The notes below the pieces were generated by a model. It worked only from the letters and a program-made list of their open reading frames with translations, did no database searches and was not told where the DNA came from. A DNA stretch of 64,000 bases from Xestospongia bergquistia. Its lineage: Eukaryota; Porifera; Demospongiae; Haplosclerida; Petrosiidae. The stretch covers positions 22,100,249 to 22,164,248 of the forward strand of contig OZ014411.1 of assembly GCA_963965975.1 (NCBI GenBank), read 5' to 3'. Positions 1 to 64,000 of this stretch are shown piece after piece (within the stretch, counting starts at the first letter, position 1; each line of letters starts with the position of its first letter). Made by a program: the position numbers and the translations under genes.

Positions 1-30
1 AATGTTTATTATAAAGAAGTAAGACCTTAC

Positions 31-186
31 CACAATTATGAGTGACTTCATTATTTCCAATAAAATATCTTGGAGAGCAATCTGCACACTCATCAGGATA
101 ACAAACTGCATCAGGATAGTTAGTACAAACACTTCTATTACAAATATCTGAACTACATTTCTTGTTTGGTTGACCAAATGAACAGC
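31..186 (-). CDS. 8-Cys module exon (gene A, last exon in window)
   Basis: This 156-nt exon is flanked by a GTAAGG donor and a GTAG acceptor and is phase 1 on both sides. It encodes about 52 residues with eight cysteines, including C-x4-C, a central PDAVC, and a final THNC. This is the same cysteine pattern as the exons at 2414 and 2628, but more divergent: the usual CG-x-C has become CADC. It follows the Lys-type Kunitz exon of gene A. The rest of the gene lies to the left, outside the window. I do not recognise the module as a named family. Confidence 0.75.
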
Positions 187-285
187 CTACATTAAAATAA
201 CAAAATTAACCAGATATTAATTTGTTGAATACATGCATAGCAATCATCATAGTTATATAAATATTATTACAATATACAAACTTAC

Positions 286-444
286 CACAAAGATCAATGC
301 ACTCATTAAGAGTCTGAAATTGATTTCTATTTCCATGACAACCACCATAAATAAATAATTCACAATGACTTGAGCTAGCGTTATAAAACCAACGAGGAAA
401 TCTACCCTTACATGATCCAACTTTAGGAAGTAGATGACAAGTAG
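286..444 (-). CDS. Kunitz/BPTI domain exon, Lys at P1 (gene A)
   Basis: A 159-nt phase 1-1 exon encodes one complete Kunitz domain. The six cysteines show C-x8-C spacing to the second Cys, then YGGC and a closing C-x3-C. The residue after the second Cys (GSCKGRF) is Lys, the P1 position in BPTI, so a trypsin-like protease target is plausible. It lies 112 bp downstream of the IgGFc exon at 557-1882. Its partner in gene B is 20025-20183. The reading frame joins IgGFc through a split Ala codon. Confidence 0.88.
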
Positions 445-556
445 CTAGACAATTATATAATATTTATTTCTTATTCCATAAAGTAAACATATGTAAAAAA
501 TTAAATCATGTCATGTATTTGATAACCAATATATTCATTGCTTGCAAATTAATTAC

Positions 557-1882
557 CTTTACTTCTTGGAATGTTAATTGGATTTAACTTCATGCCTCCA
601 ACATAACTGTACCCTCCATAAGTTGTCCAGCCATAAACAGAGACACACAATTTACCATTTGGGTTAGGATGTGATATTGTATTGGTACCACTAAAAGATG
701 TTGAATAGCCATATCCATAAATTGAACCATCTGAAGCATATATTAGAACCCATGGTGGATTGGTAAGAATATTGTTGATCAATAAAGTCTGGTTAAAGTA
801 AGCATCATTTGGTACAACCACACTGTAATAACTAGCACTATGTGAAAGTAATGCGGAGAATTGAGTGGAATGTTCATATTGTTCTATTGGTGGCACTGTG
901 TTAAGAGAAGGGTCACCAAAATTACCACCATCATACCTTGTACTAACACCAATTTGAGCAACATAGATTGGTTGATCAGAAATAAAACTACAGTATACAT
1001 TGTTGTTTGTGTAAAACCATTTGGTGTTGTTTTCATTAAATTTGATATATTCAACAGTTTTATTTGTACCACAGGTTTTGACAGCATTTGTTTTATTGTT
1101 AGTAGCAATCACTTTGTAACTTTGTCCATTGTTTCGACCCATTTGAGGTGATAACAGAAATGTTTTCCCCCAAATTATTGTTGGTGTCAGTTGTGTAACA
1201 ATAGGGTCAACATCATATTTATCAGCTGGAACTCGGGCAGCTTCATGTCCACTGATAATTGTTAGTGGACTGTCTGATATAATTTTGGTTCCAGTAAGAT
1301 CAACACAAGGCTTAAAAACAAAAAATGTTTGAAGTGAATGAAGAATAAAATTGAAGGACTGTCCAGATGAAACAATTATATTATCAGCAGCACTCTCCTG
1401 GAGATCTGATGGAACAATAATGTCATTGTTTGGAATGATAGTCACATTACTGTTATTAAGGCAACCAATAATCATGAACTGACTTGTCTGATCACACAAG
1501 CCTAATGTAGACACGACATAGTACATGTATTGAGTTGTTGGTTGTTTATGACATGGAAGAGCTAGATAAGACATGAAATCTGAATGAGTACGATAGCTCC
1601 ATGCAATAACTGATATTGACTCTGAATCTAGAGAGTAAACTTTAAGACCCTTTCTCCTCCAGGAATAGCTATTATCTAACACTTCATAACTTGCTGGTAT
1701 GGTGACTTTATGAGGATTGTGATAACTAGCTTTACCCATATATGAGAAGTTGTTATCAAGTGATATGACTTTGAATGTAACAAGAGTTTTTTTCATAGTA
1801 TGAACATACAATATACGTTCTTTAGATCCATGTACATGTTCAAAGAATCCCACAATGAACTCATTACTGTATGTGCTAGGGT
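557..1882 (-). CDS. IgGFc-binding-protein-type domain exon A-2
   Basis: A single 1326-nt exon (442 codons, phase 1-1) encodes a domain of the type at the N-terminus of the IgG Fc-binding protein (FCGBP). Visible landmarks in order are a YEVLDN segment, SYLALPCHKQ, FMIIGCLNNSNVTIIPN, SPLTIISGHEAARVP, WGKTFLL, YYSVVVPNDAYF, GYGYS and SYVGGMKLNP. It is extracellular by family and has several N-x-S/T sites. It has extra cysteines (LGLCDQ, KLCVS) that its relatives lack. The start is a splice acceptor, not a Met. It is the second IgGFc exon of gene A, and its closest relative is B-2 (20255), of identical length. Confidence 0.9.
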
Positions 1883-2413
1883 CTATAATGTAACAAAATG
1901 TTTAGATTTATAGAAATGAAAAAGGTAATTACTAATATCAATTCTGACAAGCTGAATTTAAGATGTACTTAAATAGATATGTATTTAACAAAAATGTATT
2001 AAAATGTAATAAAAGAAAATGTAGGAATATCTGCAGTGTCATTATTTCATATAAAAACATTTTAATTCAGTAAATAATTTTTTGGGAAAAATTTATTAGA
2101 TTAATGATTCTGTGTGTTAAAACATTTCAAAGTAGGAATGTAATAAGGACATTCCAACATAGCAGCCATAGTATCAAGGCCATAATGTTTATTTACTGTA
2201 AAAGGAGTGAAAACTTTAAGGCAAATATTACCATAAGAACTATAAAGTAAAGGGTCTTCAACCAGTAAAATATAATTGTTTAAATAATTAAAGATATCTT
2301 GTTTAGTACTTGTGTATGTAAATATGTAGGTCCACATGGTTTAATGATAGCCACTTGTATAGTACAGGAAATTGTTTAAAAAGTGAAAGTTTTATTGCTA
2401 TTTCAGAACTTAC
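1883..2413 (-). other. Intron, 531 bp, shared between gene copies
   Basis: This intron joins the 8-Cys exon at 2414 to IgGFc exon A-2. It carries no open exon that I can support. The motif around TAGGAATG..AGGACATTCCA and the stretch ending GTCCACATGGTTT recur in the equivalent places in blocks B (21581-22108) and C (55859-56349, 58259-58879). Intron DNA was therefore copied along with the exons. Confidence 0.65.
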
Positions 2414-2572
2414 TGCATTGACTTGTCAAATCAGTTTCTCCAATTATAAACTTTGCCCTACATTGTCCACAGTTGTCAAGTACACATTGAGCATCAGGAA
2501 AATTAAAACAAGTTTGATGATCACAAGGATTATTAGGACAATATATTGGTTGTTTATCAGGAGGGCATGAAC
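2414..2572 (-). CDS. 8-Cys module exon, type 1 (gene A)
   Basis: A 159-nt phase 1-1 exon with a GTAAG donor. The encoded module opens GSCPPDKQP, then runs YCPNNPCD, CFNFPDAQC, and CGQC-RAKF, and closes with a Cys just before the donor. The eight cysteines and the central PDA-x-C motif define a module that sits between Kunitz and IgGFc exons in genes A and B. The gene B copy (22109) is almost identical. I cannot assign it to a named domain family. Being secreted and disulphide-rich is inferred from composition and neighbours. Confidence 0.78.
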
Positions 2573-2627
2573 CTAATAATATTAAATATTAAAGAATTGT
2601 TACAATTCTCCTTTAACAATAACATAC

Positions 2628-2792
2628 TGCAACTGTTTGTGATGTTGTGACCAGAAGTGTTAAAGAAATGAACTGAACATATACCACAACTTGATGGTAC
2701 ACATATAGCATCAGGTATGTTTGGACATATTACTGTGTCACATGGATTGTCTAGACATTGTCCCTCTTCAAGGTTCTTTTTGCACTCGTTAC
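2628..2792 (-). CDS. 8-Cys module exon, type 2 (gene A)
   Basis: A 165-nt phase 1-1 exon with a GTATGT donor and a CAACAG acceptor. The module reads NECKKNLEEGQC, LDNPCD, CPNIPDAIC, CG-x-C and closes NSC at the donor. It has the same eight-Cys pattern as type 1 but belongs to a separate sequence class, with copies at 22323, 56350 and 58880. It sits 55 bp upstream of the type-1 exon in transcription order, so the two are tandem duplicates that have diverged. Confidence 0.78.
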
Positions 2793-2882
2793 CTGTTGTA
2801 ATAATAGTACTAGAATGATGACATTATTCTTTAAAAGGTGGTCATATCTTTCAGTCAAATCTAATAATGTTAAAATGCTTAC

Positions 2883-3041
2883 TACATTGTTGTAAACAGT
2901 TGTATAAAGTGTTAAAGTTGTTTTGGTTACCATCACAACCACCATATGTAAATTGCTGACATCTACCCACAACATAGTTATAATACCATCGAAGGACATT
3001 GTTAGTACATGGACCACTAACTGGTAACAACAAACAAAATT
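2883..3041 (-). CDS. Kunitz/BPTI domain exon, Thr at P1 (gene A)
   Basis: A 159-nt phase 1-1 exon encodes one full Kunitz domain. It begins EFCLLLPVSGPC, then LRWYYN, YGGCDGNQNNF and C-x3-C. The P1 position after GPC is Thr rather than Lys or Arg, so trypsin inhibition is not expected. All Thr-type copies share GPCTNN or GPCTKN. It follows IgGFc exon A-1. Confidence 0.88.
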
Positions 3042-3178
3042 CTACAGAAAATGAAATTAAATTGAATTGATAAGATCAAAAATATTAATTGATATTATGT
3101 TAATTGATGTGCACAAAATAGAAATCATCATATCCAAGATTTGTAAAGTACAATTTATATTGTTTGTAAAGTAATTAC

Positions 3179-4516
3179 TATTGCTTCTTGGAAGGTTAAT
3201 TGGATTTAACTTCATCCCTCCAACATAACTGTGCCCTGCATATTTTCTCCAACCATAGATAGATACATATAATTTACCATTTGGGTTAGAATGTGCTATT
3301 GTATTGGTACCGTTAAAAGATGATGAATAACCATATCCATAGACAGAACCATCTGAAGCATATATGAGAACCCATGGAGGATTGGTAAGAACATTGTTGA
3401 TCAATAAACTCTGGTTAAAGTAAGAATCATTTGGTACAACCACACTGTAATAACTAGTACTATTTGACAGCAAAGCAGAGAACTGGATTGAGTGTTCATA
3501 TTGTTCTATTGGTGGTATTGTGTTAAGGGAAGGGTCACCATAGTTGCCACCAGCATACCATGTACTAACACCAATTTGAGCAACATAGATTGGTTGTTCA
3601 GAGATAATACTACAGTATATATTGTTAGTTGTGTAAAACCAATTAATGTTGTTTTCATCAAATTCGATATATTCTGTTCTCTTATTTGTACCACAGGTTT
3701 TGACTGCATTCATTTTATTGTTAGTAGCAATCACTTTGTAACTTTGTCCATTGCTTCTACCCATGTGTGGTGATAACAAAAATGTCTTTCCCCATGTTGT
3801 TGTTGGTGTTAGCTGTGTAACAATAGTGTCAGCATCAAATGTCCCAGCTGGAACTCGGGCAGCTTCATGTCCACTGATAATTGTGAGTGGACTGTCTGAT
3901 ATAACTTTTGTTCCAGTAAGATCAACACAAGGTTTAAAAACTAAGAATGTCTGAAGTGAATGAAGAACAAAATTAAAAGAACGTCCAGCTAAGACAATTA
4001 TATTACCAGCTGTACTGTTCTGAGGATTTGATGGAACAGTAATGTCATTGTTTGGAATGATAGTCACATTACTGTTATTAAGGCAACCAATAATCATGAA
4101 CTGACTTGACTGATCACTCCAACATAATGCAGACACAACATAGTATATGTATTGAGGTGTTGGTTGTTTATGACATGGAAGAGCTAGATAAGACATGAAA
4201 TCAACCTCAGTACGGGAACTCCATGCAATAACTGATATTGGCTCTGAGTATAGAGAGTAAACTTTAAGACCCTTTCTCCTCCAGGAATAGGTATTATCTA
4301 ACACTTCATAACTTGCTGGTATAGCAACTTTATGAGGGTTATGATAATAAGTTGTACCCATATATGAGAAGTTCTCATCAAGTGATGTGACTTTGAAAGT
4401 AACAGGAGTTGTTTTCATAGTATGAACATACAATGCACGTTCTTTAGATCCATGTACATGCTCATAGAATCCTATAAAGAACTCATTACCATATGTGCTG
4501 AGGTCAATCTGTGGCT
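3179..4516 (-). CDS. IgGFc-binding-protein-type domain exon A-1
   Basis: A 1338-nt single exon (446 codons, phase 1-1) is the most 5' IgGFc domain of gene A. It carries the full landmark series, including SYLALPCHKQ, FMIIGCLNNSNVTIIPN, SPLTIISGHEAARVP, WGKTFLL and SYVGGMKLNP. It has the class I C-terminal variant with SIYGWRKYAGHS. The acceptor lies before EPQIDLSTY, so an upstream exon must supply the first base of that codon and presumably the signal peptide. I could not locate that exon. A frame that reads on past the donor into intron sequence is not coding. Confidence 0.9.
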
Positions 4517-5991
4517 CTATAATGAAAAATAAAACATAATATTAATATGCATTACTATAGTGCCAATTATATGTAGTGCATGCATAAAAATTATCTTAAA
4601 AAGTAAAAAAATTGTAGAGACAATTATATCTCAATCCATTAAACAAACAACGATATTAGGGATAGCAGGAAACAGACTTGAGAAGCAACCAGATGATCTT
4701 TGCAAGTCCACTTAGATTATTCTAGTACTTATTAATGGCTGACTTGAAATACTAGTAATATTTCAAATGCTCATCTAAGGATGCACTAATTTAAAATGCA
4801 TATCTGCATGACCATGATTGTTTAATGTCTACTAAAGAAGGAGCTCAAGTTAACTCCAATTAGAACAAGCTTCATATTACTGATTATGTCAAGACTTCCA
4901 TTATTTTTCACAAACATAACTCTAACACATAATTCAAAAGTAAAATGACATCCCTAAAGGAGGCTACTTTCAAGCTCTGTAAAGAAGCTACTTGTTAACG
5001 GTCTTAAAAAAAGACTTCTATAAGCAGTGCTTCATTTAAAATCATAAGTATCTCTGTAAAAAATATGCATTAAAAGCTTTCTATATCTATAGTAATGGTT
5101 TAGCAGACAGAAGAAAGAAGGAACACATTGTGTCATGTCATAGTGCTATTGCCTTCCCATTTTATCCAAATTTTCAAATGTTGTATTCAGATAGAATATG
5201 TTAAATTCTCTCGATGGTTAAGACTTTAGATATTCTATTGGATGATGAGCCAGTTTGAAGCAATATATAATACTAACAGTGTAACTTATAATAGAGAAAC
5301 CAATATTAAAGAAGCACAAGCTGTTAATGCAACTGGTACATAGTATTGTAATCATATGGTATTGAAAGTGATGTAACATAAATGAACTGAATAGTACGAT
5401 AGCTCCGAGTTCTAGTAAGATCTTTGTATTTCAAAATTTCGCTCATAGTTAGTTTCTTGCCCAACTATTCCAAATATAAACATCCTCATGTATAATTAGT
5501 GGAAACATTATACACTCCAATCACTTTGATGTTCTGAAGGGTCCTTGAACCTGTATTTGTCCTAATCTGATATCAACTATAAGTGTACTGGCTTTATTGG
5601 GAAATGGATAAGGCAGTAAACAAAATTTTCAAGACCAAGAGTTGTTGACAATGGCTTATTTATAGCAACAACAATTTGAGCTCTTTTACAGCATAAACAG
5701 CATTTCCTACATTAGCTGTGTTATATAATCTGATATGTATTACATGCTAGCAATTATTCCAGTAGAATTGGCATTTGGAGTTTGATCAATGTCACCAAAT
5801 TGTTCTTGATGAAAGATTTGTACATTCAAAATATTTACTTGTGAACCAAGAAAAGGATGTCATTGTTACTGCTTTAACTGACTACTTCAACACAAAGCTA
5901 AAACTAGTAAATAAAACTATAACCATTTCACTAATAGTTTAATTTTAGTTAACTAAACTATTTATCATTTTTTCCATGGAAGTTACTAGGA
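4517..5991. other. Spacer 5' of gene A / 3' of stanniocalcin-like gene A
   Basis: No exon can be supported here. The DNA is related to 24224-25700 and 60770-62350 in the other blocks; for example, the element around AAGAAAGAAGGANCACATTGTG is at 5111 and 24704. A stretch at 5200-5360 aligns with 25440-25600 and 61810-61970 and looks like an old exon (see findings). The missing first exon of gene A should lie here. Confidence 0.5.
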
Positions 5992-6107
5992 TCAGGAAAT
6001 TTGTGTATAAACATACCAAAGTACAGCCTTAATTGGTATATTGAATTTACCATAGGTAAAAGCAATAGCTACCAAAGCACTTCTTCGACCAGTGTATCTT
6101 TTTCCTT
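5992..6107 (-). CDS. Probable last exon of stanniocalcin-like gene A
   Basis: Following a plausible acceptor (CTAATCAG), a 116-nt exon continues the phase-1 frame left by the exon at 7784-7916. It ends with TGA after a segment whose core reads ALVAIAFTYGKF and VLWYVYTQIS. The segment at 62769-63055 in block C ends with a clearly homologous tail (VWVAITFTNGQ and TVWYINIQS) and also stops directly after it. The conserved tail plus stop in two blocks argues for a real terminal exon. It is shorter than the block C version, so its acceptor is uncertain. Confidence 0.45.
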
Positions 6108-7783
6108 CTGATTAGTATTTTTTGTTTTGATCGAAAGTATGTTGATACAAAGAAGAATGTATTAGATGTGTCAAAAAAATTTTACAATTAAATGTAATTT
6201 ATTCATACGCTGAATATAATATGTTCACTTCTGCAATTTTGTTGTTGTCCATAGTCTCATGAAATCATTGAAGGTTAAAGAAGAGTATTTATTTCTTATT
6301 TCAACAATTTAATAATCAAGAGATCAGGAACAGACAGAATGTTAATAAAAAATCGACCTTTGTAATCTCAGTAGTGACAGTTTGTTTCACAACATTACTA
6401 TATAGGAGACCTAGTCAAATAAGAAGTAAAATTAAAGACTTTTTAAACAACAGAAGTCTCCTCAAAATTCTTCTGCGTTAGATTGACGGATAACAAGTTC
6501 TTCTAATTTCCCCAGATTGGCAATGCTAATAAAAGTACTTAACTATAACTATTACAGTAATCATCAATTGTTCATGCTTTTGTAATTAACTTTTAAACTT
6601 TTGATAACTTTTGCTGTCAAAATGCAATTAACACTTCACTAATTGATTTGTTATAAAAACTACTATTATAGTAAATTGCTGGTTCTTGAAGCCAAGGCAA
6701 GAGCATTGCATTGAGTTTGACATTGCACACAAGTACATACTACCTTTTTTAAGGATGACACTCAGACATAGCTTTGAAATATGGGGCGTCGTTTGTGGAA
6801 AATTTTCATTATAATAATAAAGTCATTATTAATATACGGAAGCCTGAGACGGACATTCCAATTTCAATATAACTGGGTTATACGGAGTTTTAATGCTCGT
6901 CCTCGACTTTCCTAAATAATAGACCTAAAATATACAACCAACTGGAAACATCTCGCTGACGCTCGATTCTAAGAGACGGCTCGTGGTACTCGCGCTCCGC
7001 GTTTTGTTAAGTAACAATAAAAAGTAAATCATAACATGATAAATGTACCATTGATTGCATTTAAGTTTGACACAAACGGTGCTCCATAAATAACAAGTAA
7101 ATCAACAATAATTTCATAAATAATGACTTATTTATTATATCATGATAATTTTTAAATTTTGACACAAACAGCGCCTTATATTTATTTGAAATAATGCCTA
7201 ATAACTCCTCATCACACAATTGTTTGTTGTGGGCAACTTGTTTCTATCCTTTCTTTTAAAATCTTATATAACTCTTCTTTACTAAATTGTCTCAGTTTGG
7301 TACATAGTATCCTGAAAATGACAGATTGGAGCCATATTATTTCTGCCAAGCAATAACAAGACTTATAGACACTGTCCTTTTTCTTTAAATTATACTAACT
7401 TGCTATGATGTATGTTGGAACTACTTTATATAGGACGCTGCAACTACTACTGAACAGCTCTACTGGGTGATGAAAAAATGTCAAATGTTTGTTTGATCAG
7501 AGTCAGAAATTAGTCTACATTAAATACCGTTATCATTCATTCCATACAGAATTATCACTTAACATGTTATTTAGTGTCCTCCTTGAAGTTACTTGGCAAT
7601 TTGCCTTATAATTAGGTCAGCTATGTAAATTCTATAGAATCATTTTTTAAAACCAAAACACATTGTTTGAAAAATTCCTCCAATAATTCCTTAGAATGAA
7701 GAATACACATAGTCAATAACTCCTCTTCAATATCAATTAATAATAATTTAACCATTTAATTACACACATACACACATATATAC
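6108..7783 (-). other. Large intron of stanniocalcin-like gene A
   Basis: This is about 1.7 kb between exons 3 and 4. No coding signal was seen. The patch at about 6780-7020 is richer in G and C than its surroundings and contains CGCGCTCCGCG-type runs. It may be an inserted short repeat, but I see no clear ends. Confidence 0.35.
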
Positions 7784-7916
7784 CTCTGAGAAGACCTTTC
7801 AAAGTTAATAGTAGTTGACGTGGAGCAAATTGTGCAGCATTTAATATCCATCTATCCACAATGGACAAGAAACTATCGGCTACCTGCCTAGTACATGTAG
7901 TTGCAGCTTGAAAAAC
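7784..7916 (-). CDS. Stanniocalcin-like gene A, exon 3
   Basis: A 133-nt exon (phase 0 in, phase 1 out, GTATAT donor) encodes VFQAATTCTRQVADSFLSIV and a helical-looking segment ending TLKGLLR. The block B copy (27829-27961) has exactly the same length. In stanniocalcins the equivalent region follows the conserved Cys block and is largely helical. Confidence 0.65.
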
Positions 7917-7984
7917 CTATAGTGATATGTTATCTTCACTGATATATATGTATAGATATTATATAGATATTATTGGTTTCAAAC

Positions 7985-8224
7985 CTGTTGAATTGCCTCT
8001 TCATTAAGAAAATCATTCAAGACAAAAACTTCAAAAGCAAGACAAATCAAGTTAGTGTCACTCAAAAGAATATCTGTACAAAATCCATTATCAGTATAAC
8101 AAGATTGATGACTATTGAAAGCAATTGTTTGCAATTGACTGCATGTTCCATTTGAGTTGTAGACAGTGCTATTCAAAGTGGCTTTCATAAGACAACTTTT
8201 CATGTTATTAATCCACGTTTGACC
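7985..8224 (-). CDS. Stanniocalcin-like gene A, exon 2
   Basis: This 240-nt phase 0-0 exon begins GQTWINNMKSC and ends EEAIQQ. Its cysteine spacing is the main evidence for the family call: C-x16-C-x13-C-x6-C in KSC...GTC...QSC...GFC. From what I know of vertebrate stanniocalcins, the matching cysteines are spaced about C-x15-C-x13-C-x6-C, after a GK-x-F-x-x-E-x-x-x-C start similar to this one. Stanniocalcins are secreted glycoproteins, and an N-S-T and an N-G-T sequon are present here. Overall identity is low, so the call rests on spacing and size. Confidence 0.65.
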
Positions 8225-8269
8225 CTATATGAAATTACTAAAAATTAAAGAGAAAAACTAAATACTTAC

Positions 8270-8479
8270 AGCAGTTGTGAAACAACGTTCTTTATTTGTG
8301 AAATTGTGGCAGTATCCGTTACCATAGGCAAGAGGATATTCATTAGTATCACATTGAAATCTTGGCTCTACACACTGAGTATAGAAGTCACAGTTACCAT
8401 CATTAGCTAGAGCTGTACAATCCTGAGCTTTAACAGCAACTGTCAGAGTGAGTATTACTACAAATACGAGGAGCGTCAT
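8270..8479 (-). CDS. Stanniocalcin-like gene A, exon 1 with signal peptide
   Basis: A 210-nt coding exon starts at the first ATG. It opens with a clear signal peptide (MTLLVFVVILTLTVAVKA, cleavage probably after VKA) followed by QDCTALANDGNCDFY. Six or more cysteines follow in the mature N-terminus, and the exon ends FTTA at a GTAAGT donor, phase 0. With exons 2-4 the product is about 232 residues, close to typical stanniocalcin length. A TATA box lies about 40 bp upstream of the ATG. The gene sits upstream of modular gene A on the same strand, and the same arrangement recurs in block B. Confidence 0.75.
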
Positions 8480-8510
8480 ATTGTAATGCAGTATTGCTTG
8501 TCAGTTGAAT

Positions 8511-8522
8511 AGCTTTATATAA
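8511..8522 (-). promoter_or_regulatory. TATA box of stanniocalcin-like gene A
   Basis: On the minus strand the sequence is TTATATAAAGCT, about 35-40 bp before the ATG at 8479. The transcription start would then lie only a few bases before the ATG. The block B gene has TATTTAAAGC at the same distance. A second conserved stretch, CCTAGACRCCCACTNGCTTAT on the plus strand, lies just upstream in both (about 8535-8556 and 28607-28628). Confidence 0.6.
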
Positions 8523-11204
8523 TTAGTGTTATTCCTAGACACCCACTCGCTTATTGAGCGAACTCATATATTTGAGGCATATTTCGTTCACCAATCAGAA
8601 TGTCGAAATCTATTACGTCATTAATCATACAACATTATTGTTGAAAATTAAAACAAAGATAGGACTGAAAATTTAAATGTATAGTTTTATTGAATATAGT
8701 GCCTGGAACTATTACATTTTTATGTACATATGCAACCAAATTATAATTTGTATTCCTTACCATGCAGAGGTTAATTAGTCAGTGAATGTAAGTTTGGGTT
8801 TTGAAATAGAATATAGATATGACTCAAGCAACATATGTATTTTGTCATGTTATTTAAAAGGATGACCCAATTTTACTTTAATATTCAAAAGTAAATAATT
8901 TATTTAAATTTAGTACATCAACATTTTTCTTCAACATTGTGAGACATTGTAAAACATCAGCAAAACCTCTGTAGTACTATCTCAGTTAATGCTTACAACA
9001 TTACTATAGTTTGAGTGCTTATATGTTTGCAAATGATAAGTATTGTTTGCTGTAGTATATTGTTTTGTCAATGTAGTTGATGTGTACTGTTGCCTTGATT
9101 ATATTAATACTATTACTAATAAAGACAAAATATAATATTGAAGTTATATATTGTTTTGGTATAATTACTATAAACTAACATTTAAGATTATTTCAATGCC
9201 ATATTACCAAGTTTATTATTATAATAAACATTTATACAGTATACTACATTATGGCACTTATTGCAAACTTTACAACTATGAGACTGTAATCTATTTTGTC
9301 TGTGAATGCATTACTGCTAAAATGACTATTTATTTAGCCAATTAAAATAATCAGGTGCTCATCATATCAGCAGATATATATCATTGCTTGTCATAACTGC
9401 TATTTGTTAATTTATGATAAGAACAAACCAACACTACAAATTTTTATGATAGGAATTGATGATAGTATATGATGTTTATATGTAATGTAGTAGTGTAAAT
9501 TTTAGTATATACAATATAGAATTACATTGAACTTGAAATTAGGCTAAGATAATACTTTTATACACTGTTATATATATACGAGGAAGTGTACACCTGTCAC
9601 AGCTTTGCTCTCATTGTTATCATTATTTCACATACAACAGTTATGACAAGAATATATTGGAACTCCACAAATGGTATTTTTGTTGATACAAGCAACCTAT
9701 TAGTGGCAAATCTTCTTGTTGAAAATTCACATTTATGTAATCCATTATGTAGAACTCCAACTTGTCATATATGCATATTTCTTATTAATGAAATGCACAG
9801 AGTGAATTTTTTTATTATATTACAACGAGCATGAGTGTGTTAGTATTGCATCCTTCAGTGACTACAATAAAATGACACTAAATAGGAAGACTTTAATAAA
9901 ACTGTACATCAAAGATATATAAGTCATTTATTTGAAGCATTTAAGAGAAAAAATATGAATCCTTTAAATTACAGATGTATTACAAATTTCAGAATTACTA
10001 TTATTACACTGATTGTCTTAGAATGGTAAAGTTACAGTTTTTGAAGTTTTGATATTGTCTACTTCGAATATTAACACTAATGTTAATGTGAGTTTGAACA
10101 ATTTGATGATTGTCATCTATTTTACACCAGTAACATAAAATCATTGTAAAATATAAAACATATGTAAATTATATATATTATTATAATAATAATCATTATA
10201 TGGATGCTTAAGGCATTGTTACTGGTTACTATGTCAATATCTATGACAACCTATATCTCATTATACCTGTATTGTGTAGAACATGTATTCAAGTATACAT
10301 GTTATATACATGTACATGTATGTATTGTTTTATATAAGTAGAGATAAAAACTAAAAATAAGATGGTAAGATAACATGGTTGCCAAGTATAAGTTACTATG
10401 ATGAGTTAGTATGTTAGTATAGTAATCACAACGAGATTTATTGAATGAGTTTGTTCCTAGAATGTCTAGACATTCTGGGAACAGGAACAATCCTAAGTGT
10501 TTAATCCCAAATGTCAAAACAATACTATTGAATTTCTGTAAGTACAAGTACAGTGTAACAATGAATTTGCTATATAATGCTAAATTATTATTGTTTTTAG
10601 TAAGATAATTGTCATTTAGTTATAGGTTTAGTCTCTTAGATGGTGGAATGGTAATTTTTATATTTTTAGTTTAGTAGTTGTTCAGTTAATGTATTATAGT
10701 TTTAGTTATAATTTATTTCATAAGTGTCCTGAACTGTTATACTTCTGAAAATTGTTAGTTTTAGTCTCAGTATACACAACATTATTAACAAACTAACAAC
10801 ATTGAGTTTTTGCACTAATTGCTTATTTGTTAAAAAAACTTGACATGTATTAAATCTCATGAAATATTGGTATTACTTTTCAAGTTGTTTTATAGTTGTA
10901 GTTATAGTGAGTGATATAGTGATTCAGTTTTAGTTTTAGTCTTCAAACTTTTCTTTTGATTTAGTTTTAGTTAAATATGCTTTCATATTCAAATTTTAGT
11001 TTTAGTGAACTAAATGAGACAGACATTACTATAAATAATAATTTATAATAATATAGTTTCAGTGAACTAAAACAACTCTATCATTAATAAATGTACATGT
11101 AGGTTAAGTGAGTCTATTAATTCAAGTAGTTACAGGAGGCAAAATAGCAGAGAATAGACATAAAAGAGTGCAAGAGGAAGGCTCATCTGATTATTACGGC
11201 ATGT
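8523..11204. other. Non-coding spacer 5' of stanniocalcin-like gene A
   Basis: No gene is supported. The sequence is collinear with about 28,600-31,500 in block B. The best-conserved piece is the TATA-like run followed by GTACACCTGTCAC (9575-9600 versus 29785-29815). Open frames here are not preserved in block B. A near-perfect 32-bp palindrome lies at 10452-10483. Confidence 0.5.
10452..10483. repeat. 32-bp palindrome with one mismatched pair
   Basis: The central 18 bp (10459-10476, AGAATGTCTAGACATTCT) is a perfect palindrome. It extends seven further bases on each side as TGTTCCT and GGGAACA with one mismatch. It contains two TTCnnnGAA sites, at 10454-10462 and 10473-10481. Confidence 0.7.
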
Positions 11205-11888
11205 ATGTCTATCTCAAGAACACTGAATAGACATGAAAGTGTGCAAGATATCAGACCTTATCAAAACCTGGATGCGTGTGGTGGTCCTATAAAAAGTGGA
11301 TCATGTAGCAATAAATTCTCTCCTGACCACTTTAAGACAATCAGAAGTCATTGTCAGGTACTGGATCATTCCATGCTTGATCTTGTTTTTTTGCAAAATA
11401 ATAGCCAAAACATCCACCTCAGCAACAATACAACTCAGACATATAATAAAAGAAGGGTATATATTTCTTATAATAGGTACCACAAGAAAAAGATCCCACT
11501 CGAGTCCTTCACAGAAGACAAGTAAGTTAGCCTTCTTTGGTATGTCTTTATCATTGCTTTTACTAATTTACAAATGGTACTTCACTAAAAAGAACCTCTC
11601 AGTAACATTAAGATGCCCTCACTTCACCTAGGTAGCTTTTTTATTCATTTTAGTCTTTGTAGATTCTTATCACTAGGTCTGACACCAATCAGGCTTCTCT
11701 GGCTAAGGTATATGAATGATATAAATATGATCAATCCTTGCAGTAACATATACTTCACTCAGAAGGGAAAGCTTTCAAAATCAGAATATCCATACCACTT
11801 GGATTCTGATTCAGTACTTCATGAGCTTGATCTCACCTCTGAAACTAAGGTTGTATGTTATTTAATGTACTTTATTTGTGTAATGTAG
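11205..11888 (+). pseudogene. Decayed ORF fragments, possibly mobile-element derived
   Basis: Overlapping plus-strand frames look like shattered coding sequence. One piece reads HSMLDLVF and then RRVYISYNRYH, resembling the start of a multi-copy invertebrate ORF family with an ELDLV-x-LGQ motif and a short basic stretch. That resemblance is from memory and weak. Frames shift repeatedly and no intact gene can be built. Confidence 0.25.
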
Positions 11889-11965
11889 TATAAAATCCCT
11901 CTGAATTTTACACTGTCAACAAGCAACCACTTCAAACCTAATGCTCAGACTTGAAAGTAGTCAAG

Positions 11966-12361
11966 CTAGCTAGACCCTCCTGATGGGAGGAGGAGGGTCT
12001 AGAAGCTTACTGTCACACTGGAATGAGTGGGATGTGTGGGGCAGTGCAGTGTTCACATAGTGGTTATAATCTGTTATTACAATCTCCAAGTGGAGTTATA
12101 TGTGGAAGAAAAAGAAGCTACTTGCAATTCAATTTTGATTAGACTGTCTCAAAGTGCTCATGATTTGTTTAAAGGACAAGCAGAGAAAGGCTGTCTTAAA
12201 CGTCTTAGAGAGAAATCATTGAAATATAAGAAATAAAACATTGATTTCCCTCTTTATATAAAACTCATTCCAATGAGGCAGTAAGCCCAGTTTGCTACTA
12301 GACTCTCCTTTGCTTGTCAGCTTAACAAAAAGGAGGAGGGTCTAGCTCACTAGACTAGCTT
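11966..12361. repeat. Pair of hairpins flanking an open frame
   Basis: A hairpin at about 11,974-12,002 has arms AGACCCTCCT and AGGAGGGTCT. A looser version lies at 12,299-12,345 (AGACTCTCC ... GGAGGAGGGTCT). Both are bordered by CTAG-rich sequence. Between them is a 69-codon plus-strand frame (12027-12236) of Lys/Glu-rich composition that I do not recognise. The arrangement could be a small inverted-repeat element, but no target duplication was identified. Confidence 0.35.
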
Positions 12362-12804
12362 GCAATGTATTTTATAAGTCGGAAGGATTACTAATGTCAA
12401 AATATGCTCTCAGTGATAATTTATTGTTTTCTCTTTTTCACTCCTCATGCTTAGAACTAAGTTAAAGTAAATTCTACTAAAAGAGTGAAGGAAAAAGTTA
12501 GCGCAAACACTAAATATTGAAACATTGTGAATTATTTCAATTTTGGGATCAGAGGACATTCATCCCACCAAACCTCCATTCACTGTCTCCAGATGCACCT
12601 TCACTAGTGTCATAACCAGTCCTTCCTTGTGTTGTCATTTAATCCTTACAGTCCTCCGGTACATTTTATAAACAGAATCTTTATAGCATTTTTTATTAAA
12701 ACAATATTTTAATCTATTATCACGGAAGTAAAATTTATTAGTTCCTGCCAATTCAAAATTTGAGTAATAAATTTTATAATATTGTGTTATTTGTTACTAT
12801 GTAG

Positions 12805-13651
12805 GACAACGTTATTTCTCCAGGTAATACTTTACCTCATCCATTTCTGCTTCCACAGGTAAGTATCTTTATAATATATTTTGATTTATTAATTGTTATT
12901 TCAAACATCAGACTGGGAGTGAAGTCTTGTTTTGCCTTGGGTTTGGCTCTAATGAGTTTACAAGCATTCATTTTATTGGTGTTAGTACCAAACAGGACTA
13001 AGAACAATGATGCATACACTCTTTTCTCAGGTATCATCGTTAACAAAGGAAGTGAAAAATCTAGACACAAAGAAAAGGTGAAACCATATTGTATACTGAT
13101 GCATATAACATTAATAAATTTACAGGAATGTTATGACACGACATTTTCTGAAAGTTCTGATAAACTATTCTTGTCATCACATTGCAATTTCCATTCCAAC
13201 CCTTACCCCGGCCATCTCTTGTAATAAAAGGGTATGCTATATTTATGACTATATGTAACTTCAATGTGTTTATTTTTATAGTTCTATGTGTTTTAGGAGA
13301 CCCATACTGGCTGTAAATGCTAACGAAAATACATCTACTGATGCTTGCCAGTAGTTAGCACTCAAACTAATGGATATTTTTTACTATAAAAGACTTTCGG
13401 GTGATAACTACACTGAAGTGAAGGGGAGGGAACTTCTTAAACAAGATGTTATTGATAGTATTTGTAGTAAGTCATACTCTTTAATAAAGTATATCTATTA
13501 GCAATTTTCTATAGTGCATATTGATTACAAGTACCCCATGATGAGAAGGAAATTAGAAACTGAAGAAGTGGGTAGCAATCTTGCAAAAAAACATGATTTC
13601 TATATGGCAAACATAAGAGCTATGAAGAGTAAATTTGCAATTCAAAACTGA
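12805..13651 (+). CDS. BEN-domain-like gene, 3' exons (5' end not found)
   Basis: Five plus-strand exons join without a frame break: 12805-12858, 13031-13077, 13126-13231, 13355-13466 and 13515-13651. Each has usable AG and GT sites; the best is CAG|GTAAGT after the first. The C-terminal part reads LALKLMDIFYYKRLSGDN, then GRELLKQDVIDSI, then DYKYP and ends with TGA. This resembles a BEN domain (DNA-binding or adaptor domain in nuclear proteins), with a leading LMD-x-F, a Leu-x-x-x-x-Ile helix and a late aromatic-Pro. If the AG at 13302 were used instead of 13354, an in-frame TAG at 13352-13354 would result. This is the only probable plus-strand host gene in the window. It has no recognisable partner in blocks B or C. 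Confidence 0.45.
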
Positions 13652-15066
13652 TGATTGTTTTGGTAATAGCTTTGTAATCAATAATGTTATTTTACTACTT
13701 ACTGAAAATGTTTATTATATATTAGTCTTAACATAGTGGATGATGTATCAGCTTTTAGCATGCAGTTCAAATTAATAGCTTTGTCTTTATTCAATAATTT
13801 TAATCCAATTATACAGAAAGAAATACTTTTAGTCAAAACATTTTTCTCTTTTCATTGATCCAGATTCTATTATAGTAAGACAGATCACTTCATATAGTTT
13901 GAATATCTTCAGTTACTTGCATCGCGTGCCTATAAGGTTTTTATGCTAAAACATTATTTTGGGCGACTGGCTTTAGATGTGTACAATTGCGCTTCAGATT
14001 AGACATTCTGGGATACATTCATTGAAGGGCCAGTTTTACTGGATTATGTGTAAGCAATACAAAATGCTCTGTGGTGAATTAACATATATACTGTTGATAT
14101 CAACAGTTTGTGTAAGTCAATCATTACTAAGTGGTATACTGGTTCGATCCTAACTTTGCGAGTGTGTAGATAATACTTAAACATTAAGACTATTCAGGTA
14201 CATAATTATAGTTATTAAAACAATTACAAATCTCATATAATATAGTAAAAGTTGTTTCCATCTATTTTGAAATTTTATATAATGTACTACAACACATTAA
14301 TAGTTAAAGATTTATGATACTTTCATTTCAATTTATGATCATACCAAATACTTCATTAGATTTTGGAGTATCCCAACAAATAAAGTTATGAGGTCATGTA
14401 TGTAAGTTTTAGAGTATAGCAACAAATCAATTGTAATTGAACATGCTTTAGAAATTAATTAGTATTAATTAGTCAATAACTAAGAAATTGAGTTACCTGG
14501 GTCTGACAAATGAGATTGCTTCATATCAAAGATATGTATACTTTAACCTTGACCATTCTATACTAATTGTATAAGGTAGATCTAATATGGTGGCATTGTT
14601 TGCTGTTATGGCAAAAATCAACCAGAACCTGTGTATCATCCATCTCTCAAGTATAGTAAGACATGATAAGCCTACAGTTTATTTTCAGATTCTAGTAGTT
14701 TTTGATGGAATCATTCACATATAGCTAAATATAAATTAGATCTTAAAATGGTATATTATTTTCTAGAATTAATCATTATTGTTTTATTAATTGTCTCTTA
14801 GTTCTTTTTAATCTCCTTTTGCTGTTAAATTTTATGTGTATATACTGAAATTGCCAGCATTATTTTTATACAACATAATTACAGTACATTAAAAGAGAAT
14901 GACGACATAAATAGTCTGTGGTAGTATTGTGATAAATAATGCATAGTAAATTTATCTCCATCCACTAAAGTTCAATGAGGTTGTTAAATAAACCTCATTG
15001 AACCCCCATTTAGCCTAAAATAAACATAATATAAACAAAATATTTAAATTCCTAATTCTTACTTAC
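13652..15066. other. Spacer between BEN-like gene and gene B
   Basis: No coding exon is supported. The part at about 14,090-14,340 aligns with 32,560-32,770 (shared CTAAGTGGNRTANTGGTTC and TTTATGATACTTTCATTT-type stretches), marking the far edge of the block A/B duplication. A perfect 13-bp-arm hairpin lies at 14970-15003. The missing 3' end of gene B, with its stop codon, should lie here or further left. Confidence 0.5.
14970..15003. terminator. Perfect hairpin, 13-bp arms, 8-nt loop
   Basis: Arms are GTTCAATGAGGTT (14970-14982) and AACCTCATTGAAC (14991-15003). It lies 63 bp beyond the last recognisable exon of gene B on the transcribed strand. Its function is unknown. Calling it a terminator is only a placement guess; a small inverted-repeat remnant is equally possible. 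Confidence 0.25.
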
Positions 15067-15171
15067 CTAAAGTAACAGTTGGTGTAGACGTAGTTATAGA
15101 ACCACTAAAAGAAGATGAAAAACTTGCTGGAAGATGTGTGCTACCTGTGAAAGGGTATGGAATTTTAATTT
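15067..15171 (-). CDS. Ser/Thr-rich exon, Y type (gene B)
   Basis: A 105-nt phase 1-1 exon encodes 35 residues with no Cys: EIKIPYPF, STHLPASFSSSFSG, TTSTPTVTLG. It matches the Y class of gene C in length and pattern. Mucin-like O-glycosylation is inferred from the Ser/Thr/Pro content. It is the most 3' exon recognised in gene B. Confidence 0.7.
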
Positions 15172-15591
15172 CTGTATCCTCATAAAAATAGCTATCAATT
15201 GATAAATGTAACAATATAACTGATCAAAATTATCAGATCAGTGACTATATGTGTTACTACCCTTTAGGCTAGACCCTAAAATCAAATATTGGATGGATGC
15301 TGAGCTGTATGAAATAAATAAGTGTAACAAATTTTGTAAGGGCTTATTTCTGTATAGCAAAATTGACCAAAACTTCATGGCTAATACTTTGCATGAACTT
15401 ACATATGAACATGATATTACATATGAACTTTTAGGAAAAACCTTTATAATTATATAATAACTAAGTCAGAAATAATGAAAAAACTAAAGTTTGGTGAGAG
15501 AAAATGTGACTACAATAGTATTTGATTATTAAAAGCAATATAAATGAAATTATTTTGTAATGACAAGTACTCCAGAATAAAAATCTCTTAC

Positions 15592-15789
15592 TAAGTAAAT
15601 CAGATGGAGTTGGTGAAACTATAGGAAAGAAAGAAGAAGCAGGATGACAACCAATATCAGCTATATCACTACAACAATCATTCAAAATATGACAGTGTCG
15701 ATCACAGTTGCATCCATTATTGTTACAAGATGGTGACTGGGACTGTACACAGCAACCAGAATAGTTTAGATTAAGAGCCACACATGAAC
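15592..15789 (-). CDS. SMB-like exon S1 (gene B)
   Basis: A 198-nt phase 1-1 exon encodes a somatomedin-B-like module: GSC, YSGCC, SPSC, CNCDRHC, NDCCSDI, IGC. Eight cysteines with the CxC and DCC pairs match the SMB consensus, a small disulphide knot of secreted proteins such as vitronectin. The tail is Ser/Pro/Thr-rich and ends at a GTAAGAG donor. It is the most diverged unit of the array. Confidence 0.8.
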
Positions 15790-15841
15790 CTCAAATTAAA
15801 ATAATATGAACAAATTTATTTAATTTATAGTCCTCACTTAC

Positions 15842-16051
15842 CTGAAGTAACAGTTGGTTTATCTGTTGGAGTTGGTGAAAGTATAGGAGAGGAAGAAGAA
15901 GCAGGATGACAACCAATATCAGCTATATCACTACAACAATCATTCACAATATGACAGTGTTGATCACAGTTGCATCCATTATTGTTACAAGATGGTGACT
16001 GGGACTGTACACAGCAACCAGAATAGTTTAGATTAAGTGCCACACATGAAC
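15842..16051 (-). CDS. SMB-like exon S2 (gene B)
   Basis: A 210-nt exon of the 262-bp array. The module has NYSGCC, CNCDQHC, NDCCSDIADIGC and a linker ending SPTPTDKPTVTSG. The frame starts at a splice acceptor, not at the internal Met that replaces Leu in this subfamily (CVALN). Confidence 0.85.
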
Positions 16052-16103
16052 CTCAAATTAAAATAATATAAACAAATTTATTTAATTTATAGTCCTCATT
16101 TAC

Positions 16104-16313
16104 CTGAAGTAACAGTTGGTTTATCTGTTGGAGTTGGTGAAAGTATAGGAGAGGAAGAAGAAGCAGGATGACAACCAATATCAGCTATATCACTACAACA
16201 ATCATTCAAAATATGACATTGTTGATCACAGTTGCATCCATTATTGTTACAAGATGGTGACTGGGACTGTACACAGCAACCAGAATAGTTTAGATTAAGT
16301 GCCACACATGAAC
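16104..16313 (-). CDS. SMB-like exon S3 (gene B)
   Basis: A 210-nt unit nearly identical to S2. It differs at only a few residues (CDQQC instead of CDQHC, HILND instead of HIVND). Confidence 0.85.
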
Positions 16314-16365
16314 CTCAAATTAAAATAATATGAACAAATTTATTTAATTTATAGTCCTCACTTAC

Positions 16366-16575
16366 CTGAAGTAATAGTTGGTTTATCTGTTGGAGTTGGT
16401 GAAACTATAGGAGAGGAAGAAGAACCAGGATGACAACCAATATCAGCTATATCACTACAACAATCATTCAAAATATGACAGTGTCGATCACAGTTGCATC
16501 CATTATTGTTACAAGATGGTGACTGGGACTGTACACAGCAACCAGAATAGTTTAGATTAAGTGCCACACATGAAC
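16366..16575 (-). CDS. SMB-like exon S4 (gene B)
   Basis: A 210-nt unit. It combines the CDRHC core of S1 with the TDKPTITSG linker of its neighbours, a mosaic consistent with exchange between units. Confidence 0.85.
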
Positions 16576-16627
16576 CTCAAATTAAAATAATATGAACAAA
16601 TTTATTTAATTTATAGTCCCCATTTAC

Positions 16628-16837
16628 CTGAAATAACAGTTGGTTTATCTGTTGGAGTTGGTGAAACTGTAGGAGAGGAAGAAGAAATGGGATGACAACT
16701 AATATCAAGTATATCACTGCAACAATCATTCCAAATGTGACAGCTTTGATCACAATAGCAATCATTATTATAACAAGGTTGTAACAGGGACCGTACGCAG
16801 CAACCAGAATAGCTGAGATTAAGTGCCAAACATGAGC
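16628..16837 (-). CDS. SMB-like exon S5 (gene B)
   Basis: A 210-nt unit at the transition to a second subtype: GSCLALNLSYSGCC, LLQPCYNND, CYCDQSCHIWNDCC. Some residues otherwise fixed are changed (LDISCHP for ADIGCHP). All eight cysteines are kept. Confidence 0.85.
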
Positions 16838-16889
16838 CTAAAATTAACATAATATGAACAAAGTTATTTAATTTATACTCCTCATTTAC

Positions 16890-17099
16890 CTGAAGTAACA
16901 GTTGGTTTATCAGTTGGAGTTGGTGAAACTATAGGAGAGGAAGAAGCAACAGGATGACAACCAATATCAGCTATATCACTGCAGCAATCATTCCAAATGT
17001 GACAGCTTTGATCACAATAGCATTCATTATTGTAACAAGGTTGTAATATGGACCGTACACAGCAACCAGAATAGTTGAGATTAAGTGCCAAACATGAGC
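16890..17099 (-). CDS. SMB-like exon S6 (gene B)
   Basis: A 210-nt unit of the second subtype with ILQPCYNNECYCDQSC and ADIGCHPVASSSP. Its neighbour S7 is nearly the same. Confidence 0.85.
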
Positions 17100-17151
17100 C
17101 TAAAACTAACATAATATGAACAAAGTTATTTAATTTATACTCCTCACTTAC

Positions 17152-17361
17152 CTGAAGTAACAGTTGGTTTATCAGTTGGAGTTGGTGAAAGTATAGGAGA
17201 GGAAGAAGCAACAGGATGACAACCAATATCAGCTATATCACTGCAACAATCATTCCAAATGTGACAGCTTTGATCACAATAGCATTCATTATTGTAACAA
17301 GGTTGTAATATGGACCGTACACAGCAATCAGAATAGCTGAGATTAAGTGCCAAACATGACC
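17152..17361 (-). CDS. SMB-like exon S7 (gene B)
   Basis: A 210-nt unit and the first of the array in transcription order. It has YSDCC in place of YSGCC but is otherwise like S6. Confidence 0.85.
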
Positions 17362-17412
17362 CTAAAATTAACAAATATGAATAAATTAATTTAATTCATA
17401 ATGATCACTTAC

Positions 17413-17517
17413 CTGGAGTAACAACTGGTGTATGTGTAACTAGAGAACCACTTAAAAAAGATGAAGAATTTGTTTGAAGATGTGTGCTACTTGTAGAAAG
17501 GGTTGGAGTTTGAGACT
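17413..17517 (-). CDS. Ser/Thr-rich exon (gene B)
   Basis: A 105-nt phase 1-1 exon encodes ESQTPTLSTSSTHLQT and a tail ending VVTPG. There are no cysteines, and it is likely an O-glycosylated spacer. It directly precedes the SMB array. Confidence 0.72.
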
Positions 17518-17786
17518 CTGTGAATAAAAGATAAAAATGGCAATAAAATTGATTTAATATAGAAAATAAACTGATCACAATCATCACATCAATAACTGAA
17601 TATGCTACTATTTAACACGTGAAATGTGACAGCATAAGCGAAATTACTTTGAGATGAGATGATAAAAATATTACGACATAATAAAAAAAATATTAATTTG
17701 CATTATGCTAATAACTGTTCACAAAAATGGAGCCTAAAATTAACATGATATGAACAAATTTAATTCAATTCATAATGATCACTTAC

Positions 17787-17885
17787 CTGGAGTAACAACT
17801 GATGTAAGTATAAATAGAGAACCACTTAAAGAGGATGAAAATGTTTCTACTGTACTACTTGTCAAAAGGGATTTAGATATAAATT
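17787..17885 (-). CDS. Ser/Thr-rich exon (gene B)
   Basis: A 99-nt phase 1-1 exon: EFISKSLLTSSTVETF, then SSSLSGS and a VVTPG end. The surrounding intron matches 53,000-53,290 in gene C closely. Confidence 0.7.
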
Positions 17886-18219
17886 CTGTATCAATATAAA
17901 AATGATTATAAAATTAATAAAATGTAAGAGAGAAACTGATCACAATCATCTCAATCATCTAAATATGTTAGTATTTAACACACGAACTGTTAGGAAGAAC
18001 TCTTTATAATATAATAGTTATGTCAGAATTAGCAATAAAATTAATATTAAACTAAAATATTATTACTATAATTATGATTGATTATAACAGCAAATACAAG
18101 ATAAATTACTTTGTCATGACATGTAATCCAAAAGCAAATAAGAAATTAGAAAATAGATTTTATTTCATAAGAATTTCCAACATCAATAATTTAATAATGA
18201 ATAACAATAGTTACTAAAC

Positions 18220-18251
18220 ATTTAGGCCAGAGCCTATGCTAGATCCAGATT
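18220..18251 (-). pseudogene. Broken Gly-Ser linker exon
   Basis: A 32-nt remnant of the Gly-Ser exon class (SGSSIGSGLN). The donor reads ATGTTTAG instead of ATG|GTTAG. One base is missing relative to intact copies, so the length is no longer a multiple of three. Confidence 0.5.
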
Positions 18252-18379
18252 CTGTATAAAATAGTGCATACCCATGAAATAAAGAGGTCTACCAAATTTT
18301 ATATTAATTGTTAATTAAAGTTAATTATTAAGAAAACTGATACTATAATGTATTGCTTGTGCATTTGATTTTGACTTAC

Positions 18380-18568
18380 CAAGTATATCAGTTGGTGTAG
18401 GTGAAACTATAGAAGTAGCCGGATGACAACCAATATCAGCTATATCACTACAACAATCATTCATCTTATGACAGTTTTGATCACAATAGCATCCATTATT
18501 GTTACAAGGTGGTGACAAGAACATTACACAACATCCAGAATAGCTGAGATTAAGTGCCAAACATGATC
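18380..18568 (-). CDS. SMB-like exon S8 (gene B)
   Basis: A 189-nt phase 1-1 exon outside the 262-bp array. It has eight cysteines with YSGCCVMFLSPPC, CYCDQNC, NDCCSDI and a short linker ending SPTPTDILG. It is closest to S9. Confidence 0.82.
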
Positions 18569-18614
18569 CTAAAACTAATATAATATGAAAAATATTTTAA
18601 TAGTCTTCATTTAC

Positions 18615-18671
18615 CTGGAGAAACAGTTGGTGTATGTGTAATTAAAGAGGATGAAAAACTTTCTTGTGTGT
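18615..18671 (-). CDS. Short Ser/Thr exon (gene B)
   Basis: A 57-nt phase 1-1 exon: DTQESFSSSLITHTPTVSPG. The same exon with identical flanks is present at 53372-53428 in gene C. Confidence 0.68.
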
Positions 18672-18985
18672 CTGCATAAAAATGGAATTAAAATTGATAT
18701 CATGTGAGAGATAAACTGATCGCAATTACATCAATAACTAAATACACTTTAAACACACTTTTATTTTAAATATGAACTGTTAAGAGAAACCTTATAATGA
18801 CTATGTCAGAATTTGAAAAAAAAATATCTGCTAAACTAAAATATTACTACTATATGGTCTGATTATAACAGCAAATATAAGAGAAATTAGTTTGTCATGA
18901 CATGTAATCCGAAAGCAAATAAGAGATTTTATTTCATAAAAATTCCCAACTTTAATAATTCAATAATGAAGAAATAGTCACTAAC

Positions 18986-19066
18986 CATTTAGGCCAGACC
19001 CTACACCAGATCCTACACCAGATCCTACACCAGATCCTATGCCAGATCCTAAGCCAGAGCCATATC
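18986..19066 (-). CDS. Gly-Ser repeat linker exon (gene B)
   Basis: An 81-nt phase 1-1 exon with a GTTAGT donor encodes six or so GSG[LIV] tetrapeptides (GSGLGSGIGSGVGSG and onward, ending GLN). It is a 12-nt repeat in the DNA. A flexible spacer role is inferred. Gene C has a 69-nt version at 53741. Confidence 0.7.
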
Positions 19067-19496
19067 CTGTACAAAAAGTGCATATACATAAAATAAAGAA
19101 TCTACCAAATTTTGTATTGAACATTAATTAATATGAATAAAATTATATAATAATTTTATCAGAATTAGAAATTAAATTGATTTGACTAGACAAAAAATGT
19201 GACTGTCATAATATGTTATCTTAAACAAATAGTTTTGTTATGACATACAATCCAAAAGCATTAAAAAATAGGAAATAGATTTTATTACATAAGAATTCAC
19301 AACATCAAGAATTTTAATAATAACTTAAACTTATGATAATTTATTATTGTAGTTGGTGGGAATGTTCAGTGTTGAATATAGCATTGTTTTACATTGTGAC
19401 ACATATTTATAAGTACAAAATATGTTGTTAGAAAAATATGCTAAGATATACTTAAAAGTTGAAAAGTAGTTACTTACTATTCTAATTTTATCTTAC

Positions 19497-19691
19497 CAAG
19501 TGTTTCAGTTGGTGTAGGTGAAACTATAGATGAGGAGAAAGGTGGATGACAACCAATATCAGCTATATCACTACAACAGTCTTTCAAATTATGACAATTT
19601 TGATCACAATAACATCCATTATTGTTACAAGGTGGTGACAAAAACATTATACAACATCCTGAATAACTGAGATTTAGTGCCAAACATGAGC
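19497..19691 (-). CDS. SMB-like exon S9 (gene B)
   Basis: A 195-nt phase 1-1 exon, the most 5' SMB-like module of gene B. It has GSCLALNLSYSGCC, CYCDQNCHNLKDCCSDI and a linker ending SPTPTETLG. Confidence 0.82.
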
Positions 19692-19743
19692 CTAAAATTG
19701 TCATAGCATAACAAAATTAATTTAAATCATAGTGTTCACTTAC

Positions 19744-19850
19744 CTGAAGTAACAGTTGGTGTAACAGATGGTGTAGGTGTAACTATAAAACCACCTAAAG
19801 GAGATAAAGAACATGTTGGAAGATGTGTACTACTTATCAAAGTTTTAAAT
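19744..19850 (-). pseudogene. Frame-broken Ser/Thr exon (gene B)
   Basis: It resembles the Ser/Thr exon class (STHLPT, then TPSVTPTVTSG). The only usable acceptor gives 107 nt, which is not a multiple of three, and a phase-1 entry meets TGA at once. It is probably skipped or dead. Confidence 0.5.
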
Positions 19851-20024
19851 CTTGTGTATATATACAAACGACAATAGAATTGATATAATATATATGAGAT
19901 ATAACTTATCATGATTATCTTATATGAAATATGCTACTAAAAGATATAAAAACTTAATTAACCAGATCTTAATTTGTTATATACATCTATGGCGATCATA
20001 CTACAATAATATTATATTGCTCAC

Positions 20025-20183
20025 CACAAAGATCAATGCATTCATTAAGAGTCTGAAATCGATTTCCATTTCCATGACAACCACCATATATAAATAATTC
20101 ACATTGACTTGAATTGGTGTTAAAAAACCAATATGGAAATCTACCTTTACATGATCCAACTTTAGGAGGTAGATGACAAGTAG
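20025..20183 (-). CDS. Kunitz/BPTI domain exon, Lys at P1 (gene B)
   Basis: A 159-nt phase 1-1 exon with a GTGAGC donor. It shows TCHLPPKVGSCKGRFP, YGGCHGNGNRF and ECIDLC. Lys follows the second Cys, as in BPTI. In gene A an 8-Cys exon follows the equivalent Kunitz; here none is found before the Ser/Thr exon at 19744, so it was lost or never gained. Confidence 0.88.
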
Positions 20184-20254
20184 CTAGACAATTATACCAA
20201 ACAATATAAATATGTAAAAATTGCACAAATAATTATTGCTTGTAAAATAATTAC

Positions 20255-21580
20255 CATTGCTTCTTGGAATGTTAATTGGATTTAACTTCATCCCTCCAAC
20301 ATAACTGTGCCCTCCATAAGTTGTCCAGCCATAGACAGAGACAAATAATTTACCATTTGGATTAGGATGTGTTACTGTATTGGTACCACTGAAAGATGTT
20401 GAATAGCCATATCCATAGATAGAACCATCTGAAGCATATATTAGAACCCATGGTGGATTGATAAGAACATTGTTGATCAACAAACTATAGTCAAAATAAA
20501 CATCATTTGGTACAACCACACTGTAATAACTAGTATCACTTGACATTAATACAGAGAACTGGATGGAATGTTCATATTGTTCTATTGGTGGCACTGTGTT
20601 AAGGGAGGGGTCACCAAAGTTGCCACCATCATACCCTGTACCTACACCAATTTGAGCAACATAGATTGGTTGATCAGAGATAATACTACAGTATACATTG
20701 TTAGTTGTGTAAAACCAATTGGTGTTGTTTTCATCAAATTTGACAAGTTCAGCAATGTAATTTGTACCACAGGTTTTGATTACATTTGTATTATTGTTAG
20801 TAGCAATGAGTTTGTAACTTTGTCCATTACTTCGACCTATGTGAGGTGGTAATAGAAATGTCTTTCCCCAATTTATTGTTGGTGTCAGTTGTGCAATAAT
20901 AGTATCAGCATCATATGTACCAGCTGGAACTCGGGCAGCTTCATGTCCACTGATAATTGTTAGTGGGCTGTCAGATATAATTTTGGTTCCAGTAAGGTCA
21001 ACATAAGGCTTAAAAACTAAGAAAGTTTGAAGGGAATGAAGAATAAAATTGAAGGATTGTCCAGCTGAAACAAGTATATTACTAGTAGCACTGTCCTGAG
21101 GATCTGATGGAACAATAATGTCATTGTTTGGAATGATAGTCACATTACTGTTATTAAGGCAACCAATAACCATGAACTGACTTGTCTTATCACTCCAACC
21201 TAATGTAGACACAACATAGTATGTGTATTGAGTTGTTGGTTGTTTATGACATGGAAGAGCTAGATAAGACATGAAATCATCCTCATTACGGAAGCTCCAT
21301 GCAATAACTGATATTGGTTCTGAGTCCAAAGAGTAAACTTTTAGACCCTTTTTCCTCCAGGAATAGGTATTATCTAATACTTCATAACGTGCTGGTATAG
21401 CAACTTTATGAGGATTGTGATAACTAGTTTTCCCTTTATATGAGAATTTGTTATCAAGTGATATGACTTTAAATGTAACAAGAGTCTTTTTCATAGTATG
21501 AACATACAATGTACGTACATTAGATCCATGTACATGCTCATAGAATCCCACAATGAACTCACTGCTGTATGTTCTAGGGT
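20255..21580 (-). CDS. IgGFc-binding-protein-type domain exon B-2
   Basis: A 1326-nt phase 1-1 exon, same class and length as A-2. The landmark series is intact. One usually conserved Cys is replaced (KPYVDL for KPCVDL), and SHEAARVPAGTYDAD is kept. The acceptor precedes DPRTYSSEF. The frame that reads upstream through intron to a Met is not needed and is probably not used. Confidence 0.9.
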
Positions 21581-22108
21581 CTATAAGGAAAAACAAAATA
21601 TTTAAATACATATATAAAGAATTTAGTTGTTCTAATGTTGGTAATTAATAACATCAATTCTAACAAGCTTAGCTTAAGATGTACTTAAATTATATACATA
21701 TACTTATATGAATAAACAATGTACTAAAGAAAATGTAGGAATGTTTGTAATGCCATTATATCATATAAAAAAATGTAATCCAATTATTAATTTTTATTCA
21801 TTAAATTAAATGAGTCTGAGTGATAAAATATTTCAAACAAGCCTAAAATAGGAATGCATTAAGGACATTCCAGTATAGCAGCCACAATTTTAAGTTAATA
21901 TCGTATTGTTAGGAGTGAAACCTTTATTTCCAGAAGAACTATAAAGTAAGAGCTCTATAACCAGTAAAATATAACTTTTAAATATTGTCTTTAATACTTA
22001 TGTATGAAAATATGTAGATCCACATGGTTTGATTATAGCAACTTGTACATTACAGGATACTGTTTTAAAAGTGAATATTCAAGTTTTTATTGCTGTTTTG
22101 GAACTTAC

Positions 22109-22267
22109 TGCACTGATCTGTCAAATCAGTTTCTCCAATTATAAACTTTGCTCTACATTGTCCACAGTTGTCAAGTACACATTGAGCATCAGGAAAATTA
22201 AAACAAGTTTGATGATCACAAGTATTATTAGGACAATATATTGGTTGTTTATCAGGAGGACATGAAC
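22109..22267 (-). CDS. 8-Cys module exon, type 1 (gene B)
   Basis: A 159-nt phase 1-1 exon nearly identical to 2414-2572: GSCPPDKQPIYC, NNTCD, NFPDAQC, DNCGQC. It begins at an acceptor before GGT TCA, not at the upstream in-frame Met. Confidence 0.8.
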
Positions 22268-22322
22268 CTATTAATATCAAGAATCAAAGAATTGTTACAA
22301 TTCTCTTTTAGCAATTACATAC

Positions 22323-22487
22323 TGCAACTGCTTGTGATGTTGTGTCCAGAAGTGTTAAAGAAATGAGCAGAACATTCACAATTTGATGGTAGACATATAG
22401 CATCAGGTATGTTTGGACATATTACTGTGTCACATGGATTGTCTAGACATTGTCCCTCTTCAAGGATCTTTTTGCACTCACCACCTG
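22323..22487 (-). CDS. 8-Cys module exon, type 2 (gene B)
   Basis: A 165-nt phase 1-1 exon: GECKKILEEGQC, LDNPCD, CPNIPDAIC. The CG-x-C pair reads CEC here, one residue shorter in spacing than in gene A (NCECSAHF versus SCGICSVHF). The total length is unchanged. Confidence 0.76.
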
Positions 22488-22574
22488 CTGTAATAACAGT
22501 ATTATAATGGTTATATTATTGTTAAAAAGTTGATCATATCTTTGAGTCAAATCTAAGAAGGCTAAAACACTTAC

Positions 22575-22733
22575 CACATTGTTGTAGACAGTTATGTAAA
22601 GTTTCAAAGTTATTTTGGTTACCATCACAACCACCGTATGTGAATTGCTCACATCTACCCACAACATAGTTATAATACCATCGAAGGACATTGTTAGTAC
22701 ATGGACCACTAACTGGTAACAACAAGCACAAGT
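22575..22733 (-). CDS. Kunitz/BPTI domain exon, Thr at P1 (gene B)
   Basis: A 159-nt phase 1-1 exon with LVLLLPVSGPC-like opening, GPCTNN, LRWYYN, YGGCDGNQNNF and C-x3-C. P1 is Thr. It follows IgGFc B-1. Confidence 0.88.
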
Positions 22734-22885
22734 CTACAGAAAATGTAATGAAATAAAAAATTGATATATAAAATCAAGATATTATTAACATAAACAATGC
22801 TAATGCATGTGTGTTGAAGTTTCAGATGTGTCAATATATTCTAGATTTGGTAAAGAAAATTATACATTGCTATTAAAATATTTAC

Positions 22886-24223
22886 TGTTGCTTCTTTGAA
22901 TGTTCAGTGGATTTAACTTCATGCCTCCAACATAACTGTGCCCTCCATAAGTTGTCCAGCCATAGATAGAGACAAACAATTTACCATTTGGGTTAGGATG
23001 TGCTACAGTATATGTACCACTGAAAGATGTTGAATAGCCATATCCATAGATAGAACCATTTGAAGCATATATTAGAACCCATGGTGGATTGATTAGAACA
23101 TTGTTAATCAGTAAACTCTGGTTAAAATAAGCATCATTTGGCACAACTACACTATAATAGCTAGTACCACTTGACAGTAATGCAGAGAACTGTGTGGAGT
23201 GTTCATATTGTTCTATTGGTGGCACTGTGTTAAGGGATGGGTCACCATAGTTGCCACCAGCATACCATGTACTAACACCAATTTGAACAACATAGATTGC
23301 TTGATCAGAGATAATACTACAGTATACATTGTTGGTTGTGTAAAACCAATTAATGTTGTTTTCATCAAAATTGACAGATTCAGCACTGTAATTTGGACCA
23401 CAGGTTTTGATTGCATTTGTTTTAATGTTAGTAGCAATCAATTTGTAACTTTGTCCATTGTTTCGACCTATGTGTGGTGGTAGTAGAAATGTCTTTCCCC
23501 ATGTTATTGTTGGTGTCAGTTGTGTAACAATAGGGTCAGCATCATATGTCCCAGCCGGAACTCGGGCAGCTTCATGTCCACTGATAACTGTGAGTGGACT
23601 ATCAGATATAATTTTACTTCCAGTAAGGTCAACACAAGGCTTAAAAACAAAAAATGTTTGAAGTGAATGAAGAATAAAATTGAAGGACTGTCCAGATGAA
23701 ACAATTATATTATCAGCAGCACTGTCCTGAGGATCTGATGGAACAGTAATGTCATTGTTTGGAATGATAGTCACATTACTGTTATTAAGGCAACCAATAA
23801 TCATGAACTGACTTGTCTGATCACTCCAACCTAATGTAGACACAACATAGTATGTGTATTGAGTTGTTGGTTGTTTATGACATGGAAGAGCTAGATAAGA
23901 CATAAAATCTGACTGACTGCGGAAGCTCCATGCAATAATTGATATTGGCTCTGTATCTAGAGATGAAACTTTTAGACCCTTTTTCCTCTGAGAAAAGGTA
24001 TTATCTAACACTTCATAACTTGCTGGTATAGTGACTTTATGAGGATTGTGATAACTAGTTGTACCCATATATGAGAAGTTCTCATCAAGTGATGTGACTT
24101 TGAAAATAACGGGAGTTGTTTTCATAGTATGAACATACAATATACGTTGTTTAGATCCATGTGCATGCTCATAGAATCCCACAAATAATTCATTACCGTA
24201 TGTGGTGAGTTTAATCTGTGGCT
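22886..24223 (-). CDS. IgGFc-binding-protein-type domain exon B-1
   Basis: A 1338-nt phase 1-1 exon and the most 5' domain recognised in gene B. It is of class I length but has a C-terminal SIYGWTTYGGHS, as in class II, which suggests exchange between exon classes. The acceptor precedes EPQIKLTTY. The exon supplying the start codon and signal peptide was not found upstream. Confidence 0.9.
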
Positions 24224-24637
24224 CTGTAATGAAAAGCAAATATTTAAAATAAATGTTTGCTTTATTGAACCATCATTTGTGACCAAAACTAGGTAGAAGT
24301 TAATTATTTAAATTCATTTTGATTAGTCGAAGTGAAAACAACTTAATCCATATATTATATGTCATATTTAAAATAGTTTTTTAAAGGAAAGGAAATGTAG
24401 GGATGGCTATATCTTAATCTATAATACAAATGTAATATTATGGGTTGCCTTAGGATATTGTTTCATATAAAAACAGTAACAGTGGATCTATAGATGTCAA
24501 AGTAAGAAACAGACACCCAACAAGACCTCAATGAGTGAACTAACTCTATATACAAATAGGAGATGATAACTGCTTGATATAACAACAGTGTTGACTATCC
24601 TGTTTGCAGGAAAGCAGTGGAGAGACATAGAATAAAA

Positions 24638-24653
24638 GACAGAAGAGAGAGAG

Positions 24654-24694
<41 letters not shown>
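24638..24694. repeat. GA microsatellite
   Basis: A run of GAGAGA with two GATA interruptions. The minus-strand frame through it (a Leu-Ser stretch) is a by-product of the repeat. Confidence 0.9.
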
Positions 24695-24696
<2 letters not shown>

Positions 24697-26439
24697 AACT
24701 GCTAGAAGAAAGAAGGAGCACATTGTGCCACCCTGTGATACTTTCTTCAGCCTGTTTTTGTGTGTTTATGATAACAATCATGTACATATTTTTTAAGGCG
24801 GTGTGTTCAGAAAGAATGGATTACATGATTTCAATGCTTAAAATATTAGCTGTTGTATTGGATAGTAAGCAAGTTTGAAGTAATATATACTAACAAGGTA
24901 CTATAATAGAGAAATCAGTCTTAAAAAAGTGGAAACTGTTGATACAACCTGGTATACAATAGTGTAAACAGTTGGTGTTGGAAGTAGTGTAACATCAATG
25001 AAATGAACTGATGTTACACTTGTAATGCTTTAGCATTCTCAAATTTTACTCATTTTCAGAAGTTTGCTACCTATCTACTCTCACTACAAACATCTATATG
25101 CAGAGTGAGTATGTTACATTTCATATTGTGAAGGATTCTTGTACTTGTACTTTTATTAATCTGATATCAATTTTAAGTGCAGTATCTTCAGGCTTGGCAG
25201 TTTTCAAGCTCTATAAAGTAATTTCACTCGTTAAAGATCTCAAAGAAAGATTTCTAAAAGATGATGTCTTATTTGAAATTACAAGTTTCTACGTAAAAAT
25301 AAGCGCTAAAAGTTTTATTTTATAGTTTTTTGGAACAAACAAAAAAGGGCACATTGTGATATGCTATCACATACCTGATTATTGCATGCAATGTTTAAAA
25401 TAACAGTTATACATCTATGTATGTATTATTTTTGTGCTTTTCATCCACTTGTTGTATATCTTCAAATGTTGTTTTCAACAAAAATCCCACATTAGATAAG
25501 ACATTACTTAATTGTTGTTGGTGGTCTAGTTTGAAGTGATTTAAATTAGCAGTGGTACTTGTGATAGAGAAAACACTCTGCAAGCTGTTCATGCAACTTT
25601 TATATAGTAGTATACTCATTTGGTATTAAAAACAGTGATAGAATTGAATAGAATGTTAGTTCTGCTTTAATCCGTGTTAATATAGATTGGTCATCGATTT
25701 ATTTGCTTCAAAGGAGCCATTTCAAAATTTTACGCATAAAAAGCTTAAAACTCAGTGTTTTAATTTGATCCTGGAACAGGATGACACAGAGAAAGATTTC
25801 TAGTAACATTTGCAATGATGAACTAATATTGTGTCAATAATTAAGGAATCATATTAAGAGAAAATGACGAATTAAGATTAAAGATAGATCCTCTTAGTCA
25901 GTGAAAGGTTAAGAAGAAAGTTAAGAACCATCAATAGAGATCATAAAGTTATAGAGTTGAAGACTCGCTTTCATGAAATTACTATCAACTTAGAAGATTA
26001 CATCTCTGGAATGCCACCACACAATTTTGCAACCAGAGGGATAGGAAAGAAGTTTAGTTTGTTGGACTGACCTTACATTTAGGTGGATTATATTATTAAA
26101 CATCAAAAATGACCAAAAAAGTTAATTCGTCTGTCATTAAAGAAAGCAATCTATTAAGCCATTTCTAATAAGTTTATGTTATCAGTATGGTCATTATGTC
26201 TATGTAACAGCATGACATGGTTTAGTCGTTCTTGGGTTGTAGTACTTCGTAGGTAATTTTTTAATCACTGTAAGGTTGAAAAGTGCGTTCTGTTCTATTA
26301 ATACTTTTGTTATAGCAATTAATTTTACAGAAGGTAACATGACCACACAATAATGTGGTGATTGATTGTTAATGTACACAAATTAAGACAATAACCACTC
26401 TAGTTAAGAGGTTATTGTGTACATAGTCTTGAGTGCAAA

Positions 26440-26510
26440 TCAGGGGGCTTAGCTCCTCTGATTAGAAGTTTAAGGGGGGGCGCTTAGCCCCCCTGCCCCC
26501 CCTTTTATAC
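26440..26510. repeat. G-run/C-run inverted repeat
   Basis: Runs GGGGGGGCGCTTAGCCCCCC and the preceding GGGGGCTTAGCTCC form a strong GC hairpin in otherwise AT-rich DNA. Probably the end of a short mobile element, but its borders are unclear. Confidence 0.5.
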
Positions 26511-27828
26511 CCTATGCTTGCAACAACTTAATTGATTAAAATGCATCTTTAATTATTATTTAGTAGGCAAAAGAGGAGTAGGTAACAGGGATATTACCAA
26601 TCACAAAACACGTCCTCCATGAATTCACTAACACTAGATATTTTTCTTTAGATCGGCTATGTATATTGTTATCAATTGAATCACATGAGAGCGGAATTAA
26701 AATTATTGTTGACAGTAGTGACTCTTGATCAGAGCAACTAGCTGACTGCAATGTTTGTCTCTTAACTTGACAAGTGCCACTAATTGTACGCTAGAAATAG
26801 GTCTTCCAAAGATCATGTAAGCTCTTTTATCAACTGTAGCATTCATCATTTTAAATATTATTTATATTTTCTACTTTTGTATGCTCTAGTTACTCCAAAA
26901 TAAAACTGTAGAAAAATATTTTCAGAAATTTAGCATTATTTAAAGTGGAACAAATAATGTAAAATTTGAGCGTTCTGTAATAATGGCTTATTTGAGCTAA
27001 ATACCTTTGTCCATCCCGAAAATTTAGAGGCTGCTTTGGAAGAGTATTGATTCTTGGGTTTGTCTCTTGATGTGACCGACGCCATCAATTGCACACTAGA
27101 GAATGTTCGGAGCCGCTCAGTTGTGTTTTCGTAAACTATTATAGTCGCTAACCACTCTTTTCGAGAACAAACGATAGGAGCAAGAGGTAAGAGGACAGTA
27201 TAAAGTAAGGATGGGAGACATTTTGTTCATTATGAGTCACATTGTGCACCGAGATCCCTTGGCTAGTTATTAATGCATATCACTATTTATACGCCCACTT
27301 AATTTACATAACGTATAAGGTTTAGATTTAAAATATTTAGGAAAAATGTTTCTAACTTTTACTTTTAATAATCACATTATTCATTTACAGCTCGTGTCAT
27401 AACGATCTCGACAGTATTGGTATTGTTAGTAGTGATCTTTCATAACAATTATGATACATTCACATCCTTATGTTAACAATACTTCACTGTAGAAATGTAA
27501 GTTTGGACCTATTTAATAGTGGTATGTTCTTACAAAGGGAGCAGTGGCGGAGTTAGTTTCTACAAGCCCAGTTTGACTTTTCGTTAAAGCATTGCATAAG
27601 AAGATACATAACATTTTTTACCAAGCATATCGATATTTAAATAATATTATTATGATATTTAGCAAAACTTAGCGAAATTGGATTTTTTCAAAAACCTGTT
27701 ATATGAACTATCGCTAACATAAACAATATTTTTGTTTCTTAGACAAAATTCAAACATATGAATTTACTATAATTGAATCATGTAACAATAATACAATATA
27801 CATGCATACATATAAATACATTAAATAC

Positions 27829-27961
27829 CTTTGACAAGATCTTTCAAACTTAGTAGGAGTTGACGTGTAACAAACTGTACTGCATTTGATATCCAGCTAT
27901 CCACATTGGACAAGAAATTATCAGCTACCTGCCTGGGACATGTAGTTGCAGTTTGAAGAAC
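27829..27961 (-). CDS. Stanniocalcin-like gene B, exon 3
   Basis: A 133-nt exon, the exact length of 7784-7916. It encodes VLQTATTCPRQVADNFLSN and a helical tail ending LLSLKDLVK. Its GTATTT donor leads into an intron whose next exon I could not find; the expected position, by comparison with block A, is 26.0-26.5 kb. Confidence 0.65.
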
Positions 27962-27991
27962 CTATAGTTATATGTTATCATTAATGATATA

Positions 27992-27992
<1 letters not shown>

Positions 27993-28042
<50 letters not shown>
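27993..28042. repeat. (AT)n microsatellite in intron 2
   Basis: About 25 AT units lie between exons 2 and 3 of stanniocalcin-like gene B. The same intron in gene A has only a short ATATAG run. Confidence 0.95.
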
Positions 28043-28048
<6 letters not shown>

Positions 28049-28057
28049 GTTTCAAAC

Positions 28058-28297
28058 CTGTTGAATTGCCTGTTTATTCCAGAAATCAGTTACTTTAAAA
28101 ACTTCGAAAGCAAGACAATTCAAATTGGTGTCACTCAAAAGAATATCAGTACAGAATCCATTATTGCTATAACAGGATTGATGACTCTCGAAAGCAATTG
28201 CTTGCAATTGACTACATGTTCCATTCGAGTAGTAGATACTGCTGTTAAAAATGGCTTTCATCAAGCAACTTTTAATATTCTCAATCCAACTTTGACC
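28058..28297 (-). CDS. Stanniocalcin-like gene B, exon 2
   Basis: A 240-nt phase 0-0 exon with the same four-Cys spacing as gene A exon 2 (C-x16-C-x13-C-x6-C, with FESHQSCYSNNGFC). It ends QAIQQ at a GTTTGA donor. Confidence 0.65.
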
Positions 28298-28342
28298 CTA
28301 TATTAAATTATTAATAATTAAAGAGAAAACATTAAGACCTAC

Positions 28343-28552
28343 AGCAGTTGTGAAACAACTTTGCTTATTTGTGCAACGTCGGCAATATCTGTCACCATAG
28401 GCAAGAGGATATTCATTATTTCCACATTGAAATCTTGGCTCTACACATTGAGTATAGAAGTCACAGTTGCCATCATTAGCTAGGGCTGTGCAGTCCTGAG
28501 CTTTAACAGTAACTGTCAGATAGAGTACCACTGCTAACACGAGTAGCGTCAT
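28343..28552 (-). CDS. Stanniocalcin-like gene B, exon 1 with signal peptide
   Basis: A 210-nt coding exon with signal peptide MTLLVLAVVLYLTVTVKA and mature start QDCTALANDGNCDFY. I chose the ATG at 28552, which matches gene A, over the in-frame ATG at 28582, which would overlap the expected transcription start. The Cys pattern is as in gene A with one additional Cys (CRRC). The donor is GTAGGT. Confidence 0.75.
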
Positions 28553-28582
28553 GATATCTAAATTATTGTTTGACAGTGTCAT

Positions 28583-28592
28583 AGCTTTAAAT
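28583..28592 (-). promoter_or_regulatory. TATA-like box of stanniocalcin-like gene B
   Basis: TATTTAAAGC on the minus strand, at the same distance from the ATG (28552) as in gene A. Confidence 0.5.
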
Positions 28593-31500
28593 AGTTAGTC
28601 GTGTCCCTAGACGCCCACTAGCTTATTTCGAGAAAAGTGACTTTAGCAGAATGCCTGAAGTCATTAACGTCGCAAATAATTATTTTAGGTAGATGTCACA
28701 ACTTAAACAATTGTTGGACAAAAAACCTCTCTCACATTAGGCGAGTGGGAGTCTACATGAGAATGTACTCGGAATTTGAATATAGTAAAATTTAGTATGT
28801 TGTCAAGGAAACATTTGACAATAATCTGATTAGCATTCATGTAATTAGAGTAACATAGTAAGCGAACATAAACTTAGGTTTTTTAAAGGTATATAAATGT
28901 AACTCGACGTACATTTCTATTTTGTCATGTTACAAGCTATATGGATATGTATAGTTTTGTATTACTACTACTAGAATGATTAAAATATTTAGTAGAGTCT
29001 AATATTAGTATAACTATCTAATACCAACTAAGACTAATACTAAATACTATTATTAAAATCAAAAGAATATTGTAACTATTTAAATGGTTATTGACCAATA
29101 TTATTATTCATAAACAATCAATTCTATCAAGTTGTAATACAACAACATTTACCTATAGAATTGTGCGGTATTGTACAACATCAAAAAAACCTCAGTAACA
29201 CTCCTTAAGTAATATTTATAGCATTAAGTGCATGAGTAGTAGTCAGGTGTTTGCAAATGAATCACGTGTTTGCTGTAGTATTTTGTCATGTCAAATAGTT
29301 GACAAATCCTCTTGTTTAATATTACTATTACCAATACAAAACTAAAGTAAATACTAAAACCATTTCTTTAGATATAAGTGCCAATATTGATATTCAAGAT
29401 TCATTAAAATACTATTACCAAAACTATAACTATAACAATTGTTCATTTTATACAGTATACTACATCATTTCACTTATTAAAAAATTTAAGACTATAAGAC
29501 TGTATTTTAATGTGCCTGTGAAGTCATCACTGATAAAATGTTTACATTAATAGATATTTGGAAAAATCAGCTGATCATCGCATCAGCAGATCGATACTAT
29601 GATTGTCATAACTATCATAATTTAATTTATGATAACAACAAACTAACACTACAAATTCTATTGTTAGTAGTAAAGAGTGTATGATGATCACATGTAATAA
29701 AGTAGTGTATGTTTAAGTATATACAACATGAAGATATACTGAAAGGTCAAGGTAGTACATTTTTACACTTTGATGTATATATACATATATGAGGGAGTAT
29801 ACACCTGTCACGGCTTTTCTCTCTTTGGCATCGTGATTTCACATACAAAAGTTATGACATGAATGTATTTAGATTGTCACAAATTGTTGTCTTATTGATG
29901 TAAAACAATGAATCAGCAACAAATCTTCATGTTGACAACTCAGGTTTATGTAACACATTATATAGACCTCTGACCATATTACATATATTGATAATTGAGT
30001 TTTTACATTAACTACAAGTACAGTATGAATGTTTAACTACACCACTATGTGTAAAACAGCATATAACATGACTGAACCATGTACATTCACATACAGTATA
30101 TAGTGACACTTTTTACATTGATTGTCTTTGAATGGTAAAGCAACATTTCTTGAAATATTGACACATTCTAGCTCTAATCATAATACCGTTATTAATGCGA
30201 GTTTGAGTATTTTCATTATTATCATTCATATGATGTCGTGCATTACTATAGCATGACGTCATATCTTTTTCATATATATAGAATTAAAATACTCTTTAAA
30301 TGTTGATTGTGTTTTTCTAACTGAGTAGACAAATTATACCCAGTAATATATTAATATGTTAATAACATATCTTGTACATATGTGTAATATATACAATTAT
30401 ATGTCAAATATATGTACATAACATATACATTGTATTTAACGCAACATATAATTTTTGTAGAATATAAAAAAATTGTAAAAAATGTACATTATGTGGATGC
30501 TTAAAACATCATTTAGTAGTGATCATTAGCAAGTACCATAACTGTTTGATGAACCATCCAAATGGAAGACACCATCATTATGCTGGTTACTATGACAACA
30601 ACTATAGCAATATAAATTTTGTTATACCTGTATCATTTATAACATGGATTTATGCAAATTTGTTATAAACTATACATGTACATGTATATATTAAACAGAG
30701 ATAAAAACTAAAGATAACAAGGTATGATGGTATGCATGGTTACCAAGTAAACATTACTTTGATGAGTGTATAAGTTGCTATAGCAGTGACAACAAAGGTT
30801 TATCACTGTAAAAGTTGATTAGTTGCTTTAACCAATATATGGTTATACAGGTTGTATGTACATAGTAAGTTATGTGATGAAATAAATTAAACATCATATG
30901 TACAGCTTTATTACTAATGCAATAAATGCTTTATGGAATTGTTGGTTGCCTTGTAAATATTACTGTGATGAGTATGTTCATTGCTATAGTAGTACAAATA
31001 CTTATTAAAATATTTTGTTCTCAGAATGTCTAAACACAAAATATCTAATCCCATGACATTTAACAATGCAATTGAAATATTTCAAGTATATGTACAGTGT
31101 ATAGTATTAACATGATATTTACAGTTTTTATTACTAATGTAATAAATTTACTATGGAATTAATTTTTCATGTAGATAATAGCTAGAACTATGATGATAAG
31201 ATACTGGACCAGCATTGTTACTATTGAATTCATGTATAAAGCTAAGTGTATTTTGTAGGAATGTACGTGACCAAATGTATCTATATTATAGTTAAAACAG
31301 CTAATCTATTTAAACAATGTATTGTAAGGTTTTGTTCTCAGATTGTTAATACTCCAAAATCTCTAAAACCAAAATGTCTCTTATAATATCTAACAATGCT
31401 ATTGAATTAACTTGACTTCATGTACAGTGTATACAATTAACAATGAACTTGCTATATAATGCTAAACTTTAAATGTACATACTTGAGTTCATTTTTTAGT

Positions 31501-33935
31501 TTTTCACCAAACAAAATAAATATATTAAACACTATTCTACACAAACACCCAGGTTTCTTTCTCTCTCTTTAAATATACATGTAGGATATTAATTAGTCAA
31601 TCAAACATTAAATATTTAGCTATCTGTTTTATCTTTTTTGTCTTTTTCTCATTTTGCATCCATTTTCAATCCTGACTAATACTAAGTCTCTTGTCATTAT
31701 ATTCAGAGATTAGACATATTTGTATAACTGTACACAAATTTTATAATATAACAAAATATATTTTTAAATAAATATTAAAAATTATAAAGAAATATATAGT
31801 ATAAATAAAAGAAACATACGCTGCCTGTATGTGAGGTACATTTCAAATAATGTAAATTGATATTAATTGCATATTACCATAATTATATTGTAATATAATT
31901 CCTTGTACCCAACCTCAGATAAAAATTACACATGTTTTGCATTATGTGTAGCATATAAATTTATGTGTTGTGGAATATATATATAACATATATTATATAT
32001 TTGACATATAATCATTATAGTATATAAAACTATGTATAATGTATGTAATGTATGTATAATTAATATAAACATATAATAATTGTAAATTATATATTATATA
32101 GATGTATGTAAAATGTATGTATCACATGGACATTATATAGTTGTCTAATTGTCTGCTTATTAGTGTTCACTTATGTTTAGTTTGTACATTTTTAAATTGG
32201 TTACTTTAGTAATGATCAGAGAAATATAATTGTGTTTTGTATTAACACAAACATGTATGTATATGTATATATATCAATTGCAATATTACATTGTATTGAG
32301 CAATAATTATTAATGATATGGTATGGTTGTTTACTTTACTTCTAACAAAATATACTTATGCTCTATGTAGAACCAGCATGATAATGTAGCTAATTTTGTG
32401 TGAAACCAGATCTTTTTAAAAAGGAAACCATTGTTTGTTACAATCAATTTAGATATTTAGCTAGAAGATGTATATAACATATGTTTATATTGTGGTTATG
32501 ACAGCAGATGCAAAATAATATAGTTCAGTGTGTGTAATGACATTAACTATAGATGATAAGTAATGTGAGCCTTGTGCAAGCCAATGATTCCTAAGTGGCG
32601 TATTGGTTCATTGCTTACTCTGTAATGATTGGATAATACTTAAAAGATTATGGTTATTATAATACTTGTAAATGTCATATCAAAAAGTAAATGCTGTTTC
32701 CTTCTATTTGGCAACTCTTAAATGTTGTACAAAATAATACTTGACCATTTATGATACTTTTATTTTAACTTATAAAATGATACAATATGTATATACTATT
32801 AATATGATATATATAGTTTTCATTACTAATGCAATAAATATACTATGGAATTGACTATTCATGTAGATACTAACTATGATGATAAGATAATGAACAGGGT
32901 AATTGCTATGGAATTCATGGTATACTTCAATATACTTCAAAGAAATGTGTACCACAAAATGTACTTGAATTGTTTAAAAACCCATTTATTTAACAATATG
33001 CTTTGTTTCTAGAACATTTACTCCTGAATGTTTATAAATCCAAAATATCTAAACCCGAAACATATCCCGCATATTATGTAAAAATATATTTGAATTAATT
33101 GATTACATGTATAGTTTATGTAATTAACAATGAATTTGTTTTATAATGATAAATTGTAAATATACATGGAGGCTATAGATGAATCAGTTAAGCAAAACAG
33201 CAATATACTTAATAACGTTGATGTAGGAGTAATGTTTTTTGATCATTATTTAACTCTCCCTCAGCTCTTCTACGTTTTTAGTTAACAGTCTTTTGGACGA
33301 TGGCGCTGCTTAATCCCATTAAATGTGCACAAATCACTATAATACCAAACACTTCTAGCAGATGAAATTCATTTAACAGGATTGAAATATATAATAATAA
33401 AATAATTATAAGATCCTCAGATTTATAAGATCTTTACAAAAATAAACAAAACCAATCATATATCAAATACTTTAAATGTAAGTGAACAAAATCAAAAGGT
33501 CTTACAAATTCAATTAAAAAAGAATTTAATCACAGATAACATTTGATGGAATACAAATATAAGTAGTACATAAATATATAAAAATTTTTGAATGATAGTA
33601 GCAAAATTATTGACATGTAATTCTTCTGCTTCCAAGACAGGCACTATTCTATACTGATATTATAATTTAAAGAATAGTGCATTGGATAAGTCGAAAAAAC
33701 AATGACATATATCAAGGACTTTAAAAACGTTAACAATAGCATAGACAATATACTATAAACTCGAACAAAGTAACAAATGCTTCCAAATAGTAATGTTTGA
33801 CCAGCTTAATAAGCTGTAACCTAATTACATTGCTTGGTTGCACATTAGAACTCTGCAGCATAAAGCATTGTTTTTTTACTATGCATTAAAAGGTACTAAA
33901 AATTTCAAAATTTCCTTCATGAAAATATATATATA
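28593..33935. other. Long non-coding region 5' of stanniocalcin-like gene B
   Basis: No gene is supported in 5.3 kb. The left part is collinear with 8,520-10,600 and the right part (32,560-32,770) with 14,090-14,340. Segments around 30,720-31,160, 31,160-31,470 and 32,790-33,170 share phrases such as ATGCAATAAAT..TATGGAATT and AACAATGAAYTTG, so a repeat of several hundred bp has been copied locally. It is very AT-rich around 31,700-32,100. Confidence 0.5.
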
Positions 33936-34558
33936 TATATGGATTTGACTGCAGAGCTGCCTTTTAGGCTACTCTCAACCACATCATAAAATAGACTCAC
34001 CTGCCCAACAATGAATATTTTATCTTTTTTGTTCATAGCTATTTCCTAAACATAAAAATTATTATAGCAATTCTGTTATTGCAAATACTAGCTAAGGATA
34101 AAAAAAGATAACGATACATAATATTATTGTGTGTTTGAATGTATGAATAAGTTATTTGAATGTTAAAACCTGTCTACTTATTTCTCTAGTTCCACGAAAA
34201 AGCCTTTATTATAGCCATTCATTACTTCAAAAAGAAACATGAGTAGGGCTATAAAAGCCCCAATTCTATACACACTAGGACAAATGTGACAATAGATGCA
34301 CATCATTGCACCAGAATTGTCTCTTGAATAATATAATCCATAAAATGAAAACTCCTTGAAGAATTAACCAATTGTATGGTGCATGAAACTCGGTATAAAA
34401 GAGATGTAAATATTGTTCTGCATTGTCAATACTGTCCATGGTGTTGCTGCTTGAGTGTATGATAAAGCAACCACTAGGTAACAGTAGTGTACAAAATATG
34501 AGTGAATTAACATACCAAATAGAACAGGGACAGAATAGTATTGTTAGTAGCAATCACT
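33936..34558. repeat. Left arm of 623-bp inverted repeat
   Basis: It is a near-perfect inverted copy of 36662-37285. The arm starts with a short (AT)n run followed by GGATTTGACTGCAGAGC and ends TTGTTAGTAGCAATCACT, the last bases being IgGFc-exon sequence. A 92-codon frame is identical in both arms but has no recognisable features. Confidence 0.9.
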
Positions 34559-34675
34559 GTAACTTTGCCCATTTCATCGACCCATGTAGGGTGAAAACAG
34601 AAATGTCTTTCCCCATGTTGTTATTGGTGTGAATTGTGTAACAATAGTATCAGCATCAAAAGCTCTAGCTGGACC
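34541..34675 (-). pseudogene. Fragment of IgGFc domain exon
   Basis: It encodes a recognisable piece of the domain (DADTIVTQFTP, WGKTFLFSP, YMGR, then TGA, NGQSY). The in-frame stop and missing bases show it is dead. The rest of the exon is absent on both sides. The fragment spans the inner border of the inverted-repeat arm. Confidence 0.85.
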
Positions 34676-36661
34676 AAGGACTCATTTTCATATGTCAGTT
34701 ATTATATGGCTTATTAAAATTCGAAAGCAACTTAATTATGCTTTGACAATTTTTTAGTGTTCTATTGTTCTCATGTTGTTCTCTTGTATTATTGGTTGGT
34801 TTGTTGATAACTTTATATCTTAATAAAGTTGATAAGTATAATAAAGGTCAATACACCACAAAAAAGGGAATAAAGAAAATTTCCTGTTAAAGAAAATGTG
34901 TACAATAACTGTTAGCAAGACTAGTTCACAAACCACAGCAGAATGACATATCAAGTAGAGTCTAGAGAGAAGTCAAGATGGCTCAACATGCAAGCATTGG
35001 AGAGATTTTCTGAGAGAAACACTGGAACATATGTATGGAATGACTGCAGAGGTTTCTCGTCAATAATAACATTGGATCCGAAGCAAAAATATCCATTCCT
35101 GTTAGTCTATATGGAATTGCCAATTATCAATTAATTAGGAATCTGAGAGCTCAGATGTATATACCATATAATCAATATGTTGAGAGATAACTTCCAATCT
35201 GAGACAGTCACATACTCTTCAACGTTTTCAACTCAACACAATTGTCTTCCAGGGCAATTAAAAATATGACCGTTTTTCGTAACATAATTGAAAAAATTCT
35301 GAATTTTGTAATTGTCCAGACTAGTTGGACACAATTTTAAGAGACTGAATAGCATTGATCACCCTGTAATGCAGAGACAACTTTCATCAAAAGCAAAGGT
35401 AACTCATGCCAGTACACTCGAGATTACTCAAAGACTCCATATAACAGAGAAAAACGCATGAAAAGGCTATCCAAATAGTTGATCAGAAACTACTAGTTAT
35501 AGTACAAGATGATCAGTAACAGTGATGAATTTTGCTCATGTTGAAATGAATGTCAGTAACAATATGCTAAAGTATGGTTCTGAATTCTTCTCTTTCAGCA
35601 CACCATCTAGAACTAAGAAATACTACTTTATATGAAATGGAAAAAGGCCATACAGACTTATGAGACTGACTGGTGATAGTTGTGTTAAAAATAATTCAGA
35701 TTACATTAGGCTTTTACAAGAAATGCTAAATACAATAGAATTAGACACTGGAGCATCATTCTCAATTGTAAGTCGAAAGACATAAAACAAATTTGTTAAA
35801 TGATTGAATTGAATCTGTAAATAATCATACTATTGTCACCTTCAAAGACTTGTAAAAATATCATTATTGTAGTTATTGAAGGAACAAAGTTTTTTGATTG
35901 AAACTGCTCGTGTACTTTTAGATGGAACTGAGAGAGATTTTTACAAGTTTGGTGAGAGGAGAAGCTCCAAGAAAATTTAAAAGGAGTAAATGCAAAAACC
36001 TTCAACCTACCCCCAGACTAATCCTATTTTTTCTAAAGCCTTCCCTGTCTTGTATCCTGCCCTGTAGGTTTAAGACCAAACGTTGAAGCAGAAAAAGACA
36101 CATGAAGGTATTATAAAGAAAGAAAAGTTTACAGAGTGGGCATAGTAAAATAAATTAGTAACAGAGTTGAGTTTAGTTAATGGACATACTCAGTCTCAGA
36201 AATGGGCAAATCTGATATTTTATTGAACTGTTTCTCTGGAGTTACACCTGAGACTGTTACAGTAGAGGCAAGTTCACCATGGTTATCATCCAGTCCCAAA
36301 CTTAGACAATTGTCTTGAATTTGCGAACACCTGACAATTGTTCTGATCTTAAGGTGAGAGGTGTTGCTAATACTCTATTGAATATTATTCTTCATTTATA
36401 ACTTGTTTAACTTACAATGTCTAAATGTATTTGTTAATCTCAATATTATGTAGGATACTTCCTACATGCATCTTATTCTATAATTAAGTTTAGTTTTTCC
36501 CCATAATTTTTATTGGTATATACAATTTATATTTTTTAAAATTATTGATTATATAAAGGTCAATACAACACAGAGTATTAGGACAATATATTGAACAACT
36601 ATTAAGAACATAAATAAGTAAAAAAAATTTGATTAAAATTTTCATTTGATTTTTTTTTAAA
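34655..36661 (+). mobile_element. Degenerate Ty3/Gypsy-like segment, copy 1
   Basis: Broken coding pieces on the plus strand include an aspartic-protease active-site motif LDTGAS (35741-35758) and a reverse-transcriptase N-terminal motif (GLRPNVEAEK near 36,066). Many stops and shifts are present. It lies in the loop between the inverted-repeat arms. A second copy follows at 37286-38690. Confidence 0.7.
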
Positions 36662-37285
36662 AGTGATTGCTACTAACAATACTATTCTGTCCCTGTTCTA
36701 TTTGGTATGTTAATTCACTCATATTTTGTACACTACTGTTACCTAGTGGTTGCTTTATCATACACTCAAGCAGCAACACCATGGACAGTATTGACAATGC
36801 AGAACAATATTTACATCTCTTTTATACCGAATTTCATGCACCATACAATTGGTTAATTCTTCAAGGAGTTTTCATTTTATGGATTATATTATTCAAGAGA
36901 CAATTCTGGTGCAATGATGTGCATCTATTGTCACATTTGTCCTAGTGTGTATAGAATTGGGGCTTTTATAGCCCTACTCATGTTTCTTTTTGAAGTAATG
37001 AATGGCTATAATAAAGGCTTTTTCGTGGAACTAGAGAAATAAGTAGACAGGTTTTAACATTCAAATAACTTATTCATACATTCAAACACACAATAATATT
37101 ATGTATCGTTATCTTTTTTTATCCTTAGCTAGTATTTGCAATAACAGAATTGCTATAATAATTTTTATGTTTAGGAAATAGCTATGAACAAAAAAGATAA
37201 AATATTCATTGTTGGGCAGGTGAGTCTATTTTATGATGTGGTTGAGAGTAGCCTAAAAGGCAGCTCTGCAGTCAAATCCATATAT
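36662..37285. repeat. Right arm of 623-bp inverted repeat
   Basis: The reverse complement of 33936-34558, ending in GCTCTGCAGTCAAATCCATATAT. With a 2.1-kb loop the pair could form a long hairpin. Confidence 0.9.
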
Positions 37286-38690
37286 CCAAAAGCTCTAGCT
37301 TGACCAAAAACTCATTTTTGTATGCGAATTATTATTAGGCTTATTAAAATTTGAAAGCATCTTAACTATGCTTTGACAACTTTTTAGTAGTGTTCTATTG
37401 TTCTCATGTTGTTCTCTTGTATTATTGGTTGGTTTGTTGATAACTTTATATCTTAATAAAATTGATAAGTATGATAAAGGTCAATACACCACAAAATAGG
37501 CAATAAAGAAAATTTCCTGTTAAAGAAAACGTGTACAATAACTGTTAGCAAGACTAGTTCACAAACCACAGCAGAATGACATATCAAGTAGAGTCTAGAG
37601 AAAAGTCAAGATGGCTCAACATGCAAGCATTGGAGAGTTTTTTATGAGAGAAAATACTGGAACATATGTATGGAATGACTGCAGAGTTTTCTCGTCAATA
37701 ATAACATTGGATCCGAAGCAAAAATATCCATTCCTTTTAGTCTATATAGAATTGCCAATTATCAATTAATTGTGAATCTGAGAACTCAGATGTACCATTT
37801 GAGGATATAATCAAGGTATTGAGAGATCACTTCCAATCTGAGACAGTCACATATTCGTCAACGTTTTCAACTCAACACAAGAGTCTTCCAGGCAATTAAA
37901 AATATGACCGTTTTTCATTGAAGGAACAAAGTTTTTTTGATTGAAACTGCTCGTGTACTTTAGATGGAACTGAGAGAGATTTTTACAAGTTTGGTGAAAG
38001 GAGAAGCTCCAAGAAAATTTAAAAGGGTAAATGCAAAAACCTGCATCCTATCCCCAGACTAATTCTATTTTTTCTAAAGCCTTCCCTGCATGTCTTGTAT
38101 CCTGCCCTGCAGGTTTAAGACCAAAAGTTGAAGCAGAAAAATATAGACTAGAACATGAAGGTATTATAAAGAAAGAAAAGTTTCCAGAGTGGACATAGTA
38201 AAATATATTAGTAACAGAGTTGAGTTTAGACATGCTCAATCTCAGAAGTGGGCAAATCTGATATTTTATTGAACTGTTTCTCTGGAGTACACCTGAAACT
38301 GTTACAGTAGAGGCAAGTTAACCATGGTTATCATCCAGTTCCAAACTTAAACAAATGCTTTGAATTTGCGAACTCCTGACAATTGTTTCTGATCTTAAGG
38401 TGAGAGGAGTTACCTATACTCTATTGAACATTATTCTTCATTTATAACTTGTTTAACTTACAATGTCTAAAATGTATTTATTAATCTCAATATTATGTAG
38501 GATACTTCCTACATGCATCTTACTTTATAATTTGTTTAGTTTTTCCCCATAATTTTTATTGGTATATACAATTTATATTTTTTTAAAATTATTGATTATA
38601 TAAAGGTCAACACAGCACAGAGTATTAGGACAATATATTGAACAACTATTAAGAACATAAATAAGTAAAAAAAATTTCAATTGTTAATTA
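37286..38690 (+). mobile_element. Degenerate Ty3/Gypsy-like segment, copy 2
   Basis: A direct repeat of 34655-36650 with an internal deletion of about 600 bp (after CCGTTTTTC, near 37,917) that removes the protease motif. Its reverse-transcriptase start is better kept: LRPKVEAEKYRLEHEGIIKK (38115-38174), followed by a stop. Confidence 0.7.
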
Positions 38691-39361
38691 TACTACAACT
38701 ACCAGTTATACCATCATTAAATTCTTCCCAAAAAACTCATTTACTTGTAACAGTTGTCGTAGGTGTAACTATAGAACCAATAAGAAAAGATGAAAAATAT
38801 CCTGGAAGATATAAATTCCCAACATCAGTAATTTAAATGATTGAAGTTTATTACAATTTTATTATTAGTAATGTACATTGTTGTATATAGTATTGTTTTG
38901 TGACACATGCTTATAACTATGAAATATGTAGTACAGTACAATTTGATAATAATATATTCTTTAACAATGTAAAAATAGTCATTTAACATTTATACTGTAC
39001 ATTATGACAAATTCATGGTAAAATCATGAGCCAGATGGTGAATCTGTATGAAATGGTGCATGTAAATGAATTAAAGAAGCAATAAAAATTACGAATTGCC
39101 TATTAATGAAAGTTAATTTAGTAAAAGAACTAGCAAGCTGTTATCAGAAATTGAAAATAACATAATTAAGATATTATCAATCTACATTTACTTGTTTCTA
39201 TTACAAAATTGTTTAGACATTTGCTACATTTAGCTCTGCCTTGAAATATTCCTGTGATAAATGTTGTGTAATTTACACTGTGGTTGAAAAATAAGGCTGT
39301 CTTCTGTAAATTTTATTAACATTGTGACTAATGCATTGGTGATCTTCTGATTTTGTCTTAC

Positions 39362-39556
39362 CAAATGTATCAGTTGGAGTAGGTGTAACTACAGGCATGT
39401 GAAAAGGAGGAAAGCAAGTAATTTTATCTATATCATCACAACAATCATTATGATTGTAGCACGATTGATCACAATGGCAATCTATATGGACACAACTTCT
39501 TGTCTTAGATAAATCACAACATCCAGTATAGTTGAGTTTAAGTTCCATACATGAAC
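39362..39556 (-). CDS. SMB-like exon, most 3' of gene C
   Basis: A 195-nt phase 1-1 exon with intact donor and acceptor. It has SCMELKLNYTGCC, CHCDQSCYNHNDCCDDI and a linker ending TPTPTDTFG. It is divergent from the gene B array. Whether it is still joined to gene C across the retroelement is unknown. Confidence 0.75.
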
Positions 39557-39789
39557 CTAAAATGAACATAATATAAACATATCATTTTAGTTATCTTAAG
39601 TAACAGGTGTGGGTACAACTACAAAAACACTTGAAGGACATGCAAAAGTTATTGTAAGATGTGTACTACATGTCAAATGTTATAGATTTTAAAATTCTGT
39701 AACCATATAAAGAGATACATTTAGTTATATAGTACAAATGTATTAAAGCTGTGACTAATATGTTGTATGATCATCTGATTTTGTCTTAC

Positions 39790-39951
39790 CTTCTGTACTA
39801 TTTGGATAACAACCAATATCAACTATGTCACTACAACAGTCGTTATTAGAATAACAGCCTTTATCACAATGACAATCATTAATGCCACATCTTCCGGTCT
39901 TGTAATTTTTACAACATCCAGAATAATTGAGATTAAGTGACTCACATGGAC
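39790..39951 (-). CDS. SMB-like exon (gene C)
   Basis: A 162-nt phase 1-1 exon with GPCESLNLNYSGCC, CHCDKGCYSNNDCCSDIVDIGC and almost no Ser/Thr linker, the shortest SMB-like exon here. All eight cysteines are present. Confidence 0.75.
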
Positions 39952-40135
39952 CTAAAATTGACATAATATATTAAACAAATTGTTTAAATTCATAGTTAAC
40001 TATATAACCATTTTGTTATAAACTTATAAAAGCTTGATTAATGTATTGTATGAATGCCTGATTTTGTTTATCAGCTGTACCTGTTGGTGTTGCTAACATA
40101 TGTACAAATTAATTTAATTCATAATGCTCACTTAC

Positions 40136-40237
40136 CAGGTGTAACAGTTGGTGTTGGCATAACTATAGAACCACTTGAAGATGAAGACATTGATGGAAGA
40201 TATGTGCTACTTTCCAAAGTGTATGAACTTGTAATTT
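40136..40237 (-). CDS. Ser/Thr-rich exon (gene C)
   Basis: A 102-nt phase 1-1 exon: EITSSYTLESSTYLPSMSSS, then GS and a TPTVTPG end. Two related remnants just to its right (about 40,330 and 40,525) have lost the GT donor and are probably dead. Confidence 0.65.
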
Positions 40238-40660
40238 CTATCTCCACATAAACAAGTGAAATTAATGTTATGTTAAAAATTTTATAAAAGTTATGATAAT
40301 TGTATGAATTTCTGATTTTGTCTTATCAGGCATATCAGTTTGAGTAGGTGAAACAAATGAACGATTTAAAGAAGAAAACAAGATTGTTGGAATATGTTTA
40401 CTATTTTTCAAAGGATATGAACTTGTAATTTCTATGTCAACATAAACAAGTTAAATGGATTATCTATTATGAATTTATGATAGCTATGACAAAAGTATTG
40501 TATGAGTTTTTCATTTTTCCTTAGCAAATGTTTCAGATGGAATAGGTAACACTGTAGAGTCACTTAAAGACGAAGAAAAATTTGCTCGAGGATGTGTACT
40601 ACTTTGCAAAGTGTATAAAGTTGTAATTTCTATGTCGAAAGAACAAGTTAAATTGATTAT

Positions 40661-40842
40661 TGTGATGAATGTTAGACCTTGTATTTTGTGCTGTGAACCC
40701 ATACAACATAGTCCGTACTAAAATAGCTGTTTTGTTTGTTTGTTCTGACATTGTTGTTGTTGTTGTTTCTTTGTTTATAGTCTGTAGTTCATCATTAGTC
40801 ATCTTTTATATATTGCTCTGATACCTTAGCTTGGTTACAACA
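40661..40842 (+). mobile_element. 5' LTR of Ty3/Gypsy-type element
   Basis: It begins TGTGATGAATG and ends TTACAACA (TG...CA). It matches 44307-44506 and 44909-45095 along most of its length, but with many differences, so the element is old. The flank ATTAT on the left and GTTAT after the 3' LTR fit a 5-bp target duplication with one change. Confidence 0.82.
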
Positions 40843-43800
40843 TATTTAGCAATGAAGTGAAACTTTGTCACTGGGGATGGCAACTCATGGGAAACTTTCA
40901 TCATTCAATCCTACATTGGAGACATGGTTGTCGTACGCAGAGCATCTAGGTCATTGCTTTCAGAAAAAAAACATTACAAACACCGACAAGAAAAGATCCA
41001 TTCTACTCACTGTTTGTGGTTCAACCACATATCAGCTCTTGAAAAGCTTATTTCAGCCAGTGAGTCTAACAGATCAAGCTTTTGATCAGTTGATGCACAC
41101 ATGAAAAACTATTTTGAAAGCTCTTTGATAAGTCAGTTCAGTTTCTTGCAGTAAATGCCTCTGAATTCTGTTAATGCTAACTCCACAGACAAGTTTGTCT
41201 TGATTTATGTCATCTAAGCTTTCTCCATATGCAGTGACTAACTCTCCCTGGCAACAATCTCGGGTATAAAATTTGTACCTCTGCACAATAGGCAAAAGCT
41301 TCAGGCTGTAATGTGTTTTCCAAAGTAACACTACCTCTGAGTCAACCAATTCAATGCTTGCATACTCAGAAATTGAAGTATGTATCATGCTATAGATGTG
41401 GAGTAAACTGCCTGCCTAACAGTTGCCATTTCCGTCTGGTGGATTGACATTCTGTGGCAAGACAGGTCATATCCCAAATGTAAGTGAATGTACCCTTGTT
41501 TCCGACATTGTCAGAACTTCACAGTAGAAGAAATCTGCCTCAGTCAGTAACACTGGTCACCTCTCCTTCTGAAAGCACTTCAGACAGCAGCTCTTATGCT
41601 GACACTTACCACCTCTTCTCCATATACGAAAAGGCCTGGCTTCTGGTGGTTAGAGTTTACTGACACAAGGGGGAAACTTCCTTGGAGGTACACACTGGGG
41701 CATTCCCAGTCAGTTTGTAGTGAAGAAACATACAAATGTTAAGGACTTTAGGGCTACAAATGTCTCTATAGGGACATAAGCTGGTGAACCTCTTTAAATC
41801 CTTGGAAACTGCTGACCTACAAAGTTATTTTTGAAGGATAAGCAGCTACATTGCCAGTATTTGTGGTTAAAGGAAAGGATCCTAGTCCATTCTGCAGAAA
41901 CTAGATGAATGTTAAACTAGTTAAAGATCAGTGTTGTTAGTAGTAAAATTGCCTTACATGCATTGTTAGAAAGACATCCTCAAGTATTCAGAGAGGAGCT
42001 CAGAGTGTTACAAGGAACAACTGCTAAAATATATGCTGAAACTAGTGCCAAACCTCAGTTCTATAAACCTCAATCTGTTTCATATATTTTCTAAGAAACT
42101 AGAGTAGATATAAAAACTCCAGTGTCTTCACTATCAAGGAATCACAATGCTAATTCAATTCTCGTACTTGTTAGCTCCAATAGTACTGTTGATCTAGTCA
42201 GATGGTTATATTCTCATTTGTGGAGACTACAAGGTCCCTACAAATTTGGTTGCAAAGCAGGACACCTATCTGTTACCAAAGGTAGAGGACTTATTTACTG
42301 ACTTCTCAGGAGGAAACGTTTTCTCAAAGTTGAGCCTCAGGCATGATTGACATAGATGAAAGGTCATAAAAGTACACCCCTATCTACACCTTTAAAGGTG
42401 TCTTTCATTCAAGAGATTACCATTTGGTATTTCTTAAACTCCATCAATGTTTCAAAGAATTATGGAAAGTCTATTGTATGGTTTACGAGGATTTTCAATT
42501 TATTTAGACGATATTCTAGTGACAGGTGTAGATAAACAGGATCATATTCTTAACCTTGACCAGCTTCTACAGAAGATAGAGTCAGCTGGACTATTAATAC
42601 TCTGAAAAGATCTAAGTGTACATTTCCATTATCCTTTGTGCATTGTTTGGGTACGTGTCATTGATGGAAATAGCCACCTGAGAAAGTCAGAGCCATTAAG
42701 GAAGCTCCACAGCCACAAAGTGTATAACAACTTAAAATGTTCCTTGGACTAATTACTATTACAATTAATTTTTTACCTAATTTATCTGTGTTTCTCTCCC
42801 TACTCTACAGGATATTAAAGAAAGGTGATCAGTGGACATGAACTGCAGAACAAAAGTCATTCAAAAAGGCTAAAAAGAAGCTGCTAATTGTTGTCATGGT
42901 TAGTTCATTTTGATGCCATAAAAGAAATCATATTATCTGCAAATGTATCACCAGTCAGCATTGGTGGTGCTCTTAGTCATAAGATGAAAGATGGTAGTAA
43001 GAAACCAATTATCTTTATCTGTTGTACCCACTCAGTGGCGGAAAGAACATATTCTCAGTTGGATAAGGAATGGCTGGCTATTGTATTTGCTGTTACGAAC
43101 TTTCATGAATATGTTTATTCTGATCACAAGTTTTACAATATCTTTTAATGAGCCTTGTCAGGTACCAGTGATGGCCTCATTGCAAATGCAACAGTGATCA
43201 CTTATTATGTCTCATACAGATGCATTAAGCAGGTTGCCCTTCCCAGACACTCATGTTTCAGTTCCCACTCCAGGAGACCTCATCTTACTGATTACTCATT
43301 TAACAGATTCATATGTTATGGTTACACCAATAAATGCTTGGACAGATAGGGATCCACTATCATATAGAGTTTGTAAACTTGTTGAACAAGGCTGGTCATC
43401 ATCCACTTCTGAGTTAGAGTTAGCTCCATAGTTCAATTGTCAACAAGAATTAAGTGTTCTGGATGGATGTGTACACTCTGGGGATCTCATGTGATCATAC
43501 ATCCTGCATAAAGGAGTATTTTACTTAATCAGCTCCATGAAGCTCATCCAGGTACATGTAAAATGAAGAACCTGGAAAGATACAACATCTGGTGGCCAGT
43601 GTTAGATTCAGACATACAACATCAAGTTTAAAACAGTAGTAAATGTCACAATAACTGTGTATTATCTTCAAAAACTCTACTTTATCCATGGGAATGGCCA
43701 CATAGGACCTGGTCACAGGTACATATTGATCATGCTGGACCTTATCTTGGATACACATACTTCATTTATTACTTCATTCAAAATGGATAGATGATCATAC

Positions 43801-44306
43801 TGTTAATTCTGCATCATCTAGAATAATAAAAAACTGAAAAAATCTTGCTTTCACAGAATCCTAGAACAAATTGTTTCTGATAAAGGCCCTGGTTTTACTT
43901 GATAGGAGTTCAAATGTTTTATGGTGCAGAATGGAATCAACCATACTCTTACTTCACAATACCACCTATCTTCCAATAGGTTAGCTGAGCATGCAGTTTA
44001 AAATTTAAACAGGGAATTAGTACATTAGAGAGTGGGTGGTATATAAGATAGAATTGCTACCTTTCTCTCCAACTCTCAAATCATGCCTTGGACAAGTATA
44101 TCACTTTTTGAACTACTGATGGGAAGAAAAGTTTTTACTTGATTTGATCTAATCTATTCTGATGTTGCTAAAAAGTGTCTAAGAATCAAGACAAGATGAT
44201 TTAACAGTTTACCAGATACCATTGTTCAACTGTTATGTTGTTCTTGTTGGAACTTTAGACCCATTGACCATTATGTTCCCCTTCTATCATCTTTCTGGTG
44301 GAGGAA
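40843..44306 (+). mobile_element. Decayed gag-pol of Ty3/Gypsy-type retrotransposon
   Basis: Pieces occur in gag-protease-RT-RNaseH-integrase order. A gag-like start is at 40877 (LETWLSYAEHLGHCF, GSTTYQLLKSLF), cut by a stop at 41102. RT pieces include GDYKVPTNL near 42,225 and YLDDILVTG from 42501. An RNase H piece is at 42,915-43,140 (IGGALSHKM, ERTYSQLDKEWLAIVFA), with the DALSRLP linker at 43,220. The integrase zinc-finger region is near 43,535 (HEAHPG, WWPV), and the core has IVSDKGPGFT near 43,870. A purine-rich tract (GGTGGAGGAA) precedes the 3' LTR. Many stops and shifts make it non-functional. Confidence 0.85.
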
Positions 44307-44506
44307 TGTGACGAACTTTGGACCATATTAATACGTATATTGTGGTATGAGCCCATATAACATTGTGTGTACTTAAACAGTTATTTTGGTCTATTTGCTC
44401 AGTTGTTGTCGTTGTTGTCGTTATTTTTCTTTGTTCATAGTTTGTAGTTCATTGTTGGTTGGTTATCTTTTATATATTATTGACATATCTTAACTAGGTT
44501 ACAACA
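44307..44506 (+). mobile_element. 3' LTR
   Basis: A 200-bp LTR from TGTGACGAACTTTGG to GGTTACAACA. It is followed by host intron sequence of gene C. Confidence 0.85.
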
Positions 44507-44563
44507 GTTATTATAAAGTTTATAAAAGCTAAGACAAACATATGATATGAGATTTTAACTTAC

Positions 44564-44873
44564 CACTTATGTAAGTTGAAATAGATGAAACCGTAGAATC
44601 ACTTAAAGAAGGTGAAGAACTCGCTGGAGGTTGTGTACTACTTTTCAAAATGAATGAACTTGTAATTTCTATGTCAAAAATAAACAAATTAAATTGATTA
44701 TATATTATAAATTTTATAAAAGTTATGACAAATGTATTGTATGATCTTTGATTTTATCTTACCTATTGTATCAGTTGGAGTTGGTTCAACTGTAGAATCA
44801 CTTAAAGAAGGTGAAAAACTTGTTGAAGGAATTGCACTACTTATCAAAGGAGATGTAGTTAAAGATTCTGTCT
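44564..44873 (-). CDS. Ser/Thr exon pair Y0 and X1 (gene C)
   Basis: Y0 (44564-44668, 105 nt) and X1 (44763-44873, 111 nt) are phase 1-1. Y0 reads EITSSFILKSST with PPASSSPSLSDS. X1 reads ETESLTTSPLISSAIP and SPSLSDSTVEPTPTDTIG. The pair lies between two LTR copies. It duplicates the pair at 45153-45462, together with its intron. Confidence 0.7.
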
Positions 44874-44908
44874 CTATATAAAAATAACAATAAAATTGAT
44901 ATGATGAA

Positions 44909-45095
44909 TGTGACGAACTTTGGACCTTATTAATACTTATATTGTGGTGTAAGCCCATATAACATTGTGTGTACTTAAACAGTTATTTTGGTCTATTTGC
45001 TCAGTTGTTGTCGTTATTTTTCTTTGTTCATAGTTTGTAGTTCATTGTTGGTTATCTTTTATATATTATTGACATATCTTAACTAGGTTACAACA
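44909..45095 (+). mobile_element. Extra LTR copy made by local duplication
   Basis: A 187-bp LTR lacking about 13 bp of the GTTGTCGTTG repeat present in the 3' LTR. The same host sequence follows both LTRs (GTTATTATAAAGTTTATAAAAG, then Y exon). The copy therefore arose by tandem duplication of LTR plus exon pair, rather than by a second insertion. Confidence 0.82.
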
Positions 45096-45152
45096 GTTAT
45101 TATAAAGTTTATAAAAGCTAAGACAAACGTATGATATGAGATTTTAACTTAC

Positions 45153-48100
45153 CACTTATGTAAGTTGAAATAGATGAAACCGTAGAATCACTTAAAGACG
45201 GTGAAGAACTCGCTGGAGGTTGTGTACTACTTTTCAAAATGAATGAACTTGTAATTTCTATGTCAAAAATAAACAAATTAAATTGATTATATATTATAAA
45301 TTTTATAAAAGTTATGACAAATGTATTGTATGATCTTTGATTTTATCTTACCAATTGCATCAGTTGGAGTTGGTTCAACTGTAGAATCACTTAAAGAAGG
45401 TGAAAAACTTGTTGAAGGAATTGCACTACTTATCAAAGGAGATGTAGTTAAAGACTCTGTCTCTATATAAAAATAACAATAAAATTGATATGATGCATGA
45501 GATAAATTGATCACAATTAGCACATCATTAACTAAATTTGTTACTATTTACTAATTAACTGTAAGGAAGAAGTCTTTAAAACTATATAATAATTATGATA
45601 GTATTAGCAAATAAAATAAATTTTGACTAGAATAAAATATAAATACATGTAATCTTAAATGTCAACATAAGAGAAATTATTTTGAGTTGACATGCAATCC
45701 AAAAGCTAATAAGAAATTATAAAATATATTTTACTTTATAACATTCCATATGTCAGAAATTTAAATAATGATTTAAGTTATAAATCATGCCTTAAAATAT
45801 AAAATATGCTGTTAACTAAAATCTGTTATTATACAATAATATTTTCAATTTTTATATAATATAACAATATTAATTTATTAAGAAAACGTTTTCTAATATA
45901 TTGAATAACCCTCTGATTTTATCTTACCAAATATGTCAGTTGGAGTAAGTGAAATTATAGAATCACTTGAAGATGGTAATAAAATTACTGGAGTATATGT
46001 ACTACTTTTCAAAATGAATGGACTTGTAATTTCTATGTCAAAAATAAACAAATTACATTGATTATATATTATAAATTTTATAAAAGTTATGACAAATGTA
46101 TTGTATAAACGATTTTATCTTACCAATAGTATCAGTTGGTATTGGTGAATATGTAGAATCACTTAAAGAAGGTGAAAAACTTGTTGGAGGAATTGCACTA
46201 CTTATCAAATGAGATGTAGTTAAAGATTCTGTCTCTATATAAAAATAACAATAAAATTGATATGATGCATGAGATAAACTGATCACAATTATCACATCAT
46301 TAACTAAATTTGTTACTATTTACTAATTAACTGTAAGGAAGAAGTCTTTAAAACTATATAATAATTATGATAGTATTACCAAATAAAAAAAATTTGACTA
46401 GAATAAAATATAAATACATGTAATCTTAAATGTCAACATAAGAGAAATTATTTTGAGTTGACATGCAATCTAAAAGCTAATAAGAAATTATAAAATATGT
46501 TTTACTTTATAACATTCCATATGACAGAAATTTTAATAATGATTTAAGTTATAAATCATGCCTTAAAATATAAAATATGCTGTTAACTAAAATCTGTTAT
46601 TATACAATAATATTTTCAATTTTTATATAATATAACAATATTAATTTATTAAGAAAACGTTTTCTAATATATTGAATAACCCTCTGATTTTATCTTACCA
46701 AATATGTCAGTTGGAGTAAGTGAAATTATAGAATCACTTGAAGATGGTAATAAAATTACTGGAGTATATGTACTACTTTTCAAAATGGATGAACTTGTAA
46801 TTTCTATGTCAAAAATAAACAAATTATATTGATTATATATTATAAATTTTATAAAAGTTATGACAAATGTATTGTATAAACGATTTTATCTTACCAATAG
46901 TATCAGTTGGTATTGGTGAAATTGTAGAATCACTTAAAGAAGGTGAAAAACTTGATGGAGGAATTGCACTACTTATCAAAGGAGATGTAGTTAAAGATTC
47001 TGTCTCTATATAAAAATAACAATAAAATTGATATTATGCATGAGATAAACTAATCACAATTATCACATCATTAACTAAATTTGTTACTATTTACTAATTA
47101 CCTGTAAGGAAGAAGTCTTTAAAATTATGTAATAATTATGATAGTATTACCAAATAAAATAATTTTTGATTAGAATAAAATATAAATATATGTAATCTTA
47201 ATGTCAACATAATGAAAATTACTTTGAGTTGACATGCAATCCACAAGCTAATAAGAAATTATCAAAAATATTTTTTTAATAACATTCCCAACATCAGTAA
47301 TTTTAATAATGATTTAAATTATAAATCATACTTTAAAATATAAAATATGCTGTTTACTAAAATCTGCTTCTATATAATAATATTTTTAATTTTATATAAT
47401 ATAACAATATTAATTTATTAAGAAAACGTTTTCTAATATATTGAATAACCCTCTGATTTTATCTTACCAAATATGTCAGTTGGAGTAAGTGAAATTATAG
47501 AATCACTTGAAGATGGTAATAAAATTACTGGAGTATATGTACTACTTTTCAAAATGGATGAACTTGTAATTTCTATGTCAAAAATAAATAAATTATATTG
47601 ATTATATATTATAAATTTTATAAAAGTTATGACAAATGTATTATATAAACTTTGATTTTAACTTACCAATAGTGTCAGTTGGTATTGGTGAAATTGTAGA
47701 ATCACTTAAAGAAGGTGAAAAACTTGTTGAAGGAATTGCACTACTTATCAAAGGAGATGTAGTTAAAGATTCTGTCTCTATATAAAAATAACAATAAAAT
47801 TGATATGATGCATGAGATAAACTGATCACAATTAGCACATCATTAACTAAGGTTGTTACTATTTACTAATTAACTTTTAGGAAGAAGTCTTTAAAACTAT
47901 ATAATATTTATGATAGTATTAGGAAATAAAATAAATTTTGACTAGAATAAAATATAAATACATGTAATCTTAAATGTCAACATAAGAGAAATTATTTTGA
48001 GTTGACATGCAATCTAAAAGCTAATAAGAAATTATAAAATATATTTTACTTTATAACATTCCATATGACAGAAATTTTAATAATGATTTAAGTTATAAAT

Positions 48101-51100
48101 CATGCCTTAAAATATAAAATATGCTGTTAACTAAAATCTGTTATTATACAATAATATTTTCAATTTTTATATAATATAACAATATTAATTTATTAAGAAA
48201 ACGTTTTCTAATATATTGAATAACCCTCTGATTTTATCTTACCAAATATGTCAGTTGGAGTAAGTGAAATTATAGAATCACTTGAAGATGGTAATAAAAT
48301 TACTGGAGTATATGTACTACTTTTCAAAATGGATGAACTTGTAATTTCTATGTCAAAAATAAACAAATTACATTGATTATATATTATAAATTTTATAAAA
48401 GTTATGACAAATGTATTGTATAAACTTTGATTTTATCTTACCAATAGTATCAGTTGGTATTGGTGAAATTGTAGAATCACTTAAAGAAGGTGAAAAACTT
48501 GTTGAAGGAATTGCACTACTTATCAAAGGAGATGTAGTTAAAGATTCTGTCTCTATATAAAAATAACAATAAAATTGATATGATGCATGAGATAAACTGA
48601 TCACAATTATCACATCATTAACTAAATTTGTTACTATTTACTAATTAACTGTAAGGAAGAAGTCTTTAAAACTATATAATAATTATGATAGTATTACCAA
48701 ATAAAAAAATTTTGACTAGAATAAAATATAAATACATGTAATCTTAAATGTCAACATGAGAGAAGTTATTTTGAGTTGACATGCAATCTAAAAGCTAATA
48801 AGAAATTATAAAATATATTTTACTTTATAACATTCCATATGACAGAAATTTTAATAATGATTTAAGTTATAAATCATGCCTTAAAATATAAAATATGCTG
48901 TTAACTAAAATCTGTTATTATACAATAATATTTTCAATTTTTATATAATATAACAATATTAATTTATTAAGAAAACGTTTTCTAATATATTGAATAACCC
49001 TCTGATTTTATCTTACCAAATATGTCAGTTGGAGTAAGTGAAATTATAGAATCACTTGAAGATGGTAATAAAATTACTGGAGTATATGTACTACTTTTCA
49101 AAATGGATGAACTTGTAATTTCTATGTCAAAAATAAACAAATTACATTGATTATATATTATAAATTTTATAAAAGTTATGACAAATGTATTGTATAAACT
49201 TTGATTTTATCTTACCAATAGTATCAGTTGGTATTGGTGAAATTGTAGAATCACTTAAAGAAGGTGAAAAACTTGTTGAAGGAATTGCACTACTTATCAA
49301 ATGAGATGTAGTTAAAGATTCTGTCTCTATATAAAAATAACAATAAAATTGATATGATGCATGAGATAAACTGATCACAATTATCACATCATTAACTAAA
49401 TTTGTTACTATTTACTAATTAACTGTAAGGAAGAAGTCTTTAAAACTATATAATAATTATGATAGTATTACCAAATAAAATAATTTTTGACTAGAATAAA
49501 ATATAAATACATGTAATCTTAAATGTCAACATGAGAGAAGTTATTTTGAGTTGACATGCAATCCAAAAGCTAATATGAAATTATCAAATATATTTTATTT
49601 TATAACATTCCCAACACCAGTAGTTTTAATAATGATTTAAATTATAAATCATGCATTAAAATAGAGAATATGCTGTCAAGTAAAATCTGCTATTACATAA
49701 TATTATTTTAATTTCATCATGAAAAGTAGATACAAACCATTTAGGTCAGATCTTGAGGATAATCCTGAGCCAGAAGCAAAATCTGTATGAAATAGTGCAT
49801 GCATATGAAATATAATTAATTAGTTTATTAAGAAAACTATGAATATTATAATGATTCATGATTTCTGGGAGAAACCAAATTGTGCATAAATATGAAATAC
49901 AAAAGTCTACCAAATTCTGTATTATTTATTAATTAAAATTAATGTATTGAGAAAAATTTGACTTCTGTATTAAATAAGTTTCAGACATTATCTTACCAAA
50001 TATGTCAGTTGGAGTAGGTGAAACTATAGAATCACTTGAAGATGGTAATAAAATTACTGGAGTATATGTACTACTTTTCAAAATGGATAAACTTGTAATT
50101 TCTATGCCAAAAATAAAGAAATTAAATTGATTACATATTATAAATTTTATAAAAGTTATGACAAATGTATTGTATGAACTTTCATTTTATCTTACCAATA
50201 GTATCTGTTGGTATTGGTGAAATTGTAGATTCACTTAAAGAAGGTGAAAAACTTGTTGGAGGAATTGTACTACTTATAAAAGGGGATGTAGTTAAAGATT
50301 CTGTCTCTATATAAAAATAACAATAAAATTGATAGGTGCATGAAATAAACTGATACAATTATCACATCATTAACTAAATTTGCTGTTATTTACTAATTAA
50401 CTTTTAGGAAGAAGTCTTTAAAACTATATAATATTTATGATAGTATTAGCAAATAAAATAATTTTTGACTAGAATAAAATATAAATACATGTAATTTTAA
50501 AAGTCAACATAAGAGAAATTACTTTGAGTTAACATGCACTCCAAAAGCTAACAAAAAATTTGCAAATATATTTTTTAAATAACAATCCCAACATCTGTAA
50601 TTTTAATAATGATTTAAATTAAAAATCATGCCTTAAAATATAAAATATGCTGTTAACTAAAATCTGCTACTATATAATAAAATTTTTAATTTTTTACAAT
50701 ATAACAATATTAATTTATTAGGAAAACTTTTCTAATATATTGAATAAACCTCTGATTTTATCTTACCAAATATGTCAGTTGGAGTAAGTGAAATTATAGA
50801 ATCACTTGAAGATGGTAATAAAATTACTGGAGTATATGTACTACTTTTCAAAATGAATGAACTTGTAATTTCTATGTCAACATGAACAAGATGATTATAT
50901 ATTATAAATTTTGAAAAAAATTTGACAATAGTATTGTATGAATTTTAATCTTATCTTACCAATTGGAGTTGGTTCAACTGTAGAATCACTTAAAGAAGGT
51001 GAAAAAGTTGTTGAAGGAATAGCACTACTTATCAAAGGAGATGTAGTTAAAGATTCTGTCTCTATACAATAAAATTGATATGATGCATGAGATAAACTGA

Positions 51101-51808
51101 TCACAATTATCACATCATTAACTAAATTTGTTGCTATTTACAAATTAACTTTTAGGAAGAACTCTTTAAAATTATATAATAACTATTATAGTATTAGCAA
51201 ATAAAACAATTTTTGACTAGAATAAAATATAAATACATGTAATCTTAAATGTTAACATGAGAGAGATTATTTTGAGTTAACATGCAATTCAAATGCTAAT
51301 AAGAAATTTGCAAATATATTTTTTAAATAACATTCCCAACATCAGTAATTTTAATATTGATTTAAATATAAATCATGCCTTAAAATATAACATATGCTGT
51401 TAACTAAAATCTGCTACTATATAATAAAATTTTTAATTTTTCATAATATAACAATATTAATTTATTAAGAAAACTTTTCCTAATCTATTAAATAAGAATC
51501 TCATTTTATCTTACCAATTGTATCAGTTGGAGTTGTTGAAACTATAGAATCACTTAAAGAAGGTGAAGAACTTGCTGGCGGACGTGTACTACTTTTCAAA
51601 ATGAATGAACTTGTAATTTCTATGTCAACATGAACAAATTAAATTGATTATATATTATAAATTTAAAAAAAAAAATGACAAAAGTATTGTATGAATTTTA
51701 ATTTTATCTTACCAATTAGAGTTGGTTCAACTGTAGAATCACTTAAAGAAGGTGAAAAACTTGTTGAAGAAATTGCACTACTTATCAAAGGGGACGTAGT
51801 TAAAGATT
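45153..51808 (-). CDS. Array of X and Y Ser/Thr-rich exons (gene C)
   Basis: Y exons (105 nt each) are at 45153-45257, 45928-46032, 46699-46803, 47468-47572, 48243-48347, 49017-49121, 49997-50101, 50767-50871 and 51515-51619. X exons are at 45352-45462, 46124-46234, 46895-47005, 47667-47777, 48442-48552, 49216-49326, 50196-50306 (111 nt each), 50960-51061 (102) and 51713-51808 (96). All are phase 1-1 with GTAAG donors and TAG or CAG acceptors, and all are open. Y reads EITSSFILKSST and ends SLTPTDIFG; X reads ETESLTTSPLISSAIPSTSF and ends PTPTDTIG or PIPTDTIG. There are no cysteines. A heavily O-glycosylated, mucin-like stalk is inferred. Confidence 0.78.
49738..49782 (-). CDS. Diverged Gly-Ser linker exon (gene C)
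   Basis: A 45-nt phase 1-1 exon with donor GTTTGT: DFASGSGLSSRSDLN. It is a relative of the GSG repeat exons at 18986 and 53741, with the repeat eroded. Confidence 0.45.
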
Positions 51809-52277
51809 CTGTCAATATATAAAAATAGCAATAAAATTGATATGATGAATGAGATAAACTGATCATAATTATCACATCATTAACTAAATTTGATAGTATT
51901 TACAAATTAACTTTTAGGAAGAAGTCTTAAAAATTAAATAATAATTATGATAGTATTAGCAAATAAATTACTTTTTGACGAGAATAAAATATAAATACAT
52001 GTAATCTTAAATGTAAATATAGGAGCACATATTTTGAGTTGACATGCAATGCAAAAGCTAATAAGAAATTAGCAAATATATTTTTTTATAAGATTTCCCA
52101 ACATCATTAATTTTAATAATAATGTAAATTATAAGTCATGCTTTAAAATATAAAATATGCTGTCAAGTAAAAACTGCTATTATATATTAATATTTTTTAT
52201 TTTATATAATATAACTATATTTATTTATCAAGAAAAAATTTACTAAAGTATTGAATAAGCTTATGATTTTATTTTAC

Positions 52278-52466
52278 CAGTTGGAGTAGGTGAAACTATA
52301 GGAGTGGAAGAAGTGGCAGGATAACATCCAATATCAGCTATATCACTACAACAAGTTTTCCAAATGTGACAATCTTGATGACAATAGCATCCATTATTGC
52401 CACAATTTGATGACTTGGACCTATCACAACATCCAGAATAATTGAGATTAAGTGCTAAACATGAGC
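52278..52466 (-). CDS. SMB-like exon (gene C)
   Basis: A 189-nt phase 1-1 exon with GSCLALNLNYSGCCDRSKSSNC, CYCHQDC and KTCCSDIADIGC. The usual DCC is TCC, but all cysteines are kept. The donor is GTAAAA. Confidence 0.8.
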
Positions 52467-52522
52467 CTAAGATTAACATAATAATTATGAATAAATTTAT
52501 TTAATTAATATTGCTCACTTAC

Positions 52523-52723
52523 CTTGAGGAGCAACTGGAGTATCAGTTGGAGTAGGTGAAAGTATAGGAGAGGGAGGATAACAACCAATATCAGCTATAT
52601 CACTACAACAATTGTCCCAAAGGTGACAGCTTTGATGACAATAGCATCCATTATTGTTACAAGATTGTGACAAGGATCTTTTACAACATCCAGTATAGTT
52701 GAGATTAAGTGCCAAACATGACC
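52523..52723 (-). CDS. SMB-like exon (gene C)
   Basis: A 201-nt phase 1-1 exon with NYTGCCKRSLSQSC, CYCHQSC, DNCCSDIADIGC and a linker ending SPTPTDTPVAPQG. Adjacent to 52278 with a 56-bp intron. Confidence 0.82.
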
Positions 52724-52775
52724 CTAAAATTAACATAATATGAATAAATTAATTTAATACATAATGATAGCTTAC

Positions 52776-53132
52776 CTGGAGTAACAACTGGTGTAGGTGT
52801 AGGTGTTGGAGTTTGAGATTCTGTGAATAAAAAATAAAAATAGCAATAAAAATTGATTTAATATAGGAGATAAACTGGTCACAATCATCACACCAATAAC
52901 TCAATATGTTACTATTTAACACATGAAATGTGACAACATAAGAGAAATTACTTCAAGATGAGATAATAAAAACATTACAACATAATAAAAAAAATATTAA
53001 TTTGCATTATGCTAATAACTGTTCACAAAAATGGAGTCTAAAATTAACATAATATGAACAAATTTAATTCAATTCATAATGATCACTTACCTGGAGTAAC
53101 AACTAATGTAGATGTAGATTGAGATATAGATT
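52776..53132 (-). CDS. Two short Ser/Thr exons (gene C)
   Basis: Exon 52776-52820 (45 nt, ESQTPTPTPTPVVTPG) and exon 53091-53132 (42 nt, ESISQSTSTLVVTPG) are both phase 1-1. They correspond to 17413 and 17787 in gene B but have lost their middle parts in frame. Confidence 0.62.
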
Positions 53133-53371
53133 CTGCATCAATATAAAAATGATTATAAAATTAATAAAATGTAAGAGAGAAACTGATCACAATCAGTAAC
53201 TAAAACGTTAGTATTTAACACATGAACTGTTAGGTAGAAATCTTTATAATATAATAATTATGTCAGAATTAGCAATAAAATTAATATTTAAATAAACTAA
53301 TATATTACTAGTGCATACACATGAAATAAAACTAATATAATATGAAAAATATTTTAATAGTCTTCATTTAC

Positions 53372-53428
53372 CTGGAGAAACAGTTGGTGTATGTGTAATT
53401 AAAGAGGATGAAAAACTTTCTTGTGTGT
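53372..53428 (-). CDS. Short Ser/Thr exon (gene C)
   Basis: A 57-nt phase 1-1 exon identical in sense to 18615-18671 in gene B. It lies inside a segment of about 490 bp that is nearly identical between the two genes. Confidence 0.68.
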
Positions 53429-53740
53429 CTGCATAAAAATGTAATTAAAATTGATATCATGTGAGAGATAAACTGATCGCAATTACATCAATAACTAAAT
53501 ACACATTAAACACACTTTTATTTTAAATATGAACTGTCAAGAGAAACCTTATAATGACTATGTCAGAATTTGAAAAAAAAATCTGCTAAACTAAAATATT
53601 ACTACTATATGATCTGATTATAACAGCAAATATAAGAGAAATTAGTTTGTCATGACATGTAATCCGAAAGCAAATAAGAGATTTTATTTCATAAGAATTC
53701 CCAACTTTAATAATTCAATAATGAAGAAATAGTCACTAAC

Positions 53741-53809
53741 CATTTAGGCCAGACCCTACACCAGATCCTACGCCAGATCCTACGCCAGATCCTAAGCCAG
53801 AGCCAGATC
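53741..53809 (-). CDS. Gly-Ser repeat linker exon (gene C)
   Basis: A 69-nt phase 1-1 exon: GSGSGLGSGVGSGVGSGV and on to GLN. It has one 12-nt repeat unit fewer than the 81-nt gene B copy, so the tetrapeptide number varies in frame. Confidence 0.7.
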
Positions 53810-53935
53810 CTGTACAAAAAGTGCATATACATAAAATATAGAATCTACCAAATTTTGGATTGAACATTAATTAATGTGAATTATTAAGGAAACTGTGACT
53901 ATAATGTATAGCATGAGCTTCTGATTTTGTCTTAC

Positions 53936-54133
53936 CGAGTACATCAGTTGGTGTAGGTGAAACTGTTGGAGAGGTAGAATAAGCAGGATGGCAACCAATA
54001 TCAACTATATCACTACAACAATCATTCCAAATGTGACAGTTTTTATCACAATAGCATCCTTTATGGTTACAAGGTGGTGACTCTTCCCATAAACAACATC
54101 CAGAATAATTGAAATTAAGTGCCAAACATGAGC
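53936..54133 (-). CDS. SMB-like exon (gene C, most 5')
   Basis: A 198-nt phase 1-1 exon: GSCLALNFNYSGCC, EESPPC, CYCDKNCHIWNDCCSDIVDIGC and a linker ending SPTPTDVLG. Confidence 0.82.
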
Positions 54134-54180
54134 CTAAATTTAATATAATATAAACAATTAATTTAATACTACTTGTTTAC

Positions 54181-54276
54181 CTGGAGGAACAGTTGGTGTA
54201 GGTGTAACTATGTAACTACTTAAAGAACTTGTTGGAAGATGTATACTAATTGTCGAAGGGGATGGAGTTCGAGATT
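54181..54276 (-). CDS. Ser/Thr-rich exon (gene C)
   Basis: A 96-nt phase 1-1 exon: ESRTPSPSTISIHLPTSS and a TPTPTVPPG end. It is the first linker after the last IgGFc domain, in the position where gene B has a Kunitz exon. Confidence 0.7.
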
Positions 54277-54520
54277 CTGTGAATAAATAAAAATGGTAAA
54301 AGAATTTATTTAATATAGGAGATAAACTGGTCACAATCATCACATCAGTAACTCAATAAGTTACTATTTAACACAAGAAATGTGACAGCATAAGTGAAAT
54401 TACTTTAAGAAAACATGATAAAAAATATTAATTTCCATTATGTTAATAGATGTGCACAAAAATGAATCCATCATATCTTGGATTTATAACGTAAAATAAT
54501 TATTGCCTGTAAATATTTAC

Positions 54521-55858
54521 CATTTCTTCCTACAATGTTAATTGGATTTAATTTCATGCCTCCAACATAACTGTGCCCCGCATATTTTCTCCAGCCATAG
54601 ATAGAGACAAACAATTTACCATTTGGATTAGGATGTGCTACTGTATATGTACCACTGAAAGATGTTGAATAGCCATATCCATAGACAGAACCATCTGAAG
54701 CATATATTGGAACCCATGGTCGATTGGTAAGAATATTGTTAATCAATAAACTCTGGTTAAAGTAAGCATCATTTGGTACAACCACACTGTAATAACTAGT
54801 ACCACTTGACAGCAATGCAGAGAACTGGATTGAGTTTTCATATTGTTCTATTGGTGGCACTGTGTTAAGGGAAGGGTCACCATAGTTCCCACCAGCATAA
54901 TGTGTACTAACACCAATTTGAGCAACATAGATTGGTTGATCAGAGATAATACTACAGTATACATTGTTGGTTGTGTAAAACCAATTAGTGTTGTTTTCAT
55001 CAAATTTGATAAGTTCAACATTGTAATTAGTACCACAGGTTCTTACTGCAATTGTTTTATTGTTAGTAGCAATCACTTTGTAACTTTGTCCATTGCTTCG
55101 ACCCATGTGAGGTGGTAATAGAAATTTCTTTCCCCATGTTGTTGTTGGTGTGAGCTGTGTAACAATAGGGTCAGCGTCAGAAAACCCAGCTGGAACTCGG
55201 GAAGCTTCATGTCCGCTGATAACTGTGAGTGGACTATCAGATATAACTTTGGTTCCAGTAAGATCAACAAAAGGTTTAAAAACTAAGAATGTTTGAAGTG
55301 AATGAAGAACAAAATTAAAAGAATGTCCAGCTAAGACAATTATATTACTAGCTGTACTGTTCTGAGGATTTGATGGAACAGTAATGTCACTGTTTGGAAT
55401 GATAGTCACATTACTGTTATCAAGACAACCAATAATCATAAACTGACTTGTCTGATCGCTCCAACCTAATGTAGACACAACATAGTATGTGTATTGAGTT
55501 GTCGGTTGTCTATGACATGGAAGAGCTAGATAAGACATGAAATCAAACTGACTACGGGAACTCAATGCAATAACTGATATTGGCTCTGAGAATAAAGAGT
55601 TAACTTTAAGACCCTTTCTCCTCCAGGAATAAGTATTATCTAACACTTCATAACTTGCTGGTATAGCAACTTTATGATGATTGTGATAACTAGTGTTACC
55701 CATATATGAGAATTTGTCATCAAGTGATGTGACTTTGAAAGTAACAGGAGTTGTTTTCATAGTATGTACATACAATGTATGTATATTAGATCCATGTACA
55801 TGCTCATAGAATCCCACAAAGAATTCACTGCTGTATGTGCTGAGGTCAATCTGTGCCT
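54521..55858 (-). CDS. IgGFc-binding-protein-type domain exon C-3
   Basis: A 1338-nt phase 1-1 exon, the third and last IgGFc domain of gene C. Landmarks are complete. One usually conserved Cys is changed (KPFVDL), and EASRVPAGF replaces EAARVPAGT. The acceptor precedes EAQIDLSTY. It is followed directly by Ser/Thr and SMB exons with no Kunitz exon between. Confidence 0.9.
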
Positions 55859-56349
55859 CTATAATGATAAACAAAATATTACATATACATATAGGAAGAT
55901 AATTACTAAGATCAATTCTGATTAGCTGAACTTGTGAAATACTTAACAAAATATGTAATGAATGTATAAAAAAATTAAACGTAAAGGAAATGTATGGATT
56001 GCTATATCTCATTCTATTAAAGAACACAATATGTGATATATTAGGGAATGCTTCATTATCATAACTTCATATGAAAATACAATATACACCATTAAATAAA
56101 ATTTTTGAAAAGTCATTAAATGTTGGGATTCTAGGTAATAAAACAACTTTAAAAAGTCAAAAGTAGGAATGCAGTATTGACATCCTTTCATTGTAGTCTC
56201 AATGTCAAGGTTATAGTACTTATTCGATGGAATAGCTGCAAGAAAAACTTTAAGGCAAACAGTAAAAGCTATTCAACTAAATAAAAAGTTTTTTGTTTAA
56301 GGAAATCCTCACAACATAGAAAAACATTTTTTGAATTACTAACACATAC

Positions 56350-56514
56350 TGCAAGTGCTTGTGACATTGTAACCAAATGTGTTAAAGAAATGAGCCGAAC
56401 ATAGACCACAACTTGATGATACACATATAGCATCAGGTATGTTTGGACATTGTGCTGTGTCACATGGATTGTCTAGACATTGTACCTCTTGAACGTCATT
56501 CTTGCACTTTACAC
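56350..56514 (-). CDS. 8-Cys module exon, type 2 (gene C)
   Basis: A 165-nt phase 1-1 exon: GVKCKNDVQEVQC, LDNPCDTAQC, PNIPDAIC, SCGLC, closing STC. The open frame that joins it to the Kunitz exon through the intron at 56515-56610 is by chance, since both splice sites are intact. Confidence 0.78.
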
Positions 56515-56610
56515 CTGTTATAACAAAAGTGTAAATTATAATAATGTTTAAATTTTTTTGATGAAAAGATTTCTGTTTTAAGTGAAAGTTAACAAGGCTA
56601 AAACACTTAC

Positions 56611-56769
56611 CACATTGTTGTAGACAGTTATATAAAGTTTCAAAGTTATTTTGGTTACCATCACAACCACCATATGTAAATTGCTGACATCTACCCACAG
56701 CATAGTTATAATACCATCGAAGGGCATTGTTAGTACATGGACCACTAACTGGTAACAACAAACAAGTGT
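56611..56769 (-). CDS. Kunitz/BPTI domain exon, Thr at P1 (gene C, second)
   Basis: A 159-nt phase 1-1 exon with CLLLPVSGPCTNNALRWYYN, YGGCDGNQNNF and C-x3-C. It lies between IgGFc C-2 and the 8-Cys exon. Confidence 0.88.
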
Positions 56770-56920
56770 CTAAAGAAAAATGGAATAACATTAAATGGAG
56801 AAGGTCAAAAGAATTATTAATTTTCTTAAACTTAAAGATTTGTGTACAAAGTTTACAAATGCCATCCATCATAGCCTGAATTTTGTAATTTGAAATAAAT
56901 ATTGCCTGAGACATAATTAC

Positions 56921-58258
56921 CATTTCTTCCTACAATGTTAATTGGATTTAACTTCATGCCTCCAACATAACTGTAGCCTGCATATTTTCTCCAACCATAG
57001 ATAGAGACATACAATTTACCATTTGGGTTAGGATGTGCTATTGTTTTGGTACCACTAAAAGATGTTGAATAGCCATATCCATAGATAGAACCATCAAAAG
57101 CATATATTGGAACCCATGGTGGATTGATAAGAACACTGTTAATCAATAAACTCTGGTTAAAGTAAGGATCGTTTGGTACAACCACACTGTAATAATTAGT
57201 ACCACTTGACAGCAATGCAGAGAACTGGATCGAGTTTTCATATTGTTCTATTGGTGGTATTGTGTTAAGGGAAGGGTCACCATAGTTGCCACCATCATAA
57301 AATGTACTAACACCAATTTGAGCAACATAGATTGGTTGTTCAGAGATAATACTACAGTATACATTGTTAGTTGTGTAAAACCAATTGGTGTTGTTTTCAT
57401 CAAATTTTATATATTCTGTTCTCTTATTTGTACCACAGGTTTTGACTGCATTCATTTTATTGTTAGTAGCAATCAATTTGTAACTTTGTCCATTGCTTCT
57501 ACCCAAATGTGGTGATAACAAAAATGTCTTTCCCCATGTTATTGTTGGTGTCAGTTGTGTAACAATTGGGTCAGCGTCATTTGTCCCAGCTGGAACTCGG
57601 GAAGCTTCATGTCCACTGATAATTGTAAGTGGACTGTCAGATGTAATTTTTGTTCCAGTAAAATCAACACAAGGCTTAAAAATTAAAAATGTCTGAAGAG
57701 AATGAAGAATAAATTTGAAGGATTGTCCAGCTGAAATTTTTATATTACCAGCTGCACTGTTCTGAGGATTTGATGGAACAGTAATATCATTGTTTGGAAT
57801 GATAGTCACATTACTCTTATTATGACAACCAATAATCATGAACTGACTTGTCTGATTACTCCAACCTAATGTAGACACAACATAGTATGTGTATTGAGTT
57901 GTTCGTTGTTTATGACATGGAAGAGCTAGATAAGACATGAAATCAAACTGACTACGGGAACTCAATGCAATAACTGATATTGGCTCTGAGTATATAGAGT
58001 AAACTTTAAGACCCTTTCTCCTCCAGGAATAAGTATTATCTAACACTTCATAACTTGCTGGAATTGTGACTTTATGAGGATTGTGATAACTAGTTGTATT
58101 CACATATGAGAAGTTGCCATCAAGTGATGTGACTTTGAAATTAACAGGAGTCTTTTTCATAGTATGAACATACAGTGTACGTATATTAGATCCATGTACA
58201 TGCTCATAGAATCCCACGAAGAATTCACTGCTGTATGTGCTAGGGTCAATTTTAGACT
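56921..58258 (-). CDS. IgGFc-binding-protein-type domain exon C-2
   Basis: A 1338-nt phase 1-1 exon and the middle IgGFc domain of gene C. It has MIIGCHNKSNVTIIPN, where others have CLNNSN, a change shared with C-1. It ends with class I SIYGWRKYAGYS. The acceptor precedes ESKIDPSTY. Confidence 0.9.
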
Positions 58259-58784
58259 CTATAATGAAAAAAATTAAATATACATATAGAAAGAAGATAT
58301 TTATTAAGATCAATTCTGATTAGCTGAACTTGAGAAATACTTATAATGAATACATAAAAATATGTAATGAATATATAAAAAATGTATAAATGAAAAGGAA
58401 ATGTATGGATTGATATATCTCATTCTATTAAAGAACACAATATATGATATGTTAGACATTGCTCTGGTATCATCATTTTATATAGAAATACAATATATAT
58501 GAGAAAAAAATCTTTGAAAAGTCATTAAATTTAGGGTTCTGGGTAAGTAAACATCTCAAACAAACCCAAAGTATTAATACAATTTTGACATCATGTCATT
58601 ATAACATAATTATGGGAATTATGCTTATTTGAGGCAATAGTTGCAAAAAAATTTACAACAAACATAACCACAAAAAGTACTACTATATAAAACATAATAG
58701 GTATACACGTAGATGCACATGGTTTGTATATACCATCTTTTATTGTATAGGATCCTGTTTATAGGCATAAAAATTACAATGGTA

Positions 58785-58845
58785 ATGAATAACGAAGATT
58801 ACTAGGATATATTGGTTGCTATTCAGTAGGACATTATTCTATTAT
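58785..58845 (-). pseudogene. Remnant of 8-Cys type-1 exon
   Basis: The stretch CTAGGATATATTGGTTGCTATTCAGTAGGACAT aligns with the 5' end of the type-1 exon in genes A and B (ATTAGGACAATATATTGGTTGTTTATCAGGAGGRCAT). The rest of the exon is gone. Type 1 was therefore present and then lost in gene C. Confidence 0.6.
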
Positions 58846-58879
58846 AAATATTCAAAAATTTTAAATTATTAATACATAC

Positions 58880-59044
58880 TGCAAATACTTGTGACATCGT
58901 GACCAGAAGTGTTAAAGAAATGAGCCGAACAGTAACCACAACTTGATAGTACACATATAGCATCAGGTATGTTTGGACATTGTGCTGTGTCACATGGATT
59001 CTCTAGACATTGTACCATTTGAACATTCTTCTTGCATTTTCTAC
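58880..59044 (-). CDS. 8-Cys module exon, type 2 (gene C, first)
   Basis: A 165-nt phase 1-1 exon: GRKCKKNVQMVQC, LENPCDTAQC, PNIPDAIC, SCGYC, closing SIC. It sits next to the decayed type-1 remnant. Confidence 0.78.
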
Positions 59045-59140
59045 CTATTGTAACATAGTGTTAAATTAAAATAACGTTTAAATATTTTTGATGAAATGAT
59101 TTCTGTTTCAAGTGAACGTTAACATGGCTAAAACACTTAC

Positions 59141-59299
59141 CACATTGTTGTAGACAGTTATATAAAGTGTCAAAGTTGTTTTGGTTACCATCACAACCAC
59201 CATATTTAAATTGCTGACATCTCTCCTCAGCATAGTTATAATACCATCGAAGAATATTCTTAGTACATGGACCCCTAACTGGTAACAACAAACAAATGT
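59141..59299 (-). CDS. Kunitz/BPTI domain exon, Thr at P1 (gene C, first)
   Basis: A 159-nt phase 1-1 exon: CLLLPVRGPCTKNILRWYYN, AEERCQQFKYGGC, NCLQQC. It is more basic than the other Thr-type copies. Confidence 0.88.
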
Positions 59300-59431
59300 C
59301 TACAGAAAATGCAATGAAATTGAATTGATAAGATCTAAAAAATAATTAATTTGCATTATGTTAATAAGTGTGTACAAAATTTTACAAATGCCATCCATCA
59401 TAGCCTGAATTTTGTAATGTAAAATAATTAC

Positions 59432-60769
59432 CATTGCTTCCTGGAATGTTAATAGGATTTAACTTCATGCCTCCAACATAACTGTGCCCTCCATAAGTTG
59501 TCCAGCCATAAATAGAGACAAACAGTTTACCATTTGGATTAGGATGTGCTACTGTATATGTACCACTGAAAAATGTTGAATAGCCATATCCATAGATAGA
59601 ACCATCTGAAGCATATATTGGAACCCATGGTGGATTGGTACTAACATTGTTGATCAATAAACTCTGGCTAAAGTAAGCATCATTTGGTACAACCACACTG
59701 TAATAACTAGTACCATTTAACAGCAAAGCAGAAAACTGTGTGGAGTGTTCATATTGTTCTATTGGTGGCACTGTGTTAAGGGAAGGGTCACCAAACTTGC
59801 CACCATTATACTGTGTACTAACACCAATTTGAGCAACATAGATTGGTTGATCAGAGATAATACTACAATATGTGTTGCTTGTTGTGTAAAACCAATTGGT
59901 GTTGTTTTCATCAAATTTGATAAGTTCAACATTGTAATTAGTACCACAGGTTTTTAATGCATTTGCTTTATTGTTAGCAGCAATCACTTTGTAACTTTGT
60001 CCATTGTTTCGACCTATGTGAGATGGTAATAGAAACATCTTTCCCCATGTTGTTGTTGGTGTCAGTTGTGTAACAATTGTGTCAGCATCAAAAGTCTCAG
60101 CTGGCACTCGGGAAGCTTCATGTCCACTGATAACTGTGAGTGGGCTATCAGATATAACTTTAGTTCCAGTAAGATCAACACAAGGTTTAAAAACTAAGAA
60201 TGTTTGAAGTGAATGAAGAACAAAATTAAAAGAATGTCCAGCTAACACAATTATATTACCAGCTGTACTGTTCTGAGGATTTGATGGAACAGTAATATCA
60301 TTGTTTGGAATGATAGTCACATTACTCTTATTATGACAACCAATAATCATGAACTGACTTGTCTGATCACTCCAACCTAACGTAGACACAACATAGTATG
60401 TGTATTGAGTTGCTGTCTGTTCATGACATGGAAGAGCTAGATAAGACATGAAATCATCCTCAGTACGGGAACTCCATGCAATAACTGATATTGGCTCTGA
60501 GTATAGAGAGTAAACTTTAAGACCCTTTCTCCTCCAGGAATAGGTATTATCTAACACTTCATAACTTGCTGGTATAGTGACTTTATGAGGATTGTGATAA
60601 CTGGTTGTACCCATATATGAGAAGTTCCCATCAAGTGATGTGACTTTGAAATTAACAGGAATCATTTTTTTAGTATGAACATACAGTGTACGTATATTAG
60701 CTCCATGTACATGCTCATAGAATCCCACAGAGAACTCACTGCTGTATGTGTTGAGATCAATCTGTGGCT
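59432..60769 (-). CDS. IgGFc-binding-protein-type domain exon C-1
   Basis: A 1338-nt phase 1-1 exon, the most 5' domain recognised in gene C. It has a class I N-terminal half but ends SIYGWTTYGGHS as in B-1. It has EASRVPAETFDAD. The acceptor precedes EPQIDLNTY, so a start exon is needed upstream, probably in 60,800-62,700, but I could not identify it. Confidence 0.9.
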
Positions 60770-62768
60770 CTATAATCATAAAAAAATATTACATATACAT
60801 ACAGGAATATAATTATTAAGTTCAAGTAATAATTAAAAACAGTAATAATGAATTGACATTTTAGTGTATTTTCAATTATGACAACAATTCTTATGAGCTG
60901 AAGTTAAGAAAAAAAATTAATCCATATATAATATATTCAATGTAGTTCTTACAAAGGAAATGTAGAGATAGCTAGATCTTAGTCCATTAAAAAATGTCAA
61001 TAGCAGGGATGGTTACAGTCATTATTTTATATTTATGCACAATATATACCAGTAAACAAAATTTCTAAAAAATTCATTAAATGTAAGGAAACTGGGTGAT
61101 AAAAGCATCTTGAACAAGTCCAAAGTAGGAATGGCAGCATGGATATTTCCATATAGTACTACCAATATCAACGTCATAACATTTATTTGTTGCAACTGTT
61201 ATAGTAGAATTTTGAGGTAAACATTTGCATAAAACTGTAATGTAAAAGGCTTCTCACCTACATAGAATAAGGAATTTGTTCACAACAAAAGATAGCTTTT
61301 AAATGTAAATAATGTGTTTTAGGTATTTCTTTGTGGCTTGTATAAAGTGATATCTATATTGCCATTCCTATTTTAAGTTTGTTTAAGATGTTATTACTAC
61401 CATTGCTAAATTTATCGAAATATTTATGAAGATTCTTACCAAATTGTTTTGCGTATTTTTAATTTGAACTATTAATTACCTAAACCAGTTTATTGATTGA
61501 AAGAGACAAGAAAAGCTTCATCTCTTTGTGAAACAGTTACAGTAATGACTATTAAAGAAGGAATTCACCACTTAGAACAGATTTAGAGGTAGAATGTATT
61601 ACTGACTACTTTTTATGAACTCCATTTTCTTCATGAATAGAATTTATAACACTTAATTCAAAGCAAATAAAATGGCGTCTCCAGGAGAGTCTCATTCTGA
61701 GCTCTGTAAAAAACTAATTTTGTTTGTTAAAGCTAAGAGCGGATAAAACATATAAAATATAAGTTTCTGTAATTTTGTGCTTTACTACCTCTAGTTGTAT
61801 CTCCAAATGTTGTATTCAGAAAGAATGTGTTGTAAGTCCCCGATGGATAAATCATTAGTTGTTGTGTTCGTCACTTCGTTGGTAAGCCAGTTTAAAGTAA
61901 TTTATACTAGTAATGGCACTTGTGATAGAGAAATCAATCTTAAGGAAGTACAATTTGATCATGTAACTGGTATATAATAGTGTGCTTATTTGGTATTGAA
62001 AGTGCTATAGTATCAATGTACTGAATACTACAATAGCTTCAAGCTAGCTCTATTAATGTCTTTTTTATTTCTATAAATTCTCTCTTACTCAACTTTGCTT
62101 TTCAACTGCTAAAACATTAGCATGCACAAATTATCATGTTATACACTCCACATAGGTTTCATATGAAACACATATGAAATGTATAACATGTATTTGCAAT
62201 CTTAAATTCTCCTAGTCAATTTGTTGCCCAATTACTACCACTAATAACATCCACATGTACAGTTCGTAGGAACATTATACGTTCCAATGGGTTTCATATT
62301 GTGAATGATCTTTGGACCTGTGCTTGTCCTAATGCGATTTTAACTTTAAGTGTTACTGGGAAAGTAATACTGCAGTAAACAAGATTTTCCATCACCAAGA
62401 CTTGTTGCTTATAGCTCACTTATAGAAGCAAAAGGTGGAGCTGTTTTAACAGTACATTAGCTATTTAATATAATCTGACATGTGTATAATATATTAGCAG
62501 GTAGAAATTACATTTGAAATTTGATTAATATCACCAGCATTATTGCTTAATGAACAAAATCGAAAGATTTGGGCTTTCAAAATTATTATTTACTTGTGAG
62601 CCAACATAAGATGTCATTGTCTTTTATTGATCTCCTCTTCAGCACAAAGTTGTGAATACCAAGTGTAACTATGACCGTTTCACTGTTAGTTTTGCTTTAG
62701 TTCACTGTTAACATTAATGATACTTCTTCAGTAGCAGGCTAAGCTAATTTTCAAGCTTACCATGCAAG
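60770..62768. other. Spacer 5' of gene C
   Basis: No exon is supported. It is related to 4517-5991 and 24224-25700. It contains the old exon-like stretch at 61,810-61,970, which here has stop codons. Confidence 0.5.
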
Positions 62769-63055
62769 CTAAGGACAGGGAGATTGTATATTAATATACC
62801 AAACTGTAGCTTCGATTGATGTACTGGATTGACCATTAGTAAAAGTAATTGCTACCCAAACATTTCTTTGACTTGTATGAGAATTATTAAAGATAATTCC
62901 TAGAAGATTTAAAGTGAAATGTGTAGTTGTTTGTAGACCAACATAAGTGGTATTGGTAATAAAAGTGTTTAGTGGTATAGCATTGCTAACTGAACTAAGT
63001 GGAATCACAATATTTTCAGTGAAAGAAGTATAACTCAAACATGTCTGTATTCTGA
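62769..63055 (-). CDS. Probable last exon of a third stanniocalcin-like gene
   Basis: After a GTTAG acceptor, 287 nt stay open in phase 1 and end with TAG. The segment starts VRIQTCLSYTSF, is rich in Thr, Asn and Ile, and finishes VWVAITFTNGQ, TVWYINIQSPCP. Its last 30 residues match the terminal exon proposed at 5992-6107. Exons 1-3 would lie right of the window if the block A spacing holds. No known domain is recognised. If it belongs to another gene, the shared tail still shows it is a conserved coding end. Confidence 0.45.
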
Positions 63056-63531
63056 CTAACTTCAAAATTTGAAATGATGCTTTTAAAAAGTTTATTATTC
63101 TTAAAAAATTGCTGCTACCAATAATTCAACAAGAACACAAACAACCTCAGGGCCAGATTTGCAACCAATAGAAATATATCAAGATTAAACAATAATTTAT
63201 TTATGCAATTTCACATTGTAGTGTTTTTGTAAATTATTTTTAACTCTTTTTAAGAACAAACAATAGGAATAATGAGAATAGAAACACCTTGAGGCATGAT
63301 GACTGAATGAAGGATACACAGAAGACATCCCCAATATAAATTAACCACAATTATTAAGTCATTATGCAGTATTTATCACATCCCCCTATGTGCTTGTATT
63401 TATTTAAAAAAACTGTAAGTAGCAAAATAAAAAAATTAATTAGAATCAACAACAACAGAGCTAACATTTACATAGCAAAACCTTCACAAGACTTCTCATT
63501 AAAAAGAACTTGTATTTAGTTAAACAGAGCT

Positions 63532-63708
63532 CTACAAGCATGAGTTCAGCATCTTATCTGCATACTGTGAGAAATAGTGAGAGCTATTAATTGACGATAA
63601 TCCAACTGCATTGTCAGAAGCTAAATAAGCAATCCAATCTTTTGAATTATAGTCCAGGTTGAAATTATTTTCTGGCAGATCATCATCAATATTGGCTGGT
63701 ATGACAAA
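63532..63708 (-). other. Short open frame near the window edge, unassigned
   Basis: A 58-codon minus-strand frame has protein-like composition (FVIPANIDDDLPENNF, DWIAYLASDNAV, YFSQYADKML) and then TAG. Upstream, more protein-like minus-strand sequence (around SRWRLDVLLPTLERY near 63,880) lies in another frame. It may be a broken mobile-element gene or exons of a gene outside. I do not recognise it. Confidence 0.3.
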
Positions 63709-64000
63709 GCTTTAATGCATTTAAAGTGTCATTGATGAGACTCACCATTTGACAATTTAACATGACCAGATATTGCTAGATGCAATGTCACCTACATTAA
63801 AAGAGCGATGTTTACTATGCTGATTATGTGAGCATGTTCACTCTGTTCAGTATATCTTTCAAGGGTAGGAAGCAATACATCTAACCTCCATCTAGAACAA
63901 CGTTTGAGTAATAGTTCAGCAGAAGAACGAGTTAGCTTTGTGCCCAATATTTTGACAGAAAGAATGCCTGGAAACTACTGCTTGTACATGTACCTAGTTT

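Follow-up and report, generated by a model that had tools for sequence, protein, structure and literature searches.

A tandem cluster of mosaic genes for predicted secreted proteins with IgGFc, Kunitz and somatomedin B-like modules in the sponge Xestospongia bergquistia

Introduction

In the accessible parts of the respective reports, FCGBP occurs in vertebrate mucus (PMC9354016), a frog glue has as its key component an IgGFc-repeat protein with disordered repeats (PMC11237159), and IgGFc-binding proteins are found in oyster mucus and also among larval adhesive candidates (PMC6337334). The legend available for a figure of receptors of the sponge Halichondria panicea lists IgGFc-binding among further domains (PMC8242945). 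A survey of metazoan exon shuffling found, in its available text, that all domain types used are class 1-1 (PMC8001218).

Here we describe a 64-kb stretch of the genome of the sponge Xestospongia bergquistia (the window; positions in it carry the prefix W, C1 and C6 are contigs of the genome, and L029 and L031–L035 are further leader loci). It holds genes A, B and C, which are neighbours, recent duplicates and mosaic secreted-protein genes of an animal. Their predicted products would resemble the frog glue proteins PRIT in carrying several IgGFc domains in tandem within one secreted protein, with low-complexity linkers predicted to be O-glycosylated and no VWD domain. In contrast, Kunitz, 8-Cys and somatomedin B-like (SMB-like) modules are not reported for PRIT in the accessible text, which places the loss of its VWD domain within an amphibian gene lineage (PMC11237159); the linkers of the cluster are separate exons. 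With FCGBP they would share an IgGFc domain of ∼450 residues near the N-terminus of a large, cysteine-rich protein, again with secretion predicted, whereas FCGBP as described in the available part has a single IgGFc domain and VWD-C8-TIL repeats (PMC9354016). VWD-C8-TIL repeats characterise the FCGBP/zonadhesin family; scoring of all 60 VWD candidates in the genome gave 45 matches, not one of which lies within C1:21.9–22.4 Mb. The exon rule is that of the class 1-1 shuffled extracellular proteins in the accessible survey text (PMC8001218), but the domain set differs. The combination of repeated IgGFc-Kunitz-8-Cys modules with SMB-like and mucin-like tails was already unfamiliar to an earlier sequence-only reading of the window. 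In the open-licence literature, 20 papers name two or more of IgGFc, Kunitz and somatomedin but not one names all three; the combination seems to be new, the phase rule itself being textbook. The genes are best read, by analogy, as a lineage-specific family of probable secreted mucus or adhesive-matrix proteins, like FCGBP and PRIT yet without VWD.

Results

The minus strand of the window carries IgGFc, Kunitz, 8-Cys and SMB-like exons with phase-1 borders (Table 1) and is one stretch of a tandem cluster, with nine recurring units in the 264-kb region examined. Each unit runs from a 5′ leader of three exons (signal peptide plus cysteine-rich domain) through IgGFc-Kunitz-8-Cys cassettes to a tail of SMB-like and Ser/Thr exons. 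Eight of the nine have one to three full-length IgGFc exons, and Ser/Thr exons are present too. Gene B (W28552–15067), with a TATA-like box ∼40 nt 5′ of leader exon 1, is the sole gene of the window with every recognised module type; A and C are partial, the 5′ end of A lying beyond the window and only the 5′ part of C within it. Because the last exon found in gene B terminates at a donor site, one or more further exons are expected. Exons that could be reshuffled freely had been proposed, but module order is almost fixed across units, the 8-Cys and Kunitz types are position-specific, and the exceptions are three places where an IgGFc-type module stands close after an SMB tail. Most of the diversity goes back to duplication, both of cassettes and of entire genes, accompanied by decay of an older module (VWA).

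Table 1. Exons and relics assigned to the three genes (window positions unless a contig is given)
Gene	Feature	Position	Strand
A	Leader exons, right of window, ∼5 kb outside	C1:22,168.5-22,169.3 kb	
A	Decayed VWA exon, leader-to-IgGFc interval	62772..63125	-
A	Further decayed VWA piece, same interval	62208-62261	+
	Decayed piece of the frame next after VWA in the C6 relative	61769..61831	-
A	IgGFc exon 1	59432..60769	-
A	Kunitz type a	59141..59299	-
A	8-Cys type a	58880..59044	-
A	IgGFc exon 2	56921..58258	-
A	Second Kunitz type a	56611..56769	-
A	Second 8-Cys type a	56350..56514	-
A	IgGFc exon 3; first SMB-like exon 387 bp on	54521..55858	-
A	Ser/Thr exon 54181-54276; SMB-like 53936-54133, 52523-52723, 52278-52466	52278..54276	-
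A	Ser/Thr array of 20 exons, those of 105 nt in alternation with others of 96-111 nt	44564..51808	-
A	Last SMB-like exons found: 39790-39951, 39362-39556	39362..39951	-
B	Leader exon 1 with ATG and signal peptide; Cys-rich leader domain begins here	28343..28552	-
B	Leader exon 2, phase 0-0	28058..28297	-
B	Leader exon 3, phase-1 donor G/GTAT at end (slash marks the border)	27829..27961	-
B	Putative short alternative terminal exon, 8 codons + stop	27688..27713	-
B	IgGFc exon 1	22886..24223	-
B	Kunitz type a, P1 Thr	22575..22733	-
B	8-Cys type a	22323..22487	-
B	8-Cys type b	22109..22267	-
B	IgGFc exon 2	20255..21580	-
B	Kunitz type b, P1 Lys; first SMB-like exon 333 bp on	20025..20183	-
B	SMB-like tail, 9 exons (15592-15789 to 19497-19691)	15592..19691	-
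B	Gly-Ser open frame inside tail	18984-19127	-
B	Ser/Thr exons inside tail	17413-17517, 17787-17885	-
B	Final Ser/Thr exon found, its 5′ border at 15144 or 15219	15067..15219	-
C	Leader exon 1, signal peptide	8270..8479	-
C	Leader exon 2	7985..8224	-
C	Leader exon 3, phase-1 donor	7784..7916	-
C	Further decayed VWA piece	5330-5491	+
C	IgGFc exon 1	3179..4516	-
C	Kunitz type a	2883..3041	-
C	8-Cys type a at 2628-2792, type b at 2414-2572	2414..2792	-
C	IgGFc exon 2	557..1882	-
C	Kunitz type b, P1 Lys	286..444	-
C	8-Cys type c; SMB-like tail 511 bp on, left of window	31..186	-

After exclusion beforehand of matches covering less than 85% of the profile and of IgGFc matches under 500 bits, the best-scoring splice pair over the 264 kb is the symmetrical phase 1-1 in 110 of 115 module exons (IgGFc 18/18, Kunitz 19/19, 8-Cys 21/22, SMB-like 52/56). 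The sequence-only reading had these genes built wholly from phase-1 exons, which holds for nearly all cassette modules but not for the leader, whose introns are in phases 0, 0 and then 1. Its seven IgGFc exons (1338 nt in five, 1326 nt in two) and six Kunitz exons (all 159 nt) were found again in the window. The seven 8-Cys exons were likewise present, at the lengths given (165 nt in four, 159 nt in two) save one of 156 nt, and so were the fourteen SMB-like exons, although these are not a constant 210 nt but 162–216 nt long (210 nt in 5 of 14). About thirty Ser/Thr or Gly-Ser exons had been counted. A strict window scan, which scored Ser/Thr exons alone, returned 24 in phase 1-1, none in phase 0 and one in phase 2 on the minus strand, so that the exact number was not matched. 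The plus strand gave none in every phase, and the excess is far beyond chance. Ser/Thr exons in the window measure 105 nt (11), 111 nt (8) or 78–102 nt (the others). The rule of one phase and one length per module, which that reading had found striking, is expected, since the copies are recent tandem duplicates and shuffled metazoan domains are, in the accessible survey text, all class 1-1 (PMC8001218).

Domain searches placed two of the modules in families. One IgGFc copy scored 143.2 bits against Pfam IgGFc_binding (PF17517, cut-off 25.6), and at least 132 matches over the cut-off, mostly clustered, occur genome-wide (132 of 213 candidates scored). One Kunitz copy, with its six cysteines, is a full Kunitz/BPTI member by score (Kunitz_BPTI, PF00014, 70.8 bits, cut-off 21), and the genome has at least 150 matches (150 of 201 candidates scored). 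Somatomedin_B (PF01033), the third family that had been suggested, was not reached: the first SMB-like member scored 16.6 bits, below the cut-off of 23.1, and 20 of 46 members matched at E ≤ 1 (best E 0.007). The vitronectin SMB domain aligned with the SMB-like domain at E 0.17, with one residue fewer before the last cysteine; the last six of the ten cysteines follow SMB spacing (vitronectin alignment, invariant columns). None of 21 8-Cys members matched a Pfam family, and Pfam searches found none for the cysteine-rich domain of the leader. A first screen of the genome returned 4312 SRCR candidates (150 scored), and innexin gave no match, nor did the controls of that search; the SRCR abundance is in keeping with a demosponge. 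A structure model of the IgGFc domain is all-beta with a mean pLDDT of 82.1 (∼65 for four other IgGFc models), and Foldseek gave it query TM-scores of at most 0.16 among the 50 matches listed; the SMB-like model (mean pLDDT 44.9) is too poor for use. Inhibitors of the trypsin type carry Lys or Arg at P1. Across 19 Kunitz copies, P1 is Lys in 7 and Thr in 11 and the position is lost in 1; the cysteine preceding it is retained in 18. Kunitz type b alone has P1 Lys and is a candidate trypsin-type inhibitor.

The IgGFc-type module and the SMB tail are separated by 333–1401 bp in eight of nine places (2963 bp in the ninth, where the IgGFc exon is broken), whereas seven leader-containing intervals from an SMB tail to the next IgGFc-type module span 10–27 kb. 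IgGFc and SMB-like exons therefore very probably belong to one gene, as judged from spacing. A single AATAAA lies within the 387 bp gap of gene A. At three sites an SMB tail is succeeded by an IgGFc-type module at a distance of at most 1.2 kb with no leader between, so unit borders are not sharp everywhere. Comparison of the nine stretches after the last SMB-like exon revealed a 3′ terminal exon in no unit, and no transmembrane exon or membrane anchor; in the alignment parts listed they contain only conserved, apparently non-coding blocks.

The leader is a recurrent element: exon 2 of gene B has 69 matches genome-wide, itself included. There is one leader per unit in the nine recurring units, with a phase-1 donor at exon 3 in all nine. 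The leader exons at W28552–27829 and W8479–7784 are absent from the sequence-only reading. Two alternating families might be present instead of one: a small secreted leader protein of four exons that ends at a stop of its own, and, apart from it, an IgGFc-Kunitz-SMB gene whose 5′ exon was not found. A short exon of eight codons and a stop is possible after leader exon 3 in five of nine units, at L031 and L034 (two of five loci) and in two of six L029 copies, and it may end some leader transcripts. Moreover, for 42 of the 69 leader copies, a dense set at C1:21.98 Mb included, the next leader comes before any IgGFc exon on the list, which is itself a lower bound. Some leader genes may therefore be separate small genes, and the short exon in the further loci led us to weigh the single-gene reading lower and the separate-gene and alternative-splicing readings higher. 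Against two families, however, stands the linkage itself: wherever an IgGFc exon has a leader exon within 30 kb, the leader is upstream on the same strand (46/46), the closest pair examined being 642 bp apart (L031). The frame of the short exon is lost in L032, L033 and L035. A search of eight units for another recurrent signal-peptide exon with a phase-1 donor upstream of IgGFc, at strict thresholds, gave one weak candidate in one unit, and looser thresholds yielded no signal-peptide-like start with such a donor between leader and IgGFc at L031–L035 (0/5). Hydrophobic ATG frames in the L032–L035 intervals were considered as a separate IgGFc signal-peptide exon and rejected, none having a usable phase-1 donor. 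On balance we regard the two-family arrangement as rather unlikely.

Purifying selection acts on the IgGFc copies: their median dN/dS is 0.39 and none of 153 pairs exceeds 1, in pairwise averages that are blind to single sites. This speaks against a hypervariable recognition role and, for IgGFc, against the fast-changing recognition protein that had been proposed. Kunitz and leader exon 2 ratios are also well below 1; medians are higher for SMB-like (0.65) and 8-Cys (0.60) exons. These higher medians, the abundance and clustering of IgGFc exons in the genome, and the naming of IgGFc-binding in the available H. panicea legend (PMC8242945) are what a diversified immune or self-recognition repertoire has in its favour, with many secreted paralogues whose IgGFc or SMB-like domains would bind microbes or self ligands. 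Such a repertoire is unlikely in view of the IgGFc ratios, the nearly invariant module order and the lack of a transmembrane exon in the stretches compared.

Four units (A, C, D and H) retain relics of a VWA exon between leader and IgGFc, and in a relative on C6 the VWA exon is open at the corresponding interval; both observations favour a leader joined to IgGFc in one gene. Against this, leader exon 2 of the C6 relative is damaged. A conserved block upstream of IgGFc was considered as a first exon and rejected, being at least in part a relic of a C6-type exon. That the arrays are mostly dead leftovers of duplication is very improbable: decayed VWA exons, the broken IgGFc exon of one unit and fragments elsewhere, a frameshift in the second leader exon of unit E and insertions of retroelements and inverted repeats point that way, but 18 full-length IgGFc exons are open with splice sites, the Kunitz cysteine before P1 is kept, and dN/dS is low in IgGFc, Kunitz and leader exon 2.

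Discussion

The suggestion of secreted modular proteins with symmetrical exons is supported by the sequence. Our preferred reading, which we hold with moderate confidence, is that each gene encodes one large secreted protein, a structural part of mucus, a surface coat or an adhesive matrix. Its presumed single transcript would join the signal peptide and cysteine-rich leader to one to three IgGFc domains, mostly each with Kunitz and 8-Cys modules, and to a tail of ten-cysteine SMB-like domains and short Ser/Thr-rich linkers. The IgGFc domains would be rigid all-beta units for binding or cohesion, and the cysteine-rich domains spacers stabilised by disulphides. Kunitz domains could shield the protein against proteases, while the Ser/Thr linkers may form extensible, O-glycosylated segments. 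If this reading were true, tandem IgGFc domains with disordered linkers, as in frog glue, would have arisen with different modules in a distant animal, and the IgGFc domain would be a building block used widely in what animals secrete. The cluster would then be a compact locus showing both the birth of class 1-1 modules by duplication and their death, as seen in the VWA relics.

A broader scenario is doubtful, and we offer it as speculation: a non-bilaterian, mucin- or glue-like multigene system, built independently, in which a common leader cassette was recombined with a VWA body on one chromosome or with IgGFc-Kunitz-8-Cys-SMB bodies on others. At the leader phase-1 donor, alternative splicing would decide whether a giant matrix protein or a short secreted leader protein is made, and the copy number of the exon arrays would vary between individuals.

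Module exons and unit architecture

The genome examined comprises 146.46 Mb in 21 contigs, and the window lies at C1:22,100,249-22,164,248. Its SRCR family is very large (4312 candidates in a first count) and an innexin search gave no match, though its controls gave none either; these features suggest a sponge. Profiles made from the window copies were run over 264 contiguous kb, and the splice sites of the module exons in this region were scored in all phases. In the window the mapping returned exactly the counts of the sequence-only reading (seven IgGFc, six Kunitz, seven 8-Cys and 14 SMB-like exons), whose outer limits, 31 and 60769, coincide with exon ends in the present gene model. Phase 1-1 was the best splice pair in 110 of the 115 module exons of the 264 kb (IgGFc 18/18, Kunitz 19/19, 8-Cys 21/22, SMB-like 52/56); three of the other five have a phase-0 acceptor and two lack a usable splice pair. 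A strict scan of the window for Ser/Thr exons (78 to 111 nt) gave, on the minus strand, 24 of phase 1-1 versus 0 and 1 for the two remaining phases, and none on the plus strand in any of the three phases. The exon lengths had been taken as fixed within each class; this holds for Kunitz and nearly so for IgGFc, but SMB-like exons vary. The exon pattern is unsurprising because class 1-1 modules are described as the rule in metazoan extracellular proteins, where phase-1 introns split glycine codons (PMC8001218).

The modules are not the free pool that had been proposed, open to any reshuffling. Instead, the minus strand of the 264 kb carries nine copies of one unit, each with a single three-exon leader set followed by IgGFc-Kunitz-8-Cys cassettes and an SMB-like tail; the exceptions are one unit with a broken IgGFc only and one with IgGFc but no Kunitz or 8-Cys. 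Kunitz types a (Thr at P1, the inhibitory site; 11 copies) and b (Lys; seven copies) and 8-Cys types a, b and c are each tied to position, which indicates that the module order is old. A tree of the IgGFc copies pairs those of units C and D position by position, pointing to a recent duplication of the whole unit; those of E, and of G, cluster within their own unit, probably through local duplication or conversion.

The leader

The leader encodes a signal peptide and a cysteine-rich domain. Pfam and NCBIfam scans of its exons 1 and 2 gave no match. A TATA-like box precedes it and is kept in seven of eight aligned units. Both leader introns are phase 0, and exon 3 closes with a phase-1 donor in all nine units, compatible with the IgGFc exon, whose acceptor is also phase 1. 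Between leader and IgGFc, units A, C, D and H contain decayed VWA pieces, and unit A and one further unit contain pieces of the frame after VWA; these relics would mark an older gene body. On contig C6 at 1.18 Mb (L030, 3043-3870, minus strand), a leader copy with a damaged exon 2 has an open VWA exon (E 4.8e-19) after its exon 3, apparently a second gene family with the same leader. L029 (C1:21,976,000-21,985,999) holds across positions 1-10000 six leader copies, spaced 1.0-2.4 kb apart, and an IgGFc fragment at 272-685; it is a leader-rich sub-array with scant space for other modules.

Probably one gene per unit

The last IgGFc-type module and the first SMB-like exon are separated by 333, 387, 448, 511, 566, 691, 797, 1401 and 2963 bp; the largest gap belongs to the unit with the broken IgGFc. 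Where a new leader intervenes (seven places), 10-27 kb lie between the SMB tail and the IgGFc-type module that follows it; in three places without a leader the two are 0.5-1.1 kb apart. The leftmost unit is truncated at the region's edge. In gene B the 333 bp gap carries a Ser/Thr exon but lacks AATAAA; a single AATAAA occurs in the 387 bp gap of gene A. Among at least 139 IgGFc exons listed, 46 lie within 30 kb of a leader exon, and each of these has one upstream on its own strand; 93 among the matches listed have none within that distance and sit in other clusters. At C2:5.86 Mb (L031) leader exon 3 lies 642 bp from IgGFc, and the leader-IgGFc intervals of L031-L035, five further loci, contain no signal-peptide-like start with a phase-1 donor. 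Against one gene per unit, 42 of 69 leader copies lack a following IgGFc exon among the matches listed, and a putative exon of eight codons plus stop follows leader exon 3 in five of the nine units, two of the five loci L031-L035 and two of the six L029 copies. The leader may be joined in both ways, giving the long mosaic as well as a short leader protein that is secreted.

Other elements

Further elements in the window
Feature	Position	Strand	Remarks
Decayed retrotransposon	42438-43145 (wider, about 40.8-43.8 kb)	+	Pieces of reverse transcriptase and RNase H, each in its own frame
Inverted repeat, arm 1	34181-34553	-	Between genes A and B
Inverted repeat, arm 2	36667-37039	+	Between genes A and B
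Isolated short IgGFc fragment	34577-34672	-	E 2e-11; A-B interval

The reverse transcriptase match scores 28.9 bits, slightly below the cut-off, and the retrotransposon lies in gene A in antisense orientation, after the Ser/Thr array and before the last SMB-like exons. The inverted repeat carries near-identical open frames of 92, 59 and 61 codons in opposite orientation and appears to belong to a mobile element. The IgGFc fragment is probably a relic of a further copy. Elsewhere, SMB-like domains are embedded in extended open frames of up to 496 codons (C7:2.22 Mb and C8:1.64 Mb), unlike the single-exon SMB-like modules of the window genes.

Selection

Pairwise dN/dS was computed by the Nei-Gojobori method with our own script, dropping pairs with dS ≤ 0.02 or not computable. 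Median ratios were 0.39 for IgGFc (range 0.24-0.58; above 1 in 0/153 pairs, none dropped), 0.29 for Kunitz (6/133 above 1; 171 possible), 0.60 for 8-Cys (11/129; 210 possible) and 0.65 for SMB-like exons (249/1418; 1431 possible), with 0.61 for leader exon 1 (6/36) and 0.30 for exon 2 (0/28, excluding the frame-shifted unit E copy); such averages overlook selection at individual sites, and the ratios are noisy for short exons with recent conversion.

Proposed role

As far as literature searches reach, the IgGFc-Kunitz-8-Cys-SMB-like combination is, as first supposed, not described, and no description of the leader or the 8-Cys domain was found. FCGBP-type proteins are defined by VWD; a profile search of C1:21.9-22.4 Mb gave no VWD match around the present genes. 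At C2:8.58-8.76 and 9.17-9.67 Mb, IgGFc exons are mixed with VWD exons, with no leader exon among the matches listed; these genes appear to be FCGBP-like. FCGBP is reported as part of the mucus scaffold, its covalent link to MUC2 being doubted (PMC9354016), and the key component of a frog glue is described as a protein with tandem IgGFc domains and disordered repeats (PMC11237159). By analogy, we suggest that the product would be secreted and serve a structural role in a mucus-like or adhesive matrix, which Kunitz b may shield against proteases.
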